Source: a virus. Taken from it: a stretch of DNA of 63,076 bases. The translations under genes were made by a program, and so were the position numbers. This document shows, piece by piece, positions 1-63,076 of this stretch (the first letter of the stretch is position 1; every line of letters starts with the position of its first letter). The notes below the pieces were generated by a model. The model had not been told where the DNA came from, ran no database searches, and saw nothing but the letters and a program-made list of their open reading frames with translations. The stretch covers positions 1 through 63,076 of the IMG/VR virus record IMGVR_UViG_3300020421_001998. The stretch is one strand, 5' to 3'.

Positions 1-2
1 AA

Positions 3-767
3 GGTTTTTATGACCCTAACGGTATATACCCGAAATACAAGGATGAGACGGATACTAATAGATTGGCCGTTAACGGTAATAACCCTCATCTATCGTTAGA
101 GTTGCGTAAGTTAAGTCGTATTACTGGCGTCCCAACAGCCGACTTTGATTTGGTATCTGTACAAGACCACGTGGCCTCTGACATAGAGGCAAGTGATGGC
201 GATACTTGGAGTCAGCCGTCTATACCATATGCGGCCAGTTATCCATACAATCACGTTTACGAATCAGAAAGTGGCCATATAAAAGAATATGATGACACAA
301 AGGGGTCAGAGAGAATATACGAGGCGCATAGAACAGGCACGTCATTTGAAATATCACCAGACGGCACCAAAACCGATATAATAAAAGGCGACCATTATAA
401 CATAACTTACGGTAAGAGTCAAGCTCTTATTGAAGGGAAGTCGGACTTGACAATAGGTGGCCGACATAAACTATACATTAACAAAGACGGCGCAGTAGAT
501 AACCATTACGATATACAAGTAGGGCCAAACGCCAACATTAACATACAAGTAGATAAAGGTAATTTAAACCTAGTTGTAAAAGATGGCTCGTTAAATAGTA
601 ATGTATCAGGTGATTACAATGTCAAGGTTGGCGGTAATTATAACCTAGACGTAAGAGGCAATCTAACAGAGACCATATCAGGTACAAAGACATCTAATAC
701 AACGCAGAGTGTCACTCACAGAGGAAGTACCTTTAAGGTAGTGGCCAATAGAATAGACCTTAACTAA
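3..767 (+). CDS. gp5: Baseplate hub / tail lysozyme gp5, C-terminal part (5' truncated)
   Basis: The reading frame is already open at base 3, so the gene starts upstream of the window; a TTG at 63 is only an internal codon. The first visible residues (FYDPNGIYPKYKDETDTNRL) join directly to the rest. From about residue 110 the protein is a run of short alternating repeats rich in Gly, Asn, Asp and Val (for example GDYNVKVGGNYNLDVRGN), as expected for the triple-stranded beta-helix at the C-terminus of T4 gp5, the membrane-puncturing needle under the baseplate hub. The lysozyme and OB-fold parts would lie outside the window. Position upstream of PAAR, gp25, gp6 and gp8 genes agrees with the T4 order. 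Family call is inference from repeat pattern plus context. Confidence 0.82.
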   Translation, partial: GFYDPNGIYPKYKDETDTNRLAVNGNNPHLSLELRKLSRITGVPTADFDLVSVQDHVASDIEASDGDTWSQPSIPYAASYPYNHVYESESGHIKEYDDTKGSERIYEAHRTGTSFEISPDGTKTDIIKGDHYNITYGKSQALIEGKSDLTIGGRHKLYINKDGAVDNHYDIQVGPNANINIQVDKGNLNLVVKDGSLNSNVSGDYNVKVGGNYNLDVRGNLTETISGTKTSNTTQSVTHRGSTFKVVANRIDLN

Positions 768-821
768 ATAAATCCACCAGCAGAAAAAACGCTATTGTAA
801 AAGTGATTGAATTTTCTAAAC

Positions 822-829
822 TATAAATG
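822..829 (+). promoter_or_regulatory. Weak late-promoter-like octamer TATAAATG
   Basis: One mismatch from the TATAAATA late promoter, located 35 bases before the next start codon in a 97-base intergenic gap. The same imperfect octamer also occurs inside genes (15762, 47418), so this site is only a candidate. Confidence 0.3.
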
Positions 830-864
830 CAATAACATCCAGCAGACATATAGGAGACTTACAA

Positions 865-1104
865 ATGTTGTTAAAAAGTTTAAAGGAAAAATCCTCGGAT
901 ATAAAAGCACGTTGGAAGAAGGCTTGCAATACAGATAATATCATTGACTTTTCAGTTGATGTAGGTCTTATTGCGTTTGATGTATTATCAAGTCCCATAC
1001 TTATAGTTGTACGAATATTCCGTTGGGGTATGAATAAATGGGTCAACGGCTACATTAAGAGATTTTTAAAATGGTTTGTTCACAAAGTATTAAGAATAAG
1101 ATAA
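865..1104 (+). CDS. Small membrane-associated protein, 79 aa
   Basis: ATG at 865 is preceded by a good Shine-Dalgarno (AGGAGA at 852). The protein has a basic N-terminus, a hydrophobic stretch in the middle (about residues 32-51, VGLIAFDVLSSPILIVVRIF) and a strongly basic C-terminus rich in Lys, Arg and Trp, so an amphipathic or membrane-inserted protein is likely. It is followed, with a 34-base overlap, by another tiny membrane protein and then by two more membrane-anchored proteins, which suggests an envelope or lysis role for the group. No family is recognised and no function is assigned. Confidence 0.65.
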   Translation: MLLKSLKEKSSDIKARWKKACNTDNIIDFSVDVGLIAFDVLSSPILIVVRIFRWGMNKWVNGYIKRFLKWFVHKVLRIR

Positions 1105-1205
1105 AACGTATTATCAAGTATTCCTTTTGGTTCTTTCTTATCAAAGGCCTACTATGGTTACTACTATCATATATGTTTGCTCAAGGACTTCTTTATTATA
1201 CATAG
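1071..1205 (+). CDS. Very small membrane protein, 44 aa, overlapping the previous gene
   Basis: ATG at 1071 opens a 44-codon frame ending with TAG at 1203-1205. The product has a basic N-terminus (MVCSQSIKNKIKRIIK) followed by one hydrophobic segment (about residues 18-43, rich in Phe, Leu and Trp) and almost no C-terminal tail: a single-span membrane protein. It overlaps the upstream gene by 34 bases in another frame. No clear Shine-Dalgarno is visible, so translation could depend on coupling. Size and topology resemble small holin-like or antiholin-like phage proteins, but that is only a guess. Confidence 0.45.
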   Translation: MVCSQSIKNKIKRIIKYSFWFFLIKGLLWLLLSYMFAQGLLYYT

Positions 1206-1338
1206 TGGTGTTGAAACTTCAGGAAACCAGCTCCAGGTAACCTAGGTCCGTTTTATCAAAAAAAATTCCCAGGATATAAAAATACAATTGGAAGTTTACT
1301 ATATAGGATACACTACATTTCTTCTATAAGGACTTTCA

Positions 1339-1806
1339 ATGTTAGACCCTATCACAGCGGTGGCGACGGCCACCTCAGCATTTAATCTAATTAAAAAAGG
1401 CATTGCATTTGGTAACGATTTAGATACTATGACTAAATCTCTTTCTCGTTGGTATGGTGCTGTATCTGATTTTAATTACGCAGAAAAGGAAGTAAATTCA
1501 AAAGGCAGTATTTCTAAACTATTAATGAAAGGTAGTATAGAAAAGATGGCTCTTGATATTACGGTAAATAAACAAAAGATACTTGAACAAGAAAAAGAAT
1601 TACGGACTCTTATAACTTATACGTATGGTCCTAATATCTATAATGAAATGATTGAATTAAGACGGCGATTAAAAAAGCAACGTGAAGACGAAATCTATCG
1701 CAGACGTGAATTTAAAAACCAATGTATAGAGGCCGGATTAGTAATACTCTTAATGTGTTTAATTGGCGGCGTTGTCTTATTTCTAACGTATTTGACGGTC
1801 TCTTAA
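1339..1806 (+). CDS. Membrane-anchored coiled-coil protein, 155 aa
   Basis: ATG at 1339 follows AAGGA at 1328-1332. The N-terminal half begins MLDPITAVATATSAFNLIKK; residues 60-125 are a long charged helix (many Lys, Glu and Arg, coiled-coil-like), and residues 132-153 form one hydrophobic segment, giving a C-tail-anchored protein. I recall similar proteins near baseplate genes of other marine T4-like phages, always without assigned function. An inner-membrane lysis component (holin or i-spanin) would fit the topology, but no family motif proves it. The next gene is another small membrane protein 16 bases downstream. Confidence 0.7.
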   Translation: MLDPITAVATATSAFNLIKKGIAFGNDLDTMTKSLSRWYGAVSDFNYAEKEVNSKGSISKLLMKGSIEKMALDITVNKQKILEQEKELRTLITYTYGPNIYNEMIELRRRLKKQREDEIYRRREFKNQCIEAGLVILLMCLIGGVVLFLTYLTVS

Positions 1807-1822
1807 ACTCTAAATATATTCT

Positions 1823-1984
1823 ATGTCGGTTAATATCGGCCTATTATTAATTACTTTTATTATATTGGTAATTACTATTATTGTTATACGTTTAGCGTCG
1901 GATTCTTCGGACTCGGAAAAACTTAAAGAGCCAGATGAGCCTAACGCTTTGACTGAATTTCGGAAACGAATGGGATTAGATTAA
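1823..1984 (+). CDS. Small single-span membrane protein, 53 aa
   Basis: ATG at 1823, TAA at 1982-1984. Residues 5-24 are almost purely Ile, Leu, Val and Thr (one transmembrane segment); the rest is a short acidic linker (SDSSDSEKLKEPDEPN) and a charged tail ending LTEFRKRMGLD. The Shine-Dalgarno is poor. The 3' end overlaps the convergent oxygenase gene by four bases. It lies immediately after the 155-aa membrane-anchored protein, and the two may work together. Function unknown. Confidence 0.6.
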   Translation: MSVNIGLLLITFIILVITIIVIRLASDSSDSEKLKEPDEPNALTEFRKRMGLD

Positions 1985-2526
1985 ACGTAATGAAGATATG
2001 AGCCTATTATATATTTTGGTTTGGAAATAGGTTTATGTCCAGTATGTAAATAGGTCCACATAGGCGGAAACATTAATAGTCTTCCTACTTTAGGTTTGAT
2101 AGAAACATCAAAGTTAGAGAACGAGGTGGCCCCTTCTTTGTTTTCATCCAAATATAAAAAGAATACTAAAAATCTCCTTGCAGAATTATAATCGCCTACA
2201 TCAACGTGTTCTTTAAACTCATCAATATCATTAGGCATATATCGTTTCATACGTATTGCTTCAAAACCATATTGACTCGGCCATTGTGTAGGTGTTATTC
2301 CTACTTCTTTTGCATATGTGCCAATTTTTGATTTAAAGGTAGTATAAAGACCATCAACTATGGGTTTCCAATCTTTATGTTTATTGAGTTGTATTTCTTT
2401 AAATGAACGGTGACCTTTTAAGATTGTGTCTTCTTGTTGGTCAGTATTGACTTCAAACTTTTCAATTATCTGTTTACAAATTTGAGGGTCTAATACATCA
2501 TCATATACTTTTATAAAATTTTCCAT
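1981..2526 (-). CDS. 2OG-Fe(II) oxygenase (prolyl-hydroxylase-like), 181 aa
   Basis: Predicted non-heme iron, 2-oxoglutarate-dependent hydroxylase. The iron-binding pattern is visible: H107-V-D109 (HxD) in the segment DEFKEHVDVGDYNSA, a distal His at H161 or H164 (WTYLHTGHKP), and a basic residue for 2-oxoglutarate at K169/K171 before the last strand. Small stand-alone oxygenases of this kind are common in marine T4-like phages; their substrates are mostly unknown (protein side chains or nucleotides are both possible). It is transcribed leftward, against its neighbours, and its upstream region is shared with the rightward hydroxylase at 2588. A weak Shine-Dalgarno (CAGGTG) precedes the ATG. 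Confidence 0.85.
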   Translation of the reverse strand: MENFIKVYDDVLDPQICKQIIEKFEVNTDQQEDTILKGHRSFKEIQLNKHKDWKPIVDGLYTTFKSKIGTYAKEVGITPTQWPSQYGFEAIRMKRYMPNDIDEFKEHVDVGDYNSARRFLVFFLYLDENKEGATSFSNFDVSIKPKVGRLLMFPPMWTYLHTGHKPISKPKYIIGSYLHYV

Positions 2527-2587
2527 TTTTCACCTGTTGAAACTTCCTAATACTATCATTATATAGGCTCAATGTCAATGCCTAAAT

Positions 2588-3187
2588 ATGTGTATGGCAA
2601 ACTTTATACACTATTACGAATATGCTTTAGGCATAGATATTGACAAGTTAGGCAAAGCCTACTTTGATATACGCAAACACTTATCGTTTAACACGGATGA
2701 TAAAAGCAAGATTGATTTCAATGCTATTTGTGTTAACAGAAAACCAGGTGATGAAGATTCTATAACAGGTGGAAATATAAGAGGTCTATATTGGACTAAA
2801 CCTGATACAGATAATTTTGAACAGAAACGACTAGAGCCGGTAGACGAAGCCGCTTATACTGAAATTTGTCCTGAATTTAAGGATACTTACTTTGAAGAAG
2901 TATATAATATACTAAAGAGTAATTTCGGTAAAATCGGTAGAGTTAGAATATTAATGAAACCACCAAGAAGTTGTTTATCTTGGCATAGGGATCCAGAGCC
3001 ACGTATTCACGTACCTATAATTACAAATGAAGGATGTAAAATGGTTATTGAAGACGAGTCTTTTCATATGCCGGCAAATGGTAGTGCTTATGTTACCGAT
3101 AATACAAAGTATCACAATTTTTTTAATGGTAGTGAAATAGATAGAGTTCATTTAGTTGCAACTTTATTAAGACCATTTTACACGTAG
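2588..3187 (+). CDS. 2OG-Fe(II) oxygenase, aspartyl/asparaginyl beta-hydroxylase-like, 199 aa
   Basis: The motif SWHRDPEPRIHVPI gives H133-x-D135 as iron ligands; H176 in KYHNFFNGS is the likely distal ligand and R187 (DRVHLVA) the 2-oxoglutarate anchor, the arrangement seen in aspartyl/asparaginyl hydroxylases. ATG at 2588 is used; a second ATG two codons later (2594) is equally possible. It diverges from the 181-aa oxygenase and runs into the IscA-like gene 7 bases downstream. An iron-dependent enzyme next to an Fe-S carrier suggests a small iron-linked unit (inference). Substrate unknown. Confidence 0.85.
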   Translation: MCMANFIHYYEYALGIDIDKLGKAYFDIRKHLSFNTDDKSKIDFNAICVNRKPGDEDSITGGNIRGLYWTKPDTDNFEQKRLEPVDEAAYTEICPEFKDTYFEEVYNILKSNFGKIGRVRILMKPPRSCLSWHRDPEPRIHVPIITNEGCKMVIEDESFHMPANGSAYVTDNTKYHNFFNGSEIDRVHLVATLLRPFYT

Positions 3188-3194
3188 AGGAGAT

Positions 3195-3503
3195 ATGATT
3201 AAATTAACAGACAATGCTTATAAAAGACTTAACGAATTACGTAAGAAGAATGACAAAAATTTTGTTAGACTTGACATTAAAGGTGGTGGTTGTGCTGGGT
3301 TTAATTACCATTGGAGTTTTGCACACGAAGAACAACGAAATGACGTTGTGGTTGATGACGTACTTTTAGTTAGTAGAGATTACGAATTATATCTTATGGG
3401 TTTAGAATTAGATTATAGTTATGATGATTTTGAATCTATGTTTAAATTTAATAATCCAAAGGCTACAAGTTCTTGTGGTTGTGGTACATCTTTTAGCGTA
3501 TAA
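3195..3503 (+). CDS. IscA/ErpA/HesB-type Fe-S cluster carrier, 102 aa
   Basis: A-type iron-sulfur carrier of the HesB/IscA family. All three cluster-binding cysteines are visible: C33 in IKGGGCAGFNY and C94-G-C96 in SSCGCGTSF near the C-terminus; length matches the family (about 105-110 aa). The role would be to hold or deliver Fe-S clusters, perhaps to phage or host radical SAM and other Fe-S enzymes; the window itself encodes two radical SAM proteins (inference). Shine-Dalgarno AGAGGAG lies just upstream. The TAA stop overlaps the late promoter of the next gene. Confidence 0.93.
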   Translation: MIKLTDNAYKRLNELRKKNDKNFVRLDIKGGGCAGFNYHWSFAHEEQRNDVVVDDVLLVSRDYELYLMGLELDYSYDDFESMFKFNNPKATSSCGCGTSFSV

Positions 3504-3506
3504 ATA
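3499..3506 (+). promoter_or_regulatory. Late promoter TATAAATA
   Basis: Exact T4-type late octamer. It overlaps the stop codon of the IscA-like gene and ends five bases before the ATG at 3512, so a transcript starting at the usual distance would be nearly leaderless. Confidence 0.75.
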
Positions 3507-3511
3507 GTAGT

Positions 3512-4732
3512 ATGACTTACTCACGTTCAAACATAAACACATTTTACGGACCACTTTTACGTAAAAGAATTAATAACGAAACGGCTAAGATAGATTCTGG
3601 CTTTGAAACGGTAGACACACAAAAATTAAGTACAACAGATTTTGGTACACATTTTCAAAATCATTCAGCAGTAGGTTTTGATTCACATATAAAACCAACA
3701 AGTGCAGTTGTAGATTTAGGAACATCAACAGATAATTGGCGACACATCTATGCTAGTGGTACAATACACGTAGGTAATAAATCTTTTGGTGCAGTAGGTA
3801 ATGCTATTGATACAGGCACAGATAATTTCGCAACAACAGATTTAACGGTCAGAGGTAATTTAAATGTACAAGGTTCTACGGTAACCGTAGATACAGCATT
3901 AGTACAATTACAAAATGGTTTTGTATTTGAAGGTTCTACACCAGATGATTACGAAACTACAATGACTGCCACAAATCCTACACAGGATAATACAATAACA
4001 ATACCAAATGAATCAGGTAATATTGTATTAACAGAATCAGCAGGCGCAGTACAAACAAACACAATTGCTAATAGTGCAGTTACCAATGATAAGATTGCAG
4101 ATACATCAATAAGAGCTGCAAAATTAAATTTAGGTTCAGATACGGTTTCTGTTAATACACTTTCAGCAACAGACGTAAACGCAACAAGTGTTTCAGGTAA
4201 TTCAATAACAGGTGTTATACAAACAGCTGCTCAACCAAATATAACTTCATTAGGAACGTTAACAGCATTAAATGTAGATAACTTAACTTTTGATGGTAAT
4301 ACAATTGGTTCTTCAACAACTCAAATTAATTTTACAAAAAATCTAGTAATTTCGGGAACCGTAACCTGTGATTCATTTACACAATTAAATACGGAAGAAG
4401 CAGGTCCTTTAGTAGATGACAAAGGCGAAGTTAGATTAGTACCAGGTAATACACAATCAGCCGCATATGTTTTAGTATTAAGTGACCACGGTAAACATAT
4501 TAATACAAGTGCTCAAGTTACCGTGCCTGCTAACGTTTTTTCAGCAGGTATGTCAATTACAATTGCAAACACATCAGCCGCTGGTATAAACTTAATTCAA
4601 GGTTCAGGACTAACTTTAAGAAATGCAGGTCAAACTACTACTGGTGACAGAGTGATAAACAATTATGGTTTAGTTACCGTATTTTTCACATCTGCTACCG
4701 AAGCTTACGCTAGTGGTTCAGGACTTGCATAA
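3512..4732 (+). CDS. Tail fibre-like structural protein, 406 aa
   Basis: Low-complexity, Thr/Ser/Asn/Gly-rich beta protein typical of phage fibres. Features seen: an N-terminal part with LGTSTDNWRHIYASGTIHV, a pattern of marine phage fibre proteins; a GFVFEGSTPDDYETTM module ending NESGNIVLTES, also found in the proteins at 23086 and 42522; and a C-terminal globular part (residues 300-406). ATG at 3512 is set by the adjacent late promoter and stop codon. The stop overlaps the start of the glycine-rich protein (TAATG), so the two are translationally coupled; this may be a fibre shaft and its tip (inference). Confidence 0.75.
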   Translation: MTYSRSNINTFYGPLLRKRINNETAKIDSGFETVDTQKLSTTDFGTHFQNHSAVGFDSHIKPTSAVVDLGTSTDNWRHIYASGTIHVGNKSFGAVGNAIDTGTDNFATTDLTVRGNLNVQGSTVTVDTALVQLQNGFVFEGSTPDDYETTMTATNPTQDNTITIPNESGNIVLTESAGAVQTNTIANSAVTNDKIADTSIRAAKLNLGSDTVSVNTLSATDVNATSVSGNSITGVIQTAAQPNITSLGTLTALNVDNLTFDGNTIGSSTTQINFTKNLVISGTVTCDSFTQLNTEEAGPLVDDKGEVRLVPGNTQSAAYVLVLSDHGKHINTSAQVTVPANVFSAGMSITIANTSAAGINLIQGSGLTLRNAGQTTTGDRVINNYGLVTVFFTSATEAYASGSGLA

Positions 4733-5661
4733 TGACTCATTATAATTTATTAGCAGCTAGAGGAGGTTTTTCCCCAATTTCGGCCTCTGGTGGAACAGAA
4801 TCAACTTTTGATTACAACTCAACTTGGAAAGCACATTCATTCACATACACAGGTAGCGAACAAACCTTAACAATTTCGGATGCAGGATCCGAAGGCAAAT
4901 TAAGTATTATTTGTATCGGTGGTGGAGGTGGAAGAGGTGGTCAATCTGGTAATAACGGAGGCGGTGGCGGCTACGTTAGAAAAATGGATATTAATATTAG
5001 ACCTTATTCATCATTAAGAGTATCAGTAGGTGGTGGAGGAGGAGGTGGTCACGGTTGTTGTGGGTCGTGTGGCGCCGGAGGTGGAGGCGGTTCTGGATTT
5101 ATAGGTTCAGGTGGCCGTGCTTGGTCTTCAGGTCCTGGTGGATGCTCTGCCGGAGGAGGTGGAGGCGGAGGAGGTTCCTTCGTAGTTGACGATTCAGGTA
5201 ATACAGACACAACAAATATTATTGTTGCTTCCGGAGGTGGAGGCGGCGGAGGAGGAAGAGAAGGTTGTGGAGGTGCCGGCCGAGGAGGTTCGGGTGGTGG
5301 AAATGGTGAAAACGGTGGTAATGCAAGTTCTTCAGGTGGCGCTGCCGGTGGAAGAGGAGATGGAAGTTATACTGGTGGAGCGGGAGGTAATCCTGGTGGA
5401 GACCGTTCCGGAGGAGGCGGTGGCGGCGGAGGTTTTGCCGGCGGAAATGCAGCTTCTAACGGAGGAGGTGATTGCTCTGGAAAAGGTGGAGGCGGAGGTG
5501 GTAGAGGTTATCCATCAAACGCTGAACAATTTAAACAATCTAATAGTACAAGTTCGCCAAGTGATGATGACGCTGTACTTGCAACATTAAAAGATGGTGG
5601 TTATGGTAACGCAAATGGAACAGGTGGTAAAGTAATTATATTTTATATGATTGCACCGTAA
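4732..5661 (+). CDS. Glycine-rich adhesin-like tip protein, 309 aa
   Basis: Residues about 62-265 are dominated by poly-Gly blocks of 4-9 residues separated by short variable loops, with a few Cys (HGCCGSCG); the ends are ordinary beta sequence (SFTYTGSEQTLTIS; C-terminal GGKVIIFYMIAP). This matches the Gly-rich domain of phage tail-tip proteins. In T4-like phages with a gp38-type adhesin (Salmonella phage S16 for example) similar Gly motifs pack as polyglycine type II helices that present receptor-binding loops. Coupling to the upstream fibre gene supports a distal-tip role. Receptor binding is inference. Confidence 0.75.
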   Translation: MTHYNLLAARGGFSPISASGGTESTFDYNSTWKAHSFTYTGSEQTLTISDAGSEGKLSIICIGGGGGRGGQSGNNGGGGGYVRKMDINIRPYSSLRVSVGGGGGGGHGCCGSCGAGGGGGSGFIGSGGRAWSSGPGGCSAGGGGGGGGSFVVDDSGNTDTTNIIVASGGGGGGGGREGCGGAGRGGSGGGNGENGGNASSSGGAAGGRGDGSYTGGAGGNPGGDRSGGGGGGGGFAGGNAASNGGGDCSGKGGGGGGRGYPSNAEQFKQSNSTSSPSDDDAVLATLKDGGYGNANGTGGKVIIFYMIAP

Positions 5662-5669
5662 GGAAAAAT

Positions 5670-6134
5670 ATGGCAGTATTAAAAGTAAAATTTGACACAA
5701 CATCAAGAGAGTGGGAAGTATCTGATTTAGAACACGGTACTTTTCGTGATGAAGAGTGTGATTTAAACTTTGATGATTTATATATTCATTGGGGTTTTAA
5801 AAATGGTTCAGCAAATAGTATTGTATTTGATAAACTAACTTTTGGTTGTACAATTACAAAAGATGGTGTTGAAGTTGCAAACATAACTAGGCCGTCCTCG
5901 CCTAAAGGTTCTTATATAAGAACAGATACAGAATTTATGGAAATTGACCACATAGATACAGACGCTGGTCAAACTTACAATTTAAATATTTGGGTTGATG
6001 AACAAGGTATTAGAAATGAAAAGACTTTAGAAGTTTCAATACCAAGTTATCCTGATTATGGTTTAGAATATTCCAATACTCATCCGGAACAACCTGACTA
6101 TGATTTGTTTATAAGTCAGGAAGATGAAAGTTAA
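5670..6134 (+). CDS. Conserved hypothetical virion-region protein, 154 aa
   Basis: ATG at 5670 follows AAGGAAAA and lies 8 bases after the adhesin-like gene. The protein is acidic, predicted beta-rich (for example KVKFDTTSREWEVSDLEHG and NIWVDEQGIRNEKTLEVSIP) with an Asp/Glu/Pro-rich tail. It could be a small Ig-like structural or accessory protein of the fibre, given its place in the same unit, but no family is recognised. Its end overlaps the start of the Cys-rich protein by 11 bases. Confidence 0.6.
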   Translation: MAVLKVKFDTTSREWEVSDLEHGTFRDEECDLNFDDLYIHWGFKNGSANSIVFDKLTFGCTITKDGVEVANITRPSSPKGSYIRTDTEFMEIDHIDTDAGQTYNLNIWVDEQGIRNEKTLEVSIPSYPDYGLEYSNTHPEQPDYDLFISQEDES

Positions 6135-6300
6135 TACATTAAATCCTTTTTTAGAACAGAAAGAAGCACAAGCTAGATTTAACATTTGTGCTAAATGTGA
6201 TAAATTTAACAAGACCACTTTTATGTGTAAAGAGTGTTGGTGTTTTATGAAAGTAAAATGCAAGTTAAAGAAATCAAAGTGTCCAATAGGCAAGTGGTAA
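6124..6300 (+). CDS. Cys-rich zinc-ribbon-like small protein, 58 aa
   Basis: ATG at 6124, TAA at 6298-6300. Seven cysteines fall in the pattern CAKC - CKECWC - C - C, with the ending KKSKCPIGKW. This looks like the small Cys-rich phage and bacterial proteins that end in CP(I/L)GKW and have a CxxC..CxxCxC core, probably binding zinc. No function is known to me. The start overlaps the preceding gene by 11 bases; the stop abuts a late promoter. The frame is real: the codons follow the local AT-rich usage and the Cys pattern is regular. Confidence 0.7.
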   Translation: MKVNTLNPFLEQKEAQARFNICAKCDKFNKTTFMCKECWCFMKVKCKLKKSKCPIGKW

Positions 6301-6308
6301 TATAAATA
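6301..6308 (+). promoter_or_regulatory. Late promoter TATAAATA
   Basis: Exact octamer directly after the stop of the Cys-rich gene, 79 bases before the start of the 51-aa basic protein; the space between holds three hairpins. Confidence 0.75.
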
Positions 6309-6316
6309 GTTATAAT

Positions 6317-6382
6317 CGTTTATCCTGAAACGGACGGAAGTAAACCACCAATGGTTGAAGAAACGCTCTTTAATTAAAGGAG
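6317..6382 (+). promoter_or_regulatory. Structured 5' leader with three successive hairpins
   Basis: Three short stems can be drawn by eye: CGTTT (6317-6321) with AAACG (6328-6332), loop of 6; AACCA (6343-6347) with TGGTT (6352-6356), loop of 4; and CTCTTT (6366-6371) with AAAGGAG (6377-6382 used, one G-U pair), loop of 5. The last stem contains the Shine-Dalgarno of the gene at 6388. GC content is higher than in other leaders here. This could be a translational control element or a small structured RNA; it has not been folded by program. Confidence 0.5.
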
Positions 6383-6387
6383 TATGT

Positions 6388-6543
6388 ATGGACTTGTTAA
6401 AAGACCTACGAGCTTTAAGAAAAGAGAAAAGTAAAGAAATCTCTACTAAAGCTCAATTAAGAAAACGAAGTAAAGATAGTATTGCTAGACCAAAGGCGAA
6501 GAAAAATCTTTTTTCTACTGACCCACGTATGCAAGGTATATAA
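6388..6543 (+). CDS. Small basic protein, 51 aa
   Basis: ATG at 6388 is chosen because AAAGGAG lies at the right distance upstream; an in-frame TTG at 6355 falls inside the leader hairpins. The product (starting MDLLKDLRALRKEKSKEIST) is highly basic, rich in Lys and Arg, with no hydrophobic segment, so nucleic-acid or capsid-interior binding is possible. It is expressed from the late promoter at 6301 behind a structured leader. Not recognised. Confidence 0.6.
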   Translation: MDLLKDLRALRKEKSKEISTKAQLRKRSKDSIARPKAKKNLFSTDPRMQGI

Positions 6544-6546
6544 GAT

Positions 6547-6624
6547 TGGCCTGCTCGGTAGGACTCGAACCTACGACCCACAGCTTAGAAGGCTGTTGCT
6601 CTAATCCAGCTGAGCTACGAGCAG
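6547..6624 (-). tRNA. tRNA-Arg(UCU)
   Basis: Read on the minus strand: acceptor stem CTGCTCG pairs with CGAGCAG, then discriminator G and an encoded CCA (6549-6547). The anticodon stem ACAGC/GCTGT holds loop CTTCTAA, so the anticodon is TCT. The T arm has GTAGG TTCGAGT CCTAC. It reads AGA, which looks like the main Arg codon of genes in this window. Confidence 0.95.
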
Positions 6625-6668
6625 TTTGTGTATTATGCAGGAGTATTATTTGATTGTCAAGTCTGAAT

Positions 6669-6745
6669 TGGTCGGAGTGGTAGGATTTGAACCTACGACC
6701 CTTGCGTCCCAAACGCAATGCGCTACCAGGCTGCGCTACACTCCG
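6669..6745 (-). tRNA. tRNA-Pro(UGG)
   Basis: Read on the minus strand: acceptor CGGAGTG with CACTCCG, discriminator A and encoded CCA (6671-6669). The anticodon stem TTGCG/CGCAA holds loop TTTGGGA, anticodon TGG. The D arm has the usual AGCGCAGCCTGGTAGCGC. It reads CCA, apparently the preferred Pro codon of the phage genes, and precedes tRNA-Arg in the leftward transcript. Confidence 0.95.
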
Positions 6746-6751
6746 GTAATT

Positions 6752-7030
6752 TTATCTGTAATAAACTGAAAAAGTATCAGCGTAATTCATATGACAAAAA
6801 GATTGAGGTCTTGAATAGTTTGGTTTAGAAATACCTCTATATCTATATCTGACACGTTTTGCTCTTCTTGAAGCAGATACTTCTTTAAAATATTTTAAAT
6901 ACTTTATTGGAATATTTGCAGCTATGCAAGTGCCGTTATACGTATGAGGGTTTACCAAATACTTTATTAAGAGAGGGTTAACTACCCTCTCAAAAACTCT
7001 TCTTCGTCTATCTCTAGGTGTTTTAATCAT
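6752..7030 (-). CDS. Arg-rich hypothetical protein, 92 aa
   Basis: The start at 7030 (MIKTPRDRRRRVFERVVNP) is preferred over a longer frame because AGGA lies 7 bases upstream and the two upstream genes have the same AGGA...CACTATG layout. The protein is very basic (RDRRRR, SRRAKRVRYRYRG) and rich in Tyr and Asn, so nucleic-acid or ribosome binding is conceivable. It is the last protein gene of the leftward module before the two tRNAs. No family recognised. Confidence 0.6.
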   Translation of the reverse strand: MIKTPRDRRRRVFERVVNPLLIKYLVNPHTYNGTCIAANIPIKYLKYFKEVSASRRAKRVRYRYRGISKPNYSRPQSFCHMNYADTFSVYYR

Positions 7031-7038
7031 AGTGTTTC

Positions 7039-7401
7039 CTATTTTAAGTATAATGGACCAGTCCATTGAATTGGATAATTACCGGCAAGAACATTACCTC
7101 TTGCAGAGTTTAAAGCAGGTGCATTGTAACCAGCGGCTTTCAATACATCACCTTTTTTGAAGTGTTTAAAATCTTCTTTTACGATAAAACAAAATACGCC
7201 AGTATCTTGTACAATCTTGATGTACTTCTTACCGTTTCGTACAGATGTTTTATTATCCCAATTATCAACTTGTTCTTTAGAATAACCAGTTAACTCTTTG
7301 CCACCAATAGTTGACCATTTAACATAGTCAGCTTTAGCGCCAGCCATCAAGTTTTTTATTCCTTCTTCAAGTGTATTAGCAGTTTTATTTACGATTGTCA
7401 T
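7039..7401 (-). CDS. Hypothetical protein, 120 aa
   Basis: ATG at 7401 has AAGGACA upstream within the shared CACTATG leader of this module. The product mixes a helical N-terminus (TANTLEEGIKNLMAGAKADY) with a beta-rich part (KKYIKIVQDTGVFCFIVKED) and a Gly/Ala/Asn tail (NSARGNVLAGNYPIQW). It is soluble with no export signal. I do not recognise a domain. Neighbours are two-span membrane protein upstream and the Arg-rich protein downstream, all behind one sigma70-like promoter, which suggests early expression. Confidence 0.65.
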   Translation of the reverse strand: MTIVNKTANTLEEGIKNLMAGAKADYVKWSTIGGKELTGYSKEQVDNWDNKTSVRNGKKYIKIVQDTGVFCFIVKEDFKHFKKGDVLKAAGYNAPALNSARGNVLAGNYPIQWTGPLYLK

Positions 7402-7420
7402 AGTGTATTGTCCTTTTCAG

Positions 7421-7600
7421 TTATTGTTTAATTGCTACTAAACCACCAGAAACAAATGTAATCAAACCTGTTAAGGCAAGAAATATCATAGTTCCTAATG
7501 AATTTGAATTTTCTATACATTTACCATCACAATCGCCAGCAGCGCCAGCCATCATAATAAGACCTAATGTAATTAGTATTGCAGAAATTGTTGTTTTCAT
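7421..7600 (-). CDS. Small two-span membrane protein, 59 aa
   Basis: The start at 7600 (MKTTISAILITLGLIMMAGA) is chosen because AAAGGAC lies upstream with the same CACTATG context as its neighbours; a longer frame begins at 7642. Residues 4-21 could be a signal peptide or first span; after a short acidic Cys-containing loop (GDCDGKCIEN) comes a second span (residues 36-56). Two Cys in the loop could form a disulfide outside the cytoplasm. First gene of the leftward module; function unknown. Confidence 0.6.
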   Translation of the reverse strand: MKTTISAILITLGLIMMAGAAGDCDGKCIENSNSLGTMIFLALTGLITFVSGGLVAIKQ

Positions 7601-7632
7601 AGTGTTTGTGTCCTTTCTCATTTTACTAGTCC

Positions 7633-7661
7633 AGTATACCACAACTAAATATAGAAAGCAA
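7633..7661 (-). promoter_or_regulatory. Sigma70-like promoter for the leftward module
   Basis: Minus strand TTGCTT (-35, 7661-7656), 17-base spacer, TATACT (-10, 7638-7633). Transcription would enter the 59-aa membrane protein gene about 30 bases downstream and could continue through the 120-aa and 92-aa genes and both tRNAs. It is unlike the TATAAATA late promoters elsewhere, so early host-type transcription is inferred. Confidence 0.55.
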
Positions 7662-7678
7662 GCACTAATTTAAAAAAA

Positions 7679-7882
7679 ATGCATAAAAAAACCCTTATAA
7701 ATCAACACTTTTTAATTTTTTTTGTTCTACTTTCGTTCTTTTTTACGATTTCCTGCTCAAAAGTCGTTGAAAATTGCGAATATTCGCCGGATTTTGACTT
7801 AAATAGCGAATCACTTAGCGAATCACTTGACGGAATAGCTCAAATTGAAAAAATACAAGCAAAAGCACGTTGCAATTTCTAA
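7679..7882 (+). CDS. Putative small lipoprotein, 67 aa
   Basis: ATG at 7679 opens with a basic end (MHKKTLINQ) and a strongly hydrophobic Phe/Leu segment leading to FTISCSK, which resembles a lipoprotein signal with Cys29 as the lipidated residue (lipobox weak: T-I-S-C). The mature part is short, acidic and Ser-rich (NSESLSESLDG). Small phage lipoproteins of this size are often outer spanins, so a lysis role is possible. There is no clear Shine-Dalgarno and the base composition is extremely A/T-rich, so the gene itself is only moderately certain. Confidence 0.5.
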   Translation: MHKKTLINQHFLIFFVLLSFFFTISCSKVVENCEYSPDFDLNSESLSESLDGIAQIEKIQAKARCNF

Positions 7883-7890
7883 TATAAATA
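7883..7890 (+). promoter_or_regulatory. Late promoter TATAAATA
   Basis: Exact octamer directly after the lipoprotein stop codon, 38 bases before the ATG at 7929. It argues against the upstream in-frame ATG at 7845, which would lie before the promoter. Confidence 0.65.
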
Positions 7891-7928
7891 TAAACAAAAC
7901 TAAAAAATTAACAAAAAGCGAAAAAATT

Positions 7929-8180
7929 ATGAAAAAAATGAGAAAATTCTTTTTTTGGAATGAAAAAGGCCAAGAAAAAGAGACGGAACAAATGTCTTTA
8001 ACAAAAGCAGTTAAATCTGTACAAGGAGATTTCAAAGACCAATTTATCGGCGTAGAATATACGTCAAAAAAAGGTAAAGAAATGTCAACAACGATAGAAT
8101 TACCTTGGGGCAGAAAAGTTAGACAAGCAATAGCAACAGAAAAGAAAAGAGCCGCATTAAAGGCAAAACAACAAAGGTAA
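7929..8180 (+). CDS. Small basic hypothetical protein, 83 aa
   Basis: The start at 7929 (MKKMRKFFFWNEKGQEKE) is preferred because the late promoter at 7883 lies between it and the earlier ATG at 7845. The protein is charged with a short beta-like centre (FKDQFIGVEYTSKKGKEMSTTIELPWG) and a Lys/Ala/Arg-rich helical tail (TEKKRAALKAKQQR). It runs directly into the 47-aa basic protein and the PAAR gene, so co-expression with baseplate genes is likely. No known family. Confidence 0.55.
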   Translation: MKKMRKFFFWNEKGQEKETEQMSLTKAVKSVQGDFKDQFIGVEYTSKKGKEMSTTIELPWGRKVRQAIATEKKRAALKAKQQR

Positions 8181-8183
8181 TTT

Positions 8184-8327
8184 ATGGCCAAATTGAGTAA
8201 GTCTTACGTACCACACGAAAGAATGCCAAAAAAGACATCACAAGGAAAAAGAAAAGGTGTTAAATTAAGTTCAATGAACAAATCAAGAAAACGAAGTTTA
8301 AAATATTACAACGGACAAGGAAAGTAA
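8184..8327 (+). CDS. Small basic protein, 47 aa, upstream of PAAR
   Basis: ATG at 8184 has AAAGG upstream; TAA at 8325-8327, two bases before the PAAR gene. The product (beginning MAKLSKSYVPHERMPKKTSQ, ending KRSLKYYNGQGK) is about one third Lys and Arg and probably unstructured. I recall similar tiny genes in other marine T4-like phages, always without function. Tight coupling to PAAR and gp25 suggests a late role. Confidence 0.6.
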   Translation: MAKLSKSYVPHERMPKKTSQGKRKGVKLSSMNKSRKRSLKYYNGQGK

Positions 8328-8329
8328 TA

Positions 8330-8632
8330 ATGCCAGCAGTTAGTAGAAAAGGCGATAGTTTATCAACAGGACACGCTTGTGTAGGAACAACAACATTAAA
8401 TACACCAGCTCAAGATAGAGTATTTGCAAATGGTATATTAATTGCAAGAATTGGTGACCCAACGGTATCACATCCTAATCCACCTCTACCACCTTGTCCT
8501 AATCACGTAGCGTTTGTTAACGCAGGTTCGCCAAACGTGTATGTTTCAGGTATTAAAGTTGGTAGAATTGGCGATAGTGCAGACGCAGGTGCTATGACTA
8601 GTGGTTCACCAAATGTTTTTGCAAACGGCTAG
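8330..8632 (+). CDS. PAAR-motif tail tip protein (gp5.4-like), 100 aa
   Basis: PAAR proteins form the sharp, zinc-stabilised cone at the tip of the gp5 needle. The sequence has the short Gly/Pro-rich repeats of the family (KVGRIGDSADAGAMTSGSPN), a His/Cys pair near the start (H15, C17 in TGHAC) and a Pro-rich loop with His and Cys (SHPNPPLPPCPNH) that can complete the metal site. Length (100 aa) is typical. It sits just before gp25 and gp6, as T4 5.4 sits before gp6. ATG at 8330 has GGAAAG upstream. Confidence 0.92.
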   Translation: MPAVSRKGDSLSTGHACVGTTTLNTPAQDRVFANGILIARIGDPTVSHPNPPLPPCPNHVAFVNAGSPNVYVSGIKVGRIGDSADAGAMTSGSPNVFANG

Positions 8633-8640
8633 TAAAAGTA

Positions 8641-8648
8641 TATAAATA
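8641..8648 (+). promoter_or_regulatory. Late promoter TATAAATA
   Basis: Exact octamer in the 24-base gap between the PAAR gene and gp25, ending eight bases before the gp25 ATG; the resulting leader would be only one or two bases long. Confidence 0.75.
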
Positions 8649-8656
8649 TTACCGTT

Positions 8657-9082
8657 ATGGCAAGATATGATTCAGCAATAGTAAGCAACTCAAACAGAAA
8701 TTCAAGAAAGTTTAGCGATATTGACCTAGACTTTACTAGAAATCAAGTTACCTCTGATATTGTATCTGTTGAGGATGTTGTTGCTGTAAAAAGGTCTGTA
8801 AAAAACTTACTTCAAACAGGTTTTTACGAGAGACCATTTCAACCAGAATTAGGTTGTGGAATTAGAGAATTATTGTTTGAAAACTTTACACCAATGACTA
8901 AAGTTTTTTTGCAAAAGAAAATAGAAGAAGTTTTAAATAACTACGAGCCAAGAATTAATCTATCTAGTGTTCGTGTAGATGATGACCAAGATAATAATAG
9001 ATTGGTAGTGGACATTTACTTTTATGTAATTGGTGTGCCAGGTCCTCAACAAGTACAAACGTTTTTACAAAGGCTAAGATAA
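8657..9082 (+). CDS. gp25: Baseplate wedge protein gp25, 141 aa
   Basis: gp25-like proteins are small wedge components that link to the sheath initiator in contractile tails. The family hallmark EPR (residues 97-99, NNYEPRINL) is present, as are the patterns SVKNLLQTGFYERPFQPELG and GCGIRELLFENFTP. Length is close to T4 gp25 (132 aa). One base separates its stop from the gp6 start, and both follow the late promoter at 8641. In T4 gene 25 lies elsewhere, but marine T4-like phages often place it before gene 6. Confidence 0.93.
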   Translation: MARYDSAIVSNSNRNSRKFSDIDLDFTRNQVTSDIVSVEDVVAVKRSVKNLLQTGFYERPFQPELGCGIRELLFENFTPMTKVFLQKKIEEVLNNYEPRINLSSVRVDDDQDNNRLVVDIYFYVIGVPGPQQVQTFLQRLR

Positions 9083-9083
9083 A

Positions 9084-10937
9084 ATGGCGACTAATAAATT
9101 ATCAGTATCAGAATTAGACTTTATTAATATTAAAAGTAATTTAAAAACTTTTTTACAAAGTCAAACAGCATTTCAAGATTATGATTTTGAAGGTTCTGGT
9201 CTATCAGTTCTTATAGATGTTTTATCTTACAACACTCACTATATGGCCTACTTGGCCAATATGTCAACAAACGAATTATACCTTGATAGTGCCGATATTA
9301 GAAACAATATTGTATCACTAGCAAAAATGTTAGGATATACTCCTAACTCGCCAAGAGCACCAAGAGCTTCAGTTAACGTTGTAGTAAATGACGGTTCAGG
9401 TACTTCTATCACAATGGCAAAAGGTACTACTTACACATCAAGCGTAAACGGTACTTCTTATCAATATATTACAAACGAAGATATTACAGCTACACCTGCT
9501 GACGGGGTTTTTACTTTTTCAAATGTATCTTTATATGAAGGTACTTTAGTAAGATTTAAATATACGGTTGATTCAACAGACGTTGACCAAAAATTTACAA
9601 TACCAAGTGCAAACGCAGATACATCAACTTTAAAAATATCTGTACAAAATTCTGCTGATGATACAACACTTACAAATTATACTTTAGCAGGTGGTTATAC
9701 AGGTGTTGAATCTACTACAAAAGTTTATTTTATACAAGAGGGTAGAGACGGCAAATACGAAGTTTATTTTGGTGATGGTGTTACCGGTAATAAATTAGCA
9801 GATGGTAATATTATTATTATGGATTATATTGTAACCAACAAAGGTGATTCAAACGGTGCAAAAACTTTTGAATTACAAGGAAGTGTTGGTGGTTTTACAG
9901 ATGTTTCTATAACAACTAATTCAAGTTCTCAAGGTGGTTCTGAATCAGAAGCAAATGATTCAATTAAATTTAATGCGCCTTTAAACTTTGCAGCTCAAGA
10001 TAGAGCGGTAACAACAACAGATTATGAAACACTTGTAAAACAAATTTATCCAAACGCATTATCAGTTAGTTCTTGGGGTGGTGAAGATGATGAAACGCCA
10101 AGATATGGTATCGTGAAGATTGCGATTAAGGCAGCTTCAGGTTCTACTTTAACTGACCAAACTAAATTAGATATTGTAAATGGTTTAAAACCATTCAACG
10201 TTGCTTCAGTAAAACCAGAAATTGTGGATCCTGAAACAACTTCGGTTTTAATAACATCAAACGTAAAGTTTGACGCAAAGTCAACAACTAAATCATCAAC
10301 AACTTTAAAATCAGATATTATATCAACAATTACAAATTACAATACAGGCACATTACAAAAATTTGATAGTGTGTTTAGATTTTCTAAATTAACAGGATTA
10401 ATTGATAGTACAGACGCAAGTATTTTATCTAACATAACAACCGTAAAAATTAGAAAAAGTTTCACACCAACTTTAGGTGGCTCAGCTGCATATAACATTT
10501 ACTTTAGAAACTCATTATATAATCCTCACACAGGCCATAATATGTCAGGTGGTGGTATTTTAAGTTCAACAGGTTTCAAGGTAACAGGAAGTGATTTTGA
10601 AATGTTTTTAGATGAAGATGGTAATGGTAATGTTAGAAGATATTATCTAGTTAGTGGTGTTAAAACTTATGCAAACAACACGCAAGGTACAATTGATTAC
10701 ACAACAGGTCAAGTCACATTAAATTCTTTAAATGTTGCTTCAATATCAAATATCAGAGGAGCAGCTTCAACAATAATTGAAATTACGGTACAACCAAATT
10801 CAAATGATGTTATTCCTGTAAGAGACCAAATTGTAGAGATTGATGTTGCAAACTCATTAATTACCGTAGAAGAGGATAGTTTTGTTGGTGGTTCTGCTGA
10901 GGCAGGTGTAGGTTATACATCATCATCAAGTTATTAA
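9084..10937 (+). CDS. gp6: Baseplate wedge protein gp6, 617 aa
   Basis: The N-terminus (KLSVSELDFINIKSNLKTFL, then SGLSVLIDVLSYNTHYMAY and SADIRNNIVSLAKMLGYTP) is the conserved gp6/J-like region of contractile baseplates; gp6 dimers join the six wedges into the ring. Length is near T4 gp6 (660 aa). The middle is beta-rich (DGKYEVYFGDGVTGN) and residues 300-390 contain the conserved RAVTTTDYETLVKQIYPNA stretch. It follows gp25 with one base between and precedes the gp7-position gene. Confidence 0.93.
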   Translation: MATNKLSVSELDFINIKSNLKTFLQSQTAFQDYDFEGSGLSVLIDVLSYNTHYMAYLANMSTNELYLDSADIRNNIVSLAKMLGYTPNSPRAPRASVNVVVNDGSGTSITMAKGTTYTSSVNGTSYQYITNEDITATPADGVFTFSNVSLYEGTLVRFKYTVDSTDVDQKFTIPSANADTSTLKISVQNSADDTTLTNYTLAGGYTGVESTTKVYFIQEGRDGKYEVYFGDGVTGNKLADGNIIIMDYIVTNKGDSNGAKTFELQGSVGGFTDVSITTNSSSQGGSESEANDSIKFNAPLNFAAQDRAVTTTDYETLVKQIYPNALSVSSWGGEDDETPRYGIVKIAIKAASGSTLTDQTKLDIVNGLKPFNVASVKPEIVDPETTSVLITSNVKFDAKSTTKSSTTLKSDIISTITNYNTGTLQKFDSVFRFSKLTGLIDSTDASILSNITTVKIRKSFTPTLGGSAAYNIYFRNSLYNPHTGHNMSGGGILSSTGFKVTGSDFEMFLDEDGNGNVRRYYLVSGVKTYANNTQGTIDYTTGQVTLNSLNVASISNIRGAASTIIEITVQPNSNDVIPVRDQIVEIDVANSLITVEEDSFVGGSAEAGVGYTSSSSY

Positions 10938-10943
10938 TGACTA

Positions 10944-13580
10944 ATGGCAAAGTTTAATGAAAAAATATCAACAATACTCAACGCACAATTACCAGAGTTT
11001 ATAGTTGCAGACCATCCGAAGTTTGCAGACTTCTTAAAATCTTATTATCAATTATTAGAATCAGCAGAATTAAAAGTTAAAGATGTTGAAACTACCGTTG
11101 GTGTTTTAATTGAAACAGAAACAGGCCAAGAAAACAATTTAGTATATGACGCTACTAGAATAGGTAGTGCAATAACTAATATTGATGAAGGCGATAAAAT
11201 ATTATTAGAAGAAACAACTCACGGTAAATTTACCGTAGGTGAAACCGTAAAAGGTTTAACTTCAGGTGCAGAGGCAAAAGTATTATCTGAAGATTTAGGT
11301 CAAAGTAGATTATTCATATCTTCTAACGATAAGTTTCTTACAGATGAAATTGTTGAAGGACAAACATCAAAAGCTTCTGCTACTATTACAGATTACAGAC
11401 CTAATCCAGTAAATAATATTTCTGACCTTGTAAACTTTAGAGACCCCGATAGAGCAATTGAATCTTTCTTAAATAATTTTAGAAATGAATTCTTAGCAAC
11501 TTTACCAGAAGTATTAGATAACGAAGTTAATAAAAGAAATTTAATTAAGAACGTTAAAAATATGTACCGTGCTAAAGGTACGGCTGCAGGTCACGAATTA
11601 TTTTTTAGATTATTATTTAATGAAAAATCAGAAACAATTTATCCTAGAGAACAACTATTAAAAACTTCAGATGGTCAATATGACTCTTTAAAGATTTTAA
11701 GAATTGTTGAAAAAGTTGGAAACACCGAAGGATTAATTAGTAGAACAATTACAGGTAAAGATTCAAGAGCAACTGCTGTTATTGAAAACTTATCACGTTT
11801 TCAAATTGGTGATGATACAATTACAGAGTTAATTCTAAACCAAGATAGTGTTGTTGGTACTTTTCAAGTAGGCGAAGAAGTTTCTGGTACTGCTTCTGAA
11901 ATAGATGACTATTTTATTAAGGCAGATATTACAGGTATTCCTGGAACAAAAACAATTACAAATGCTGGCGCTTTATATGATTTAGATGATAACGTGACGG
12001 TAACTGCCGGTGGTGTTGGTGCATTATTTCAAATTTCAGATGTTGGCTCAGGTTCAGTAGAAGAATTAATTATTGATAACGTAGGTTCAGGTTATGCAAT
12101 TGGTGATAAAATTAATTTTAATAATACAGGAACATTTGGTGCAAATGCGGCCGGTTTCGTTAGTGTTGTTCAAGGTAGTATAGTTGACCAAAATGGTACA
12201 ATTGCTCCACCTGACGGTACTGAAGCTAAAATAATTTTGGAAGATGAAACTTGTTCTGGTGACGCATATCAAGGTAATGATATAGTTCAAGAAAGTACGA
12301 CAACATCTCCTAATGTTATAGGTTTTCCTAATTCAGCTGATACTACAATCGGTGAAATAACAAAAGTATTTTTATCAGATAGTGGTAACGGATACAAAAC
12401 AACTCCTGTTTTATCAATAACAAGTTCAGGTGGTACTAATGGTGTTATTAGAGCTTATGGTAATAGTATAGGAAAAATTAATGCATTAAGAACGGTTGAG
12501 TTTGGTAAAAGTTATGAAACAGCACCAGCACCAACTTTAAGTTTTATCAATAATGTATTAATAAAATCTATTGTAGGTTCTTTTTCAGACGGACTATCGG
12601 TAACGTTTTCTGGTGGTGCTACAGGAACAATTGTTAAATTAGATAGTGCAAGAAATATTTTAAAATTAAAAAATGTATCAGGCACAATTACTGAAAACGA
12701 AACGTTAACATCTTCATCAGGAGGTACAGCTACCGTTTCAAAAATTAATTTAGCTATTGCAACCGTTGATGTTGTTCCTATTATTGATACAGATGGTGCT
12801 TTTATTAATGAAGACGGTAAACTTTCAGAAAGTACAATGAAAGTACAAGATAGTTTATACTATCAAGATTTTTCATATGTAATTAAAGTTGGTCAATCTA
12901 TTAATGCTTGGCGAGATAGTTTCAAAAAAACTATGCATACAGCAGGTTTTTATTTTACAGGTCAAGTTAATATTGCAACTAGATTAAATGCTCAAATGAG
13001 AGCGCCAGTTGATGGTGCAGTATCAGGTGTTAGTGAGACACCATTCTTACAAGTTCTTAATACTCTATTCTCTACAATATTTGGTAGAAGATTAGGAACA
13101 ATTAGTGATGGTACTTCATTGAGACCAAATGCTCGTTTAGCTGGTGCAGTTGATTCAGACGCAAGAACAAGTGAACACTTTACAGCTAACACTAGAGATT
13201 TAACTTTAAGGTCAGATACAAACCTAGATTATTTAAGTAGAGTTAGAAGAGATATTCCTGATAACACAAAAACTTATAACGTTAGACAAGGTCACGCATA
13301 CGCAGGACCAAGATATGCATTTTTAAATAAAAATATTCAAACAATATTCAAAGGTCCTGGATTTACGGTTGAAGCCTTTAATGATATTAAGATTATTGGT
13401 ACTAGAACAGGACTAGATGGTCAACCAGCAACTTTTATTGCAACATCACATCCTGATGGTCAGAATTTAAAGACTAATTTTTCAATACCTAGTGAGTTTG
13501 CGTCAAATAAAAATGACTTTTCAAACACGGTTACTAACTTTAGTTCAACGACAGCAACGTTTGATGATACAACACCATAG
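10944..13580 (+). CDS. Baseplate wedge / tail structural protein in gp7 position, 878 aa
   Basis: The start at 10944 gives MAKFNEKISTILNAQLPEFI, followed by DHPKFADFLKSYYQLLES, an N-terminal pattern I associate with large baseplate proteins of marine T4-like phages. Residues 155-240 are helical with RNLIKNVKNMYRAKGTAAGH; the rest is repetitive beta sequence with repeated Gly-Ala-Thr elements (SGGATGTIVKL, SSGGTATVSKI). Gene order (gp6, this gene, a fibre, gp8) makes it a gp7 counterpart, but direct similarity to T4 gp7 cannot be judged here. The number gp7 is therefore positional only. Confidence 0.7.
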   Translation: MAKFNEKISTILNAQLPEFIVADHPKFADFLKSYYQLLESAELKVKDVETTVGVLIETETGQENNLVYDATRIGSAITNIDEGDKILLEETTHGKFTVGETVKGLTSGAEAKVLSEDLGQSRLFISSNDKFLTDEIVEGQTSKASATITDYRPNPVNNISDLVNFRDPDRAIESFLNNFRNEFLATLPEVLDNEVNKRNLIKNVKNMYRAKGTAAGHELFFRLLFNEKSETIYPREQLLKTSDGQYDSLKILRIVEKVGNTEGLISRTITGKDSRATAVIENLSRFQIGDDTITELILNQDSVVGTFQVGEEVSGTASEIDDYFIKADITGIPGTKTITNAGALYDLDDNVTVTAGGVGALFQISDVGSGSVEELIIDNVGSGYAIGDKINFNNTGTFGANAAGFVSVVQGSIVDQNGTIAPPDGTEAKIILEDETCSGDAYQGNDIVQESTTTSPNVIGFPNSADTTIGEITKVFLSDSGNGYKTTPVLSITSSGGTNGVIRAYGNSIGKINALRTVEFGKSYETAPAPTLSFINNVLIKSIVGSFSDGLSVTFSGGATGTIVKLDSARNILKLKNVSGTITENETLTSSSGGTATVSKINLAIATVDVVPIIDTDGAFINEDGKLSESTMKVQDSLYYQDFSYVIKVGQSINAWRDSFKKTMHTAGFYFTGQVNIATRLNAQMRAPVDGAVSGVSETPFLQVLNTLFSTIFGRRLGTISDGTSLRPNARLAGAVDSDARTSEHFTANTRDLTLRSDTNLDYLSRVRRDIPDNTKTYNVRQGHAYAGPRYAFLNKNIQTIFKGPGFTVEAFNDIKIIGTRTGLDGQPATFIATSHPDGQNLKTNFSIPSEFASNKNDFSNTVTNFSSTTATFDDTTP

Positions 13581-13587
13581 GAATGAT

Positions 13588-13595
13588 TATAAATA
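13588..13595 (+). promoter_or_regulatory. Late promoter TATAAATA
   Basis: Exact octamer in the 31-base gap before the 531-aa fibre gene; AGAGA precedes the ATG. Confidence 0.75.
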
Positions 13596-13611
13596 GTAGA
13601 GAGAAATAGAT

Positions 13612-15207
13612 ATGGCAAAATTTACAATTAATACAGGTTCAAGTCCAAATGACGGTTTAGGTGATAACCTACGTACCGGTGCAACTGGCATAAACAATAA
13701 CTTTAATGAATTATATAGTTCAGTAGGTAACGGAACCGTTTTAACACCTTACATTGATTTCGCTGATGATACTTCATCAACGTTAAGAAAGAATATTGGT
13801 GACGCTATAACAATTGAGGGTGGTCTAGGTATTGACACTCTGGTAACAGGCGGAAAATTTCAAATTAAAGTTAATGCTTCAGTATTGACAGCAACAGCTT
13901 CTGCTACATTAACTAATAAGTCAATATCTCTAACTAACAATACAATCACAGGTACATTAACAGAATTTAATACAGCATTATCTGGAACAGACTTTGCTTC
14001 AACTGACCAATCACAAACTTTAACTAATAAGTCTATGAGTGGTGCAGACAACACATTTACAGCAATACCAAATACTGGTCTTTCAAATCCTGGAATTACA
14101 ATTAGAGATAATACTTCTACAACAGATGTTGTAAATTTAGGAGAAACATTATCTATTTTAGGTACAGGTTCAGTATCAAGTGCTGTCACAGGTAATACGG
14201 TAACTCTAAACGTATCAAACTTATCTAACGCTGACTTATCAGGTAGTGCAGGTATCACAAATGCAAACTTGGCCAATTCTTCGGTAACAATTGGTAATAG
14301 TTCAGTCAATTTAGGTGGTACTTTATCAAGTGCAGGTAATCTTAATTTAACAGGAACATCTTCACTTTCAGGTTCAGGTACCGTTGATACAACTGGTTCA
14401 GGTTCTAAAGTTAGAGGTAACTTTTCTAATCAGGCTTCATTCCCTACATCAACGACATACTCTGGTTTATTTGCTTTAGATGAAACACAATTAAAACCTT
14501 TTGTTGCTACACAATCAGGTTATATTAATATTTTAACAGAGAATGATTCAGTATCAAGACACGCTGACGTATTTACAACTGGTATTGCAGATGGATATAT
14601 TTTAAAATGGGTATCAGCAAATGGTCGTTTTGAAGCACAAGCAAATTCAGGTGGTTCAGCTTTAACGGTTGCAGATGAGGGTGGTGATTTATCAACTGCC
14701 GCTACTAAATTAGATTTCGTAGGTTCTGGTGTAACCGCTTCAGGAACAGGTGCAACAAAAACAATTACTATATCAGGTGGTGCAGGTGCATTAAACGATT
14801 TATCAGATGTAGTAAATAGTTCGCCAACAGCAGGTATGTCATTAGTTTATAATGGCACAAATTGGGTACAAGCAACAACACCAGTTTCACAATTGTTAGT
14901 GACATCAAATGGTTCAGGTGCATACTTATTTACAGGTGCAGGTTTCCCTTCAACTTCAGGTGATAATCCAGATTTACACTTGAAAAAAGGTCAAACTTAC
15001 TATTTTATTAATAACTCTGGTGGTTCACACCCATTCAGAATACAATCAACAACAGGAACCGGTGGTACTGCTTATAATACAGGAGTTACCAATAATGCAA
15101 GTGCTTCAGGAGCAATCATATTTCACGTATCTATGGACACTCCAGCAACTCTTTATTATCAATGTACAGCCCACGGTGCAATGAACGGAACAATTAATAT
15201 AACATAG
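13612..15207 (+). CDS. Fibre protein with C-terminal cupredoxin-like domain, 531 aa
   Basis: The N-terminus (TINTGSSPNDGLGDNLRTG) and the long Ser/Thr/Asn/Gly-rich middle with LTNKS repeats are typical of phage fibre shafts. The last 110 residues form a separate domain: GQTYYFINNSGGSHPF (His473) and YYQCTAHGAMNG (Cys518, His521, Met524). One His upstream plus C-x2-H-x2-M is the ligand set of a mononuclear copper cupredoxin. Related segments occur in the proteins at 47538 and 50716. Metal binding is inferred from residues only. It has its own late promoter and sits between the gp7-position gene and gp8. Confidence 0.75.
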   Translation: MAKFTINTGSSPNDGLGDNLRTGATGINNNFNELYSSVGNGTVLTPYIDFADDTSSTLRKNIGDAITIEGGLGIDTLVTGGKFQIKVNASVLTATASATLTNKSISLTNNTITGTLTEFNTALSGTDFASTDQSQTLTNKSMSGADNTFTAIPNTGLSNPGITIRDNTSTTDVVNLGETLSILGTGSVSSAVTGNTVTLNVSNLSNADLSGSAGITNANLANSSVTIGNSSVNLGGTLSSAGNLNLTGTSSLSGSGTVDTTGSGSKVRGNFSNQASFPTSTTYSGLFALDETQLKPFVATQSGYINILTENDSVSRHADVFTTGIADGYILKWVSANGRFEAQANSGGSALTVADEGGDLSTAATKLDFVGSGVTASGTGATKTITISGGAGALNDLSDVVNSSPTAGMSLVYNGTNWVQATTPVSQLLVTSNGSGAYLFTGAGFPSTSGDNPDLHLKKGQTYYFINNSGGSHPFRIQSTTGTGGTAYNTGVTNNASASGAIIFHVSMDTPATLYYQCTAHGAMNGTINIT

Positions 15208-15217
15208 TGAAAAGTAT

Positions 15218-15225
15218 TATAAATA
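15218..15225 (+). promoter_or_regulatory. Late promoter TATAAATA
   Basis: Exact octamer 20 bases before the gp8 ATG, with AAGGAAAAG as Shine-Dalgarno between. Confidence 0.75.
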
Positions 15226-15245
15226 TTGATTAAGGAAAAGAAAAT

Positions 15246-16706
15246 ATGCCAGCAATTATAACAAATAAGTTTAGAATTCACAACTCCGAGCAGTTTAAAG
15301 AGTCTTTCTCTGAAGCTGCAGGTAATAACTACTATCTTGGTATTGGTAGACCATCACCATTCAATACTGCTACTAGAGCAGATGGTCGTACAGATAACCT
15401 AGGTACAGATGTAATACCATTAACTCCAGCAGATAACAATAATACTATGTCAATATCATATGACGATTTATTGGCAGTTAAAAGAATTTCAAGCACAGAT
15501 ATTGCTTTCGTAGCACCTAGAAGAAACTGGACAACTGGTACAATATACGATATTTACAGACACGATTATGGAGATAGAATTACTGGCACAACTACTCAAC
15601 AATCGGCAAATAGTGGTGTTTTCAATTTATTTGACGCAAATTTCTATGCTATGAATTCATCAAGAAATGTTTACAAATGTTTAGATAATAATAATAACAC
15701 AGCTTCAACGGTAGAACCAACAGGCACAAATGCTTCAACTATTCTATCTACTGCTGATGGTTATAAATGGAAATATATGTACACACTTTCTGCTTCTGAA
15801 CAATCAAATTTCTTATCAACTGACTTTATGGCAGTATCTACAAATACTTCGGTATCATCAAATGCTATTGATGGTGCAGTTGATATTGTAAAAATTAAAA
15901 CTGCTGGTTCAGGTGGTGCAGACGGAACACATACTGGTATCGCAATCAAAGGCGATGGTACTGGTGGTGTAGTTTCTGTTGTTGTAACCTCTGGTGCTGT
16001 AACCGCTGTAAACGTTACCAGCCAAGGTACAGGCTACACATTCGGAACAATTTCAAATGCTCAAATAGTTTCAGCAGGTGCAACTAATCTTGTTGGTGCA
16101 GAATTAGATGTGATTATTCCACCAAAAGGCGGACACGGATTTAATTCAGTTCAAGAGTTAGGTGGTTTCTTTGTAATGACAAACGTAAGTTTAGAAGGAA
16201 CAGAATCAGCAAACTCTGGTGACGTTACCGTTGCCAATGACTTTAGAAGAGTATGCTTAATTAGAGACCCACAATCAGGTGGTTCAGCTGCTTCAGCTGT
16301 AACCTTGAGAGCTACTAAAGCAGTTCAATTAACTGGTGTTTCTGGTTCTTTTAACGTTGACGAAAAAATTACTCAAGCTTCAACAGGTGCCGTAGGTATT
16401 GTTGTAGAATGGGATTCAACTAATTCATTATTATACTTTGTTCAAACAAGACATAATGATGAAGGCGTTGACGCAAATGGAAACCAAACAGCGTTTAGTG
16501 GTACAAATGTAATTACAGGTACTGGAGGTGCTTCAGGTACTCCTGTTAGTACGAGTGGTACCGTAAACAATGTTGTAATTGCAAGCGGATATTCTGTACC
16601 AGAAGTTGACCACGATTCAGGTGATGTTTTGTATGTAGAAAACAGAGCACCAATAACGAGAGCGGCAGACCAGACAGAAAATATCAAGTTGATAATAGAA
16701 TTTTAA
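15246..16706 (+). CDS. gp8: Baseplate wedge protein gp8, 486 aa
   Basis: The pattern NYYLGIGRPSPF near the N-terminus, then RNVYKCLDNNNNTASTVEP and STADGYKWKYMYTLSASEQ, is characteristic of gp8, a dimeric wedge component. T4 gp8 is 334 aa; the extra length here lies in a Gly/Val/Thr-rich insertion after residue 210 (GSGGADGTHTGIAIKGDG onward) and in repeats similar to those in the gp7-position protein. Order gp6 - gp7 position - gp8 is conserved from T4. A good Shine-Dalgarno and a late promoter precede it. Confidence 0.9.
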   Translation: MPAIITNKFRIHNSEQFKESFSEAAGNNYYLGIGRPSPFNTATRADGRTDNLGTDVIPLTPADNNNTMSISYDDLLAVKRISSTDIAFVAPRRNWTTGTIYDIYRHDYGDRITGTTTQQSANSGVFNLFDANFYAMNSSRNVYKCLDNNNNTASTVEPTGTNASTILSTADGYKWKYMYTLSASEQSNFLSTDFMAVSTNTSVSSNAIDGAVDIVKIKTAGSGGADGTHTGIAIKGDGTGGVVSVVVTSGAVTAVNVTSQGTGYTFGTISNAQIVSAGATNLVGAELDVIIPPKGGHGFNSVQELGGFFVMTNVSLEGTESANSGDVTVANDFRRVCLIRDPQSGGSAASAVTLRATKAVQLTGVSGSFNVDEKITQASTGAVGIVVEWDSTNSLLYFVQTRHNDEGVDANGNQTAFSGTNVITGTGGASGTPVSTSGTVNNVVIASGYSVPEVDHDSGDVLYVENRAPITRAADQTENIKLIIEF

Positions 16707-16721
16707 GGGGAATTATAGACT

Positions 16722-19700
16722 ATGCCAAGTCCAACTGATTTTAACCTTTCGCCCTATTATGATGACTTTGCTGAAGATAAGAAGTTTCATAGAATACTTT
16801 TTAGACCAGCATTTGCCGTACAAGCGAGAGAGTTAACACAATCACAAACTATTTTACAAAACCAAATAGAAAGGGTTTCTGACCATCTATTTGAAAAAGG
16901 TGCAATGGTTATTCCTGGTGAAATAGGTTATGACCTAAATTACTATTCAGTAAAATTAACTTCATTTACAGATTCACAAAACGTTGGCGTTACCTTAACA
17001 GACTTTATTGGTTTAGAATTAACAGGTGCTACTTCAGGTGTAAAAGCAAAAGTAATTAATCAAACAGCTACAGATGGTACTGACCCAAATACTTTATATG
17101 TAAAATACGTTGATTCAGGAACAAATAGTACATCCGATAAGTTTACAGCTGGAGAAACTATTTCAGTTTCAACAACTTTACAAGGACAAGTAACCACGGT
17201 ATCTGCCGTAATAGATAGTTGTTTTACAGGTTCGGCCGCATATGTAGGTGCTGGTGTTTATTACATAAATGGTTTTCACGTTAATGTAATTGAACAAACT
17301 TTAATACTAGACAAATATTCAAACACACCATCATATAGAATTGGTTTACAAGTTGCAGAATCTTTTGTGACACCTAACGAAGATAATTCTTTAAATGATA
17401 ATGCTCAAGGAGTTTCAAATACAAATGCTCCAGGTTCACACAGATTTAAAATAGATTTAACACTTAAAAAATTAGCATTAGCTTCTGCTGAAGATAATAA
17501 CTTTGTAGAATTATTAAGACTAAAATCTGGTATTATACAAAACCAAGTTAGAACAACAGAGTATGCAGTATTAGAAGATACACTAGCAAGAAGAACGTTT
17601 GACGAGTCAGGCGATTATGCAGTAAGAGACTTTGAATTAGAAGTTAGAGAACATTTAAAAAATGGAAATAACAGAGGTATATTTACATCAGCAAATGCTG
17701 GTAACGAAGCCAAACTTGCATTAGGTTTATCTCCAGGAAAAGCATACGTAAAAGGTTATGAAATTGAAACTCTTACAACAACTTATGTTGACGCAGATAA
17801 AGCAAGAGACTTTGATACAGAAAATAATTTTAGTACAAAATTTGATTTAGGAAACTTTGTTTATGTAAACAATGTATTTGGTTCGCCAGATATAGGTTTT
17901 GTATCAGGTTCTACTGAAGCTTTTAAAGGAGTTAATTTATACAAATTAGCAACAGCAAGTGGTAGTAGAGGTACAGAAAGAAACGGATTACTTTCAAGTT
18001 TAGAAACAATTGGTCGTGCTAAGTCAAGAGGTTTTGAATACGTAACCGGTTCGCCTACTAGTTTTACTTTCTCATCTAACGGAATTACAAATACAATATT
18101 CAAAAATTATCTTTTTGATATTGAAATGTTTACACACTTAAATATTACAACAGCACAAGCATTTACAACTGGTGAAAAAATAACTGGTGGTTCAACTAAC
18201 GCAACTGGTTTTGTACAATCAGTTTCAAATGTTGAGTCGGTAACAATTACTTCCGTTTCAGCTGCAAGTCCAGGTGTGGTAACGACTGCTTCAAATCACA
18301 ATTTTAAAGAAGGCCAACAGGTAACAATTTCAAGTATAGCTGGTTGGGCAATAGACTCAACTGCTTCAGATTCAAGTGCTAGAGTTTATACGGTTAGAAA
18401 TCCTAGTGCAAACACTTTTGAGTTATATAACACAAACGGCACAACTGCTGTTAACGTAACCACAGGTGGTACAGGTGGTACTGCTGAACACGGTTTAGTA
18501 GTTCTAACAAATGTTCAAGGTGCCTTTTCTGCTAACGAAACAATTACAGGTGGTACTTCATCTAACACGGCTGTTATTCAAGGTGACGCTGCTGGTTTTA
18601 AAGGTGCAAGACATTTTGAATTTTCAGCAGTTAAACAAATTGGTCAACCTGGTACACCAACTTACACAGCAGACACAGCTTTATCTGCTACATACGGAGA
18701 AAATGCAACTCTAACTGGTAATTTAAGTATTGCAAGTTCAGGTTCGGCAGTAATCGGTTCTGGTACTAGATTTACAACTGAATTAAAAGTTGGTGACTCA
18801 ATAACTTTTGACAATACAACTGGTGCTTCTTTAACTAGAACGGTTGAAGCTATTTTATCAGACACTAGTTTAACATTAGGTGAGGCAATTACAGCTACAG
18901 CAGTATCTTCATCAATTGCAGTTAGAAGAAGAGCTAAACTACAAGACGCTAATAAAAATGTTGCAATATTCCAAATGGGTTATGACGCAATTAAAACATT
19001 AAAAACAACTTCAAACTCTGGACTATCTGATACAAACTTTAAAGTAAGAAGACAATTCTCTATTAGTTTATCTTCAGGTACAGGACAAATTTCAGCAGGT
19101 AATAACGAAACGTTTACAAGTTTATCTGAAGGAGATTATATTGTTTCTATTATTAATGCAAACTCAGCTTCTCTTGGTGCAACAGGTAATATTTTAAGTT
19201 TAACTGGTAATAATGGTGATGGCAACCCAATCTTTACTTTATCAGGTTCGCCAACAGGTAAAACTTTAGACTTTGATTTTGGTACAGCATATGCTGACGC
19301 AGATTTAAAAATTGTTGCTACGGTTAATCGTTCAATTGCAAATTCAAAAACAAAAACATTACAAAACAATTCTACTAAACAAGCTAATAATCAATCAGAA
19401 ATACAAAGTGGTACAATCTCACTTGGTAAAGCGGATATTCTAAATTTAGATTCTATTAAGATGTCTGCTGACTTTAGTACAGACGCAGTATCAGGAGATT
19501 CAGATGTCACGGATAGATTTGAGTTAGACAATGGTCAAAGAGATAACTTCTATGACGTAGGAAGAATAAAACTAAAACCAGGTGCATTGGCACCAACTGG
19601 AAGACTATTAATTACGTTTGACTTCTTTACACACGGTTCTGGAGATTATTTTGATGTTGACTCTTATTCAGGTGTTGTTGATTATGAAAATATTCCAAGT

Positions 19701-22700
19701 TATGTATCAGATACATCAGGTAAAGAATATCAATTAAGAGATTCATTAGACTTTAGACCTAGAGTAGATGACGCTTCAACAATTAATTCAGGTAACCAAG
19801 ATAGAAGTTATACAGGCGCTTCATTAGACGTTGTAAAATTTGGTGAAGATGTAACCGCTGACTTTGAATATTACCTATCAAGAATAGATAAAGTATTTTT
19901 AGATAAAGATGGTTCATTTAAAATTGTTAAGGGTGCTTCTTCATTAGAGCCACAGGTTCCAAAAGGTTTAGATAGTGGTATGCATTTATACACACTATTG
20001 TTATCGCCTTATACTTTAACACCAGAAAGTGTTGAAGTTGAAAGACAAGATAACAGACGATATACAATGAGAGATATTGGTAAACTAGAACAACGAATTG
20101 AAAATATTGAATACTATACTCAACTATCTTTACTAGAACAAAATGCTCAATCATTACAAATTCAAGACGCAGATGGTTTTGATAGATTTAAAAATGGATT
20201 TATTGTAGATAACTTTACAGGTCACGGTATTGGTGATGTAGGTAATTTAGATTACAAGTGTTCTATGGATATGGCAAATGGTCAAGTTAGACCGACATTT
20301 AAAGAGGACGCAGTAAAACTAATTGAAACAGATGATAAAGGATTTGCTGATGGTTCTTTGATTACTGAACAAGATAGAGTATCTTCTTTCTATCAAAAAA
20401 CTGGAGATATTATTACACTACCATACTCTGAAGCAACTCTTGTTGACCAACCTTTTGCAAGTAAATTTATTAACGTTAACCCATTCAACGTATTTACTTG
20501 GATAGGTTCAATTGACCTTGACCCACCAGGTGATGAGTGGAAAGAAACAGAAAGAGCACCAGATTTATTAGTTAACCAAAATGGTGCCTTTGATACAATG
20601 GTTCAAAATTTAGGTAATCCTAATCTACAACAGGTAGAAATGGGAACGGTTTGGAATGAATGGCAAGATATGTGGGCAGGACAACCAGTAGAGGGTGCTA
20701 GAAGAAATATTGGTGGCCAAATTAGAGAACAAGCATTTGTTAGAGGTGCTCCAAGAAGAGTATTACAAAGACAAGAGATTACAACTATACAACAAGTCAA
20801 TCAAACTAGAACAGGTATTAGAAGTGTTTTAGTTCCTCAAGTTGTTAGAAATTCATTAGGCGATAGAGTTATTAACGTTGCATTTATTCCTTTCATTAGA
20901 AGTAGAACGGTTAACTTTACAGGAAAAAGATTTAAACCTAATACAAGATTATTTGCTTTCTTTGATGAACAAGACATTAACCAATACATTACTCCTACAG
21001 GTGGTGCATTAGGTGGAAATATTATATCAAATGCTCAAGGTGAAGTATCAGGTACTTTTGCAATACCTGACCCAACGATAGATTCAAATCCAAGATGGCG
21101 AACAGGTACAAGAACGTTTAGATTATCAGCTTCATCAACAGATGACAGAAATTCACAAATTAGTACAGCTGGTGAAGAAGATTACACAGCAAGAGGTACT
21201 TTAGATACGGTACAAGAAACTATTGTATCTACTAGAGAGCCAAGACTTGTTAGAACAAACGTAAGTGAAACTAGAAACATTGCAAGAACATCAACACGAA
21301 CAGCTACAACACAGGTAGGTTGGTGGGATCCTCTTGCTCAAACATTCTTGGTTGATGACCCAGGAGGAGTTTTTATAACTTCACTTGATTTATATTTTCA
21401 ATCAAAAGACGCAGATATTCCTATAACTCTACAAATAAGAGAAGTGGTAAATGGTTATCCATCAACTACAATTTTACCTTTTGGTGAGGTAACACTAAAC
21501 CCTAGTTCAGTAAATACTAGTGCTGATAGTTCAGTTGCTACAACCTTTACTTTCCCTAGTCCAATTTATATTCAAGAAAACGTTGAATATTCTTTTGTAG
21601 TATTAGCTAACTCGCAAGATTACAATGCTTGGGTTGCTAGAATTGGTGAAAATCAAATTAATTCAAATAGAACAATATCTCAACAACCTTATGCTGGTGT
21701 TATGTTCAAATCACAAAACGGTTCTACTTGGACTGCTGAACAAAATGAAGATATTAAATTTAAAATTAAACGTGCAGAGTTTGATATTGCAAACACAGGT
21801 AAGTTAACTTTAGGTAATGATACTTTACCAACAAGAACATTAAAAAATAATTCTTTAAGAACAACAAATGGTTCAAAAACAATTAGAGTTTCACATCCTA
21901 ACCACGGTATGCACGGAACAACTAACAGAGTAATTATATCTGGAGTGCCTTCAGGTACTTACAATGGTTTAGCGAGTGATGATATTAACGGAACATATAA
22001 CTCAATTTCAAATATAACTCTTGATAGTTATGAAGTTGAATCACCAAGTTCTACAAATGCAACATCAACAGGTGATATTGGTGGTACTGCTATAGAAGCA
22101 ACACAAAACAGAGCATACGATTTATTGAATTTAAGTATTCAAACAATGACATTACCTGAAACAGGCATTTCATATGCATTAAGACCTACAACTGGTAAAT
22201 CAGTTCACGGTTCAGAAACAGAATTTACAAGAACAACGTCAGCTAATCAATTTTCTGTAATTGCAAATGATAATATTTACTTTACATCACCTAATTATGT
22301 TTTATCACAAACAAATGAATTAGGTAAAATTAGTGGTAATAAATCATTAATTACTCAATTAAGTTTAACTTCAAGTAATACAAAATTATCTCCTGTTGTT
22401 GACTTAGCTAGGACAAGTGCATTTACCGTACAAAACAGATTAAATAGTCCAACAGCACTAAATCATCCTAATTTTGTTGCAGATACAGAACCATCAGGTT
22501 CATCTTCAGCTGCTATCTATTGTACAAGACCAATATCTTTAGAAAATTTATCTACATCACTTGACGTTAGATTGACTCAAGTTGTTAGAGGTTCTTCCGA
22601 AGTTGAGGTTTATTTCAGAGTATCTGGTGGTGAAGAAACAAGAAAACTTGATGACTTAAACTGGATTCCATTTAACGTAAGTGGAGAAGAAGATTCACCA

Positions 22701-22862
22701 GTTGCTAAATCTGAAAATAGTGGTGATTTCAAAGAATACAAATATAGTCAATCAAGTATATCAGAGTTTAACTCTTTCCAAATTAAAATAGTTATGAAAG
22801 GAACGAATTCATCATATCCACCAAAAATTAGTGATATGAGAGCAATTGCGTTGGCAGTATAA
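16722..22862 (+). CDS. Giant DUF4815-type virion structural protein, 2046 aa
   Basis: The N-terminus (LSPYYDDFAEDKKFHRILFR, PAFAVQARELTQSQTILQNQ) is the signature of DUF4815 proteins found in large marine myoviruses, probably baseplate periphery or proximal fibre proteins. The middle (residues 450-850) is repetitive beta sequence; residues 1230-1500 hold a region rich in Arg and Gln (PRRVLQRQEITTIQQVNQTR) and a conserved QVGWWDPLAQTFLVDDPGG motif around residue 1530; the end is jelly-roll-like. ATG at 16722 follows AAGGGG. It is the longest gene here; its stop overlaps the start of the next gene. Confidence 0.82.
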   Translation: MPSPTDFNLSPYYDDFAEDKKFHRILFRPAFAVQARELTQSQTILQNQIERVSDHLFEKGAMVIPGEIGYDLNYYSVKLTSFTDSQNVGVTLTDFIGLELTGATSGVKAKVINQTATDGTDPNTLYVKYVDSGTNSTSDKFTAGETISVSTTLQGQVTTVSAVIDSCFTGSAAYVGAGVYYINGFHVNVIEQTLILDKYSNTPSYRIGLQVAESFVTPNEDNSLNDNAQGVSNTNAPGSHRFKIDLTLKKLALASAEDNNFVELLRLKSGIIQNQVRTTEYAVLEDTLARRTFDESGDYAVRDFELEVREHLKNGNNRGIFTSANAGNEAKLALGLSPGKAYVKGYEIETLTTTYVDADKARDFDTENNFSTKFDLGNFVYVNNVFGSPDIGFVSGSTEAFKGVNLYKLATASGSRGTERNGLLSSLETIGRAKSRGFEYVTGSPTSFTFSSNGITNTIFKNYLFDIEMFTHLNITTAQAFTTGEKITGGSTNATGFVQSVSNVESVTITSVSAASPGVVTTASNHNFKEGQQVTISSIAGWAIDSTASDSSARVYTVRNPSANTFELYNTNGTTAVNVTTGGTGGTAEHGLVVLTNVQGAFSANETITGGTSSNTAVIQGDAAGFKGARHFEFSAVKQIGQPGTPTYTADTALSATYGENATLTGNLSIASSGSAVIGSGTRFTTELKVGDSITFDNTTGASLTRTVEAILSDTSLTLGEAITATAVSSSIAVRRRAKLQDANKNVAIFQMGYDAIKTLKTTSNSGLSDTNFKVRRQFSISLSSGTGQISAGNNETFTSLSEGDYIVSIINANSASLGATGNILSLTGNNGDGNPIFTLSGSPTGKTLDFDFGTAYADADLKIVATVNRSIANSKTKTLQNNSTKQANNQSEIQSGTISLGKADILNLDSIKMSADFSTDAVSGDSDVTDRFELDNGQRDNFYDVGRIKLKPGALAPTGRLLITFDFFTHGSGDYFDVDSYSGVVDYENIPSYVSDTSGKEYQLRDSLDFRPRVDDASTINSGNQDRSYTGASLDVVKFGEDVTADFEYYLSRIDKVFLDKDGSFKIVKGASSLEPQVPKGLDSGMHLYTLLLSPYTLTPESVEVERQDNRRYTMRDIGKLEQRIENIEYYTQLSLLEQNAQSLQIQDADGFDRFKNGFIVDNFTGHGIGDVGNLDYKCSMDMANGQVRPTFKEDAVKLIETDDKGFADGSLITEQDRVSSFYQKTGDIITLPYSEATLVDQPFASKFINVNPFNVFTWIGSIDLDPPGDEWKETERAPDLLVNQNGAFDTMVQNLGNPNLQQVEMGTVWNEWQDMWAGQPVEGARRNIGGQIREQAFVRGAPRRVLQRQEITTIQQVNQTRTGIRSVLVPQVVRNSLGDRVINVAFIPFIRSRTVNFTGKRFKPNTRLFAFFDEQDINQYITPTGGALGGNIISNAQGEVSGTFAIPDPTIDSNPRWRTGTRTFRLSASSTDDRNSQISTAGEEDYTARGTLDTVQETIVSTREPRLVRTNVSETRNIARTSTRTATTQVGWWDPLAQTFLVDDPGGVFITSLDLYFQSKDADIPITLQIREVVNGYPSTTILPFGEVTLNPSSVNTSADSSVATTFTFPSPIYIQENVEYSFVVLANSQDYNAWVARIGENQINSNRTISQQPYAGVMFKSQNGSTWTAEQNEDIKFKIKRAEFDIANTGKLTLGNDTLPTRTLKNNSLRTTNGSKTIRVSHPNHGMHGTTNRVIISGVPSGTYNGLASDDINGTYNSISNITLDSYEVESPSSTNATSTGDIGGTAIEATQNRAYDLLNLSIQTMTLPETGISYALRPTTGKSVHGSETEFTRTTSANQFSVIANDNIYFTSPNYVLSQTNELGKISGNKSLITQLSLTSSNTKLSPVVDLARTSAFTVQNRLNSPTALNHPNFVADTEPSGSSSAAIYCTRPISLENLSTSLDVRLTQVVRGSSEVEVYFRVSGGEETRKLDDLNWIPFNVSGEEDSPVAKSENSGDFKEYKYSQSSISEFNSFQIKIVMKGTNSSYPPKISDMRAIALAV

Positions 22863-23086
22863 TGAGCTATAAATTAAAAGTTGAAGGACATACAAGTTTA
22901 GTAAGAGACGCACATAGTAAAGCGATTGTAAATACTAACGTTAGTGAATATCAACTTTATATGGCAAGAAGAGAATCAAGAAAGAGTCAAGCTGACCAGA
23001 TTAAGAGTGCTTGTAGAGAAATAAATACTTTAAAGACTGAATTAAAAGAAATTAAAAATTTAATTACGGAATTGGTTAAAAAATAA
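22862..23086 (+). CDS. Small coiled-coil protein, 74 aa
   Basis: Start and stop overlap both neighbours by one base (TAATG on each side), so it is translated with the giant virion protein and the next fibre. N-terminus MSYKLKVEGHTSLVRDAHSK is beta-like; residues 38-74 form a helix with a heptad pattern (CREINTLKTELKEIKNLITE), suggesting an oligomer. I recall similar small genes at this position in marine T4-like phages. It may be a connector or chaperone for fibres; function is not established. Confidence 0.65.
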   Translation: MSYKLKVEGHTSLVRDAHSKAIVNTNVSEYQLYMARRESRKSQADQIKSACREINTLKTELKEIKNLITELVKK

Positions 23087-24006
23087 TGGCAATAAGACAA
23101 ATTAATCCTACTGATAGTTTAGAGACTTTAAGAAGTCAATTTAATACATTGGCTGCTCAAGACTTTGGTGATATTGCAAACCTAGATAGTTCAATATCAT
23201 CTACAAGTATTGTAGGCGCTATGAATGAATTGATTACTTTCGTATCGGCCGCTGAAGGTTTTTTTGTTGTTGACTCAACTTCTACAAGACAACTAGTTGG
23301 TGGTGGTCAAGAATTAACTTTTTTAGGAACAGCAAATGAGACAACCGTTCAAGTACAACCTACTGATACGGTTCTTATAGGTTTACCAGCTGACGTACAA
23401 ATTTCAAGTTCATTACAAGTTGGTGGTAATATTAGTACATCAAATAATGGTAATTTAACCCTTTCAGGTAAATTGGTTACAAATGAAATTGATGACGCAA
23501 GTGGTGGTACCGTTTCTATTACAGCCGCAATTAACGTAAGTGGTGACGCAACATTAGGTTCAATCAATATTTCAGGAAATGTAATTCAATCAGCTAATTC
23601 AAATACGGTAACTATTAGTGATAACTTATCAATTAGTGGTACAAATAAAATTACCGTAAACGGCACAGAATTAGGTGGTACAAGCGGAGATATTAATACA
23701 CTATCAGGTGAAACTTCTTTTGGTTCATCAATTAGATTAGCACCTAACAAACTATTAATTTTTGAAGGTGCAACAGATGACGCAAATGAATTAGCAATCA
23801 CGGTAACTGACCCTACAGCAGACAGAGTTGTAAACTTTCCAGACGCAGGAGGTGAAGTTATGTTAACAGGTGCAACTGGTCAAGTAGGCACAACAAACTT
23901 AGCAGACGGTTCGGTAACGGCCGCTAAACTAAATAATAGTACAAGTTTGGTATTATACAATAGTTCAGGTGTTGCATTGAAAACTTTGTATGGTGCAGGT
24001 GCTTAA
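23086..24006 (+). CDS. Fibre-like structural protein, 306 aa
   Basis: N-terminus AIRQINPTDSLETLRSQFNT followed by VGAMNELITFVSAAEGF is an attachment-type domain; the rest is Thr/Ser/Gly-rich beta repeats (ISGNVIQSANSNTVTISDN). It carries the LIFEGATDDANELAITVTDP ... GGEVMLTGATG module shared with the proteins at 3512 and 42522, and TNLADGSVTAAKLNNSTSLV near the end. A short fibre or fibre-associated role is likely. It is coupled to the 74-aa gene by a one-base overlap. Confidence 0.7.
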   Translation: MAIRQINPTDSLETLRSQFNTLAAQDFGDIANLDSSISSTSIVGAMNELITFVSAAEGFFVVDSTSTRQLVGGGQELTFLGTANETTVQVQPTDTVLIGLPADVQISSSLQVGGNISTSNNGNLTLSGKLVTNEIDDASGGTVSITAAINVSGDATLGSINISGNVIQSANSNTVTISDNLSISGTNKITVNGTELGGTSGDINTLSGETSFGSSIRLAPNKLLIFEGATDDANELAITVTDPTADRVVNFPDAGGEVMLTGATGQVGTTNLADGSVTAAKLNNSTSLVLYNSSGVALKTLYGAGA

Positions 24007-24018
24007 TGGAGATATATA

Positions 24019-24981
24019 ATGGCAGTAGTAAGACCAGTTTACTTAAATAATGGAAACGTCCAGCAAATGGACGACACAATGTTTGGTCTATTAAAAGACG
24101 TATTCAGACATCAATTTCAACAAGCAAGTCCAATATCATTATCAGTAGTATCTTCAGGTGGTACTCTTTCAGGATTACCTATTACAGATACTAGAATGAT
24201 ATCCGGTACACAGGCAAATAATAATTCAAGATTTCCTACTGAATCAGAAACAGGTGAACCAACTGCTATTTCAGTAAGTTATTCACGTTTAAATCAAACC
24301 GTAGATACAGCACCAACATTAACAACAGATGATGGTAAAAGATATTTTTCTTATATTGATGATAACAATGATATAAGAGCTATGACACACGGAGATATGT
24401 TAGATACATTAGTTAGACCAGTTATAGATGAATTAGTTTTAGGTTCTAATACAAGCACTCAAGCAGGAACATATTTTATAGATACTACATCATCACTAGG
24501 TGCAAATCAACAATTAGTTTCATCAACACCAATTTTTGTAGATACTAGAGCGGATTTATCTCAATATGTAGCGTCAGCTATACCATCTGCTACAAATGCT
24601 ACACTAGATTTAAACCAAACAATTACAAATTATTATCTAAAGAAAAATACAATGTCAACACCTAGTCTTTCTGTATTGCCATTATTTTTAAGAGGTGATA
24701 ATGATATACAAGAATTCACATCAGCTAATGTAGTTAATATTGCAAACGAATTAATGAAAATTGAAACTATTAATAGTACAGGTGGTTATAAAATTAGATA
24801 TAATATAGGTGGCACAGGTGCAAATAAAGGTTCAGGTATGTCAGATACTAGATTAACAGGTGGCACAGGTAATTACACACAAAGGTTTGTTCACGGTGAT
24901 GATTACAGAGCTCAAGAATTTCCTGATGGAACAGCAACAACAATTAACTCTTACTTTTTGAAGATACAGAAAACATCTTAA
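24019..24981 (+). CDS. Virion structural protein, 320 aa
   Basis: ATG at 24019 follows GGAGATATATA. The N-terminus (VVRPVYLNNGNVQQMDDTMF) and the ending RFVHGDDYRAQEFPDGTATT are patterns I associate with structural proteins of marine T4-like phages encoded near fibre genes. Sequence is mostly beta with a helical central part (DMLDTLVRPVIDELVLG). No named T4 homologue. It is the last gene before the accessory island. Confidence 0.65.
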   Translation: MAVVRPVYLNNGNVQQMDDTMFGLLKDVFRHQFQQASPISLSVVSSGGTLSGLPITDTRMISGTQANNNSRFPTESETGEPTAISVSYSRLNQTVDTAPTLTTDDGKRYFSYIDDNNDIRAMTHGDMLDTLVRPVIDELVLGSNTSTQAGTYFIDTTSSLGANQQLVSSTPIFVDTRADLSQYVASAIPSATNATLDLNQTITNYYLKKNTMSTPSLSVLPLFLRGDNDIQEFTSANVVNIANELMKIETINSTGGYKIRYNIGGTGANKGSGMSDTRLTGGTGNYTQRFVHGDDYRAQEFPDGTATTINSYFLKIQKTS

Positions 24982-24993
24982 TTATGAAACACA

Positions 24994-25725
24994 ATGAATA
25001 TATTATTAACAGGTAGTGATGGCTTCATAGGTCAAAACCTACATACACATTTAAAAAAACTTAATCACAACGTAATTCAATTAGATATAAAATCTGGTAA
25101 TGATTTAATGGATTGTCCGTTAAATTATCACGTAGAGTTAGTAATACATTTAGCCGGACTATCAGGCGTTAGAGATAGTATGAATAATCCTACTGATTAT
25201 TGGAAACAAAATGTAATTGTTAGTCAAAGATTATTTGATTTCTTTAAAGATACTAAAATATTATATGCAAGTTCTTCAACAGCGTATGAGCCTTGGCGTA
25301 ATCCCTATGCTATGAGTAAATATGGTATAGAACAAATAGCACCTGAAAATAGTTTAGGTATGAGATTTACAACCGTTTACGGACCTAATGCAAAACCTAA
25401 TATGTTGATACCTAAAATTTTAAAAAATGATGTACAATATATTAATACAAATCATAAGAGAGATTTTATTCACGTCAATGATGTAATGGACGCCATAGAC
25501 ATATTAATGTTAAATGACGTAAAAGGAGTAATTGATATAGGTACAGGTCATAGTCATAACTTGGTAGATATTATTGATTACTTTAAAATAGATTGTGATA
25601 AAAAACTAGGTGGTGAAAATGAGAGACTAGATAATCAAGCTGATTTAAATACACTAAATAGTCTTGGGTGGAAACCTAAAGTGAATTTATATAACTACAT
25701 AAAGGAAATGAGAAATGTTAACTGA
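24994..25725 (+). CDS. NAD(P)-dependent sugar epimerase/dehydratase (extended SDR), 243 aa
   Basis: The nucleotide-binding motif GSDGFIGQN (GxxGxxG) is at residues 7-15 and the catalytic YxxxK is in NPYAMSKYGIEQ, with an upstream Ser/Thr stretch (YASSSTAYEP) that completes the SDR active site; RDFIHVNDVMDAIDIL is the usual second-half motif. The enzyme would act on a nucleotide sugar. At 243 aa it is shorter than most (300-340 aa), with a trimmed substrate domain. It overlaps the next gene by 11 bases and sits at the edge of the glycosyltransferase-rich island, so supplying a sugar donor is a reasonable inference. Confidence 0.88.
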   Translation: MNILLTGSDGFIGQNLHTHLKKLNHNVIQLDIKSGNDLMDCPLNYHVELVIHLAGLSGVRDSMNNPTDYWKQNVIVSQRLFDFFKDTKILYASSSTAYEPWRNPYAMSKYGIEQIAPENSLGMRFTTVYGPNAKPNMLIPKILKNDVQYINTNHKRDFIHVNDVMDAIDILMLNDVKGVIDIGTGHSHNLVDIIDYFKIDCDKKLGGENERLDNQADLNTLNSLGWKPKVNLYNYIKEMRNVN

Positions 25726-26212
25726 AGTAAATTTAAAAGAACACTTGATTAAAGCATACTTTGTAAATGAAGAAAGAACCATCATAGAAGTATTATATAC
25801 TTCAAATGATTTCAAAGAAACTCATAGTGCAATCATAGAATACGACACAAAACATCCTGATTGTAAGGCATTATTAGAAGTAATGAATCTAGATGACCTA
25901 CACGAGTCAACTTATCAACAGAAAAAGGATGAACGTGAAATATTTGAAGAAGAGGCCATAAAGATTGCAAAGAAGAGTGGTATGGTCTTTGATATGAATA
26001 AACTTGATACTAAATTTTATCCTACTATGGTCAAAGCTATTTTTGAAGAAACAGATAATGAAGACCATCTTTTTGCATTAAAATTAGCATTGTTTGAAGT
26101 TAATAAGATAAGAGATTCTAAAAATGAAGAGTTAAAGAAAAAGTTAAGACAATCTAAAACAAAAACAGATTGTTTGTTAAATGCTTTAACTATTGTTCAA
26201 GAAAGTAATTAG
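25715..26212 (+). CDS. Helical hypothetical protein, 165 aa
   Basis: ATG at 25715 overlaps the epimerase gene; AAGGAAATGAG precedes it. N-terminal 40 residues are beta-like (VNEERTIIEVLYTSNDFK), the rest highly charged helix with Lys/Glu repeats (QQKKDEREIFEEEAIKIAKK). I recall similar proteins of unknown role in marine T4-like phages. Its 3' end overlaps the convergent glycosyltransferase-like gene by 23 bases, marking the left end of the leftward operon. Confidence 0.6.
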   Translation: MLTEVNLKEHLIKAYFVNEERTIIEVLYTSNDFKETHSAIIEYDTKHPDCKALLEVMNLDDLHESTYQQKKDEREIFEEEAIKIAKKSGMVFDMNKLDTKFYPTMVKAIFEETDNEDHLFALKLALFEVNKIRDSKNEELKKKLRQSKTKTDCLLNALTIVQESN

Positions 26213-26759
26213 ACCACCAACCAGTCCAACCTTTTTCCATAAGGTGTTGCATTTGCCCTAGAGTTACCATACTAGCGTTTTCAGGCTTTCTATGAGGGTT
26301 GTCTTTTATAGAAGGACAAAATTTGCCAAACGTTTGATATTTTATTTCACGATAATAAAACTCATCACTACCTTTATTGTATTTTTCAAGATAAAATTTA
26401 TCGTTCTCTTTAAATTTTTTCCATATGTGAGATACATCACCTGTCCAAGATACAACAGACGAGTTTAAAGGTGTATGTGCTGGCTCTCTCCACCAACTAT
26501 CATCTAATAATGTAAAATGATGTCTTCTTAAATCAGGCAACTTATCAAAGATGACCATATCTAAATCAAAATATAAATTTTGGCCGTCTTTGTATATCTC
26601 ATACATTTGAAGTTTATTATACCAATTACCATACAAATCGGAAGACACAACAACAAACTCATCATACTTGATACCAGAATAGGTATCAATCATATGTTTC
26701 AGATTTTTGACGTGCCAATTGGTGTAGTAATCACCAAACTTACAACATATTATTCTCAT
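26190..26759 (-). CDS. Glycosyltransferase-like protein (GT-A, DxD), 189 aa
   Basis: A D65-L-D67 motif in NLYFDLDMVIFDKLP is the metal- and nucleotide-sugar-binding DxD of GT-A enzymes, preceded by the typical donor-site helix (WYNKLQMYEIY). SSVVSWTGD and a Trp-rich tail (GWTGWWSNYF) follow. At 189 aa it is short. Last gene of the 12-gene leftward operon, overlapping the nitroreductase-like gene by four bases. Donor and acceptor unknown. Confidence 0.72.
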   Translation of the reverse strand: MRIICCKFGDYYTNWHVKNLKHMIDTYSGIKYDEFVVVSSDLYGNWYNKLQMYEIYKDGQNLYFDLDMVIFDKLPDLRRHHFTLLDDSWWREPAHTPLNSSVVSWTGDVSHIWKKFKENDKFYLEKYNKGSDEFYYREIKYQTFGKFCPSIKDNPHRKPENASMVTLGQMQHLMEKGWTGWWSNYFLEQ

Positions 26760-27646
26760 TTAATTTCAGTAACCTTAATGTTTCTATTTCTAAATGAATT
26801 AATTTTAAACTCTGCTTTGTCAGGTATTATATGAGTATTACCATATGGGTCTTGTAATGATTTTCCAGCATTTTCTTTTATATCTACAATCTTTGCTTTT
26901 CTCATTTTCATACCACCTTTAATCTGACTAGGACTAATTTCTTGGTCTGTTAAACTTATTTTACTACCATTAGCTGCGCCTATCATTATTTCAGTTTCTT
27001 CGGACTCCCAACGTTCTAATTTTTCATTAGGATGACCTATACCAATACCATATGCTAATTTCTTTTTACCTGCTTTTACATCTTCAAGTATATCCAATTT
27101 CTTTTCCCAAAAATCATTGCCATCTAAATCATTCATATTTTTATTACAACCAGTTAAAAATCCCATTTTAGCGGCTGCTCTCATAACTAAAGCCATTGAC
27201 ATACCGATACTAATATAAGCATTGTGCCATCTTTCAGGATGTGTGTTTAGTTTTAATGTACCATCAGCATTAGCATTTAATTGTGATGATGGTTCTTTTG
27301 CAACATAAATTATATAAATGTTGGCATTTGCCTGTGAGTTTCTCCAGTTTGATGGTGGTTCTCTTCTATGAGTATTGCCCCAAGTATATCTTGAAAGTTC
27401 TTGTATTACTTTTCTATCAGCAGTCCAATATATGTCATAGTATCCTTCGTGTTGTTTACTAGGAGAGTTTTCAGCAATATATAAAAGTTCTTCTACCATT
27501 TCTCTATAAGTAGGATGTTTCATATCAAATTTAGTATAGTCCCAATTTCTTTGACATTTTTGTATCTTTGATAGGACTTCTCTTTCTTTGTCCCAATCAT
27601 AGAACATACCTAATATTCTTTTAGCTCTCTCTTCTCTTTCACTCAT
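26756..27646 (-). CDS. Nitroreductase-family protein, 296 aa
   Basis: The middle has the nitroreductase pattern: AENSPSKQHEGYYDIYWTAD (flavin-phosphate binding region), then HNAYISIGMSMALVMRAAAK and MGFLTGCNKN, the conserved helix and following strand of FMN-dependent oxidoreductases. The C-terminal 70 residues (KMRKAKIVDIKENAGKSLQD onward) look like an added beta domain. It is one of two such proteins in the operon (other at 29791). Possible roles are reduction or dehydrogenation of a small-molecule or sugar intermediate; substrate unknown. Confidence 0.75.
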   Translation of the reverse strand: MSEREERAKRILGMFYDWDKEREVLSKIQKCQRNWDYTKFDMKHPTYREMVEELLYIAENSPSKQHEGYYDIYWTADRKVIQELSRYTWGNTHRREPPSNWRNSQANANIYIIYVAKEPSSQLNANADGTLKLNTHPERWHNAYISIGMSMALVMRAAAKMGFLTGCNKNMNDLDGNDFWEKKLDILEDVKAGKKKLAYGIGIGHPNEKLERWESEETEIMIGAANGSKISLTDQEISPSQIKGGMKMRKAKIVDIKENAGKSLQDPYGNTHIIPDKAEFKINSFRNRNIKVTEIK

Positions 27647-28376
27647 TCCAATTATCCTTTATAAATTGTTCATTACTTTGATGTATAGTTTTGCCAGGTC
27701 CGGCAAAATTTACAACTTTAAGATATTTATGAGTATCTCCCATTATCATATAATCAGTTTTGAATTTATCACAATACATTTTTTGTATATCTAAATTTTT
27801 CTTATAATCATAATTATATAAACCTAGCCATTTACCAGGAATAGTGGTAACTTCTATATCTTTATCTAACATACATTGATATACAAAATTTTGTTCACCA
27901 TAATATTTTTTATGAACAATACCTTGATTATAATAAAATAATTGCCAGTATTCAGGATTTTCAATAAATCTATCCCATACAAATTTTAATCTACCTGATT
28001 TAAATTTATAAAAACTACCATTGATTTTTAAATTCTTATCCCACCAAGAATCATAACTAATAAGTTCATTAGAGTGTACAGGATAATTTAATAACTTTTC
28101 TACATCACCTACAATAACTTGGTCAATATCCATAATTATTATATCATCATCTGGTTCTTGATATGCAAAATTAGGACTAAAAAATTTTAACTTATGCCAA
28201 TGTTTTTTAATTGAGTTATGTTTTAGAGGTAATACTAAATCAGCCTCAACGTCTGTATCACTTAAACATATAAACTCAAAAGGTACCTTACTATTTCTTT
28301 TTAAACTTCTATATAATTTACTTACATAGTCTGGCGTATAAATGCCATCAAAATATACGGTACATATTTTAAGCAT
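27639..28376 (-). CDS. Glycosyltransferase-like protein (GT-A, DxD), 245 aa
   Basis: Begins MLKICTVYFDGIYTPDYVSK and has the donor site patterns FEFICLSDTD and KLKFFSPNF, then IIMDIDQVIVGD with D83-I-D85 as the DxD motif. YNQGIVHKKYYGEQNFVYQC resembles the acceptor-side loop of GT8-like enzymes; the end has GPGKTIHQSN with a His that could be the last metal ligand. It overlaps both neighbours by 8 bases. Probably transfers a sugar to a phage-made product or virion protein (inference). Confidence 0.78.
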   Translation of the reverse strand: MLKICTVYFDGIYTPDYVSKLYRSLKRNSKVPFEFICLSDTDVEADLVLPLKHNSIKKHWHKLKFFSPNFAYQEPDDDIIIMDIDQVIVGDVEKLLNYPVHSNELISYDSWWDKNLKINGSFYKFKSGRLKFVWDRFIENPEYWQLFYYNQGIVHKKYYGEQNFVYQCMLDKDIEVTTIPGKWLGLYNYDYKKNLDIQKMYCDKFKTDYMIMGDTHKYLKVVNFAGPGKTIHQSNEQFIKDNWNE

Positions 28377-29196
28377 TTACATTTCTCCAAACTATATCAA
28401 ATTTTTTATTAATAGTGTGTATAAATTTTGTATCTTTAGGTATAAACAACCAATTATCAAAGAAGTAATGCCATTTATCATCTAGCCATTGTACTGGTAC
28501 ATCATTTTGTTTTAATTTAACACCAAACAAAGTTTCATTATCATAACCAAAATAATCTACAATCTTTTTAGGAAAGACAGACGTATCAAACTTTAATTGT
28601 GTCATCTTAATCATATCCTGGTCAAAAGTATTAAAGTATGCTAATTTATATAAGTTTGATTTATTAATACCTATAATGCCTGTATTGATTACATCATTTT
28701 CTGTTTTCATACCCATATCTAACAACATTGCTTGAGTGTTATAATACTTTGACGTAGGACTTCTAATTGTTTGTGTCTTCTCTGTTATCTGACTCATTCT
28801 TAATACTTTGTCATTATTATTTAAGACGGCCACACCTTTTGATAAATCCCACACCTCAAAAAAGTTTTCTTTTGTATTAGGTACTACATCAAAGTCAAGA
28901 TATAATATCTCATCATACTCTGCTGAAAACTTATATAACAAGTATATTTTGTAAAAGTTTATAATATTATAAGTGGTAAGAAAAGGATATTTACTTTTCA
29001 TTTCATCATAATAGTCTTTATATTTTTCCACCATAATAAAATCAACACCAATACTATTTGCGTAATGTCTTTTACAATCAATTAATTTTTTGTAATTATC
29101 ATTCATTTGTTTTTTGGTGTTTAAGTTTGTTTCAACATTATCTACAAACTGGTCGTCTGGCACCTCAACATATAAACTAAAGATAAGCCTATTCAT
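28369..29196 (-). CDS. Glycosyltransferase-like protein (GT-A, DxD), 275 aa
   Basis: FYKIYLLYKFSAEYDEILYL is followed by DFDVVPNTKENFF, giving D101-F-D103 as the DxD motif of GT-A enzymes. NTGIIGINKSNLYKLAY and DYFGYDNETLFGVKLKQ match the second half of the fold, and FIHTINKKFD near the end supplies a possible metal-binding His. Starts at 29196 with MNRLIFSLYVEVPDD. It overlaps the methyltransferase-like gene by 8 bases. Sequence differs clearly from the other two DxD proteins here, so the three probably form different linkages. Confidence 0.75.
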   Translation of the reverse strand: MNRLIFSLYVEVPDDQFVDNVETNLNTKKQMNDNYKKLIDCKRHYANSIGVDFIMVEKYKDYYDEMKSKYPFLTTYNIINFYKIYLLYKFSAEYDEILYLDFDVVPNTKENFFEVWDLSKGVAVLNNNDKVLRMSQITEKTQTIRSPTSKYYNTQAMLLDMGMKTENDVINTGIIGINKSNLYKLAYFNTFDQDMIKMTQLKFDTSVFPKKIVDYFGYDNETLFGVKLKQNDVPVQWLDDKWHYFFDNWLFIPKDTKFIHTINKKFDIVWRNVNA

Positions 29197-29800
29197 ATTT
29201 ACCTACTAGAAGAAATCTAGTACCTCTTTCATCCATAATTTTATCTTCTACCATAACCTTTGCATTTTCAGGCAATTGATATTTAAATTCTTCAATAGAA
29301 GATACACAATTAATATGTCCTTCAATATCGTACATATTGTTAGATTGATAAGCAAAGTAAGCACCTTTTATTCTTTCAGACCAAGGATTTTTATATTCAG
29401 GTGCAGGTCCCCATTGTTTCATAGACTTCATATGTTCGCAAGAAGTATTGATAAACAAGTTTGCTGTTTTATATTGGTCTCTAAATTTATCAAATACATC
29501 ACCTGTTATAAACTCTACATTTTTATAATGGTCAAACAATCTATTCTTAGCAATGCCAATAACATCTTTATCTTTATCAATCAAAGTTATTTTATCAACA
29601 TACTTAAATGCAGGTATTAATATTGTACCATACCAGCCACCAAATATAACTATCTCACTATTTTGGTCAACTAATTGCAAGTTCTCAACGTGCTTAATTA
29701 AAACTTCTTTAGACCTATATTGATTAGGACTTACTGAATCTAATAAGTCTTTATTATGTCTGGCCTCTGCCATTATTTTTTTAAATAAAGTTAAATCCAT
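29189..29800 (-). CDS. SAM-dependent methyltransferase-like protein, 203 aa
   Basis: A Rossmann core is visible: IVIFGGWYGTILIPA (motif I, Gly-rich SAM loop), ITLIDKDKDVIGIAKNRL (motif II acidic residue), NVEFITGDVFDKF (motif III) and LFINTSCEHMKSMKQW (motif IV). The pattern IFGGWYG differs from the usual ExGxGxG, so a methyltransferase with an unusual SAM loop, or a relative with another role, are both possible. It sits between glycosyltransferase-like and nitroreductase genes, overlapping each by about 8-10 bases. Confidence 0.7.
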   Translation of the reverse strand: MDLTLFKKIMAEARHNKDLLDSVSPNQYRSKEVLIKHVENLQLVDQNSEIVIFGGWYGTILIPAFKYVDKITLIDKDKDVIGIAKNRLFDHYKNVEFITGDVFDKFRDQYKTANLFINTSCEHMKSMKQWGPAPEYKNPWSERIKGAYFAYQSNNMYDIEGHINCVSSIEEFKYQLPENAKVMVEDKIMDERGTRFLLVGKYE

Positions 29801-30516
29801 TCTACAATCTCATCTACTTCAGGTTTTATATCCATACCATCTGGTACTTCGTGTTTTTTTAACCAATGTTGGCGATATTGTTCAGCATAACCTATTGACA
29901 TAATAACGTGTACTTTTGCTAATTGATTTTCTTTATCATACCAAAGATATGGTGTATCTTTCCATTTGCCTTCATTTTTAGGAAAACAAGCCGTGTATGA
30001 TACGTCAATATTGTTTTCTATACACAAAGCAGTTAAATTACTAGCAAATAATCCTACTTCAAAACTGGTACTTTCGGCAATTTTCATAACCTCATCTATT
30101 TCGCATTGTTCAGCAAAGTGCCCTTTCTCTTTTACCATTTTTTGATAATACTCATTTGGTTTATCACACACTCTTGAGCTGAATATAATTAAGTGAGAAT
30201 TATGTCTAACGTGTTTATAACTAGGGTTTATTGTAAATTTATAATCTTCTTTCATTTTAGGATTATTTTTAGTATCGTAAGTCATACCTCTATCATCATA
30301 ATATTTGTGATTTTCTACAACCTTATCATATATAATATTTTTTTGTTCCTGTTTAAAAGGTCCTAATACACTAACTTTATAAGGCATAAAATTATTTTTT
30401 GACGGTGATATTTTCCACGCTTGTTTTAATAATTCAGCAACTAGTTTATCAGATATAGTTTCTGGTTTATATTTAATAACGTGATGTCTTTTTTCTAATG
30501 TATCGTATATACTCAT
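29791..30516 (-). CDS. Nitroreductase-family FMN oxidoreductase, 241 aa
   Basis: The N-terminus SIYDTLEKRHHVIKYKPETI and AWKISPSKNNFMPYKVSVLG are the classic start of nitroreductases (Arg and Ser-Pro-Ser loop binding FMN phosphate). ESTSFEVGLFASNLTALCIE and KVHVIMSIGYAEQYRQHW complete the pattern. Length (241 aa) is normal for the family. It overlaps the carbamoyltransferase gene by 4 bases. In secondary-metabolite clusters such enzymes oxidise or reduce ring systems; the substrate here is unknown. Confidence 0.82.
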   Translation of the reverse strand: MSIYDTLEKRHHVIKYKPETISDKLVAELLKQAWKISPSKNNFMPYKVSVLGPFKQEQKNIIYDKVVENHKYYDDRGMTYDTKNNPKMKEDYKFTINPSYKHVRHNSHLIIFSSRVCDKPNEYYQKMVKEKGHFAEQCEIDEVMKIAESTSFEVGLFASNLTALCIENNIDVSYTACFPKNEGKWKDTPYLWYDKENQLAKVHVIMSIGYAEQYRQHWLKKHEVPDGMDIKPEVDEIVEWI

Positions 30517-32003
30517 TTTTTTACCACTTTATCATTTATAACTAAAATATCTAATGCAGTTTTTCTAAAAGTTCTTATAGCCTGTTGTGGTGTTTCTACA
30601 ATAGGTTCTTGACAATTAAAACTAGTATTCAATAACATTGGTATACCTGTTATTTTATAAAACTCATTTATAATATTGTAAAACTTTTCATTAAACTCTT
30701 TGTTGACCGTTTGTATTCTTGCAGTACCATCAACGTGAGTTATGCCTGGTACTTTATCTGACTTAACTTTACATATACGAGACATAAAAGGACTAGGTTG
30801 ATTTGTGTCAAAATATTCTTTATAGTGTTCTTCTAATACAGCTGGTGCAAAAGGTCTAAAGTCTTCTCTGTTTTTAATTGTTGCATTAATAATATTTTTA
30901 ATATCAGGATTACGTGGGTCAGCCAATATACTTCTATTACCTAATGCACGATTACCACTTTCTGAACGACCTTGATACCAACCAACTATCTTGCCATCAG
31001 CAATAGATTGTGCTATATCTTTATAATTAACATCTTCTCCGTATGTGTGTGGGTATGCGTGACCACTAAAAGTTTCTGATTTGTGTTTGTAATTATTAAC
31101 ATTTACATTAGCGTGTTGATAAACACCTATTGCTTGGCCTTCATCACCTACAGCAGGTGGTACATATACATTTTTATAATGTTTAGTAAACTCTTCATTC
31201 ATATATCCGTTGTATGCAACACCACCAGCAATACATAAATTATCGCAAGTCTTTAATGGATAGATATGTTCTTTTATTTTATCTAAAGTAAATTTTTGTA
31301 AAGTAAATGCTAATGCTTCTTTACCAAATTTATCAATATTAATCATATTGTGTATATCATAATTTTTTTCTTTTATTTCACCTGATACAATTGTTTCAAA
31401 TACATCATAGTAATATTGATTGTAATTGCCATAACCAACAAGACCCATAAGTTTACTTGCACCTAGTGACCCGAATCCTGTAAGTTTAGACATTTGATTC
31501 CATAACCAACCAATCGGTAATTCTTTTGATAAGTCTTTTATATTTTCATCTTTATCAACAAAGATACATCTAAACTTAGCACCAATACCGTCAATGGCAA
31601 GTATATCTGATTTATCAAAACCAGAGTTTATAAGTGCGTAAGTGGCGTGAGATTGGTGGTGGTCACAATAATAAACATCATCTTTTAATACAAAGTCAAA
31701 TAATTTTTTAGGTACAAAGTCTAATACTTCTTTATCAATAAGTTCTTTACACATTCTAATACCACCCATAGTATAAGAAAATGCTAGTATGCCTGATTCT
31801 GGCTTATGAAAATAATCTTTAACAAACTCATTGTTTAATTTGTAATCATTTGTATTTAAAATATCTGATTGATGAGCATATGCGTCAGCGTGATATGGTA
31901 AATTATGTTTAAATCTAGTATATCTTTCCATTTGTCTATGTATTTTTCCGTCATAAACATTTTGGTCGTGTAAATTTAAAGCAACAGCGTATATATTATG
32001 CAT
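30513..32003 (-). CDS. Carbamoyltransferase, NodU/CmcH/TobZ family, 496 aa
   Basis: Transfers a carbamoyl group from carbamoyl phosphate through carbamoyl-AMP to a hydroxyl. Visible motifs: CDHHQSHATYALINSGF (metal-binding HxxxH of the Kae1-like half), CIAGGVAYNG, and in the C-terminal YrdC-like half GRSESGNRALGNRSILADPR, NREDFRPFAPAVLEEHY and GIPMLLNTSFNCQEPIVETP. At 496 aa it is a little shorter than typical (550-600). The N-terminal first motif is degenerate. Known members act on Nod factors, cephem and aminoglycoside antibiotics, and some phage members act on hydroxymethylated bases. Here, among sugar enzymes, carbamoylation of a sugar hydroxyl is favoured (inference). Confidence 0.92.
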   Translation of the reverse strand: MHNIYAVALNLHDQNVYDGKIHRQMERYTRFKHNLPYHADAYAHQSDILNTNDYKLNNEFVKDYFHKPESGILAFSYTMGGIRMCKELIDKEVLDFVPKKLFDFVLKDDVYYCDHHQSHATYALINSGFDKSDILAIDGIGAKFRCIFVDKDENIKDLSKELPIGWLWNQMSKLTGFGSLGASKLMGLVGYGNYNQYYYDVFETIVSGEIKEKNYDIHNMINIDKFGKEALAFTLQKFTLDKIKEHIYPLKTCDNLCIAGGVAYNGYMNEEFTKHYKNVYVPPAVGDEGQAIGVYQHANVNVNNYKHKSETFSGHAYPHTYGEDVNYKDIAQSIADGKIVGWYQGRSESGNRALGNRSILADPRNPDIKNIINATIKNREDFRPFAPAVLEEHYKEYFDTNQPSPFMSRICKVKSDKVPGITHVDGTARIQTVNKEFNEKFYNIINEFYKITGIPMLLNTSFNCQEPIVETPQQAIRTFRKTALDILVINDKVVKK

Positions 32004-32820
32004 TTAAAACCCTCGCATATTTTCTAAAAGGAAAATGTCCTTTTGGTGATACCCATTCAGTACAAGTTTTACAATAGTTTTCATATTTAAATAATTGCCA
32101 GTTCATCATCTTATCTATATTCTCTTGCGTTAAGTCAAACGTTTTAGATAGTTCTTTGTTATTTGCAAACTTCTTACTACAATGTACAATATGTTTCTTT
32201 TCAAAATCTATCACAGGCACCTGTGGAAAAGCTGCACACATTTTTCTATCTATCTCTTCAGCCTGTATAACGTCTGTAAATTCTGGTGACCTGCCGTTAA
32301 ATGCTTTCCACATTGTATTTTTATGATTCAATTTTTCTAATACTTCAGGATACTTATCTTTGTATTTAAAGTAATTTGGTGTTCTAACAACTACATTAAA
32401 ATTATTGTTATCATTTTCTGGTATGTAATCAAAGTTGCCTAGTTTTTTAACTTCATCATCATACCAATCTAATATGTTATGTTCAACATACAATATATCT
32501 TTGTCTTCTAAAATATGAGGGTATCTTTTACGTATAAAAGAATTAGATAATACTGAACATACAAAGTTTGGATACTTCTTAATTTCAGTAATAACTTCAT
32601 CTAAATTTTTAATTAGGCCTGGCTCACCACCTAGTAGATTAATTCTTACCTTATAATCTTTTAGGAAATCTAATGTTTGTTTTAAGAATTGCATATCAAC
32701 GGTAAGATTACGCATTTCTAAAGTATAACTTGTACAATAATGGCAATTCTTATTACACGACATTGATAGAAAGAAATCAATTGCTCTATAATTATCTTGT
32801 ATCTCTTTAAATGTTTTCAT
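31996..32820 (-). CDS. Radical SAM enzyme, 274 aa
   Basis: The 4Fe-4S motif CxxxCxxC is C22-NKN-C26-HY-C29 in LSMSCNKNCHYCTS. RINLLGGEPGLIKNLDEV is the GGE motif contacting SAM, and extra Cys near the end (VHCSKKF, YCKTCTEW) could bind an auxiliary cluster as in SPASM/twitch proteins. Substrate unknown; such proteins act on peptides, sugars or cofactors. It overlaps the carbamoyltransferase gene by 8 bases. The IscA-like carrier at 3195 could help mature it (inference). Confidence 0.88.
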   Translation of the reverse strand: MKTFKEIQDNYRAIDFFLSMSCNKNCHYCTSYTLEMRNLTVDMQFLKQTLDFLKDYKVRINLLGGEPGLIKNLDEVITEIKKYPNFVCSVLSNSFIRKRYPHILEDKDILYVEHNILDWYDDEVKKLGNFDYIPENDNNNFNVVVRTPNYFKYKDKYPEVLEKLNHKNTMWKAFNGRSPEFTDVIQAEEIDRKMCAAFPQVPVIDFEKKHIVHCSKKFANNKELSKTFDLTQENIDKMMNWQLFKYENYCKTCTEWVSPKGHFPFRKYARVLNA

Positions 32821-33115
32821 AGTTTATCATATCAAAAAAGAATTTGTTAAATGCTATCTTTAACTTATCTTTTGGCTTATCGTTTAACATAACAGACATA
32901 TCAACCCATTCAGGCATTTGATAAGTCTTCTCAATTAAATAGTGGTAAATATCTTCAACATCTTTATTAACTAAGCTTTCGTCAAACATATTATCACCTA
33001 AAACTTCATTCATAATCTTACATAATTCAATAGGACATTTTTTAGTTATATCAGACATATTGCCTTGTTTATCAACATAACTAAATTGAGTAAGTGATTT
33101 ATTGTGTTCTATCAT
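32807..33115 (-). CDS. Hypothetical protein, 102 aa
   Basis: A small, mostly helical soluble protein (start MIEHNKSLTQFSYVDKQG; helices in CPIELCKIMNEVLGDNMF and DIYHYLIEKTYQMPEW). It overlaps the aminotransferase gene by 4 bases and the radical SAM gene by 14, so it is a real operon member. Its place directly before a radical SAM enzyme would fit a partner or carrier protein, but no carrier Ser motif or peptide-recognition motif is evident. Not recognised. Confidence 0.55.
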   Translation of the reverse strand: MIEHNKSLTQFSYVDKQGNMSDITKKCPIELCKIMNEVLGDNMFDESLVNKDVEDIYHYLIEKTYQMPEWVDMSVMLNDKPKDKLKIAFNKFFFDMINYENI

Positions 33116-34152
33116 ATTAATAGTAAGATAGTATTAATTACTTTATCTTGTTCCTCTTTTTTCATAAACGGATGTAAAGGTAGAGTAAGTATTGTATCAC
33201 ATACAATCTGACTTATAAAACTTGTATCTTTTTTGTGTTCTATATTTTCATACATCTTATTTGCAGAGATAGGTTTATCATAATGTATTTGACCAACCTT
33301 AGCTTTCACTCTATCTCTTACTTCTTTGTTTTGAAATCTAACTACATATTTGTGATAGTTATGATTTAATTCTGGTGGATTAGGTTGAACGGTCACATAT
33401 TCTTGTAATTGCTCATCATAGTATTTGGCCAATTCTTGTCTTTTACTAATATAGTATTTTAATTTATTTAATCTAAAATTAATTACTTCAGCATTAAACA
33501 ATAACATTTTAGAATTATATCCTAATTGTTTGCCTTCACCGTGTTTTCTTAATCTCTTAAATATATCAGTATCGCCATCTGTTAAGATAGCTCCACCACC
33601 AGCGATACCTGATACAACCTTATTTGCATTAAAACTTAATGTAGATAAATCGCCTATTGTTCCAGCCTTAATACTATTATAACTGGAACCTAGAGATTGG
33701 CAAGCGTCTTCAATAAAATGTATATTTTTTGCTTGACAAAATTCTTGAATCTTGCTAGTATCTGACATATTGCCAAATAGGTGTGGATATATGATTGCTT
33801 TTGTTTTGTCTGTACACATATCTTCAATACTTTCTATTGACATATGATAAGATAGTATATTAATATCACAGAATATAGGTGTAGCGCCGGTCATTGATAT
33901 AACACTTGCAGTTGATATCCAAGAGAAGTTAGTTGTTAATACTTCATCACCTTTACCAATACCTAAACTTAATAGTGAAAAGAATAAAGCGTCTGTACCA
34001 CTATTACAAACAACAGCCTTTCTACCAAACATATTAGATAAGTTATTTTCAAGAAACTCTATATTAGACTCTTGATTTTTTCTCATAGACTTATCAAATA
34101 GTTCTTGATATTCTTTTGTAAAGATTTCGTATTCTTTATCCCAACCGTGCAT
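33112..34152 (-). CDS. DegT/DnrJ/EryC1/StrS-type PLP aminotransferase, 346 aa
   Basis: Fold type I PLP enzyme that aminates keto-sugars. Visible: VVCNSGTDALFFSLLSLGIG (cofactor-phosphate loop), IHFIEDACQSLGSSYN with D149 and Q152 contacting PLP, and STLSFNANKVVSGIAGGGAI with K178 as the Schiff-base lysine. Length (346 aa) is near the family norm of about 370. It implies that an amino sugar is made by the island, in line with the epimerase at 24994 and the glycosyltransferases. It overlaps the SGNH gene by 17 bases. Confidence 0.92.
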   Translation of the reverse strand: MHGWDKEYEIFTKEYQELFDKSMRKNQESNIEFLENNLSNMFGRKAVVCNSGTDALFFSLLSLGIGKGDEVLTTNFSWISTASVISMTGATPIFCDINILSYHMSIESIEDMCTDKTKAIIYPHLFGNMSDTSKIQEFCQAKNIHFIEDACQSLGSSYNSIKAGTIGDLSTLSFNANKVVSGIAGGGAILTDGDTDIFKRLRKHGEGKQLGYNSKMLLFNAEVINFRLNKLKYYISKRQELAKYYDEQLQEYVTVQPNPPELNHNYHKYVVRFQNKEVRDRVKAKVGQIHYDKPISANKMYENIEHKKDTSFISQIVCDTILTLPLHPFMKKEEQDKVINTILLLI

Positions 34153-34867
34153 ATATAAACTCCGCTATTTTTTCTTGACCTAATTTATTTGGATGACTAT
34201 CAATATTTGAAATTATTGTATCATCTTCTATTCTAATTAATTCTTTTTGAATACTATAACCACCCATTTCTTTAGATATAGGCCAACCTATAAATTTTTT
34301 TGTATTAATTACACTTTCATAACTATCAATTATTTTTATAATTTTTTTATTATCTTTTTTTTCGTCACCTGGATATGTGTGTCTAAAACCTTGTAAATAA
34401 CCTGGTTCTAATTCTCTAGGTCTTAATCCTGATAACCAATCTTGATACGGCGCTAACATTTGCATATGTAAATAATTTAAATTATATTTCTCACACAATA
34501 TTTGAAAACTAACATAATTGTCTAATGTTTTTTTCATCCAACTAAAAACATCACCATTAGGGTCTATTCTAGCATTTGTCCAACGACCTAAATTGCCTTC
34601 TTGATAATCTTTTCTATTACATTGTGTCCAGGCAGGTATAACCAACCCTATATTAGAGGTATCGTTTCTAGTAATGTAATATAAAAGTGAGCGATAGATA
34701 TATTCATTACCAGCACCAGATTTGCCAAGATTGACACAATCCATATTTAATTTTTTTGCTAGTAATTCTGGCCATTTAGGCCAAGAACAATCCATATCAG
34801 GATGTAATTCACTATAAAAATCTTTTTCTGTATTACTACAACCACTTACTAATAATATCTTTTTCAT
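34136..34867 (-). CDS. SGNH/GDSL-like hydrolase or acyl-transferase, 243 aa
   Basis: Block I is LLVSGCSNTEKDF with S11 as nucleophile, block II NLGKSGAGNEYIYRS supplies the Gly and Asn, and the C-terminal DSHPNKLGQEK gives the Asp/His pair (D223, H225). This is the catalytic set of SGNH enzymes, which remove or transfer acyl groups, often on carbohydrates. No signal peptide, so it acts in the cytoplasm. A role in acylating or deacylating the island's sugar product is plausible. Stop and start share a base with the upstream gene. Confidence 0.78.
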   Translation of the reverse strand: MKKILLVSGCSNTEKDFYSELHPDMDCSWPKWPELLAKKLNMDCVNLGKSGAGNEYIYRSLLYYITRNDTSNIGLVIPAWTQCNRKDYQEGNLGRWTNARIDPNGDVFSWMKKTLDNYVSFQILCEKYNLNYLHMQMLAPYQDWLSGLRPRELEPGYLQGFRHTYPGDEKKDNKKIIKIIDSYESVINTKKFIGWPISKEMGGYSIQKELIRIEDDTIISNIDSHPNKLGQEKIAEFIYARLG

Positions 34868-35742
34868 TATATACTCTTAATTAAATCTACCAATACTTTT
34901 GCGTTCTCTTTGTACATTTCTTTTGTAGGCACAGGTCGTTTCATATAAACAGGACCGCCATCTTTTATATTCTTATCTCTTAAATATTCAATATTTTTAC
35001 CTAGCCATTTACATTCTTGTATAAGTCTTGGCGCTGGGTCATAATAGTTCTTTGTATAAACATAAGTGTTAAAAAGACCTAATAAGTTATGAACAGGCGC
35101 AATTATATTATTGTAATCCATTATAGTATAATCCTCGTCATATGTCAATATTCCGTGTGATTTGAAACAATTAGGACACTCTTTTATCCATCTATCTATC
35201 TCTTTATAATACACGTTATTTGTGCCTAAAAATAGATACTCAAATTGTACGTCATTTTTTACTGGTTTATACTCTTCAAAATTAATCATTTTTTCATATT
35301 GAGTACCAACACCGTTAGGGTAAACGTCATAATCGCATAAGTCATAAACTTCTTTCGGATTATAATGTTCTAAAGCTAATGGATATTCTTTGACGTGGTT
35401 TTCTGAATATACAGATATAAGTTTACCACTAAACAATAAATGCAAAGATAATAGTTGGTCGTTTGTATAATCTTTCTTATTAATATATGATAAAGTCAAC
35501 ATACTTCTACCCATTATCAAAGTAATGTCTTTCATAGATGGTGTAAATGAATTAAAGACCACATTTTTATAGGTCTTGTATTTTTCATTTATTGCGTCTA
35601 TGTAATTTTGTATTGTAAAGTTGTGATGTGTAATAATTACCACTTGGCTTTTAATGCCAATAGAGTTTAAATAACAACAATGCTCATAACTATAACAAAG
35701 CAATCCATCACCAGGTTTACTGGTACATACTATATTAATCAT
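34867..35742 (-). CDS. Probable glycosyltransferase-like protein, 291 aa, first gene of leftward operon
   Basis: The start at 35742 (MINIVCTSKPGDGLLCYSYE) is chosen because AGGAGG and a late promoter lie immediately upstream; a longer frame to 35817 would run through the promoter. The sequence reads like a GT-B enzyme: N-terminal KPGDGLLCYSYEHCCYLNS, and near the C-terminus NTYVYTKNYYDPAPRLIQEC followed by KWLGKNIEYLRDKNIKDGGP, resembling the donor half of phage GT-B proteins. No DxD. The AGGAGG touches the ATG, an unusual spacing. Family call is moderate. Confidence 0.6.
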   Translation of the reverse strand: MINIVCTSKPGDGLLCYSYEHCCYLNSIGIKSQVVIITHHNFTIQNYIDAINEKYKTYKNVVFNSFTPSMKDITLIMGRSMLTLSYINKKDYTNDQLLSLHLLFSGKLISVYSENHVKEYPLALEHYNPKEVYDLCDYDVYPNGVGTQYEKMINFEEYKPVKNDVQFEYLFLGTNNVYYKEIDRWIKECPNCFKSHGILTYDEDYTIMDYNNIIAPVHNLLGLFNTYVYTKNYYDPAPRLIQECKWLGKNIEYLRDKNIKDGGPVYMKRPVPTKEMYKENAKVLVDLIKSI

Positions 35743-35747
35743 CCTCC

Positions 35748-35755
35748 TATTTATA
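35748..35755 (-). promoter_or_regulatory. Late promoter TATAAATA, leftward, driving the 12-gene operon
   Basis: Exact octamer read on the minus strand, overlapping by two bases the rightward octamer at 35754. Its end is five bases before the ATG at 35742, so the first transcript would begin at or near the start codon. Confidence 0.75.
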
Positions 35756-35761
35756 TAAATA
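35754..35761 (+). promoter_or_regulatory. Late promoter TATAAATA, rightward, driving the 5-gene operon
   Basis: Exact octamer on the plus strand, back to back with the leftward one. It ends five bases before the ATG at 35767 (TTAGG between), again giving a nearly leaderless transcript. Confidence 0.75.
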
Positions 35762-35766
35762 TTAGG

Positions 35767-36558
35767 ATGGTTGTTAATGAAGTGAAAAGTCTGTTTAAAG
35801 GCACAGATGATAAACAAAAAGATTTTGGTTGGTATGAATTTACACTTGAAGAGTTGGGATTGCCGTCAGCTAATAAAATCTTGAAAGGTGTTAAAGAAAT
35901 AGAATCTAAAGTTGGACTATTCAACTGGAGAACAAAACACCACACTCACGAAAAATATAAAGGTTTTGGATTAACTTATAATCCTAATTTCTTTGACAAA
36001 AACGAAAGTAGATATAGTCAAGTATGGGGCTCGCCTTTACTAGAACAATATTATGGTGCAGAAAAAGGCACAGGCGACCATACTCAAATGAAAGATACTT
36101 ATTATGATACTTTTGGATTTTGTAAGATAGATGAAACAATACAAGAACATCTAGGATTTTTTTTAAATAGATTTAGTTTTCCAATATCAAGAAGTAGAGT
36201 AGCGTATATTTTTGGTTATGGCGAAGAGCCAAATAAAGACAAGGGTTGGCACGTTGACGAGCCTACTTGCCAATTGTTAAGAATTAATATACCATTGCAA
36301 ACAAGTGATGAATATATTATGGAATGGTCAGATAAACAATATAAATTAGAAATTGGTAAAGTATATTTGTGGAATACTAGGATGCCACATAGACCAACAA
36401 TGATTAAAAAAGTTGAGACGAAAGAACCTAGAATTAATGTGGTATTAGGAATTACTCCTTGGTTGGATTTGAATCACAACACCTGTGAGTATACCAGAAA
36501 TAAATTATTTGGCAAGCCTGTAAATGAGATAGTGAAAGAAAAGTTATTTGTAAAATGA
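35767..36558 (+). CDS. 2OG-Fe(II) oxygenase, asparaginyl-hydroxylase-like, 263 aa
   Basis: The start at 35767 (MVVNEVKSLFKGTDDK) is chosen because the late promoter lies just upstream; the longer frame from 35680 overlaps the leftward gene and promoter. Iron ligands are H162-x-D164 in KGWHVDEPTCQLLRINIP and H208 in RMPHRPTMI; R222 in PRINVVLGI anchors 2-oxoglutarate. The GWHxDEP...RxNIPL pattern is common among marine phage and alphaproteobacterial hydroxylases. Overlaps the next gene by four bases (ATGA). Substrate unknown. Confidence 0.85.
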   Translation: MVVNEVKSLFKGTDDKQKDFGWYEFTLEELGLPSANKILKGVKEIESKVGLFNWRTKHHTHEKYKGFGLTYNPNFFDKNESRYSQVWGSPLLEQYYGAEKGTGDHTQMKDTYYDTFGFCKIDETIQEHLGFFLNRFSFPISRSRVAYIFGYGEEPNKDKGWHVDEPTCQLLRINIPLQTSDEYIMEWSDKQYKLEIGKVYLWNTRMPHRPTMIKKVETKEPRINVVLGITPWLDLNHNTCEYTRNKLFGKPVNEIVKEKLFVK

Positions 36559-37259
36559 ACATAACTAGAGAAAAAGTTTTTACAGATTTAGTCTGTGTTG
36601 AAAAGGTAGGAAAACTATCTGCTGAAGAACAATTAAAGTTAGCAGAAACAATAGGTAAAGTAGAAAAGCCTGACCTTAATAATCCTAGACATAAAGAATT
36701 ATTTGATAAATGGGGTGGTGTACCAGGTGTAGTAAAGGTTACAGAGGGTGGATTATTTGGCCATAAAGAAGTTTTAGATTGGCACGCTAATAAACCTAGT
36801 GAAGAAAATAGATGTTCAATAGTTTGGATATATGCAGTAAAAGGAAGTAAAGGTAGTATTACAAGTTGGATTGATAATAAAAAAGCATATGAAGATTTAC
36901 CAGATGAAATAAAAGCACATTGTCATAATGTAAGATTTACCTGTGGTTTTAAAAAGGGTGGTTATACAGATGACCCCACATTTAAAGAACACCACAATAA
37001 AGATAATGTTCATAGATTAGTTTATACAAATGAATATGGTCAAAAAGGATTATACTTTCCTTTTTTACAAATAATTGAAGGTATACCAGATGAGTTATTT
37101 AATTATTTAAAGAAACATATTTTACAAGATAAGTATAGATACGACCATCATTGGCAAGACGGAGATTTAGTTGTAAGTGAACAATGGCTAACAATACATA
37201 AAAGACACGCCTTTGATAAAATGAACGAAAGACTAATGAATAGAATAGCAATAAGATGA
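36555..37259 (+). CDS. TauD/TfdA-like 2OG oxygenase with an HxN variant, 234 aa
   Basis: The second half matches the TauD fold: DGDLVVSEQWLTIHKRHAF with H215 as distal ligand and R230 (MNRIAIR) as 2-oxoglutarate anchor. The usual HxD appears as H77-A-N79 (LDWHANKPSEE), so the Asp ligand is replaced by Asn. This could still bind iron, could bind a halide as in halogenases (which carry Gly or Ala there), or could be inactive. Co-translated with both neighbours through four-base overlaps. Confidence 0.72.
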   Translation: MNITREKVFTDLVCVEKVGKLSAEEQLKLAETIGKVEKPDLNNPRHKELFDKWGGVPGVVKVTEGGLFGHKEVLDWHANKPSEENRCSIVWIYAVKGSKGSITSWIDNKKAYEDLPDEIKAHCHNVRFTCGFKKGGYTDDPTFKEHHNKDNVHRLVYTNEYGQKGLYFPFLQIIEGIPDELFNYLKKHILQDKYRYDHHWQDGDLVVSEQWLTIHKRHAFDKMNERLMNRIAIR

Positions 37260-38221
37260 AACCAGAAAACAACACATACCCTATATTAAGTGTACAGACA
37301 ACGTATCAATGTAATATGGCCTGTGCTAATTGTTATCTAGGTGATATGTTAAATAATCCAAAATTTCCGGATGTGGATGTAAAGAAGTTTGAAGATGTAA
37401 TTAAAAGATTGCCAAATAAAACACATATAAGATTTATTGGTGCAGAGCCGACTTTAAATGAAAATTTATTTGATTTAATAAAGATTACTAAAAAGTATAA
37501 TCACAGGCCAAATATGTTGACCAATGGATTAAAATTGGCAGATGAGTATTATGTTAAAGGTCTTAAAGAATCTGGTATGACTTGGATTGGATTAAGTATG
37601 AATGGTGGTTTAGATGATGAAGTATATAAAAGATTTGATAATGGCAAATATGCAAAACTAAAGATGAGAGCTTTAGAAAATTGTATTAAGAATAATTTAG
37701 TGCCTCACATAAACGTTATTATAGACCCCTCTAATGTTCATATATTAGAACCATTAATATCTCATATAATTAAACTATGTGAAAAACATAATAGAAAAAT
37801 AGGACCTCATTTTCCTATAATGTTAAGAGTTAAATCAATAGGTAAAATGGGAAACTTTTTAGATAGTCATACATTTACAATATATGAAATGATTAGTATT
37901 ATGAAAAATTTAGTAGGCGATATAGTGCCTAATTTTACTATTGATGGTGTAAAAGAAACTAATACTTGTACCTTTGAATTTAAAACCTCTATGGGCAAGA
38001 TGTATGGTAAAATAACTGATTGGTCAGTAGATGATGACGGTCTACCATTGACAAATAGTAAAAGAAGAGGTATAATAACAGACAATTATCAAATAGAACC
38101 ATTTTTTGATTATTACGGAAAAATAGATGAAACACAACACCCTAGATTGGAACAACCGAAGCGTTTACCCATTGCTACAAAACGAAGTGGACTTGACGGT
38201 ACTAGAAAACGTACCTTGTAG
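37256..38221 (+). CDS. Radical SAM enzyme, 321 aa
   Basis: CxxxCxxC is C19-NMA-C23-AN-C26 in TTYQCNMACANCYLGD; IRFIGAEPTLNENLFDLI is the GxE region for SAM; WIGLSMNGGLDDEVYKRF resembles strand 4-5 of the radical SAM barrel. No Cys-rich C-terminal domain is visible, unlike the one at 31996. The end overlaps the next oxygenase gene by 95 bases in another frame, which is unusually long. Substrate unknown; acting on the same product as the neighbouring oxygenases is inferred. Confidence 0.88.
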   Translation: MKPENNTYPILSVQTTYQCNMACANCYLGDMLNNPKFPDVDVKKFEDVIKRLPNKTHIRFIGAEPTLNENLFDLIKITKKYNHRPNMLTNGLKLADEYYVKGLKESGMTWIGLSMNGGLDDEVYKRFDNGKYAKLKMRALENCIKNNLVPHINVIIDPSNVHILEPLISHIIKLCEKHNRKIGPHFPIMLRVKSIGKMGNFLDSHTFTIYEMISIMKNLVGDIVPNFTIDGVKETNTCTFEFKTSMGKMYGKITDWSVDDDGLPLTNSKRRGIITDNYQIEPFFDYYGKIDETQHPRLEQPKRLPIATKRSGLDGTRKRTL

Positions 38222-38852
38222 CCAAGTAGAAATTTGGAATTTTTTAGAGAACGCATTTAGACCGGCGCCACAGGATCCTTTTGACCAAATGTTTGTCAAT
38301 ATAGTAAGTGATGAACGAGCATTAGCAAAAGAAAATTTAAAAGGCAATACTGAATTAGAATGGCACATAGATAAAGGTTATTCAGAAAATCCACCAGAGT
38401 ATGTTGCTTTATATTCAGTTGACATAGATGAAAATGCTGGTAATACTTTATTTGTATCAAGTAGAATACTTGAAGAAATACCTGATTATTATAGAAAACA
38501 TAAAGACGATAAAGTTCAGTTTGATATGAACAGATTTATACACGATAAAGAATATGGCTATCATTTTAGAAGTGAGGCAGAGAGAAGATGGTTTAGAAGA
38601 AAGTATAGAAATGTTGAACACGAATTAGTACAAGGCGATAAAGAGGGTGTGTACTTATATTATTGTGAAGCATATAATGACTTACCTGAAATGCAAATGA
38701 TTAAGGATAAGTTGTATGACCCTAATAGAATTCATAGACACAAATGGCAAAAAGGTCAACTATTAATTTATAATAATAAAGCAACCAATCACAAAAGAGA
38801 AAATGGTGGTAGTAAGAGGCATTTATGGAAGATTGCATTGTACGAGAGATAA
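38127..38852 (+). CDS. TauD/TfdA-like 2OG-Fe(II) oxygenase, 241 aa
   Basis: ELEWHIDKGYSENPPEYVAL contains H80-I-D82; WQKGQLLIYNNKATNHKREN supplies the distal H222 and the following SKRHLWKIAL has R231 for 2-oxoglutarate, so the triad is complete, unlike the HxN relative at 36555. The ATG at 38127 lies 95 bases inside the radical SAM gene; the next in-frame ATG is after residue 50 and would remove conserved sequence, so a start inside the overlap is needed (a TTG at 38172 is an alternative). It overlaps the following gene by 28 bases. Confidence 0.8.
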   Translation: MKHNTLDWNNRSVYPLLQNEVDLTVLENVPCSQVEIWNFLENAFRPAPQDPFDQMFVNIVSDERALAKENLKGNTELEWHIDKGYSENPPEYVALYSVDIDENAGNTLFVSSRILEEIPDYYRKHKDDKVQFDMNRFIHDKEYGYHFRSEAERRWFRRKYRNVEHELVQGDKEGVYLYYCEAYNDLPEMQMIKDKLYDPNRIHRHKWQKGQLLIYNNKATNHKRENGGSKRHLWKIALYER

Positions 38853-39364
38853 AAGAGTTTAATAAATTATCAGGACTTTTTATATTAGCAAGTTCTTTAC
38901 CACACGAAAACTCTAAAAATTACACAATTGAAAATATGCAAAAAAGATGGTCAAACTATCTTATGTTTAATGTATTAGAATATAAAGGTATGCCAATTAG
39001 TTTTAGTGGTGTATATAAGTATAGTGATAATTTAGTTAGAGTAGTAGATAGATTATTTACAATGCCTGAATATAGACAAAGGTTTATGACAAAAGGTATT
39101 ACAGAAAAGATTAGACCAGCTGCCGATTATTTTATACCTTATCAAACTAAATGGGCAAAGGCAAGAGGTTTTGATTGTTTCTTTTCAATACAAACGTCAA
39201 AGAAACGAAACTCATTAAAACGATTAACTAAATTAATTGATGATGATTTAGGATATAGGATGTTACCTGGATTATATCAAACTAGTTCTAACTCTATTAC
39301 AGGTTGGCAAAACGTATCTGCCACCAATGATAATATTAAGTTACCTAATAAGTCTATACACTAG
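38825..39364 (+). CDS. Hypothetical protein, possibly GNAT-like acyltransferase, 179 aa
   Basis: Last gene of the rightward operon. The core YLMFNVLEYKGMPISFSGVY ... LVRVVDRLFTMPEYRQRF ... AKARGFDCFFSIQTSKKR has the strand-strand-helix rhythm of a GNAT fold, in which a cofactor loop follows the central strand, but the Q/RxxGxG/A loop is not clear. The start at 38825 lies in the previous gene. Its 3' end overlaps the convergent gene by 11 bases. Weak call; if a GNAT, it could acylate the amino sugar implied by the DegT enzyme. Confidence 0.5.
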   Translation: MEDCIVREIKEFNKLSGLFILASSLPHENSKNYTIENMQKRWSNYLMFNVLEYKGMPISFSGVYKYSDNLVRVVDRLFTMPEYRQRFMTKGITEKIRPAADYFIPYQTKWAKARGFDCFFSIQTSKKRNSLKRLTKLIDDDLGYRMLPGLYQTSSNSITGWQNVSATNDNIKLPNKSIH

Positions 39365-39689
39365 GCTCAGATTCAGATTCAACATAAGATTCTGATAAAC
39401 TCTCATTAACTATAAAGTCAGATTTTGTAGTTGTAAATTCATCTTGACCATCACAAAAACTTTTAAACGTGTCATAAGTTTCTTTTGTGTCAAAACCAAT
39501 CTTGACTTTTTGAGTTAAAGTGTCTTCACTATAATGTATTGAATAATGAGTTATTTTACCAGCCTCTTCTAATTCTACAATTTTAGAACCTATAGCGGAC
39601 AAAGTTTTTACTTCTCCTACGGTTCTTCTAATATAGAATTCTTTATCTAAATTTGGTCTAGTATATGTATTGAGTACCCAATATGCCAT
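39354..39689 (-). CDS. Hypothetical protein, 111 aa
   Basis: Begins MAYWVLNTYTRPNLDKEFYI after AGGAGAAAA. Mixed alpha-beta with a Ser/Glu-rich tail (NESLSESYVESESEPSV) that is probably flexible. It has its own leftward late promoter at 39712 and converges with the possible acyltransferase gene. A small virion-associated or assembly role is possible from the late promoter alone; no family recognised. Confidence 0.6.
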   Translation of the reverse strand: MAYWVLNTYTRPNLDKEFYIRRTVGEVKTLSAIGSKIVELEEAGKITHYSIHYSEDTLTQKVKIGFDTKETYDTFKSFCDGQDEFTTTKSDFIVNESLSESYVESESEPSV

Positions 39690-39711
39690 AATTTTTCTCC
39701 TATTATAGCTT

Positions 39712-39719
39712 TATTTATA
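39712..39719 (-). promoter_or_regulatory. Late promoter TATAAATA, leftward
   Basis: Exact octamer on the minus strand, 22 bases before the ATG at 39689, one base away from the rightward octamer at 39721. Confidence 0.75.
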
Positions 39720-39720
39720 A

Positions 39721-39728
39721 TATAAATA
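39721..39728 (+). promoter_or_regulatory. Late promoter TATAAATA, rightward
   Basis: Exact octamer 23 bases before the ATG at 39752, with AGAAGGAGAA between. Together with 39712 it forms a second back-to-back pair. Confidence 0.75.
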
Positions 39729-39751
39729 TAAGTAATAGAAGGAGAATTGAA

Positions 39752-39946
39752 ATGATTACAATTGATGGTAAAGAATATGACGAGACTAAATTTAGTCCCG
39801 ATTTACAGAATTGTTTGGTAGTAAGACAAGAAATTCAAGTTAACAAGACTAGACACACACTAGAAATTGAAAAGATTGATGTACTAACTGACTATTACAA
39901 TAAGAAAATCGTAGAATTACTTAAAAACGAGACAGAGAAAAAATAG
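39752..39946 (+). CDS. Small hypothetical protein, 64 aa
   Basis: Begins MITIDGKEYDETKFSPDLQN and continues as a charged helix (TRHTLEIEKIDVLTDYYNKK). The ITIDGKEYD start followed by helix is a pattern I have seen in small phage proteins of unknown role, sometimes grouped as DUF6447-like; this is not verified. Strong Shine-Dalgarno (GAAGGAGAA) and late promoter upstream; the next start follows its stop directly. Confidence 0.6.
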   Translation: MITIDGKEYDETKFSPDLQNCLVVRQEIQVNKTRHTLEIEKIDVLTDYYNKKIVELLKNETEKK

Positions 39947-40282
39947 ATGGCCGCTATAGCTAATTTACAAATAGACCAAGGCGCTTCTTTTACTTCGGAT
40001 GTGACGGTAAAAGACGCAAATGGTAACCCTTTTAATCTTGCTGGTTATACAGCGAGAGCAAAATTAGCTAAAGGTTATGCCTCAACAAGAACGAGAACAG
40101 ATTTTACTACTACTATCGCTTCAGACGCAGCTTCAGGTGTAGTAACCTTAACTCTATCTGCCACACAAACCTCAGCCCTTGAAGATACTAGGTATGTTTA
40201 TGACCTAGAAATTCAAACCGGTGATGTCGTTACCAGAGTAATTGAAGGTGTTATATCAGTTAGACCACAGGTCTCTCTATAA
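39947..40282 (+). CDS. Small beta-rich virion protein, 111 aa
   Basis: Begins AAIANLQIDQGASFTSDVTV and contains GYTARAKLAKGYASTRTRTD and EDTRYVYDLEIQTGDVVTRV. The pattern (a beta-sandwich of about 110 residues) is like small head- or tail-decorating and fibre-attachment domains of phages (BppU N-terminal-like). Directly follows the 64-aa gene and is transcribed from the same late promoter. Structural role inferred from type and neighbours. Confidence 0.6.
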   Translation: MAAIANLQIDQGASFTSDVTVKDANGNPFNLAGYTARAKLAKGYASTRTRTDFTTTIASDAASGVVTLTLSATQTSALEDTRYVYDLEIQTGDVVTRVIEGVISVRPQVSL

Positions 40283-40299
40283 TTCTAGCTAGTTTTTGT

Positions 40300-40307
40300 T
40301 ATAAATA
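40300..40307 (+). promoter_or_regulatory. Late promoter TATAAATA
   Basis: Exact octamer 20 bases before the ATG at 40328, with AGAGAGGGAG as Shine-Dalgarno. Confidence 0.75.
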
Positions 40308-40327
40308 TAGTAAAGAGAGGGAGATTA

Positions 40328-40576
40328 ATGCCTGATATAACAGCTAAAATTAATGTAAATACAAGTGCCGGTCCACAAAAAGTAGCAGTAACCTTACCCT
40401 CAGCTCAGGCAGCCGGGAACAGCACTTTACAATTAAAATTATTAGGTGACGTTGACACAACTGAATTAGATGATGGCGCATTATTACAATACAGAGCTTC
40501 AGACGGTAAATTTGTAACCAGAACGGAGATAGTAACCACAACCGGAACGCTCTTATTCAATTGTGGTAACTTTTAG
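40328..40576 (+). CDS. Small fibre-type protein, 82 aa
   Basis: Begins PDITAKINVNTSAGPQKVAV; the stretch LLGDVDTTELDDGALLQYRA followed by SDGKFVTRTE is the 'DxxxLxDGxxLxYdxxxgkf' pattern often found in the linker domains of phage fibres and prohead-fibre proteins. Nine bases separate it from the large fibre gene. Probably an accessory fibre or attachment protein; no specific function. Confidence 0.6.
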   Translation: MPDITAKINVNTSAGPQKVAVTLPSAQAAGNSTLQLKLLGDVDTTELDDGALLQYRASDGKFVTRTEIVTTTGTLLFNCGNF

Positions 40577-40585
40577 GGATAAAAT

Positions 40586-42304
40586 ATGGCAACTATAATT
40601 CAGATAAAACGTAGTTCAGGTTCTTCATCACCATCAACACTTAAACAAGGTGAAATGGGTCTCACATATGGTGCAGGTACTCAAGCAAATTTAGGTGATA
40701 GACTTTTCATAGGAACAGGTTCAGTAGATTCAAATGGTAACGCAACAAGTATTGACGTTATCGGTGGTAAATATTTTTCAGATTTAAATGACCACCCACA
40801 CGGCACATTAACTGCCAACTCAACAATCATTGTTGACGCAAACAAAGCAATAGACGAATTGATTGTAGGTAATTCTGCTACAGCAGGTGGTCAAATTAAA
40901 TTAACAGAGGGTACTAATAACGGTTCAAACTTTGTTGCCTTAAAAGCACCGAATAGTACAACTGCTTCAACAACATTTACATTACCTAACGGAGACGGTA
41001 CAGCAGGTCAGTTTATGAAAACTGATGGTGCTGGTAACCTAGCATTTGAAACAATCTTTTCAAACATAGATTTAGCTGGTGATACAGGTACAGACATATA
41101 CAATACAAATGAGACTTTGACATTTACAGGTGGTACTGGTATTGATTCAGCAATTACAAACAATCAGGTTACTTTTAATATATCAAATTCTGGTGTTGAC
41201 ACAACTCAAATAGCTGATGACGCAGTTACCAATGCTAAATTATCTACAAATGGTGAAACTATTTTAGGTAATTCTACATTAACATTAGGTGCAACAACAA
41301 CTGACATTGGTGGTTTAACTTCATTAGTTGTAGATGATATTACAATTAATGGTCAAACATTATCAACAGCTTCAGCAAACAAAGATATTAATATCAATCC
41401 ACACGGCACAGGTACGGTAAAAGTTCCTAGTGGTTACGAAGATAGAGGTGGTTTTGATAGTCAATCATTAGCAAACAAAGCATACGTTGACCAAGTTGCT
41501 CAAGGTTTAGATACTAAACCATCTTGTAGAGCAGCTACAACTGCTGACTTATCAGCAACTTACAATAACGGAAGTTCAGGTGTAGGTGCAACATTAACAG
41601 CAACATCAAATGGTGCAATCGTACTAGACGGTGTTTCTCCAGGTGTTGGTGATAGAATATTAGTTAAAAATCAATCAACTGCTTCTGAAAACGGTATCTA
41701 TTCGGTAACAACGCAAGGTAATGGCTCAACTGCTTTTGTATTAACAAGAGCAACTCCTGAAGACCAACCTAGTGAATTATCAGGTGGTGCTTTCGTATTC
41801 GTAGAAGAAGGTACTGCTAACGCAGATAACGGTTATGTATTTACACACACAGGTGCTCCAACTTTTGGAACAACTGCTTTAGATGTAGCACAATTTTCTG
41901 GCGCAGGTCAAATTGACGCCGGTGCAGCTTTAAGTAAAACAGGTAATAGACTTGATGTAGAAGTAGATGACTCTTCAATAGAGGTTAATGTTGACCAATT
42001 AAGAGTTAAAGCTTTAGGTGTTACCGACGCTATGTTAGCAGGTAGTATCTCAACAAGTAAATTAAATAATCCAACGGTATACTTTACAGACGAATCTTCA
42101 ACGCAAGGTCAAGTAGCATTAGAAGGTACTTTAGAGTTTTTAGCTGGTGAAGGAATAAACACAACTGCTTCAGGTGGCACACTAACAATTGCTGGTGAAT
42201 TAGCAAGTAATTCAAATATTGGTGTTGCAAAATTTAACGTAAATAATTTTGACGTGACTTCAGGTGATGTTGAAATTAGCACTATTGACGGAGGGTCTTT
42301 CTAG
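40586..42304 (+). CDS. Tail fibre protein, 572 aa
   Basis: The N-terminus IIQIKRSSGSSSPSTLKQGE followed by MGLTYGAGTQANLGDRLFIG is the common attachment motif of phage fibre proteins. The shaft is Thr/Ser/Asn/Gly-rich with LTLGATTTDIGGLTSLVVDD-type repeats. Residues 295-440 (KAYVDQVAQGLDTKPSCRAA ... GDRILVKNQSTASENGIYSV) are a known fibre domain seen in many phages. The stop overlaps the GTG start of the next gene. Receptor specificity unknown. Confidence 0.8.
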   Translation: MATIIQIKRSSGSSSPSTLKQGEMGLTYGAGTQANLGDRLFIGTGSVDSNGNATSIDVIGGKYFSDLNDHPHGTLTANSTIIVDANKAIDELIVGNSATAGGQIKLTEGTNNGSNFVALKAPNSTTASTTFTLPNGDGTAGQFMKTDGAGNLAFETIFSNIDLAGDTGTDIYNTNETLTFTGGTGIDSAITNNQVTFNISNSGVDTTQIADDAVTNAKLSTNGETILGNSTLTLGATTTDIGGLTSLVVDDITINGQTLSTASANKDININPHGTGTVKVPSGYEDRGGFDSQSLANKAYVDQVAQGLDTKPSCRAATTADLSATYNNGSSGVGATLTATSNGAIVLDGVSPGVGDRILVKNQSTASENGIYSVTTQGNGSTAFVLTRATPEDQPSELSGGAFVFVEEGTANADNGYVFTHTGAPTFGTTALDVAQFSGAGQIDAGAALSKTGNRLDVEVDDSSIEVNVDQLRVKALGVTDAMLAGSISTSKLNNPTVYFTDESSTQGQVALEGTLEFLAGEGINTTASGGTLTIAGELASNSNIGVAKFNVNNFDVTSGDVEISTIDGGSF

Positions 42305-42522
42305 TGTTTTCAATTATTAAAAAATGGTTTGATGGTGTTGTAAAATCTTATGACGCTAAACCAAAGAAGAAAAGTGCAGTAGTAAGAATAGGTGATTTAC
42401 AATATAAAACTAAAAAAGAATTAGAAAATATCGGTAGAAAAATCGGTATAGAATTAGATAGAAGACTTACAAAACAAAAACTAATTAACAAAATTAAATT
42501 TAAAGTAAAGAATAAAAGATAA
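42304..42522 (+). CDS. Small basic SAP-like protein, 72 aa
   Basis: The start is GTG at 42304, sharing one base with the fibre stop (TAGTG); its stop likewise overlaps the next start (TAATG), so three genes are coupled. The C-terminal half, YKTKKELENIGRKIGIELDR followed by RLTKQKLINKIKFK, resembles a SAP/Rho-N-type helix-extension-helix motif, often nucleic-acid binding; the rest is very Lys-rich. I recall relatives beside fibre or head genes in marine phages. Function unknown. Confidence 0.55.
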   Translation: MFSIIKKWFDGVVKSYDAKPKKKSAVVRIGDLQYKTKKELENIGRKIGIELDRRLTKQKLINKIKFKVKNKR

Positions 42523-42953
42523 TGTCAACCGTAATTAAACCAAAACGTTCATTTACACCACTTGCAATACCAGCTGCCAATGTAATGGAAGTCGGCGAAT
42601 TGGCTATGAACGCCTCTGATGGTAAGTTTTATACAAAACTAACAAATGGTACCGTTAAAGAATTAGGTGGTGCAGGTTCAGTAATTTTACAAGACGTTAC
42701 CACTAACGGTAATATTTCTACAAATGACATTATTCTTAACGGTTCAAATCTAGTATTTGAAGGACTTTTAGAAAACGCTTTTGAAACAACTTTAAAAGTT
42801 GTTGAACCAACTGGTGATAGAGTTATTAGATTACCTAACGTAAATGGTGATGTTATTACTACCGGAAACTTGACAAAAGACGGTACTACAACAGGTGACC
42901 CATTGACAGGTGAGGGTGACGCTATTGCTTTTGCAATTGCTTTAGGAGGATAA
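42522..42953 (+). CDS. Small fibre-related structural protein, 143 aa
   Basis: The N-terminus VIKPKRSFTPLAIPAANVME followed by VGELAMNASDGKFYTKLTNG is a fibre attachment motif; the second half contains NLVFEGLLENAFETTLKVVE and DRVIRLPNVNGDVITTG, the module also present at 3512 and 23086. It looks like a minimal fibre made of an anchor plus this module. Coupled to its upstream neighbour and one base from the next. Confidence 0.65.
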   Translation: MSTVIKPKRSFTPLAIPAANVMEVGELAMNASDGKFYTKLTNGTVKELGGAGSVILQDVTTNGNISTNDIILNGSNLVFEGLLENAFETTLKVVEPTGDRVIRLPNVNGDVITTGNLTKDGTTTGDPLTGEGDAIAFAIALGG

Positions 42954-42954
42954 T

Positions 42955-43284
42955 ATGGCTTCAGTATTTAAGAACGCAGGTGCTCAATGTGTATTAGTAG
43001 ATGACGCAACTGCTGATATATACACAGCTCCAGCTTCTACTAGAGCCGTTCTTCACGCAATTATGGTATCAAATACAGCGGCTACGTCTGCTGAAAAAGT
43101 AACCATAAAGGTAACAATTGACGGTGGTACAACTTTTAGAAGTGTAATCACAAATGGCGAAGTTCCGCCTGCTGATTCGCTTCAAATTGACAAGCCAATA
43201 AACCTTGAACCTGGTGACAAAATTAGAATATATGGCTCAAACAATACTTTGGAATGTTTTTTGTCAATTTTAGAATTAACATAA
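42955..43284 (+). CDS. Small beta-sandwich virion protein, 109 aa
   Basis: Begins ASVFKNAGAQCVLVDDATAD; contains YTAPASTRAVLHAIMVSNTA and NLEPGDKIRIYGSNNTLECF. This 'VLHAIxVSN ... L.PGDxIRi' pattern is typical of about 100-residue beta-sandwich proteins found in phage tails and fibre clusters, probably decorating or capping a fibre. Two Cys are present. Function beyond structural is not known. Confidence 0.6.
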   Translation: MASVFKNAGAQCVLVDDATADIYTAPASTRAVLHAIMVSNTAATSAEKVTIKVTIDGGTTFRSVITNGEVPPADSLQIDKPINLEPGDKIRIYGSNNTLECFLSILELT

Positions 43285-43292
43285 TAAACTTT

Positions 43293-43300
43293 TATAAATA
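43293..43300 (+). promoter_or_regulatory. Late promoter TATAAATA
   Basis: Exact octamer 31 bases before the ATG at 43332; TTAGGAGAA is the Shine-Dalgarno. Confidence 0.75.
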
Positions 43301-43331
43301 TACATAGGATTTAAGTTAGGAGAACATTAGA

Positions 43332-43778
43332 ATGTCTTTAGTCGTAAATAAACAATATGTTGCCAAAGACGCAAACGGCAAAACTATTACGGCTGATTAT
43401 AGTTTTCACGCTCTAAACAGAGACGAGACAGGACTTCTAACGTATTCTAAAGTGAATTGGTTTGAAAGTAATACTATTCAAATGGATAATGGAGAGGGTT
43501 TAGCATATAGTTCAGTTGCTGACTTTCAAATAAATGAATTGAGTAAGGCTAGTGGTCCTTATGCAGTAGGTACTAATATTAATGAAATACCTAAATCATA
43601 TAGTTCTTCTACTGACCCGAGAGAACCAAACACGAAATTTAGAAAGTATGAACAGCACGTTTTTGATGAAAATAATGCTACATACTTTATGGACGCAAAT
43701 GGGAACATTGTGTTAAGAATTAATGACTCGTACCAGTATGGTGCTTCGCAAGATGGCGAAACAAGAAACTGGCAGTAA
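43332..43778 (+). CDS. Hypothetical virion-region protein, 148 aa
   Basis: Begins SLVVNKQYVAKDANGKTITA. Rich in Asn, Ser and Tyr with short beta segments; residues 85-148 hold EIPKSYSSSTDPREPNTKFR and DANGNIVLRINDSYQYGASQ. It precedes the giant CBM-bearing fibre by 19 bases and shares its late promoter. A fibre accessory or chaperone is possible; no family recognised. Confidence 0.6.
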   Translation: MSLVVNKQYVAKDANGKTITADYSFHALNRDETGLLTYSKVNWFESNTIQMDNGEGLAYSSVADFQINELSKASGPYAVGTNINEIPKSYSSSTDPREPNTKFRKYEQHVFDENNATYFMDANGNIVLRINDSYQYGASQDGETRNWQ

Positions 43779-43797
43779 AAAAATATAGGGAAGTAAA

Positions 43798-46700
43798 ATG
43801 GCAGATTTTATACTAGGTAGATTAAAGTTTCACTTCAAAGGTGCTTGGACTACTTCAACGGCTTACATCAAAGATGATGTGATTACTTACGGAGGAAATT
43901 CATTCGTTTGTCTAGTAAACCACACAGCAGATTCAAATTTCTATACAGATTTAAACCACTCTACAGCAAAATGGGAACAAATGGTTGGTGGTCTTGATTA
44001 CAAAGGTAATTGGGCGGCTACAACACTTTACAAAGTTGATGACATTGTAACCTTTGGTGGTTCAACATACAGATGTATTACTGGACATACATCACAAGCA
44101 GATTTATATGACGATACTTCAAAATGGCAAGTATTTGCCGGAGGTTTCGGTTGGAGAGGTGTTTGGACAACATCTACAGCATACAGAAATGATGACGTTG
44201 TAAAATATGGTGCAAGTTTATATGTTTGTACTACACAACATACTTCTTCAGGTGCAACACTAGACGAAAGTAAATTTAATTTATTCGTATCAGGTTTAGA
44301 ATTTGAGGATAGTTGGGCAAGTTCAACACTTTATCAATTAGGTGATATTGTAACCTACGGTGGTTATCAATATGTTGCTGAAAGAGCAAACAACAACGTT
44401 TTACCTTATAACAACTCTTCAGATTGGAAATTATTATCAACAGGATTTAATAACACAGGTACTTGGTCAAATTCTACAGCATACAAAACTGGTGATACCG
44501 TTAATCACGGTGGTCATTATTATGTGGCTAAGATTGACGGAACAGGAAATGAACCATCAGGTGCAACTAACTCATATTGGGATTTAGTTGTTGAAGGTAT
44601 TTTCTGGAGAAGCAATTGGACAAGTGGCACAGCATACAAAATTGGTGACGCAGTATCTCACGGCTCTTCTTCTTATAGAGCAATTACAAATCATACAGCG
44701 TCAGCGTCAAACAGACCAGATGTATCTGGTCAAACAGATTGGAACCTATTAGCTGAAGGTGATTCAAATGCAACACTAACTACAAGAGGCGATATTCTTA
44801 CAAGAGACGCAACTCAACGAGTTAGATTGCCAATTGGTTCAGCAGGTAGTTTCTTAAAATCAGATGGTACTGATTTAACTTGGTCTTATCCAAGTGTCGG
44901 TAACAAAGTTTATTACGTATCAACACTAGGTACAGATAATACAGACACAGGCAGAGGTACTACTCCAGAATTACCTTGGAGAACAATCAAATATGCTTGT
45001 GCTCAATTAGCTTCAGACACAACAAATTTTAAAACGGTTAAAATAGAAACAGGAACATATACAGAGCAATTGCCTATTAAAGTTCCGAGAAAAACTGCTC
45101 TTATCGGTGATAACTTACGAAGTGTTACCGTTTCTCCAGACACTACAACAAACAATGGTGCTGGTGCAGGTATTTCAGGTGATAACTCTACACCTAATAA
45201 TAGACAATCAATGTTTTATCTAAATGACTCTTGTACTTTATCAGGTATGACATTTAGTGGTATGACAGGTCAATTAGCAAGTTCAGCTAGTTCAGATGGT
45301 CTAACAAGATTAACAGAGGGAACAGGTGCAAATGCTTCAGGTTCAGTTGTTTCTTTAGACCCAGGAACAGGTCCAACAGATACGTCTGTACACATTATTG
45401 CTAGGTCGCCTTTCGTACAAAACTGCTCATCAATAGGTTCAAGAGCAACAGGTATTAAAATTGATGGTACTTTACACAACGCAGGTTTCAAATCAATTCT
45501 TTCAAATGACTTTACGCAAGTTCTTGATGGTGGTATCGGTTGTTGGGCAAAAGGTGGTGCAAAATCAGAATTAGTATCAGTATTTACTTATTACTGCCAC
45601 GTAGGTTATCTATGTGATAGTGGTGCTGTTATTCGTTCACTAAACTCTAACAACTCGTATGGTGAAAAAGGTTCAGTTGCTTCAGGTGTTGACGCAAACG
45701 AAACTCCTTTAACAGCAACGGTAACTAATAGAGACAATGAAGCAATCATTGGTAGAGCATTAGTATCAAACGCTGGTGTTTACAGATTAGAACAAGAATA
45801 CGCAGGTGAAACTTATACATCTGCTTCAGAAACAATTAATGGTTCAGGCGCAAATGCTAACTTTAATGCCGACTTTGCTGACGGTGCAGTTAAATATATT
45901 GATGTAGCAACTAACGGTGCAGGTCACTTTACTACCGTTGGTGTTGCTCAAGGCGGAACAACAACATCAATTAGATTAGCTGCCTCTGATACTCAAGCAA
46001 ACAACTTCTATAATGGTATGAGACTTACAATTACAGATGGTACAGGTTCAGGTCAAACTGGTTACGTTGGAACATACACAGCAGCAACTAAAACTGCTAC
46101 AATGTTTAAAGAAGACGGTAATCCAGGTTTTGACGTATTTGGTCCAACAAGTGTTGCAGTTGCTCCTAACGCAACAGCAAGTTATGAAATTGAGCCAAGA
46201 GTTACCATTTCAGGTGGTGGTTCTCCTTCAAGAAACGCATTAGCAAGAGTTGTAATTGAAAACCAAATTATTAAAAAATTCTTAATACTTGATGGTGGTG
46301 CAGGTTATTCATCAGCTCCTTCAATTACGGTAACTGACCCTAACGCAACAACTTTAGGAACAGGTACTGCTACAATTGGAGATGGCGTAATTTCAAGATG
46401 GACTTATGCAGCTGCCGGTTCAGGTTACAAACAAGAAAACACAACAGCAACCGTAAGTGGTGATGGTTATGCTGAAATATTACCAGTTGGTGCAACGGTA
46501 AAAACTTCAGGTTTATCAAGTCAACCAAAAGCAGGTTCAAGTATAGTATTTTCAAATGCTTCAAGTGTAAGTTATATTATTGTAACCATATTATCACACG
46601 CAAACGGTGGTATAACAAGTTTAGAAGTATCGCCAAATATTTCAAAAGCAAATGCTCCAACACACGGAACAACTGCTACGGTTAGAGAAAAATATTCTAA

Positions 46701-47514
46701 CATAAGATTAACAGGTCACGACTTCCTAGATATTGGTACAGGTGGTATTTCAACAACAAACTATCCTGATTTAAATGGTTACACACAACAACCAGACCAA
46801 GGTGATGAAGTTGATGATTTAGATAGAGGTAGAGTATTCTATACTTCAACCGACCAAGATGGTAACTTTAGAGTTGGTGAATTGTTTAGAGTAGAACAAT
46901 CAACAGGTAAGGCGACATTGAACGCAGAAGCCTTTGACCTTTCTGGTTTAAGACAATTATCTCTAGGTTCAGTTGCATTAGGAAATTTTGGTGCAACAAT
47001 TAATGAATTTTCAACTGACGGTACTATGGGTGATAATTCTGATAACGCTCTCGTAACCGAGAAAGCAATTAGAACATTTGTAGAAAATCAATTAGGTGGT
47101 GGTAATAACAACTTAACGGTTAACTCTGCTGTAATCGGTGAAATAACAATCGCAGGTGCAAACATTTCAGCTTCAACTGGAAACACGGTTAACTTTACAA
47201 CTATACCAACAACTAGTATATCGCCGACAGCGAGTACACATATTGTTAACAAAGGTTATGTTGATGAAAATGTGACACCTAATTTACAGACTTTATCTTT
47301 TGATAGAGATACAGGTCAGTTAAACAGAAAAGTAATTACTAACTTTAATACAATAACACAATACGAAGATACTTTATTTAATGGCGCTGAACAAAACGTT
47401 GGTTTTGAAGTTATAAATGGTAGTATGAGAATTGAAATTGACAAAGCTGGTAATTTAGTTTATAGAACAACAGGAGATACAGAGGATGCCTCTGAAACTC
47501 CAAGTAACCAATAA
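43798..47514 (+). CDS. Giant tail fibre with six carbohydrate-binding-type modules, 1238 aa
   Basis: Residues about 15-320 contain six tandem modules with the pattern GxWxxxTxYxxxDxVxYGGxxYxC (for example GAWTTSTAYIKDDVITYGG), the consensus of family 5/12 carbohydrate-binding modules. Residues about 375-500 (YYVSTLGTDNTDTGRGTTPE, then PWRTIKYACAQLASDTTNFK) begin a pectate-lyase-type beta-helix. The C-terminal third has GRVFYTSTDQDGNFRVGELF and SLGSVALGNFGATINEFSTD, a conserved fibre domain. It would be a receptor-binding fibre or spike acting on cell-surface glycans (inference). Confidence 0.82.
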   Translation: MADFILGRLKFHFKGAWTTSTAYIKDDVITYGGNSFVCLVNHTADSNFYTDLNHSTAKWEQMVGGLDYKGNWAATTLYKVDDIVTFGGSTYRCITGHTSQADLYDDTSKWQVFAGGFGWRGVWTTSTAYRNDDVVKYGASLYVCTTQHTSSGATLDESKFNLFVSGLEFEDSWASSTLYQLGDIVTYGGYQYVAERANNNVLPYNNSSDWKLLSTGFNNTGTWSNSTAYKTGDTVNHGGHYYVAKIDGTGNEPSGATNSYWDLVVEGIFWRSNWTSGTAYKIGDAVSHGSSSYRAITNHTASASNRPDVSGQTDWNLLAEGDSNATLTTRGDILTRDATQRVRLPIGSAGSFLKSDGTDLTWSYPSVGNKVYYVSTLGTDNTDTGRGTTPELPWRTIKYACAQLASDTTNFKTVKIETGTYTEQLPIKVPRKTALIGDNLRSVTVSPDTTTNNGAGAGISGDNSTPNNRQSMFYLNDSCTLSGMTFSGMTGQLASSASSDGLTRLTEGTGANASGSVVSLDPGTGPTDTSVHIIARSPFVQNCSSIGSRATGIKIDGTLHNAGFKSILSNDFTQVLDGGIGCWAKGGAKSELVSVFTYYCHVGYLCDSGAVIRSLNSNNSYGEKGSVASGVDANETPLTATVTNRDNEAIIGRALVSNAGVYRLEQEYAGETYTSASETINGSGANANFNADFADGAVKYIDVATNGAGHFTTVGVAQGGTTTSIRLAASDTQANNFYNGMRLTITDGTGSGQTGYVGTYTAATKTATMFKEDGNPGFDVFGPTSVAVAPNATASYEIEPRVTISGGGSPSRNALARVVIENQIIKKFLILDGGAGYSSAPSITVTDPNATTLGTGTATIGDGVISRWTYAAAGSGYKQENTTATVSGDGYAEILPVGATVKTSGLSSQPKAGSSIVFSNASSVSYIIVTILSHANGGITSLEVSPNISKANAPTHGTTATVREKYSNIRLTGHDFLDIGTGGISTTNYPDLNGYTQQPDQGDEVDDLDRGRVFYTSTDQDGNFRVGELFRVEQSTGKATLNAEAFDLSGLRQLSLGSVALGNFGATINEFSTDGTMGDNSDNALVTEKAIRTFVENQLGGGNNNLTVNSAVIGEITIAGANISASTGNTVNFTTIPTTSISPTASTHIVNKGYVDENVTPNLQTLSFDRDTGQLNRKVITNFNTITQYEDTLFNGAEQNVGFEVINGSMRIEIDKAGNLVYRTTGDTEDASETPSNQ
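43840..44760 (+). repeat. Six tandem CBM-type modules in the 1238-aa fibre
   Basis: Protein-level repeats of about 50 residues, each with an aromatic W at the start, an (A/L)Y pair, an acidic DD/GD and a (Y/F)xC or (Y/F)xA end. DNA copies are diverged, so the expansion is not recent. Confidence 0.75.
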
Positions 47515-47519
47515 TGAGG

Positions 47520-47527
47520 CATAAATA
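47520..47527 (+). promoter_or_regulatory. Late-promoter-like octamer CATAAATA
   Basis: One mismatch from TATAAATA, in the 23-base gap before the 1051-aa fibre gene, ten bases before its ATG. Confidence 0.55.
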
Positions 47528-47537
47528 GGATTAAACA

Positions 47538-50500
47538 ATGGCAATCACTAGAACAAAAATTGGAAATTTATGGTTTAATTATCGTGGCGAATACGATAGT
47601 TCAGCTACATATAAAAAAGACGATATTGTTATCTGGAACAATACTGACTATTTAAATATTAGAGAGTCTAGTGTTAGTGGTAAACAACCAGAACAAAATA
47701 CACAATATTATTACAACATACAAACAACAACTGACCCAAGCGACTCAACTACTAAATTCCAGATTGACGCAGATGAGACTTCAACTATTGAATGGGCACA
47801 AACTTTGTATGTTAGAAGAGGTGATAAAATTATATTTCACCAAAATAATAATAATAATGATGACCAACCTTTGGCTATTGCTACATCAGCTACAAGTCAA
47901 ACTTCAAACTATTTAACAACAGGTGTAACCTATTATCATAACGAGGAAACGGTAACGCAAGTAGATTACGTAACCACTTCTAAATTTAATACTAAAACAA
48001 GTAGAAAAGTTGTAGTAGAATTTGATAAAGATACGCCTTCAGAAATTTGGTACTTTTCAGCAGGTACAGGTGGCGCAAACTATGGTGGTAAAATTGTAGT
48101 TGCAGATTGGGACACTTGGAGACCTTTAAGAAATTCATTTAGTTGGAAAGGTTTACACGTAAATACAAACGGAACACAATATTACGAAAATGATGTTGTT
48201 CACGTTAGACACGGTATCAGTAATGATATGGGTACTGACCAAGAGCCACAATCAAAGAAAGAAACACTATCTGCTTATATTTGTTTAAGAGCTCATACAA
48301 CAGATGGTACAGAAAGATTTTTACCTTACAACAGAAATATTGACACTAATGCAAATATGTATTGGATTAAATCTGGTGCAGAATATGAATCAGATGATGA
48401 AAGATATGAAGACAATGGTGTAATTCAAACCGTAAATAATATTTCAGCTGCTGACGCTTCAAGATTAAGAGGTGTATTTAGAAGTGTGACACCTAAATCT
48501 ACATCAAACTCATCAGCTGTAGCACATCCAGGTGCTTTTAAAATTACCGTTCAAGGTGCTGGAGATATTTTAGCATTAGATAATTTTTCAGCTGCTGACG
48601 CTTCAAGAACAGCAGGCTCATACACAGGTGTTGCTCAATCAGCAACGACAGGTGTAGGAACAGGTGCAAGTTTTAATATCACGGTAGACGGCACAGGTGC
48701 TGTAACCAAAGTTGAACAAGTTGCAGTAAGAAATAAAAAAGTAGGCGCTACAGGTTATGTAGATGACGAAACAATTACAATTGCAGATGGTTCATTAGGT
48801 GGCGGTGGTGCTGCTGACTTTACAATGCAAGTAAATGGCGCTGGTGTTGCAGGTACAGCTACAATAGAAGTTGAAAGAGTTGAAACTTTTGATTCTAAAA
48901 GACATCAAAGATGGTTTAATGATACAGGTATGTTATCAGGTGGTGAAAACAATGCTGTTGGCGACACACTAACTTTTGATGGAGATATTTTTGGTGGTGG
49001 TGCAGACTTAACTTGTCAAGTTGCTACAACTATTAAACAAACTAGAGGTGCTTCAAACATTTATACAGGTAATCCTCACGAATGTGTATCGTTAATTAAT
49101 AACGGACCATTAGGTGATGATAACAAATATTACAGACTATCAGGTCAAAGAACATCAAGACATTGTGTAAACTGGCCAGTATTCCACGGTGGTACAGGTA
49201 ATATATGGACTTGGGGTTCAAACTCAACTGGTCAAAACGCATTTAACCACGACTTTATGACTGCTACTCAAATGTCATTTAACCACTATGATTGGTGGAG
49301 AAGTACAGATAACGGTGGTACAGGTGTTCACACAACACCAGACGGAGAAGTTCCTAAAATAATTCAAATTGAAGGTGGTTACGAATCAGGTATGTGCTTG
49401 ATGAATTCAGGTGAAGTTTATCATTGGGGTTATGGTGGTCACGGTCAATCAGGTGACGCTTCAACTTCAAACAGAGACCACCCCGTAAGAGTTGGTGGTT
49501 CAACTCAAAACGTATTCCAAGCTACAAACACATCAACACACGTTTGGAGAGATACAAGAATTAAAAGAATTTTTATTTCAAACTGGCAAGGTTACAACTC
49601 TAATACTCACTCTTGTTATGCAATTGACGAAGATGGCCAATTATGGTCTTGGGGTTATAACGGTTATGGTCAATTAGGTACAAACAATACAACTAACTAT
49701 AACGTACCACAATTAATTTCAAAATCAACTTACTTTAACAATAGTGAGATTGAGGCATTTTGGACAATTGGTGACGCTTATTGTTCTGCTTATGCATATA
49801 CTAAAGAAAAGAAATTTTATGTTTGGGGAAGAAATGCAGATGGCCAATTAGGTATCGGTAATACTTCAGACCAAAATACTCCTCAAGAGGTTACAACGGT
49901 AACTTTTGATGGTACAGGCGTTGGTGAAATTAAAAAATTCCAAGGTCTAAACCATTCAGATGACAATACGGTTGCAATCTTGACTGAAAGAGGAACAATT
50001 TATACAACAGGTTACAATAACCAAGGTCATATGGGTAATGGTAACACAACATCATTAAACACTTGGACAATTTGTTCAAATGGTTGTGGTAATGCTTCAA
50101 ATGCAGATTGTAATAATTTCTGGATGGGTGGTAATGGTTCTCACGCACAAATGTGGATAGAAGACTCATTAGGTAATATTCAATGTGCTGGTTATAATAA
50201 CCACGGTTCATTAGGAAATGGTAATTCTACTACACAAAATAGTTTTGTCACACCTAAAGTTTACGTTGGCTCAAACACAACAAGAGATTTCCACAGAGTA
50301 AAAATGGTTTCATTCTTCCCTCACGGAAATGACTTAGCAACAAAAATTTTAACTTGGGACGGACACGTTTTCCATACTGGTGATAACAGATATGGTCAAT
50401 CTTCAAATGGTTGGTCATCAACTAACTCAACAAACGATAGAAACGCAGAGAACAACAAAGAACACTTCCAAGGTTACTACTTCAACCAAGTAAGATTTCC

Positions 50501-50693
50501 TACTTCTTTAACAGGTAATGTTGAAGATATGAGAGGTTGTGGTTACGGTGATAACTCTGACACGGTTTATTGTTTTTGGGAATATAAATCATTTGATAAT
50601 AGATATTATCTAAACGGATATGGCGGAAGTTATATGCAAGGTAATGCTGATGGTCAACTTTATTGTACAGCTCACGTACCAATATTAGGATAA
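47538..50693 (+). CDS. CBM + RCC1-propeller tail fibre, 1051 aa (paralogue 1)
   Basis: The N-terminus GNLWFNYRGEYDSSATYKKD and a later SWKGLHVNTNGTQYYENDVV are two CBM-like modules; between them lies a cupredoxin-like domain without Cys/His/Met ligands (GDKIIFHQNNNNNDDQPLAI ... EIWYFSAGTGGANYGGKI). From residue about 555 there are seven RCC1-type repeats (WTWGSNSTGQ, YHWGYGGHGQ, WSWGYNGYGQLG, YVWGRNADGQLGIG and others), which should form a seven-bladed propeller. RCC1-like repeats are rare in phage fibres. Two further paralogues follow at 50716 and 54828. Confidence 0.82.
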   Translation: MAITRTKIGNLWFNYRGEYDSSATYKKDDIVIWNNTDYLNIRESSVSGKQPEQNTQYYYNIQTTTDPSDSTTKFQIDADETSTIEWAQTLYVRRGDKIIFHQNNNNNDDQPLAIATSATSQTSNYLTTGVTYYHNEETVTQVDYVTTSKFNTKTSRKVVVEFDKDTPSEIWYFSAGTGGANYGGKIVVADWDTWRPLRNSFSWKGLHVNTNGTQYYENDVVHVRHGISNDMGTDQEPQSKKETLSAYICLRAHTTDGTERFLPYNRNIDTNANMYWIKSGAEYESDDERYEDNGVIQTVNNISAADASRLRGVFRSVTPKSTSNSSAVAHPGAFKITVQGAGDILALDNFSAADASRTAGSYTGVAQSATTGVGTGASFNITVDGTGAVTKVEQVAVRNKKVGATGYVDDETITIADGSLGGGGAADFTMQVNGAGVAGTATIEVERVETFDSKRHQRWFNDTGMLSGGENNAVGDTLTFDGDIFGGGADLTCQVATTIKQTRGASNIYTGNPHECVSLINNGPLGDDNKYYRLSGQRTSRHCVNWPVFHGGTGNIWTWGSNSTGQNAFNHDFMTATQMSFNHYDWWRSTDNGGTGVHTTPDGEVPKIIQIEGGYESGMCLMNSGEVYHWGYGGHGQSGDASTSNRDHPVRVGGSTQNVFQATNTSTHVWRDTRIKRIFISNWQGYNSNTHSCYAIDEDGQLWSWGYNGYGQLGTNNTTNYNVPQLISKSTYFNNSEIEAFWTIGDAYCSAYAYTKEKKFYVWGRNADGQLGIGNTSDQNTPQEVTTVTFDGTGVGEIKKFQGLNHSDDNTVAILTERGTIYTTGYNNQGHMGNGNTTSLNTWTICSNGCGNASNADCNNFWMGGNGSHAQMWIEDSLGNIQCAGYNNHGSLGNGNSTTQNSFVTPKVYVGSNTTRDFHRVKMVSFFPHGNDLATKILTWDGHVFHTGDNRYGQSSNGWSSTNSTNDRNAENNKEHFQGYYFNQVRFPTSLTGNVEDMRGCGYGDNSDTVYCFWEYKSFDNRYYLNGYGGSYMQGNADGQLYCTAHVPILG
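49195..50690 (+). repeat. RCC1-type propeller repeats of the 1051-aa fibre
   Basis: Seven protein repeats of about 55-75 residues, each with the (W/T)GxNxxGQ(L/M)G core. Diverged at DNA level. Confidence 0.75.
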
Positions 50694-50696
50694 ATA
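50689..50696 (+). promoter_or_regulatory. Late-promoter-like octamer GATAAATA
   Basis: One mismatch from TATAAATA, overlapping the stop codon of the preceding fibre gene, 19 bases before the ATG at 50716. Confidence 0.55.
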
Positions 50697-50715
50697 ATAA
50701 GAGAGATTAAAAACT

Positions 50716-53700
50716 ATGGCAAAAATAAATTTAGGACGAGTAAAATTTAGTTTCCAAGGAGATTGGAATAACAATACTAACTATCGTAAAGATGACGTTT
50801 GTTGGTTTGACAACTCTTTGTGGATTTGTACTAATCCTTACTTATCAAATGGTTATGACAACTATGCTCCTGGTGATAAAAACACAGGTTATTTTTGGAC
50901 AAGAACATACTCAAACGACCCCGATTTTAGAAGAGGTTATCACGTATTAGATGATGACTTCCAAAGAAGTAATGAAACAGGTAATCCTATTATCAATACT
51001 TCAAGATATGGTAATGACGAAAACACGCAAGAGTCAACTAGAAATGGTCAAAGATTTGGCCAAGCAAACTGGTTTTCAAATAACTCTGCTAACGGTGGTT
51101 ACTTACTAGACTATCAAGCTCATTTACTAAATGACCAGGAAGATTACGTTATGGGAGACAGAGGTAATTTCTTCGGTTATGGTGAGTTAAATACAAACAA
51201 AATTTCAATTTTTCAAAATTACGTACCAGTAGAAAACCAATTTAGAGTAGATGTTCAAACATCTCCTTCAAACAGATTTAAATTTGATAACAGATTACCT
51301 AGTACAGATTTAGGTAGAGAAAACTTTGGTGGTAATGGTGGTGGTTTCAGACACTTTACACACTTCAAAGAAGGATACAAATACAGATTTGACCAAAGAG
51401 ACGAATCAAATAAAACTTTCCCATTAGGCTTTTCAACAAGTGCTGATGGTATTCATAACTCAACACCAGGTACATCATTAGCCGCTGATGAAGACGGACC
51501 ATATTTTGTAATTGGTGAAACTACAACAGGTGATTCAGGTGTTTTCTATCCTCTATATCTATCAGCTGCAGGTGCAAATGCTGAAGATACTAGAATGGGT
51601 GGTGCTGGTGCAAGTGCAGTTATTAATTTCTCTGAAATACAAAGAGGTCCAAACAACGAAACGGTAAGTAATGAAAGTTCTACAAACTTTTATTTACCTG
51701 ATATGATTGACCCAACTGCTGTTGACGAAAGAATTTTAGAGGTTGCTGTAGTTTCAGGTAACCCAACTAATCACCCTTACTATGATACAGGTTCAACAAA
51801 CAAATATTCAATTAATGGTTCAACTGCTACAGGTGATGTTGCATTAAATTTAAGTGAAGGTAAAACTTACAGATTTGACCAATCAGACGCCTCAAATACA
51901 GGACACCCATTAAGATTTTCTACAACTGCTAACGGAACACACGCTTCAGGTTCAGAATATACAACTGGCGTAACCGTTGTAGGTACACCTGGTAAAAAAG
52001 GTGCATACACAGAAATTAAAATTAGAAAAGGTATTGATAAACTTTACTACTATTGCACACAACACTCTGGAATGGGTTGGTCAGCAGACACAATAACTCC
52101 TAATTCAAGAGCAAGAGCATACGCTCCTTCAAACATTCCTATGTACAGAGGTGCTAACAAAAATGGTATTGTAAGATACTTCTTAAACAATAAACAGGTT
52201 ACAGAAGCTCAATACAAAACAACTTTTACAGATACTATATCAAATGATGGTTCATCTTACACAGGTGATATGCCAGCATACACAACTGAAAATGGTTTAA
52301 CAAGAGGTGGTCAACAATACTCTTGGAAGAAAAATCAAGACAGACACGTAGAAATTTATATACCAATAGGCTTCTTTAAAATGAGAAGTCAACAGATTTA
52401 TCCTTTCTGTTTAGCAGCTTCAAAAAATGATATGTACCAAGATTTAGGTTGGAACGTTGAAGAAACTTGGAGAGGTTACAAACATTGGGACAGGATGCAA
52501 ACAGGTATCAGATTTAGAGGTGAGTACGACCCTCATACTCATTACAAATACAATGATGTTGTAATTTATAGAAAAAGAAAAAGAAGACCAGACGGTACAA
52601 AGGCTGAATTTCAACCTATGTCGCCAACTGGTATGTATAGATGTATAAGAGATTCAAAAGGTAGACCTCCTCATTATGGTCCTCAAAATATGACTACTTC
52701 TCCTTTGATGACAAAATCTACAACAACAAGTGGTAAATTAATTAAAGAAACATATCAAGAATATCCTGCTCACATACGTTCATACTGGAACGATTGGGAA
52801 GATTTTGGACAACAAACAAATACTAATAATGAACAACACGCTTGGTATCCTAACAAAGGTCCAATTGCTTGGCCATATAAACACCACACAATGACGTGTT
52901 CACACCAAGATTCATATTACAGACACATTGATAAAAATGGTGTCGCTTGGGGTATTAACTATCCTAGAACAGGTTTCCAACAATACGGTTCTTATTATTC
53001 TTCATACTATCACGAAATTAATTTTAGATGGAGAGACTGGTGGAGAAGTGAAGACTTAAACTACACAGGCTACAATGAAAATAGAGGTAGAAATAGAAGT
53101 ACGGTAAGAAAACCATTACACACTCCTAGATGTATTCAAATTCAAGAAGGTCGTGAAAGATGTTATTGGTTAATGGATAACGGAGAATTATATGTAAATG
53201 GTGAATCTTCAAACGGTGAAATGGGTATCGGTACTGAACAAGGCGATAGAAACGGTACTTTTAGAGTTCACGGTTTAGAAGACGTAAAAGTTGTTAAAGT
53301 AACCAATGACCATTGGGGCGATAATACAGGTCATACTCTAGCACTTGATGATAAAGGTACGGTATGGTCTTGGGGTTATAATGACCAAGGTCAATTAGGT
53401 GATGGTAGAACACAAAACAAAACAGCACCTTACAGAATACCTAACAAATATTTTGATAACGAAAAAATTATTGATATTGCTACAACAAATAGAAGTTCAT
53501 ATGTTAGAACAGCTAGCGACCACATTTACGCTTTCGGTAATAACGGTATCGGCCAATTAGGTGATACAACTACAACTGACAAATACAGACCTACAAAAAT
53601 GCAAGGTTGGGATCCTGTTGCTAACAACGGTATCGCAGTATGGCAAATTCAAGGTAACGGTGATGATGGTTGGGTAACCTTACTAGATGGTAATGGCTAC

Positions 53701-54345
53701 TTATGGAATTGTGGTGAAAATAACTACGGTAACTTTGGTGATGGTACAACAAATAACAACACGCAGTTAACAAAAACTGAAGTTGCACCAGGTGGTGACA
53801 TTGTTGATATTTGGGTTATGTACTGGAACGGTTACAAAACAATGTATATGAGAACAAAAGATGGTACTTGTTATCACGTAGGTTCTTCACAATCTTATTA
53901 CATAGGTGGTACTGGTACTAATGGTTCATATAGTACACCTCAAACTATGCAGAAAGTAACCAATATTAAAGAAGCTTATGTTTCTTGTAACCATTCAGAC
54001 CAAGGTAGAGCATTTTGGATAACTGATAGTGGTGAAAATTATTGTTATGGTTATGACTCAAGAAATTCTATGTTGCAACCACAGGCGGGTACAAACTGGC
54101 AAGGTGAAGACGGTAATTACTATCCTTTCCATTGGGTACAACCTGCTGGCGCTAGAGTAGAAACTATGCATATTACAACAGATGACCAAGGTGGTTCTGA
54201 ATATGCTGGTGGTTACAGATACACAGATGAACACGGAAAGATTTATTTTTGGGGAAGAAACAACTGGTTAACAGGACACAACTGGTGGACACACGGTTGG
54301 ACTTCAACAAACGGACAGGCTTACAATCAAGGCCACGGAAGATAA
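50716..54345 (+). CDS. CBM + cupredoxin-like + RCC1-propeller tail fibre, 1209 aa (paralogue 2)
   Basis: Domain order: CBM-like (SFQGDWNNNTNYRKDDVCWF) at residues 10-45; a cupredoxin-like domain lacking the ligands (residues about 215-270, YKYRFDQRDESNKTFPLGFS); a second, complete one at residues 372-460 with His397 (NTGHPLRFS), Cys447, His450 and Met453 (YYYCTQHSGMGW); another CBM-like module (RFRGEYDPHTHYKYNDVVIY) near 595; and RCC1-type repeats from about 820 (WSWGYNDQGQLGDG, YAFGNNGIGQLGDT, WNCGENNYGNFGDG). A large modular receptor-binding fibre is inferred; copper binding is predicted from residues only. Confidence 0.82.
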   Translation: MAKINLGRVKFSFQGDWNNNTNYRKDDVCWFDNSLWICTNPYLSNGYDNYAPGDKNTGYFWTRTYSNDPDFRRGYHVLDDDFQRSNETGNPIINTSRYGNDENTQESTRNGQRFGQANWFSNNSANGGYLLDYQAHLLNDQEDYVMGDRGNFFGYGELNTNKISIFQNYVPVENQFRVDVQTSPSNRFKFDNRLPSTDLGRENFGGNGGGFRHFTHFKEGYKYRFDQRDESNKTFPLGFSTSADGIHNSTPGTSLAADEDGPYFVIGETTTGDSGVFYPLYLSAAGANAEDTRMGGAGASAVINFSEIQRGPNNETVSNESSTNFYLPDMIDPTAVDERILEVAVVSGNPTNHPYYDTGSTNKYSINGSTATGDVALNLSEGKTYRFDQSDASNTGHPLRFSTTANGTHASGSEYTTGVTVVGTPGKKGAYTEIKIRKGIDKLYYYCTQHSGMGWSADTITPNSRARAYAPSNIPMYRGANKNGIVRYFLNNKQVTEAQYKTTFTDTISNDGSSYTGDMPAYTTENGLTRGGQQYSWKKNQDRHVEIYIPIGFFKMRSQQIYPFCLAASKNDMYQDLGWNVEETWRGYKHWDRMQTGIRFRGEYDPHTHYKYNDVVIYRKRKRRPDGTKAEFQPMSPTGMYRCIRDSKGRPPHYGPQNMTTSPLMTKSTTTSGKLIKETYQEYPAHIRSYWNDWEDFGQQTNTNNEQHAWYPNKGPIAWPYKHHTMTCSHQDSYYRHIDKNGVAWGINYPRTGFQQYGSYYSSYYHEINFRWRDWWRSEDLNYTGYNENRGRNRSTVRKPLHTPRCIQIQEGRERCYWLMDNGELYVNGESSNGEMGIGTEQGDRNGTFRVHGLEDVKVVKVTNDHWGDNTGHTLALDDKGTVWSWGYNDQGQLGDGRTQNKTAPYRIPNKYFDNEKIIDIATTNRSSYVRTASDHIYAFGNNGIGQLGDTTTTDKYRPTKMQGWDPVANNGIAVWQIQGNGDDGWVTLLDGNGYLWNCGENNYGNFGDGTTNNNTQLTKTEVAPGGDIVDIWVMYWNGYKTMYMRTKDGTCYHVGSSQSYYIGGTGTNGSYSTPQTMQKVTNIKEAYVSCNHSDQGRAFWITDSGENYCYGYDSRNSMLQPQAGTNWQGEDGNYYPFHWVQPAGARVETMHITTDDQGGSEYAGGYRYTDEHGKIYFWGRNNWLTGHNWWTHGWTSTNGQAYNQGHGR
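53180..54330 (+). repeat. RCC1-type propeller repeats of the 1209-aa fibre
   Basis: Seven protein repeats; the first four keep the GxxGxxG core, the last three are degenerate (for example YCYGYDSRNSML). Confidence 0.7.
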
Positions 54346-54354
54346 AAATTATAT

Positions 54355-54362
54355 TATAAATA
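54355..54362 (+). promoter_or_regulatory. Late promoter TATAAATA
   Basis: Exact octamer 24 bases before the ATG at 54387; AAAGGAGAA lies between. Confidence 0.75.
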
Positions 54363-54386
54363 ATAATACTAAAGGAGAAAACTAAA

Positions 54387-54806
54387 ATGGCAAAACAAGT
54401 ATTCAGAGTAAAAGAAATAGCTCTTGAAGATGATTACGTACATCCTGCTGTATCAAGTGGAGAAGGCCCCGTAGCGTTGATGACGATAGACGGATATGGT
54501 TATTCTTACTATGATGACGGCGAGGTAACAATTACATCAAATGGTACTAACGCAAGTAAGTATGGTGTAAAAGTTATGGATGCTACAGACGCAGATGATT
54601 TAGTGGTTCTTAAACAATTAAGAATGACACCAGCATTAATGTTAGAAAGAAGTACATTACAACAAACTTTTGATGACGCACATTCAAAAGTAGAAGTATA
54701 TGACGCATTAATCAATGATGTAACCGCTGTAAAAACTGCTCATAATCAATTAAAGAGTGATATAAATGCTGTATATACCGACAAAGGTTTACCAGCACTT
54801 ATATAA
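54387..54806 (+). CDS. Hypothetical virion-region protein, 139 aa
   Basis: Begins AKQVFRVKEIALEDDYVHPA after a strong Shine-Dalgarno (AAAGGAGAA). The first half is beta-like with GPVALMTIDGYGYSYYDDGE; the second half is helical (MLERSTLQQTFDDAHSKVEV). It lies between two CBM/RCC1 fibres and is transcribed with the second, so a fibre chaperone or joint protein is likely, but not shown. No family recognised. Confidence 0.6.
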   Translation: MAKQVFRVKEIALEDDYVHPAVSSGEGPVALMTIDGYGYSYYDDGEVTITSNGTNASKYGVKVMDATDADDLVVLKQLRMTPALMLERSTLQQTFDDAHSKVEVYDALINDVTAVKTAHNQLKSDINAVYTDKGLPALI

Positions 54807-54827
54807 TAAAATTAAAAAGGTAAAAAA

Positions 54828-57068
54828 ATGGCTTTTGAATTAGAACAATTTAAACTAACTTGGCAAGGTCCTTGGAGAGATAGAACAGCTTATTCCAAAA
54901 ATGATATTGTTGCTTGGAAAGGTAAATCTTATAGATGTATAAGAGATTGCCCTATTGCATATACATTATCAGGTGATTGGATGGTTAACACAAACAACTA
55001 TTCAATGGATCCTCAAAGATTAGTTCAAAAGTCTTTTAGACCAGACAACGCAAAATACTGGCAATTATTCTTACGTTCAACAGATGACGTTGGTGAGTGG
55101 GAATTTTACAGACAATATGAGCCAGGAGAAATGTGTTCAGTTGGTAGAAAAATTTACCAATGTATAAAAAGAACAAGACGTTATAACACTTGGGTTGTTG
55201 AACACGATGGAACAACAAGTGAATATTGGGTGAAAATTTACGAATCACCTTACAAACATCCAGATAGAAATAAAATTGTATCTTTCACTAACAGAGCTCC
55301 TTTAGGGTGGAAGTACAATATGGGTAGAAATTCAAGAGAACAACAACACAACTATACACTTGGTTGTATTCATTCAGATGGTGACTTTTATGGTCACGGT
55401 GGTAATAACAATAATGGTCAATTTGGTATGGGTGATTCACAATCAGGTAACGCAAGACGTGGTTCTCCTAAAAACATAGGTTTTACTTTTGTTGATTGGA
55501 TGACTTCAACTGATAATAAAGACCTAGTAAAAGACCACGAATTCACAGGAAATATGGTGACACCAGATGGTGAAGCACCTAAATGTATTCAACACATATC
55601 ATCAAACAACACAACTTGGTGGTTGTTTAATAACGGAGAAGTTTATTCTGCCGGTTATAACTCACACTATCAATTAGGTTATAACGAGGGTGGTAACACA
55701 AATACTTCCGACAGAAATTACACAAACAGAGTATCAGCTAGTGATACCGTTGACTGGTTAGGTGAAACAATACGTTCATTTAACGAAACTAAAATTGTAA
55801 AAATTGGTTCTTCAGGTCAAGGTCAAAACAACTCTGCTTGTATGCAGTTTGCATTAGGCGAAGACGGTTCAGTATGGATGTGGGGTCATAACAACCAAGC
55901 TCAGTTTGGTGGTGGTAACCCTAGTATCAATAACTCAACTGATACAAACGCAGGTTCGCCTTACTCATTTTCTTTCTATTCAGTTAACGTAAAAAGACCT
56001 ATTAAAATTCCTCAAGAATTTTTTAACAATAAAAGAATTGTTGATATGTGGGCAAACGGTAATGAAGAAATGTTTTTCCACGCTCTTGACGAAGACGGAT
56101 ACTTATGGTTCTGGGGACAAGATTTACACGGTTGTGGTGGTACAGGTGAAGGCTCACACACTTCTCAAGGAACAAAATATTACTATGTTCCAAGAAGAGT
56201 AGAAGTAAACTGGAATTTATACGGTGGTATGAGACTATTACAACATTGGTCATACTCTTCACAATCACACGCAGGTACTTGGGTACTTGATGGTGAGGGC
56301 TATATGTGGTACACAGGTTACTTAACAAGCGGTCAAGTTCCTGGTATGTACGGCCTAGGTGATAACGCAACTAGATATATTTCACAATTTCAAAGAACAG
56401 ACTTCCATTTAAACGGCGACATTGATGAATTTTGGTGTGGTGGTGACGAACACAAATGGATGTATATGAGACAGAAATCAACTGGTATGTTATGGGTAAA
56501 TGATGGTAATTACGGAACATACGGCGGTAGAGGTACACGTTCACAACAAGGTTACTGGTACAACTCTGGTGGTATTCACGGAATGATGTCTCATTTAAGA
56601 GGACCAAAATACGTAAGATACGTTGCAGGTATGAACGAAAACAGAGGTGATGGTTCTTATCAATATGAATTCCCTCTAATACTTGATGAATCAGGTGAAG
56701 TATGGTACGGTGGTTATTCTCAAGGTTTCTATCCTTCAGGTACTAACTCGGATCCAAACAATGATTCAGATGGTTGGGAACATATGCCAGAGCAAGCGTT
56801 TGAAGGTAACTCTGAAAACAGACATAGAAAAAGAAGAGGTACCGTTCCTAACAATATGAAACTTGTTGACTTACATTGCTACGGTTATCCAACTGCTCAA
56901 AACTTTGCAGCTAGAGATTCACACGGTAAATTGTTAACTTGTGGTTACGCAGGTAATAACAATACGTATCTATATGACATTATGCCTTACAGATACTATA
57001 CTCAAACGATTTCATCTTGGGGTAGTAATAACTACCGAACCCATTGGGCTTCATCTCCAGGTGATTAA
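54828..57068 (+). CDS. CBM + RCC1-propeller tail fibre, 746 aa (paralogue 3)
   Basis: Two CBM-like modules at the N-terminus (TWQGPWRDRTAYSKNDIVAW; WEFYRQYEPGEMCSVGRKIY) are followed from residue about 185 by roughly eight RCC1-type repeats (YGHGGNNNNGQFGMG, YSAGYNSHYQLGYN, WMWGHNNQAQFGGG, WFWGQDLHGCGG, and more degenerate ones). It lacks the cupredoxin-like insert of its two paralogues. The three genes probably arose by duplication followed by strong divergence. Receptor binding is inferred. Confidence 0.82.
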   Translation: MAFELEQFKLTWQGPWRDRTAYSKNDIVAWKGKSYRCIRDCPIAYTLSGDWMVNTNNYSMDPQRLVQKSFRPDNAKYWQLFLRSTDDVGEWEFYRQYEPGEMCSVGRKIYQCIKRTRRYNTWVVEHDGTTSEYWVKIYESPYKHPDRNKIVSFTNRAPLGWKYNMGRNSREQQHNYTLGCIHSDGDFYGHGGNNNNGQFGMGDSQSGNARRGSPKNIGFTFVDWMTSTDNKDLVKDHEFTGNMVTPDGEAPKCIQHISSNNTTWWLFNNGEVYSAGYNSHYQLGYNEGGNTNTSDRNYTNRVSASDTVDWLGETIRSFNETKIVKIGSSGQGQNNSACMQFALGEDGSVWMWGHNNQAQFGGGNPSINNSTDTNAGSPYSFSFYSVNVKRPIKIPQEFFNNKRIVDMWANGNEEMFFHALDEDGYLWFWGQDLHGCGGTGEGSHTSQGTKYYYVPRRVEVNWNLYGGMRLLQHWSYSSQSHAGTWVLDGEGYMWYTGYLTSGQVPGMYGLGDNATRYISQFQRTDFHLNGDIDEFWCGGDEHKWMYMRQKSTGMLWVNDGNYGTYGGRGTRSQQGYWYNSGGIHGMMSHLRGPKYVRYVAGMNENRGDGSYQYEFPLILDESGEVWYGGYSQGFYPSGTNSDPNNDSDGWEHMPEQAFEGNSENRHRKRRGTVPNNMKLVDLHCYGYPTAQNFAARDSHGKLLTCGYAGNNNTYLYDIMPYRYYTQTISSWGSNNYRTHWASSPGD
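55375..56980 (+). repeat. RCC1-type propeller repeats of the 746-aa fibre
   Basis: About eight protein repeats with spacing 60-85 residues, less regular than in the other two paralogues. Confidence 0.65.
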
Positions 57069-57074
57069 TAAATA
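57067..57074 (+). promoter_or_regulatory. Late-promoter-like octamer AATAAATA
   Basis: One mismatch from TATAAATA at the stop of the 746-aa fibre gene, 36 bases before the ATG at 57111; AAGGAATATA precedes the start. Confidence 0.5.
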
Positions 57075-57110
57075 GTTTTTGACTAACTATTTTTATTATG
57101 AAGGAATATA

Positions 57111-57875
57111 ATGTATAAAACGAAACAAAACTATTTAAGATTCAAAACACACGAAATCTTTTCAGATAAGTTTAAACAATATCCTAAAGAGCAACAAGCT
57201 ACTTACTGGTATCAAATTTGGTTTCTCATTAATGGTATAGAATTATTAATGAAAAATTGGGACTTTGATACTCACGAAGTTGCAAAAGATTTTACTCATA
57301 AATGGCTAGAGTTATGGCCGTTTCCTTTAAACAATACAATTGGTGGAGCACCTGCTTATCAAAAAGTACCAGCTTTAGTTGAAGGCACAGATTATCTTTG
57401 TGAAAAATATAATCTAGTCGGCACTTGGTCCTCTGATTATAAAATACCAATTAATAAATTTTCTGTTCAAGTTGTTTATGGTGTGTTAGTAGATTTATTT
57501 AAAGATGTATTAAAAGTTGAACAAGAACAAGTAAACGCCTTTTTATTACCATTAAAAGATTATGATAAAAAAAGATTTACAAGAGCAAGACAAGATACTA
57601 TCAAAGCAATTGTTGGTATGTCTGACTTCTTTATCAATACAAAAGAAGTATGGGAAGAAACTAAAATGTTTGGTGATTGGAGAGAAATGGATGCCAAGAG
57701 ACAAATTGAAGAAGTAAAACAAGGCTTTATTGACCATAAAACACCTGAAGATTATCCTTTAGATAAAAATAAAATTATTGACCATAGAAAAGGTGTTGAA
57801 GATAATCAATTTGTAAGAGAAAAGCCGTTTTTAGAGGAAAGTGATAGAGATTATGGACAACGAGAAGAAGTATAG
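57111..57875 (+). CDS. Hypothetical protein, 254 aa
   Basis: Begins MYKTKQNYLRFKTHEIFSDK. Tryptophan-rich first half (WYQIWFLINGIELLMKNWDF; HKWLELWPFPLNN) and a charged, helical, probably extended C-terminus (REMDAKRQIEEVKQGFIDHK). No signal peptide. Directly upstream of heme oxygenase with a 23-base overlap, so it is expressed with the bilin genes, but no heme or bilin motif is evident; a structural protein of the tail is equally possible. Confidence 0.55.
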   Translation: MYKTKQNYLRFKTHEIFSDKFKQYPKEQQATYWYQIWFLINGIELLMKNWDFDTHEVAKDFTHKWLELWPFPLNNTIGGAPAYQKVPALVEGTDYLCEKYNLVGTWSSDYKIPINKFSVQVVYGVLVDLFKDVLKVEQEQVNAFLLPLKDYDKKRFTRARQDTIKAIVGMSDFFINTKEVWEETKMFGDWREMDAKRQIEEVKQGFIDHKTPEDYPLDKNKIIDHRKGVEDNQFVREKPFLEESDRDYGQREEV

Positions 57876-58452
57876 AATAAAAGATTTAACTTGGGAATAT
57901 CATAAAAACGCAGAGAGACAACACTTTGTCAAACTTTTATTATCAGGTACTATTGATGAAAAATTATATGCAACTTACTTATATAATCAATTAATTTGTT
58001 ATGGAAAACTAGAAGAGTATTGTTTAGAAAGTTCTTTATTTCACGACACATTAAATCTACCAAGAGCGCCTCATATTTTTTATGATTACAGAGCATTATG
58101 GGGAGATATAGGTAGTCCTCCTGTTCAAACTGAAAGTACAAAAGCTTACGTTGAACATTTAGAAACTATTAGAGGTGAGAATGAAAAATTATATGCTCAC
58201 GTTTATGTAAGACATTTAGGTGATTTATCAGGTGGTCAAATGATAATGAGAAAAACGCCTGGACCTAATAGATACTATATATTTAAACACGGCGAGGCAA
58301 AAGAATATAAGAGAATTGTAAAAGAACGAGTTGAAAGTTATTTAAATTTGTATGAGGTAAATGTGTTGCCAGAAGCAATATTTTGTTTTGAAAGTGCAAC
58401 AAAACTATTTAAGGAAATGTATGATTTGGGACAGACTAATAAAGTGGAGTAA
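57853..58452 (+). CDS. Heme oxygenase, 199 aa
   Basis: Opens heme to biliverdin, releasing iron and CO. YHKNAERQHFVKLLLSG near the N-terminus has the proximal His (H17) and the following AE pattern of heme oxygenases, then YNQLICYGKLEEYCLESS, and the family signature is complete in YVRHLGDLSGGQMIM (distal helix with the Gly-rich kink over heme). Length fits bacterial enzymes (about 200-240 aa). ATG at 57853 is used; an in-frame GTG at 57841 with AGAGGAAA upstream is an alternative. It overlaps the bilin reductase gene by 32 bases, giving a two-step pathway. Confidence 0.93.
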   Translation: MDNEKKYRIKDLTWEYHKNAERQHFVKLLLSGTIDEKLYATYLYNQLICYGKLEEYCLESSLFHDTLNLPRAPHIFYDYRALWGDIGSPPVQTESTKAYVEHLETIRGENEKLYAHVYVRHLGDLSGGQMIMRKTPGPNRYYIFKHGEAKEYKRIVKERVESYLNLYEVNVLPEAIFCFESATKLFKEMYDLGQTNKVE

Positions 58453-59125
58453 TGAGACTATTGAAGTCTTAAATAAAAATCTGGTTGAATATAAAGAACC
58501 AGGTATGGAAAGATTCAATAACGAAAAATTAGGCTGGGTAAATAGAACCTGGAATAATAGATATATTAGACGTGCTCATTTAGATGTAGTTGATGTTAGA
58601 GAATCAAAAGGTCTCTGGATGGCTCATCTATGTTTATTTCCTATGTTAACAAATGGTGGACCAATTTATGGTTTTGATGTTATTGCAGGTGAAAAAAAGG
58701 TAACAGGTGCTTTTCACGATTTTAGTCCTTTACTACAAAAAGACCACCCATTAACAAAATGGTTTATAGAAGAAAACAAATCATTTAAACCGAGCAAAGA
58801 GAGAGAGTTACCAGATTGGGCAAAGGCTATCTTCTCGGGAGGTATGATAGCCGCTGGTAATGTAAGAGAAGAAGAAGAATTAAATAAAATTTGTACAATG
58901 GCCGTTTCTAATTTAAATAATTATATTGACAAAATTAGAAATCACGAAGGCGAAGCTAAGATGATAGACGTAATTAAAGCACAAAATTACTACTCTGAAC
59001 ATCAACAAAAGAATCCACATACACCTAGAGTTATGCAATCACTTGGTTTACCTGAAGAGGATATCAAATTATTCTGTTCGGACAACTTGTTTCCGTTTGT
59101 TTCAGAAAACCAACCCTACTTGTAA
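58421..59125 (+). CDS. pcyX: Ferredoxin-dependent bilin reductase, PcyA/PcyX type, 234 aa
   Basis: The start at 58421 is set by AAGGAAATGT just upstream. RYIRRAHLDVVDV, LWMAHLCLFPMLTNGGPIYG and FDVIAGEKKVTGAFHDFSPL are the FDBR core. By pattern, H69 and D86 match PcyA His88 and Asp105 (substrate-protonating pair), while D55 takes the place of PcyA Glu76, a residue tied to vinyl-group reduction. Phage enzymes of the PcyX group are known to convert biliverdin to phycoerythrobilin in two steps; PebS does the same in cyanophages but has different motifs. The PcyX assignment is by sequence recall. Electrons would come from host ferredoxin. Confidence 0.9.
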   Translation: MIWDRLIKWSNETIEVLNKNLVEYKEPGMERFNNEKLGWVNRTWNNRYIRRAHLDVVDVRESKGLWMAHLCLFPMLTNGGPIYGFDVIAGEKKVTGAFHDFSPLLQKDHPLTKWFIEENKSFKPSKERELPDWAKAIFSGGMIAAGNVREEEELNKICTMAVSNLNNYIDKIRNHEGEAKMIDVIKAQNYYSEHQQKNPHTPRVMQSLGLPEEDIKLFCSDNLFPFVSENQPYL

Positions 59126-59132
59126 TAACTAT

Positions 59133-59140
59133 TATAAATA
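59133..59140 (+). promoter_or_regulatory. Late promoter TATAAATA
   Basis: Exact octamer in the gap between the bilin reductase gene and gp13, 21 bases before the gp13 ATG. Confidence 0.75.
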
Positions 59141-59161
59141 TACCAGAATAGGGTATAACAA

Positions 59162-59968
59162 ATGGCAGAACCAGCAACTAGAGAAAATTTAAAACAATAT
59201 GCTTTAAGAGCATTAGGTAAGCCTGTAATTGAAATCAACGTTGATGACGACCAACTTGAAGATAGAATTGATGAGGCTATACAATACTTTGCTCAATACC
59301 ATTATGATGGTGTTAAAAGAACATATTTAAAATACCAATACACAGCAGCTGATAAAGCTAGAATGACAGCAGACGCTTCAGAAACGGCAACTATTGGTTC
59401 TGATACAACTACTTGGAAAGAAGGACAGAATTGGTTAGCTATACCATCTTCTATTCTTTCTGTAATTAATATATTTCCCTTTTCTTCTAAAGGTAGTCTA
59501 AACTTATTTGATGTAAGATACCAATTAAGATTAAATGACCTTTACGACTTCTCATCTACAAGTGTTGTTAACTATGATGTTGTATTAAGACATTTAGATT
59601 TTTTAGACCACATATTAGTTGGTGAAAAACCTATGAGATTTAATCAACACGAAAATAAACTTTATATAGATATGGACTGGAAAAATGATTTAGCAGTTGA
59701 TGAATATTTGGTAATTGAATGTTATAGAAAATTAGACCCAGCAACTAATACGGATGTTTACAATGATATTTTTTTAAAAAGATATGTAACCGCTTTATTT
59801 AAAAGACAATGGGGTGCTAACTTATCAAAATTTGGTGGTGTTCAAATGATAGGTGGTGTAACCTTAAATGGTCAAGAAATATTTTCACAAGCATTACAAG
59901 ATATTGATAAACTAGAACAAGAGATAAGAAGCTCATATGAATTAAATCCAGCAATGATGATAGGGTAA
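59162..59968 (+). CDS. gp13: Neck protein gp13, 268 aa
   Basis: The start (ATRENLKQYALRALGKPVIE) followed by DDQLEDRIDEAIQYFAQYHY is the conserved N-terminus of gp13, which with gp14 closes the head-tail neck. IECYRKLDPATNTDVYNDIF and FLKRYVTALFKRQWGANLSK match the second half. Slightly shorter than T4 gp13 (309 aa). First gene of the gp13-14-15-16-17 run, which keeps the T4 order exactly. Confidence 0.93.
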   Translation: MAEPATRENLKQYALRALGKPVIEINVDDDQLEDRIDEAIQYFAQYHYDGVKRTYLKYQYTAADKARMTADASETATIGSDTTTWKEGQNWLAIPSSILSVINIFPFSSKGSLNLFDVRYQLRLNDLYDFSSTSVVNYDVVLRHLDFLDHILVGEKPMRFNQHENKLYIDMDWKNDLAVDEYLVIECYRKLDPATNTDVYNDIFLKRYVTALFKRQWGANLSKFGGVQMIGGVTLNGQEIFSQALQDIDKLEQEIRSSYELNPAMMIG

Positions 59969-59973
59969 AATGT

Positions 59974-60795
59974 ATGGCAATCAATCACTACTTTCAAGGT
60001 GGACGAGGCATTGGTAATAACGCCGAACAGAGATTGCACGAAGACCTAATCATTGAAGGATTAAAAATCTACGGACAAGACGTTTATTACCTACCACGAA
60101 CATTAGTTAACAGAGATTTAGTATTAGGCGAAGATACTACAAGTCGTTTTGACGACTCGTATATGATTGAAATGTATTTTGAAACGCAAGAAGGCTTTGC
60201 TGGCGAACAAGAATTAATTAACAAATTTGGTTTAGAGATTAGAGAAGATACAACACTTGTTGTTTCTAAACGTAGATTTGAGGAACACGTAGCAAGTAAA
60301 GCTAATTTAATTGCAGTAGGCAGACCAAACGAGGGAGATATAATTTATCTACCTTTAATGAATTCATTTTTTGAAATTCAGTTTGTTGAAGACCAAGAGC
60401 CATTCTTTCAATTAGGAAATTTACCTGTTTATAAATTAAGAGTGACTAGATTTGAATATGCAAATGAAGAGATTAATACTGGCCAAGAGATACTTGACCA
60501 AGCTGAAGACAAGTATTCATTAAACGAATTAAACCACAAAGTAGGTTTGGAATCAGGTCAAGTTGCATTGACAGGTGATGGTTCAATTGAATTAGAAGAT
60601 TACTTTGATTATTCAACAGGTCAAAAAGCATTATTGATGTTAGAAACATTTACAGGTGCTAAGTCTATTCAAACTCAATCTAACTATGCAAATAATTTAG
60701 ATATGAACGCCTCTGCTGGTTATGATACGGTGTCAACAGCAGACGATATATTAGATTTTACAGAAAGAAATCCTTTCGGAGAGGTTGACGAATAA
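59974..60795 (+). CDS. gp14: Neck protein gp14, 273 aa
   Basis: HYFQGGRGIGNNAEQRLHED, then LIIEGLKIYGQDVYYLPRTL and SRFDDSYMIEMYFETQEGF, are the well-conserved gp14 patterns in T4-like phages. Length matches T4 gp14 (256 aa). Five bases after gp13 and sharing a base with gp15 (TAATG). Together with gp13 it makes the neck to which tails attach. Confidence 0.94.
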   Translation: MAINHYFQGGRGIGNNAEQRLHEDLIIEGLKIYGQDVYYLPRTLVNRDLVLGEDTTSRFDDSYMIEMYFETQEGFAGEQELINKFGLEIREDTTLVVSKRRFEEHVASKANLIAVGRPNEGDIIYLPLMNSFFEIQFVEDQEPFFQLGNLPVYKLRVTRFEYANEEINTGQEILDQAEDKYSLNELNHKVGLESGQVALTGDGSIELEDYFDYSTGQKALLMLETFTGAKSIQTQSNYANNLDMNASAGYDTVSTADDILDFTERNPFGEVDE

Positions 60796-61601
60796 TGTTT
60801 GGTTCACATTTTTACAACGAAGGTATTAGAAGATTAACAATTGGTTTTGGTCAATTGTTTAACAATGTTATTGTTCAAAATAAATCTTCTACTGGTGCAG
60901 TAACCAAAAGATACAGAGTGCCTTTAGCATATGCACCTAAAGAAAAATTTTTAGTTAGATTAGATGAACAAGCTAATTTAAATAATAGAGAGTTTGCAAT
61001 AACTTTACCTAGAATGGGTTTTGAAATGACAGGTCTATCATATGACTCTACTAGAAAGTTAAACAAAATGCAAAAATTCAAACAAGTTAAGACCGGTGAA
61101 GATGGTAAAGTTATGGATTATAATTATACTCCTGTTCCGTACAATGTCAATTATACCCTTAATATATTTACGGCAACTGCTGAAAACGGACTAATAATTG
61201 TAGAACAGATTTTACCATTCTTCCAACCTGATTACACGGTAACCGTTAATATGGTTCCTGATTTAAATATAAAAAGAGACGTACCAATTGTTTTAAATAG
61301 TGTTCAATATCAAGATAGCTATGATGGCAATTTTACAACTAGAAGAGCTGTAATTTATACTTTACAATTTACGGCAAAAACATATCTATTTGGCCCTATG
61401 GCAAATAGTAAAGTTATTAAAGAAGTACAAGACGATTTATATACTGATACGAATAAACCACCAGCAACAAGAGAGGAAAGGATTATTATAACTCCTAATC
61501 CAGCAAATGCTAATGCAGATGATGACTTTGGATTTACTACACAAATTTTAAATTTTAGTGATGGTAAAAATTATAATCCTTCTAGTGATACAGATGAGTA
61601 A
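60795..61601 (+). CDS. gp15: Tail sheath stabiliser / completion protein gp15, 268 aa
   Basis: The N-terminus FGSHFYNEGIRRLTIGFGQL, the centre MGFEMTGLSYDSTRKLNKMQ and the stretch VEQILPFFQPDYTVTVNMVP are typical of gp15, the hexameric terminator of tail tube and sheath. T4 gp15 is 272 aa. It overlaps gp14 by one base and gp16 by eight. The C-terminal 30 residues are acidic and probably flexible. Confidence 0.94.
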   Translation: MFGSHFYNEGIRRLTIGFGQLFNNVIVQNKSSTGAVTKRYRVPLAYAPKEKFLVRLDEQANLNNREFAITLPRMGFEMTGLSYDSTRKLNKMQKFKQVKTGEDGKVMDYNYTPVPYNVNYTLNIFTATAENGLIIVEQILPFFQPDYTVTVNMVPDLNIKRDVPIVLNSVQYQDSYDGNFTTRRAVIYTLQFTAKTYLFGPMANSKVIKEVQDDLYTDTNKPPATREERIIITPNPANANADDDFGFTTQILNFSDGKNYNPSSDTDE

Positions 61602-62061
61602 ACTTGAAGATAGTGTAAATGAAATTTTAGGTATAGAAAAGAAAAGTGAGGTTGTAGTAAAAGACTTTGAACAACCAGCTCCTGTTCCTAGAAAAATTGA
61701 TGAAACAAAAGATGATGTTGATAATGATTATGCTCATAGTAGAGATAATTATTATAATCTTATTGACAAAGGTAATGAGGCAATTGAAGGTATATTAGAT
61801 ATTGCAAAAGAAGGCCAACATCCTAGAGCATATGAAGTTGCAGGTCAATTGATAGGTCAAGTAGCTCAGACGGTAGATAAACTACAAGACTTGCAAAAGA
61901 AACTAAAAGATTTAAAAGAAGTACCTAATAAAACAAGTGCTAATATTAAAAATGCATTGTTCGTAGGTTCTACAAAAGAATTACAACAAATGCTAAATCG
62001 GAAAAAAGAAGATGAAATTATTGAAGGCAAAATTGACAAACCCGAAAAAGATAATACTTGA
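61594..62061 (+). CDS. gp16: Small terminase subunit gp16, 155 aa
   Basis: The start at 61594 (MSKLEDSVNEILGIEKKSEV) overlaps the gp15 stop, and an earlier in-frame ATG at 61558 would give an unlikely hydrophobic end. DNDYAHSRDNYYNLIDKGNE, then AYEVAGQLIGQVAQTVDKLQ and NALFVGSTKELQQML match T4 gp16 (164 aa): an acidic N-terminus, central helical pair forming the oligomer ring, and the 'FvGSxxELxxml' tail. It recognises DNA and stimulates the gp17 ATPase. Confidence 0.92.
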   Translation: MSKLEDSVNEILGIEKKSEVVVKDFEQPAPVPRKIDETKDDVDNDYAHSRDNYYNLIDKGNEAIEGILDIAKEGQHPRAYEVAGQLIGQVAQTVDKLQDLQKKLKDLKEVPNKTSANIKNALFVGSTKELQQMLNRKKEDEIIEGKIDKPEKDNT

Positions 62062-62299
62062 TTTAAGTAAGTTGCAATTTATCAAGTCTATGACACCACT
62101 AAAACAATTATTAGATGGTGAAGAATTAATAAATCCAATAGAAGTATTAAAACACGAAGTTAGTTTAACACCAAGAAAAGGTGTTAACGGTGTAGAATAT
62201 ACCGAAAAAGAATATTCTGTGTGGCGTGGCTCGCAAAGGGTACAGGCTGCCAGACAATTAGGTTATACACATATAGAGGGAATAGTGATAAATGTCTGA
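62012..62299 (+). CDS. ParB/Srx-like domain protein between terminase genes, 95 aa
   Basis: ELINPIEVLKHEVSLTPRKG and YSVWRGSQRVQAARQLGYTH followed by IEGIVINV resemble the ParB-like nuclease fold (box 'xxGxxRxxAaxxLG...i.vi'). The first ATG at 62012 lies 50 bases inside gp16; other starts (TTG at 62033, ATG at 62090 giving 69 aa) are possible and no strong Shine-Dalgarno decides. Its end overlaps gp17 by eight bases. A role in packaging or DNA binding is suggested by place only. Confidence 0.65.
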   Translation: MKLLKAKLTNPKKIILDLSKLQFIKSMTPLKQLLDGEELINPIEVLKHEVSLTPRKGVNGVEYTEKEYSVWRGSQRVQAARQLGYTHIEGIVINV

Positions 62300-63076
62300 C
62301 GCATATCTAGGTAATCCGAATCTAAAGAAAGTAAATACACCTGTTGAATTTACAAAAGAACAAATTGTAGAATATCAAAAGTGTGCTAATGACCCTATTT
62401 ACTTTATGCAAAGTTATATTCAAATTGTATCTCTTGATGATGGCTTAGTGCCTTTTAAAATGTATGGTTTTCAAGAAAAAATTGTTAACACTATGCATAA
62501 CAATAGATTTACAATTTGCAAACTACCTAGACAATCAGGTAAATCAACAACCGTTATTTCTTATTTACTTCATTATGCATTGTTTAATCCTAATTCAAAC
62601 ATTGCTTTACTTGCTAATAAATCATCTACTGCTAGAGATATATTAAGTAGATTACAACTTGCATATGAAAACTTACCAAAGTGGATGCAACAAGGAGTTA
62701 TAAACTGGAACAAAGGTAATATTGAATTAGAAAATAAATCAACTATTGTGGCGGCTGCAACTTCTTCAAGTGCAATCCGAGGTGGTTCTTATAATATTAT
62801 TTTCCTAGATGAGTACGCTTTCGTACCTGCTAATATTGCCGAAATGTTTTTTAGCTCTGTTTATCCTACAATCTCCTCTGGTCAAAAAACAAAAATGATT
62901 ATTGTATCAACACCATATGGTATGAATCAGTTTTACAAATTATGGACAGACGCAGAGAATGGTAGAAATGATTATGTACCTATTGAAGTACATTGGTCGG
63001 AAGTACCTGGTCGTGACGAAGAATGGAAAGAAAGAACAATTAGAAACACCTCACCTGAGCAGTTTCAACAAGAGTT
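62292..63076 (+). CDS. gp17: Large terminase subunit gp17, N-terminal ATPase part (3' truncated)
   Basis: The ATG at 62292 opens a frame that stays open to the window end (261 codons seen; T4 gp17 has 610). Walker A is at about residues 79-86 (CKLPRQSGKST), Walker B with catalytic Glu at 169-174 (NIIFLDEYAF), and the coupling motif region (KMIIVSTPYGMNQFYKLW) follows. The N-terminal part DPIYFMQSYIQIVSLDDGLV is also conserved. This is the motor that fills the head; the nuclease domain lies beyond the window. Confidence 0.95.
   Translation, partial: MSDAYLGNPNLKKVNTPVEFTKEQIVEYQKCANDPIYFMQSYIQIVSLDDGLVPFKMYGFQEKIVNTMHNNRFTICKLPRQSGKSTTVISYLLHYALFNPNSNIALLANKSSTARDILSRLQLAYENLPKWMQQGVINWNKGNIELENKSTIVAAATSSSAIRGGSYNIIFLDEYAFVPANIAEMFFSSVYPTISSGQKTKMIIVSTPYGMNQFYKLWTDAENGRNDYVPIEVHWSEVPGRDEEWKERTIRNTSPEQFQQE

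Follow-up and report, generated by a model that had tools for sequence, protein, structure and literature searches.

The window, that is, the whole stretch of 63,076 nucleotides analyzed here, is part of a T4-like phage whose nearest cultured relative is Pelagibacter phage Mosig EXVC030M, an isolate that infects HTCC1062. SAR11 is among Earth's most abundant bacterial groups, and a large island of unclear role had already been recognized beside the tail genes of SAR11 myophages. In the window, a VrlC homologue (16722-22862; 68% to Mosig) precedes the region of interest and a head-tail adaptor gene follows at 59162. The region itself, at 24994-39364, contains an epimerase gene, a gene without known function, 12 minus-strand genes in one operon (26190 to about 35742), and 5 plus-strand genes in another (about 35767 to 39364). 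Its genes overlap by 1, 4, 8, 10, 14, 17, 28, or 95 bases; the 95-base overlap, between g17 and g18, is also present in homologues, but is shorter there (about 30-65 nt). The most likely start of g14 is the ATG at 35742, rather than the TTG at 35817, and that of g15 is most likely at 35767. These positions confirm the reading frames, strands, and overlaps of the two operons as given in a preliminary description of this DNA.

Enzymes encoded in the island

All enzyme classes named in that description were found again. The assignments are strong for the epimerase, the carbamoyltransferase, the DegT protein, two TauD-like proteins, and two radical SAM enzymes, and weak for the nitroreductases g04 and g08, the 2OG oxygenase g15, and the acyltransferase g19. 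Fifty-six distinct loci were compared for gene presence, order, and identity, and counts out of 56 below refer to this set. On the plus strand, g01 (24994-25725) encodes a nucleotide-sugar epimerase of the extended SDR type (Pfam Epimerase, 6e-26; PHROG 540) with the motifs TGSDGFIG and YAMSK, and g02 (25715-26212) encodes a conserved protein of unknown function, for which the Pfam search gave no family above cut-off.

Four genes of the minus-strand operon encode probable glycosyltransferases. The products of g03 (26190-26759; GT-A-like, DLD motif; 51/56 loci) and g05 (27639-28376; 56/56 loci) are supported as such by evidence other than Pfam, namely matches to PHROG 1962 (1.6e-5 and 1.7e-20, respectively). 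Because a profile search against the PDB gave no match for g06 (28369-29196; DFD motif; 55/56 loci) or for g14 (34867-35742; 56/56 loci), the first gene of the operon, structure prediction was needed, and the AlphaFold models support a GT-A and a GT-B-like enzyme, respectively. Foldseek relatives of the g06 model (pLDDT 84.8) include LARGE1, the PBCV-1 capsid glycosyltransferase, and LgtC at 1e-6 to 1e-5, with UGGT also among the nearest folds; the resemblance does not go beyond the fold (TM about 0.45-0.6), and one of these relatives, LgtC, acts on lipo-oligosaccharide. The g14 model, of moderate quality (pLDDT 70.9), resembles a GT-B glucosyltransferase (4e-6, TM about 0.4).

The remaining genes of this operon, all on the minus strand, encode predicted sugar-modifying enzymes. 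The DegT/DnrJ/EryC1 sugar aminotransferase g12 (33112-34152; Pfam 4e-72) carries its catalytic Lys in SFNANK; its NCBIfam matches are of the PseC/LegC/ArnB type, every one below the equivalog cut-off, and its best PDB relatives include glutamine:scyllo-inositol transaminase. The 102-residue g11 (32807-33115) is a split-off C-terminal part of the same protein, as it matches inside the 419-aa Mosig DegT; Mosig and roughly half of the relatives have the two parts joined in one protein (83 split and 81 fused among the fetched loci, not deduplicated). The O-carbamoyltransferase g09 (30513-32003; Carbam_trans_C 2e-67 and Carbam_trans_N 1e-20 in Pfam; 54/56 loci, mean 73% identity) has GdmN, novobiocin carbamoyltransferase, and TobZ as PDB relatives. 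It shares both Pfam domains and the key motifs, HHxxH (metal site) and GRSExGxRALGNRS, with TobZ, GdmN, and NodU. However, at 496 aa it is shorter than these enzymes and scores well under the NodU equivalog cut-off. The radical SAM enzyme g10 (31996-32820; CNKNCHYC; Pfam 4e-8), which bears extra C-terminal cysteines, is the best-conserved protein of the module (mean 80% identity in 51/56 loci). A profile match to 1dus (MJ0882; 6e-7) supports g07 (29189-29800; 55/56 loci) as a SAM-dependent methyltransferase, and g13 (34136-34867; 51/56 loci, mean 45% identity) resembles SGNH hydrolases and acyl-esterases, its putative catalytic residues S11, D223, and H225 being invariant across 15 homologues. 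Two nitroreductase-like flavoproteins are the optional g04 (26756-27646; Pfam 6e-4, under cut-off; 26/56 loci) and the variable g08 (29791-30516; PHROG nitroreductase 9e-6; 45/56 loci, mean 35% identity). Catalytic motifs are intact in the carbamoyltransferase and radical SAM enzymes, as are the DegT lysine, the SDR motifs, and the SGNH triad.

The plus-strand operon begins with g15 (35767-36558; Pfam 0.02; HVD motif; 6/56 loci), possibly a 2OG oxygenase of the Asp/Arg hydroxylase type. It is followed by the TauD-like oxygenase g16 (36555-37259; Pfam 8e-26; 13/56 loci), in which a conserved H-x-N (WHAN or WHSN in close homologues) replaces H-x-D, the radical SAM enzyme g17 (37256-38221; CNMACANC; Pfam 4e-15; 4/56 loci), and the TauD-like 2OG oxygenase g18 (38127-38852; HID motif; Pfam 7e-19; 6/56 loci). 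The last gene, g19 (38825-39364; 5/56 loci), matches no Pfam family and may encode an acyltransferase by comparison with the annotated N-acetyltransferase of the Mosig accessory arm. Collagen-like repeats that might serve as hydroxylase substrates were not found to any note in the fibres of the window.

A conserved 12-gene block beside an accessory arm

The 12 genes of the minus-strand block form a genuine unit and are inherited together. The order g14-g13-g12-g11-g10-g09-(g08)-g07-g06-g05-(g04)-g03 is retained in nearly all of the 56 loci, with most genes present in 51-56 of them and adjoining the same tail genes, and the block adjoins VrlC/tail genes even where it is wholly inverted or its promoter is replaced. 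Pairwise distances of g03, g05, g09, g10, g12, and g14 correlate (Spearman 0.34-0.67). Since the set is inherited together, the scattering of subsets among related phages that the preliminary description had named as grounds for refutation is not seen for this arm, and its amino-sugar, carbamoyl, methyl, and glycosyltransferase set stands as coherent.

Among 38 related VrlC-anchored loci, 23 carry the block. The epimerase gene g01 is present in 22 of these 23 and in 5 of the 15 module-negative loci (P=6e-5, uncorrected for relatedness), and g02, at an identity of at least 35%, in 23/23 and 0/15, with more divergent matches (27-34%) in some module-negative loci; by this co-occurrence both genes belong with the module. 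One fibre gene (f_c) is weakly associated with it (18/23 versus 7/15, P=0.08). The 5-gene arm is accessory: because each of its genes is found in only 4-13 of the 56 loci, the single pathway of 17 genes envisaged earlier is not borne out. A conserved core accompanied by this arm and by variable tailoring enzymes such as g08 (35%) and g13 (45%) would fit a glycan under diversifying selection.

Mosig (MT647606) has homologues of the epimerase, g02, and all 12 core genes, arranged almost as they are here, and is the sole match to g05, g06, g10, and g14 among 50,697 phage records. Its accessory arm differs, with an annotated desaturase, FMN reductase, peroxiredoxin, and methylase; a nitroreductase heads its core operon, and its DegT is fused. 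The Mosig genome announcement does not discuss the module (PMC7892664). In pelagimyophages, a host recognition cluster located after VrlC and before the neck genes has been described as a large, hypervariable, non-syntenic island in which GT8 and LPS genes were counted (Zaragoza-Solas et al., 2020; PMC7029224). The island described here shares its position (VrlC to neck gene), phage group, tail fibres, glycosyltransferases, and radical SAM cassettes. Hypervariability without synteny is seen in the region and in its plus arm, whereas the 12-gene block is syntenic in 56 loci.

Promoters of the core operon

The T4-type late promoter motif TATAAATA lies 5 nt before the ATG of g14 (35748-35755, minus strand) and 5 nt before that of g15 (35754-35761, plus strand), and 13 relatives carry NATAAATA at exactly 5 nt before the g14 ATG. 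The bare motif is no more frequent in the window than expected (14 versus 13.5 by chance), so only its placement is informative: 12 of the 14 copies precede a start by no more than 45 nt, whereas none of the 55 alternative permutations has more than 7 copies so placed, the runner-up ATAAATAT overlapping TATAAATA and the next best reaching 5. In Mosig, 20 of 28 copies lie within 60 nt of starts, versus 9 for the best non-overlapping permutation, and the late sigma factor, its accessory protein, and the clamp (gp55/gp33/gp45) are annotated. The placed motif, together with these factors, identifies a predicted T4-type late transcription unit in the window. Late-promoter prediction in pelagimyophages was reported to have failed (PMC7029224); a usable signature is now given.

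The core operon starts at a late-type promoter in both the window and Mosig. However, the argument that late promoters define its role is not general, as a sigma70-type consensus promoter is found at 37 of 81 distinct related operon starts. A late-type motif lies further upstream at 26 of those 37, and 13 of the 81 starts sit inside the tail-gene operon. The argument from timing is thus corrected: depending on the phage, this one operon is preceded by an early-type or a late-type promoter or is served by read-through. Recognizable promoters nearly always abut the ATG of the core operon, and leaderless mRNA is therefore predicted.

The predicted glycan and its possible acceptor

From the genes, families, order, co-occurrence, and promoters observed above, we infer a reaction order, a product, and an acceptor. 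Our tentative reading, to which we give somewhat less than an even chance, is that the module builds a carbamoylated, methylated amino-sugar glycan and attaches it, with the phage's own tail proteins as the most likely target. In this pathway, g01 would epimerize a host nucleotide-sugar, g12/g11 would transaminate it, and the radical SAM enzyme g10 and the flavin enzymes g08 and g04 would alter its redox state, with g07 methylating and g09 O-carbamoylating the sugar. Three GT-A-like transferases (g03, g05, and g06) and one GT-B-like transferase (g14) would add it stepwise, g13 may add or remove an acyl group, and the accessory arm (radical SAM, 2OG oxygenases, and possible acyltransferase) would vary the result between phages. 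The acceptor would be a tail protein encoded by the adjoining genes, yielding a virion with a variable glycan coat that perhaps tunes adsorption or shields the fibres.

In all island proteins the hydropathy stays below the level usual for membrane segments (maximum over 19 residues, 1.43), and Pfam and PHROG searches of the island gave no family of flippases, polymerases, or lipid-carrier transferases, which favours a cytosolic acceptor; since all steps look cytosolic, a phage tail protein would be the most likely one. The gtr-type O-antigen conversion cassettes of temperate phages, in contrast, comprise a membrane flippase and a membrane glycosyltransferase. LPS-core transferases can be soluble too, so that the absence of membrane segments is weak evidence here. 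Because LARGE1, UGGT, and the PBCV-1 capsid enzyme, to which g06 is related in fold, glycosylate proteins, they were counted for a protein acceptor. The sigma70-type promoters argue against tail proteins, since they allow expression from the start of infection, before virion proteins need it. The fuller picture, in which SAR11 myophages use the conserved pathway of 12 genes to coat their own tail proteins with this glycan, exchange the accessory arm to alter the sugar between phages, and express the pathway as leaderless mRNA from an early or late promoter, is more doubtful.

A close rival of attachment to tail proteins, possible though rather unlikely, is that these enzymes act on the infected SAR11 cell, altering its surface polysaccharide or LPS so that competing phages cannot superinfect it or progeny do not re-adsorb to debris. 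A role of this kind at the host surface is the published proposal for the glycosyltransferases of this pelagimyophage region (Zaragoza-Solas et al., 2020; PMC7029224), the sigma70-type promoters would give the early expression needed for exclusion, and g06 has LgtC as one of its relatives in fold. Furthermore, Carbam_trans_C genes occur in 113 of 197 host-family genomes, making carbamoylated host glycans plausible targets or models. As a sign of surface-glycan chemistry these genes give a mixed picture: the neighbourhood of one (L333) includes NeuB, DegT, and UDP-GlcNAc 2-epimerase genes, and that of another (L331) a transporter and a peptidase. However, the module has no membrane, flippase, polymerase, or lipid-carrier step, and the late-type promoter in the window and Mosig would act too late for exclusion. 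In addition, g06 is found in only 1 of the 197 host-family genomes, on a phage-like contig; a search with g14 for a cellular source of the module gave two MAG contigs only, both probably phage, and one of them is the contig that carries this g06.

It is improbable that the product is a free metabolite, for example of aminocyclitol or nucleoside type, that is completed by the transferases and acts on the host or on competitors. The best PDB relatives of g12 and g09 do include enzymes of antibiotic-type pathways, but the PDB set is biased toward these, a small product would not normally need four glycosyltransferases, neither an exporter nor a resistance gene is seen, and the placement beside tail genes is conserved. 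Hypermodification of phage DNA by the carbamoyltransferase and its partners, as in the 5-carbamoyloxymethylcytosine system, is very improbable. The phage-encoded 5-hydroxymethylcytosine carbamoyltransferase is of the same superfamily as g09 (PMC8670742), and the early-type promoters of many relatives would fit; however, the thymidylate-synthase-family hydroxymethylase with which that system is paired is not found in Mosig or three long relatives, and glycosyltransferases flank g09, as they also adjoin carbamoyltransferases of unmodified contigs (PMC8670742). The preliminary description also disfavoured DNA modification, citing the late promoters; the reason that holds is instead the absence of a thymidylate-synthase/dCMP-hydroxymethylase gene (PF00303) from Mosig, which has ThyX, and from three long relatives, records that are possibly incomplete (76% estimated for Mosig). 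Equally slight is the chance that the region stores unrelated captured genes without joint function, an idea that the described hypervariability (PMC7029224) and the patchy plus arm suggest and that may hold for that arm, but that is refuted for the 12-gene arm by its conserved order, co-occurrence, and intact active sites in relatives whose proteins are as little as 45-65% identical.

Glycan islands in phages are not new. The cyanomyoviruses P-SSM2 and S-SSM7, also marine and T4-like, carry carbamoyltransferases and 2OG oxygenases as well as LPS gene clusters (Sullivan et al., 2010; PMC3037559). Their clusters lie near hli03 or phoH, whereas the island here is beside VrlC/tail genes; g09 shares about 30-41% identity with the cyanophage carbamoyltransferases listed, often over part of the length, and cyanophages gave no match to g05, g06, g10, or g14.

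Mycobacteriophages, like the island, have glycosyltransferases near structural genes, which are proposed to act on virion proteins, and we know of no such 12-gene sugar pathway in them; the virion glycan proposed here is a prediction. Virion glycosylation has also been inferred for phage Maravista in a genome note. The conserved 12-gene module as a pathway appears undescribed; a fixed pathway within the island replaces the vague label of LPS genes with a testable question, which the cultured pair of Mosig and HTCC1062 makes accessible to experiment.

Conservation and surroundings of the twelve-gene arm

The minus-strand arm of the island (g03-g14, 26190-35742) is an inherited unit, with a gene order that is nearly identical across 56 distinct loci spanning the block. 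These loci were chosen for g14 plus g03 or g05, so that the presence of these three genes is partly due to selection and the interior genes are the real test: g05 and g14 occur in all 56 loci, g06 and g07 in 55, g09 in 54, g12 in 53, g03, g10, g11, and g13 in 51 each, g08 in 45, and g04 in 26. The preliminary description treated 17 genes as one set; this holds for the twelve-gene arm, but genes of the plus-strand arm (g15-g19, 35767-39364) are found in only 4-13 of the 56 loci. Nor does g11 stand as a gene of independent origin, being the C-terminal part of the DegT aminotransferase in Pelagibacter phage Mosig EXVC030M and in roughly half of the loci retrieved, where the gene is fused; here (g11/g12, 32807-34152) it is in two pieces with a 4-base overlap.

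A second sampling, anchored on the baseplate gene VrlC, gave 38 distinct relatives, with the module present in 23 and absent from 15, some of which have extra fibre genes where the module would be. The epimerase (g01; 22/23 module-positive versus 5/15 module-negative) and the conserved protein g02 (at least 35% identity; 23/23 versus 0/15) track the module, although P values here ignore relatedness. Downstream of VrlC, the module-negative loci L236, L240, L247, L257, and L305 carry other fibre genes; by eye, L236 and L247 also encode an FAD-enzyme-like, putatively halogenase-like protein with a VGGGTA start, and L305 several radical-SAM-like proteins. Several phages (e.g., L122, L133, L218, L141, and L125) have the block inverted as a whole, so that it follows g02 on the tail-gene strand; its orientation relative to the flanking tail genes is also reversed in L132 and L025.

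In the window, a virus record with T4-type baseplate genes, VrlC and small fibre genes lie upstream of the island, and more tail-fibre genes and a head-tail adaptor gene downstream. Its carbamoyltransferase shares 72% identity with that of Mosig, a cultured SAR11 myophage, and about 31% with the next best full-length match among isolates; in 50,697 phage records, Mosig alone gave matches to g05, g06, g10, and g14. Genes for tRNA-Arg(tct) and tRNA-Pro(tgg) (6547-6745) match two of the three Mosig tRNAs near the same baseplate genes.

Promoters and predicted leaderless starts

The number of TATAAATA motifs in the window is not above chance, but 12 of the 14 copies have a start no more than 45 nt downstream. 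In Mosig, which encodes a late sigma, an accessory factor, and a clamp of the T4 type, the motif is found upstream of many structural genes, and 20 of its 28 copies are at most 60 nt from a start, versus 9 for the best non-overlapping permutation. Late-type promoters are therefore credible in these phages. Some Mosig replication and regulatory genes (e.g., late sigma and primase) have near-consensus sigma70-type sites immediately before them, though sigma70-like matches are found within genes too.

Upstream of the g14 homologue in 81 distinct relatives, 37 have a near-consensus TTGACA-N16-18-TATAAT, with NATAAATA farther upstream in 26 of these; in 13, the window's arrangement of NATAAATA 5 nt ahead of the ATG is present, 13 operon starts follow g02, 15 follow another gene, and 3 are unclassified. 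Of 35 non-operonic upstream regions in an earlier set, 27 matched with at most two mismatches, versus about 6% of shuffles. Given these mixed promoter types, expression timing varies between phages and cannot alone reveal the decorated target; the suggestion that late promoters point to a decoration role is thus not supported as a general argument, although the late promoters themselves are.

The most likely starts are ATG 35742 for g14 and 35767 for g15, and between them (35742-35767) each strand has a promoter motif directly before its ATG (N5). This arrangement is kept in relatives: the 13 late-type copies all have exactly 5 nt between motif and ATG, the spacing by which that class was defined, and for nearly all of the 37 sigma70-type promoters the gap from the -10 box to the ATG is 5-7 nt. 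By standard promoter geometry, such spacing puts the transcription start at or beside the ATG, and a leaderless mRNA is therefore predicted for the core operon, whichever promoter type is used. Window gene 3512 also has TATAAATA-N5-ATG.

Phage polysaccharide clusters (PMC3037559) and the pelagimyophage host recognition cluster (PMC7029224) are already known. Whereas the latter region was described as non-syntenic, a conserved 12-gene pathway lies inside it here; this putative pathway appears to be new, as do the swapping of its promoters and the leaderless start predicted for it. No publication describing the module was found in the openly accessible literature.

Enzymes, proposed acceptor, and source of the module

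The genes, strands, and overlaps first described were reproduced by the ORF table, and the enzyme classes were largely upheld by family scans, motifs, and models, the nitroreductase, g15, and acyltransferase calls being weak. Family-scan identities are firm for the epimerase, carbamoyltransferase, DegT aminotransferase, two radical SAM proteins, and two TauD-type proteins. Motifs are intact in g01 (TGxxGxIG and YxxxK), g09 (HHxxH and the GRSExGxRALGNRS block), g12 (SFNANK), and both radical SAM proteins, g10 and g17 (CxxxCxxC), and the SGNH hydrolase g13 retains S11, D223, and H225 in 15/15 aligned homologues. Structures were modelled for g06 and g14, neither of which had a useful family match: g06 (pLDDT 85) resembles GT-A enzymes, e.g., LARGE1, a PBCV-1 capsid glycosyltransferase, and LgtC, and g14 (pLDDT 71) more weakly resembles GT-B glycosyltransferases. 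The TauD-like g16 (36555-37259) has H-x-N in place of the expected iron-binding H-x-D, kept in homologues down to about 45% identity as WHAN, or WHSN in distant matches, and may catalyze an altered reaction.

This enzyme set would make a methylated, O-carbamoylated amino-sugar, transferred by several glycosyltransferases to a cytosolic acceptor such as freshly synthesised tail proteins. Hydropathy revealed no membrane-segment-like stretch in any island protein, and family scans no flippase, polymerase, or lipid-carrier enzyme among them; a cytosolic acceptor is therefore favoured, and decoration of the phage's own tail proteins by the module glycan is tentatively proposed. Remodelling of the host surface, as proposed in the literature for this region (PMC7029224), is a close rival, only somewhat less probable, and agrees better with the early-type promoters. 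DNA modification of the 5-carbamoyloxymethylcytosine kind is improbable, as that system requires a thymidylate-synthase-family hydroxymethylase (PMC8670742), which was not found in Mosig (a draft estimated at 76% complete, so that absence is not absolute) or three long relatives; Mosig has ThyX.

Same-superfamily carbamoyltransferases occur in 113 of 197 host-family genomes, but g06 in only one, on a phage-like contig; the phage module thus has no visible recent host source, although its chemistry is familiar to the host group. The widespread host-family carbamoyltransferase has about 611 aa, and its gene neighbourhood differs between genomes (e.g., L331 and L333). Two MAGs, one of Pelagibacter and one of Planctomycetota, also include contigs with pieces of the module (L161 and L162), which appear to be phage contigs placed in bacterial bins.
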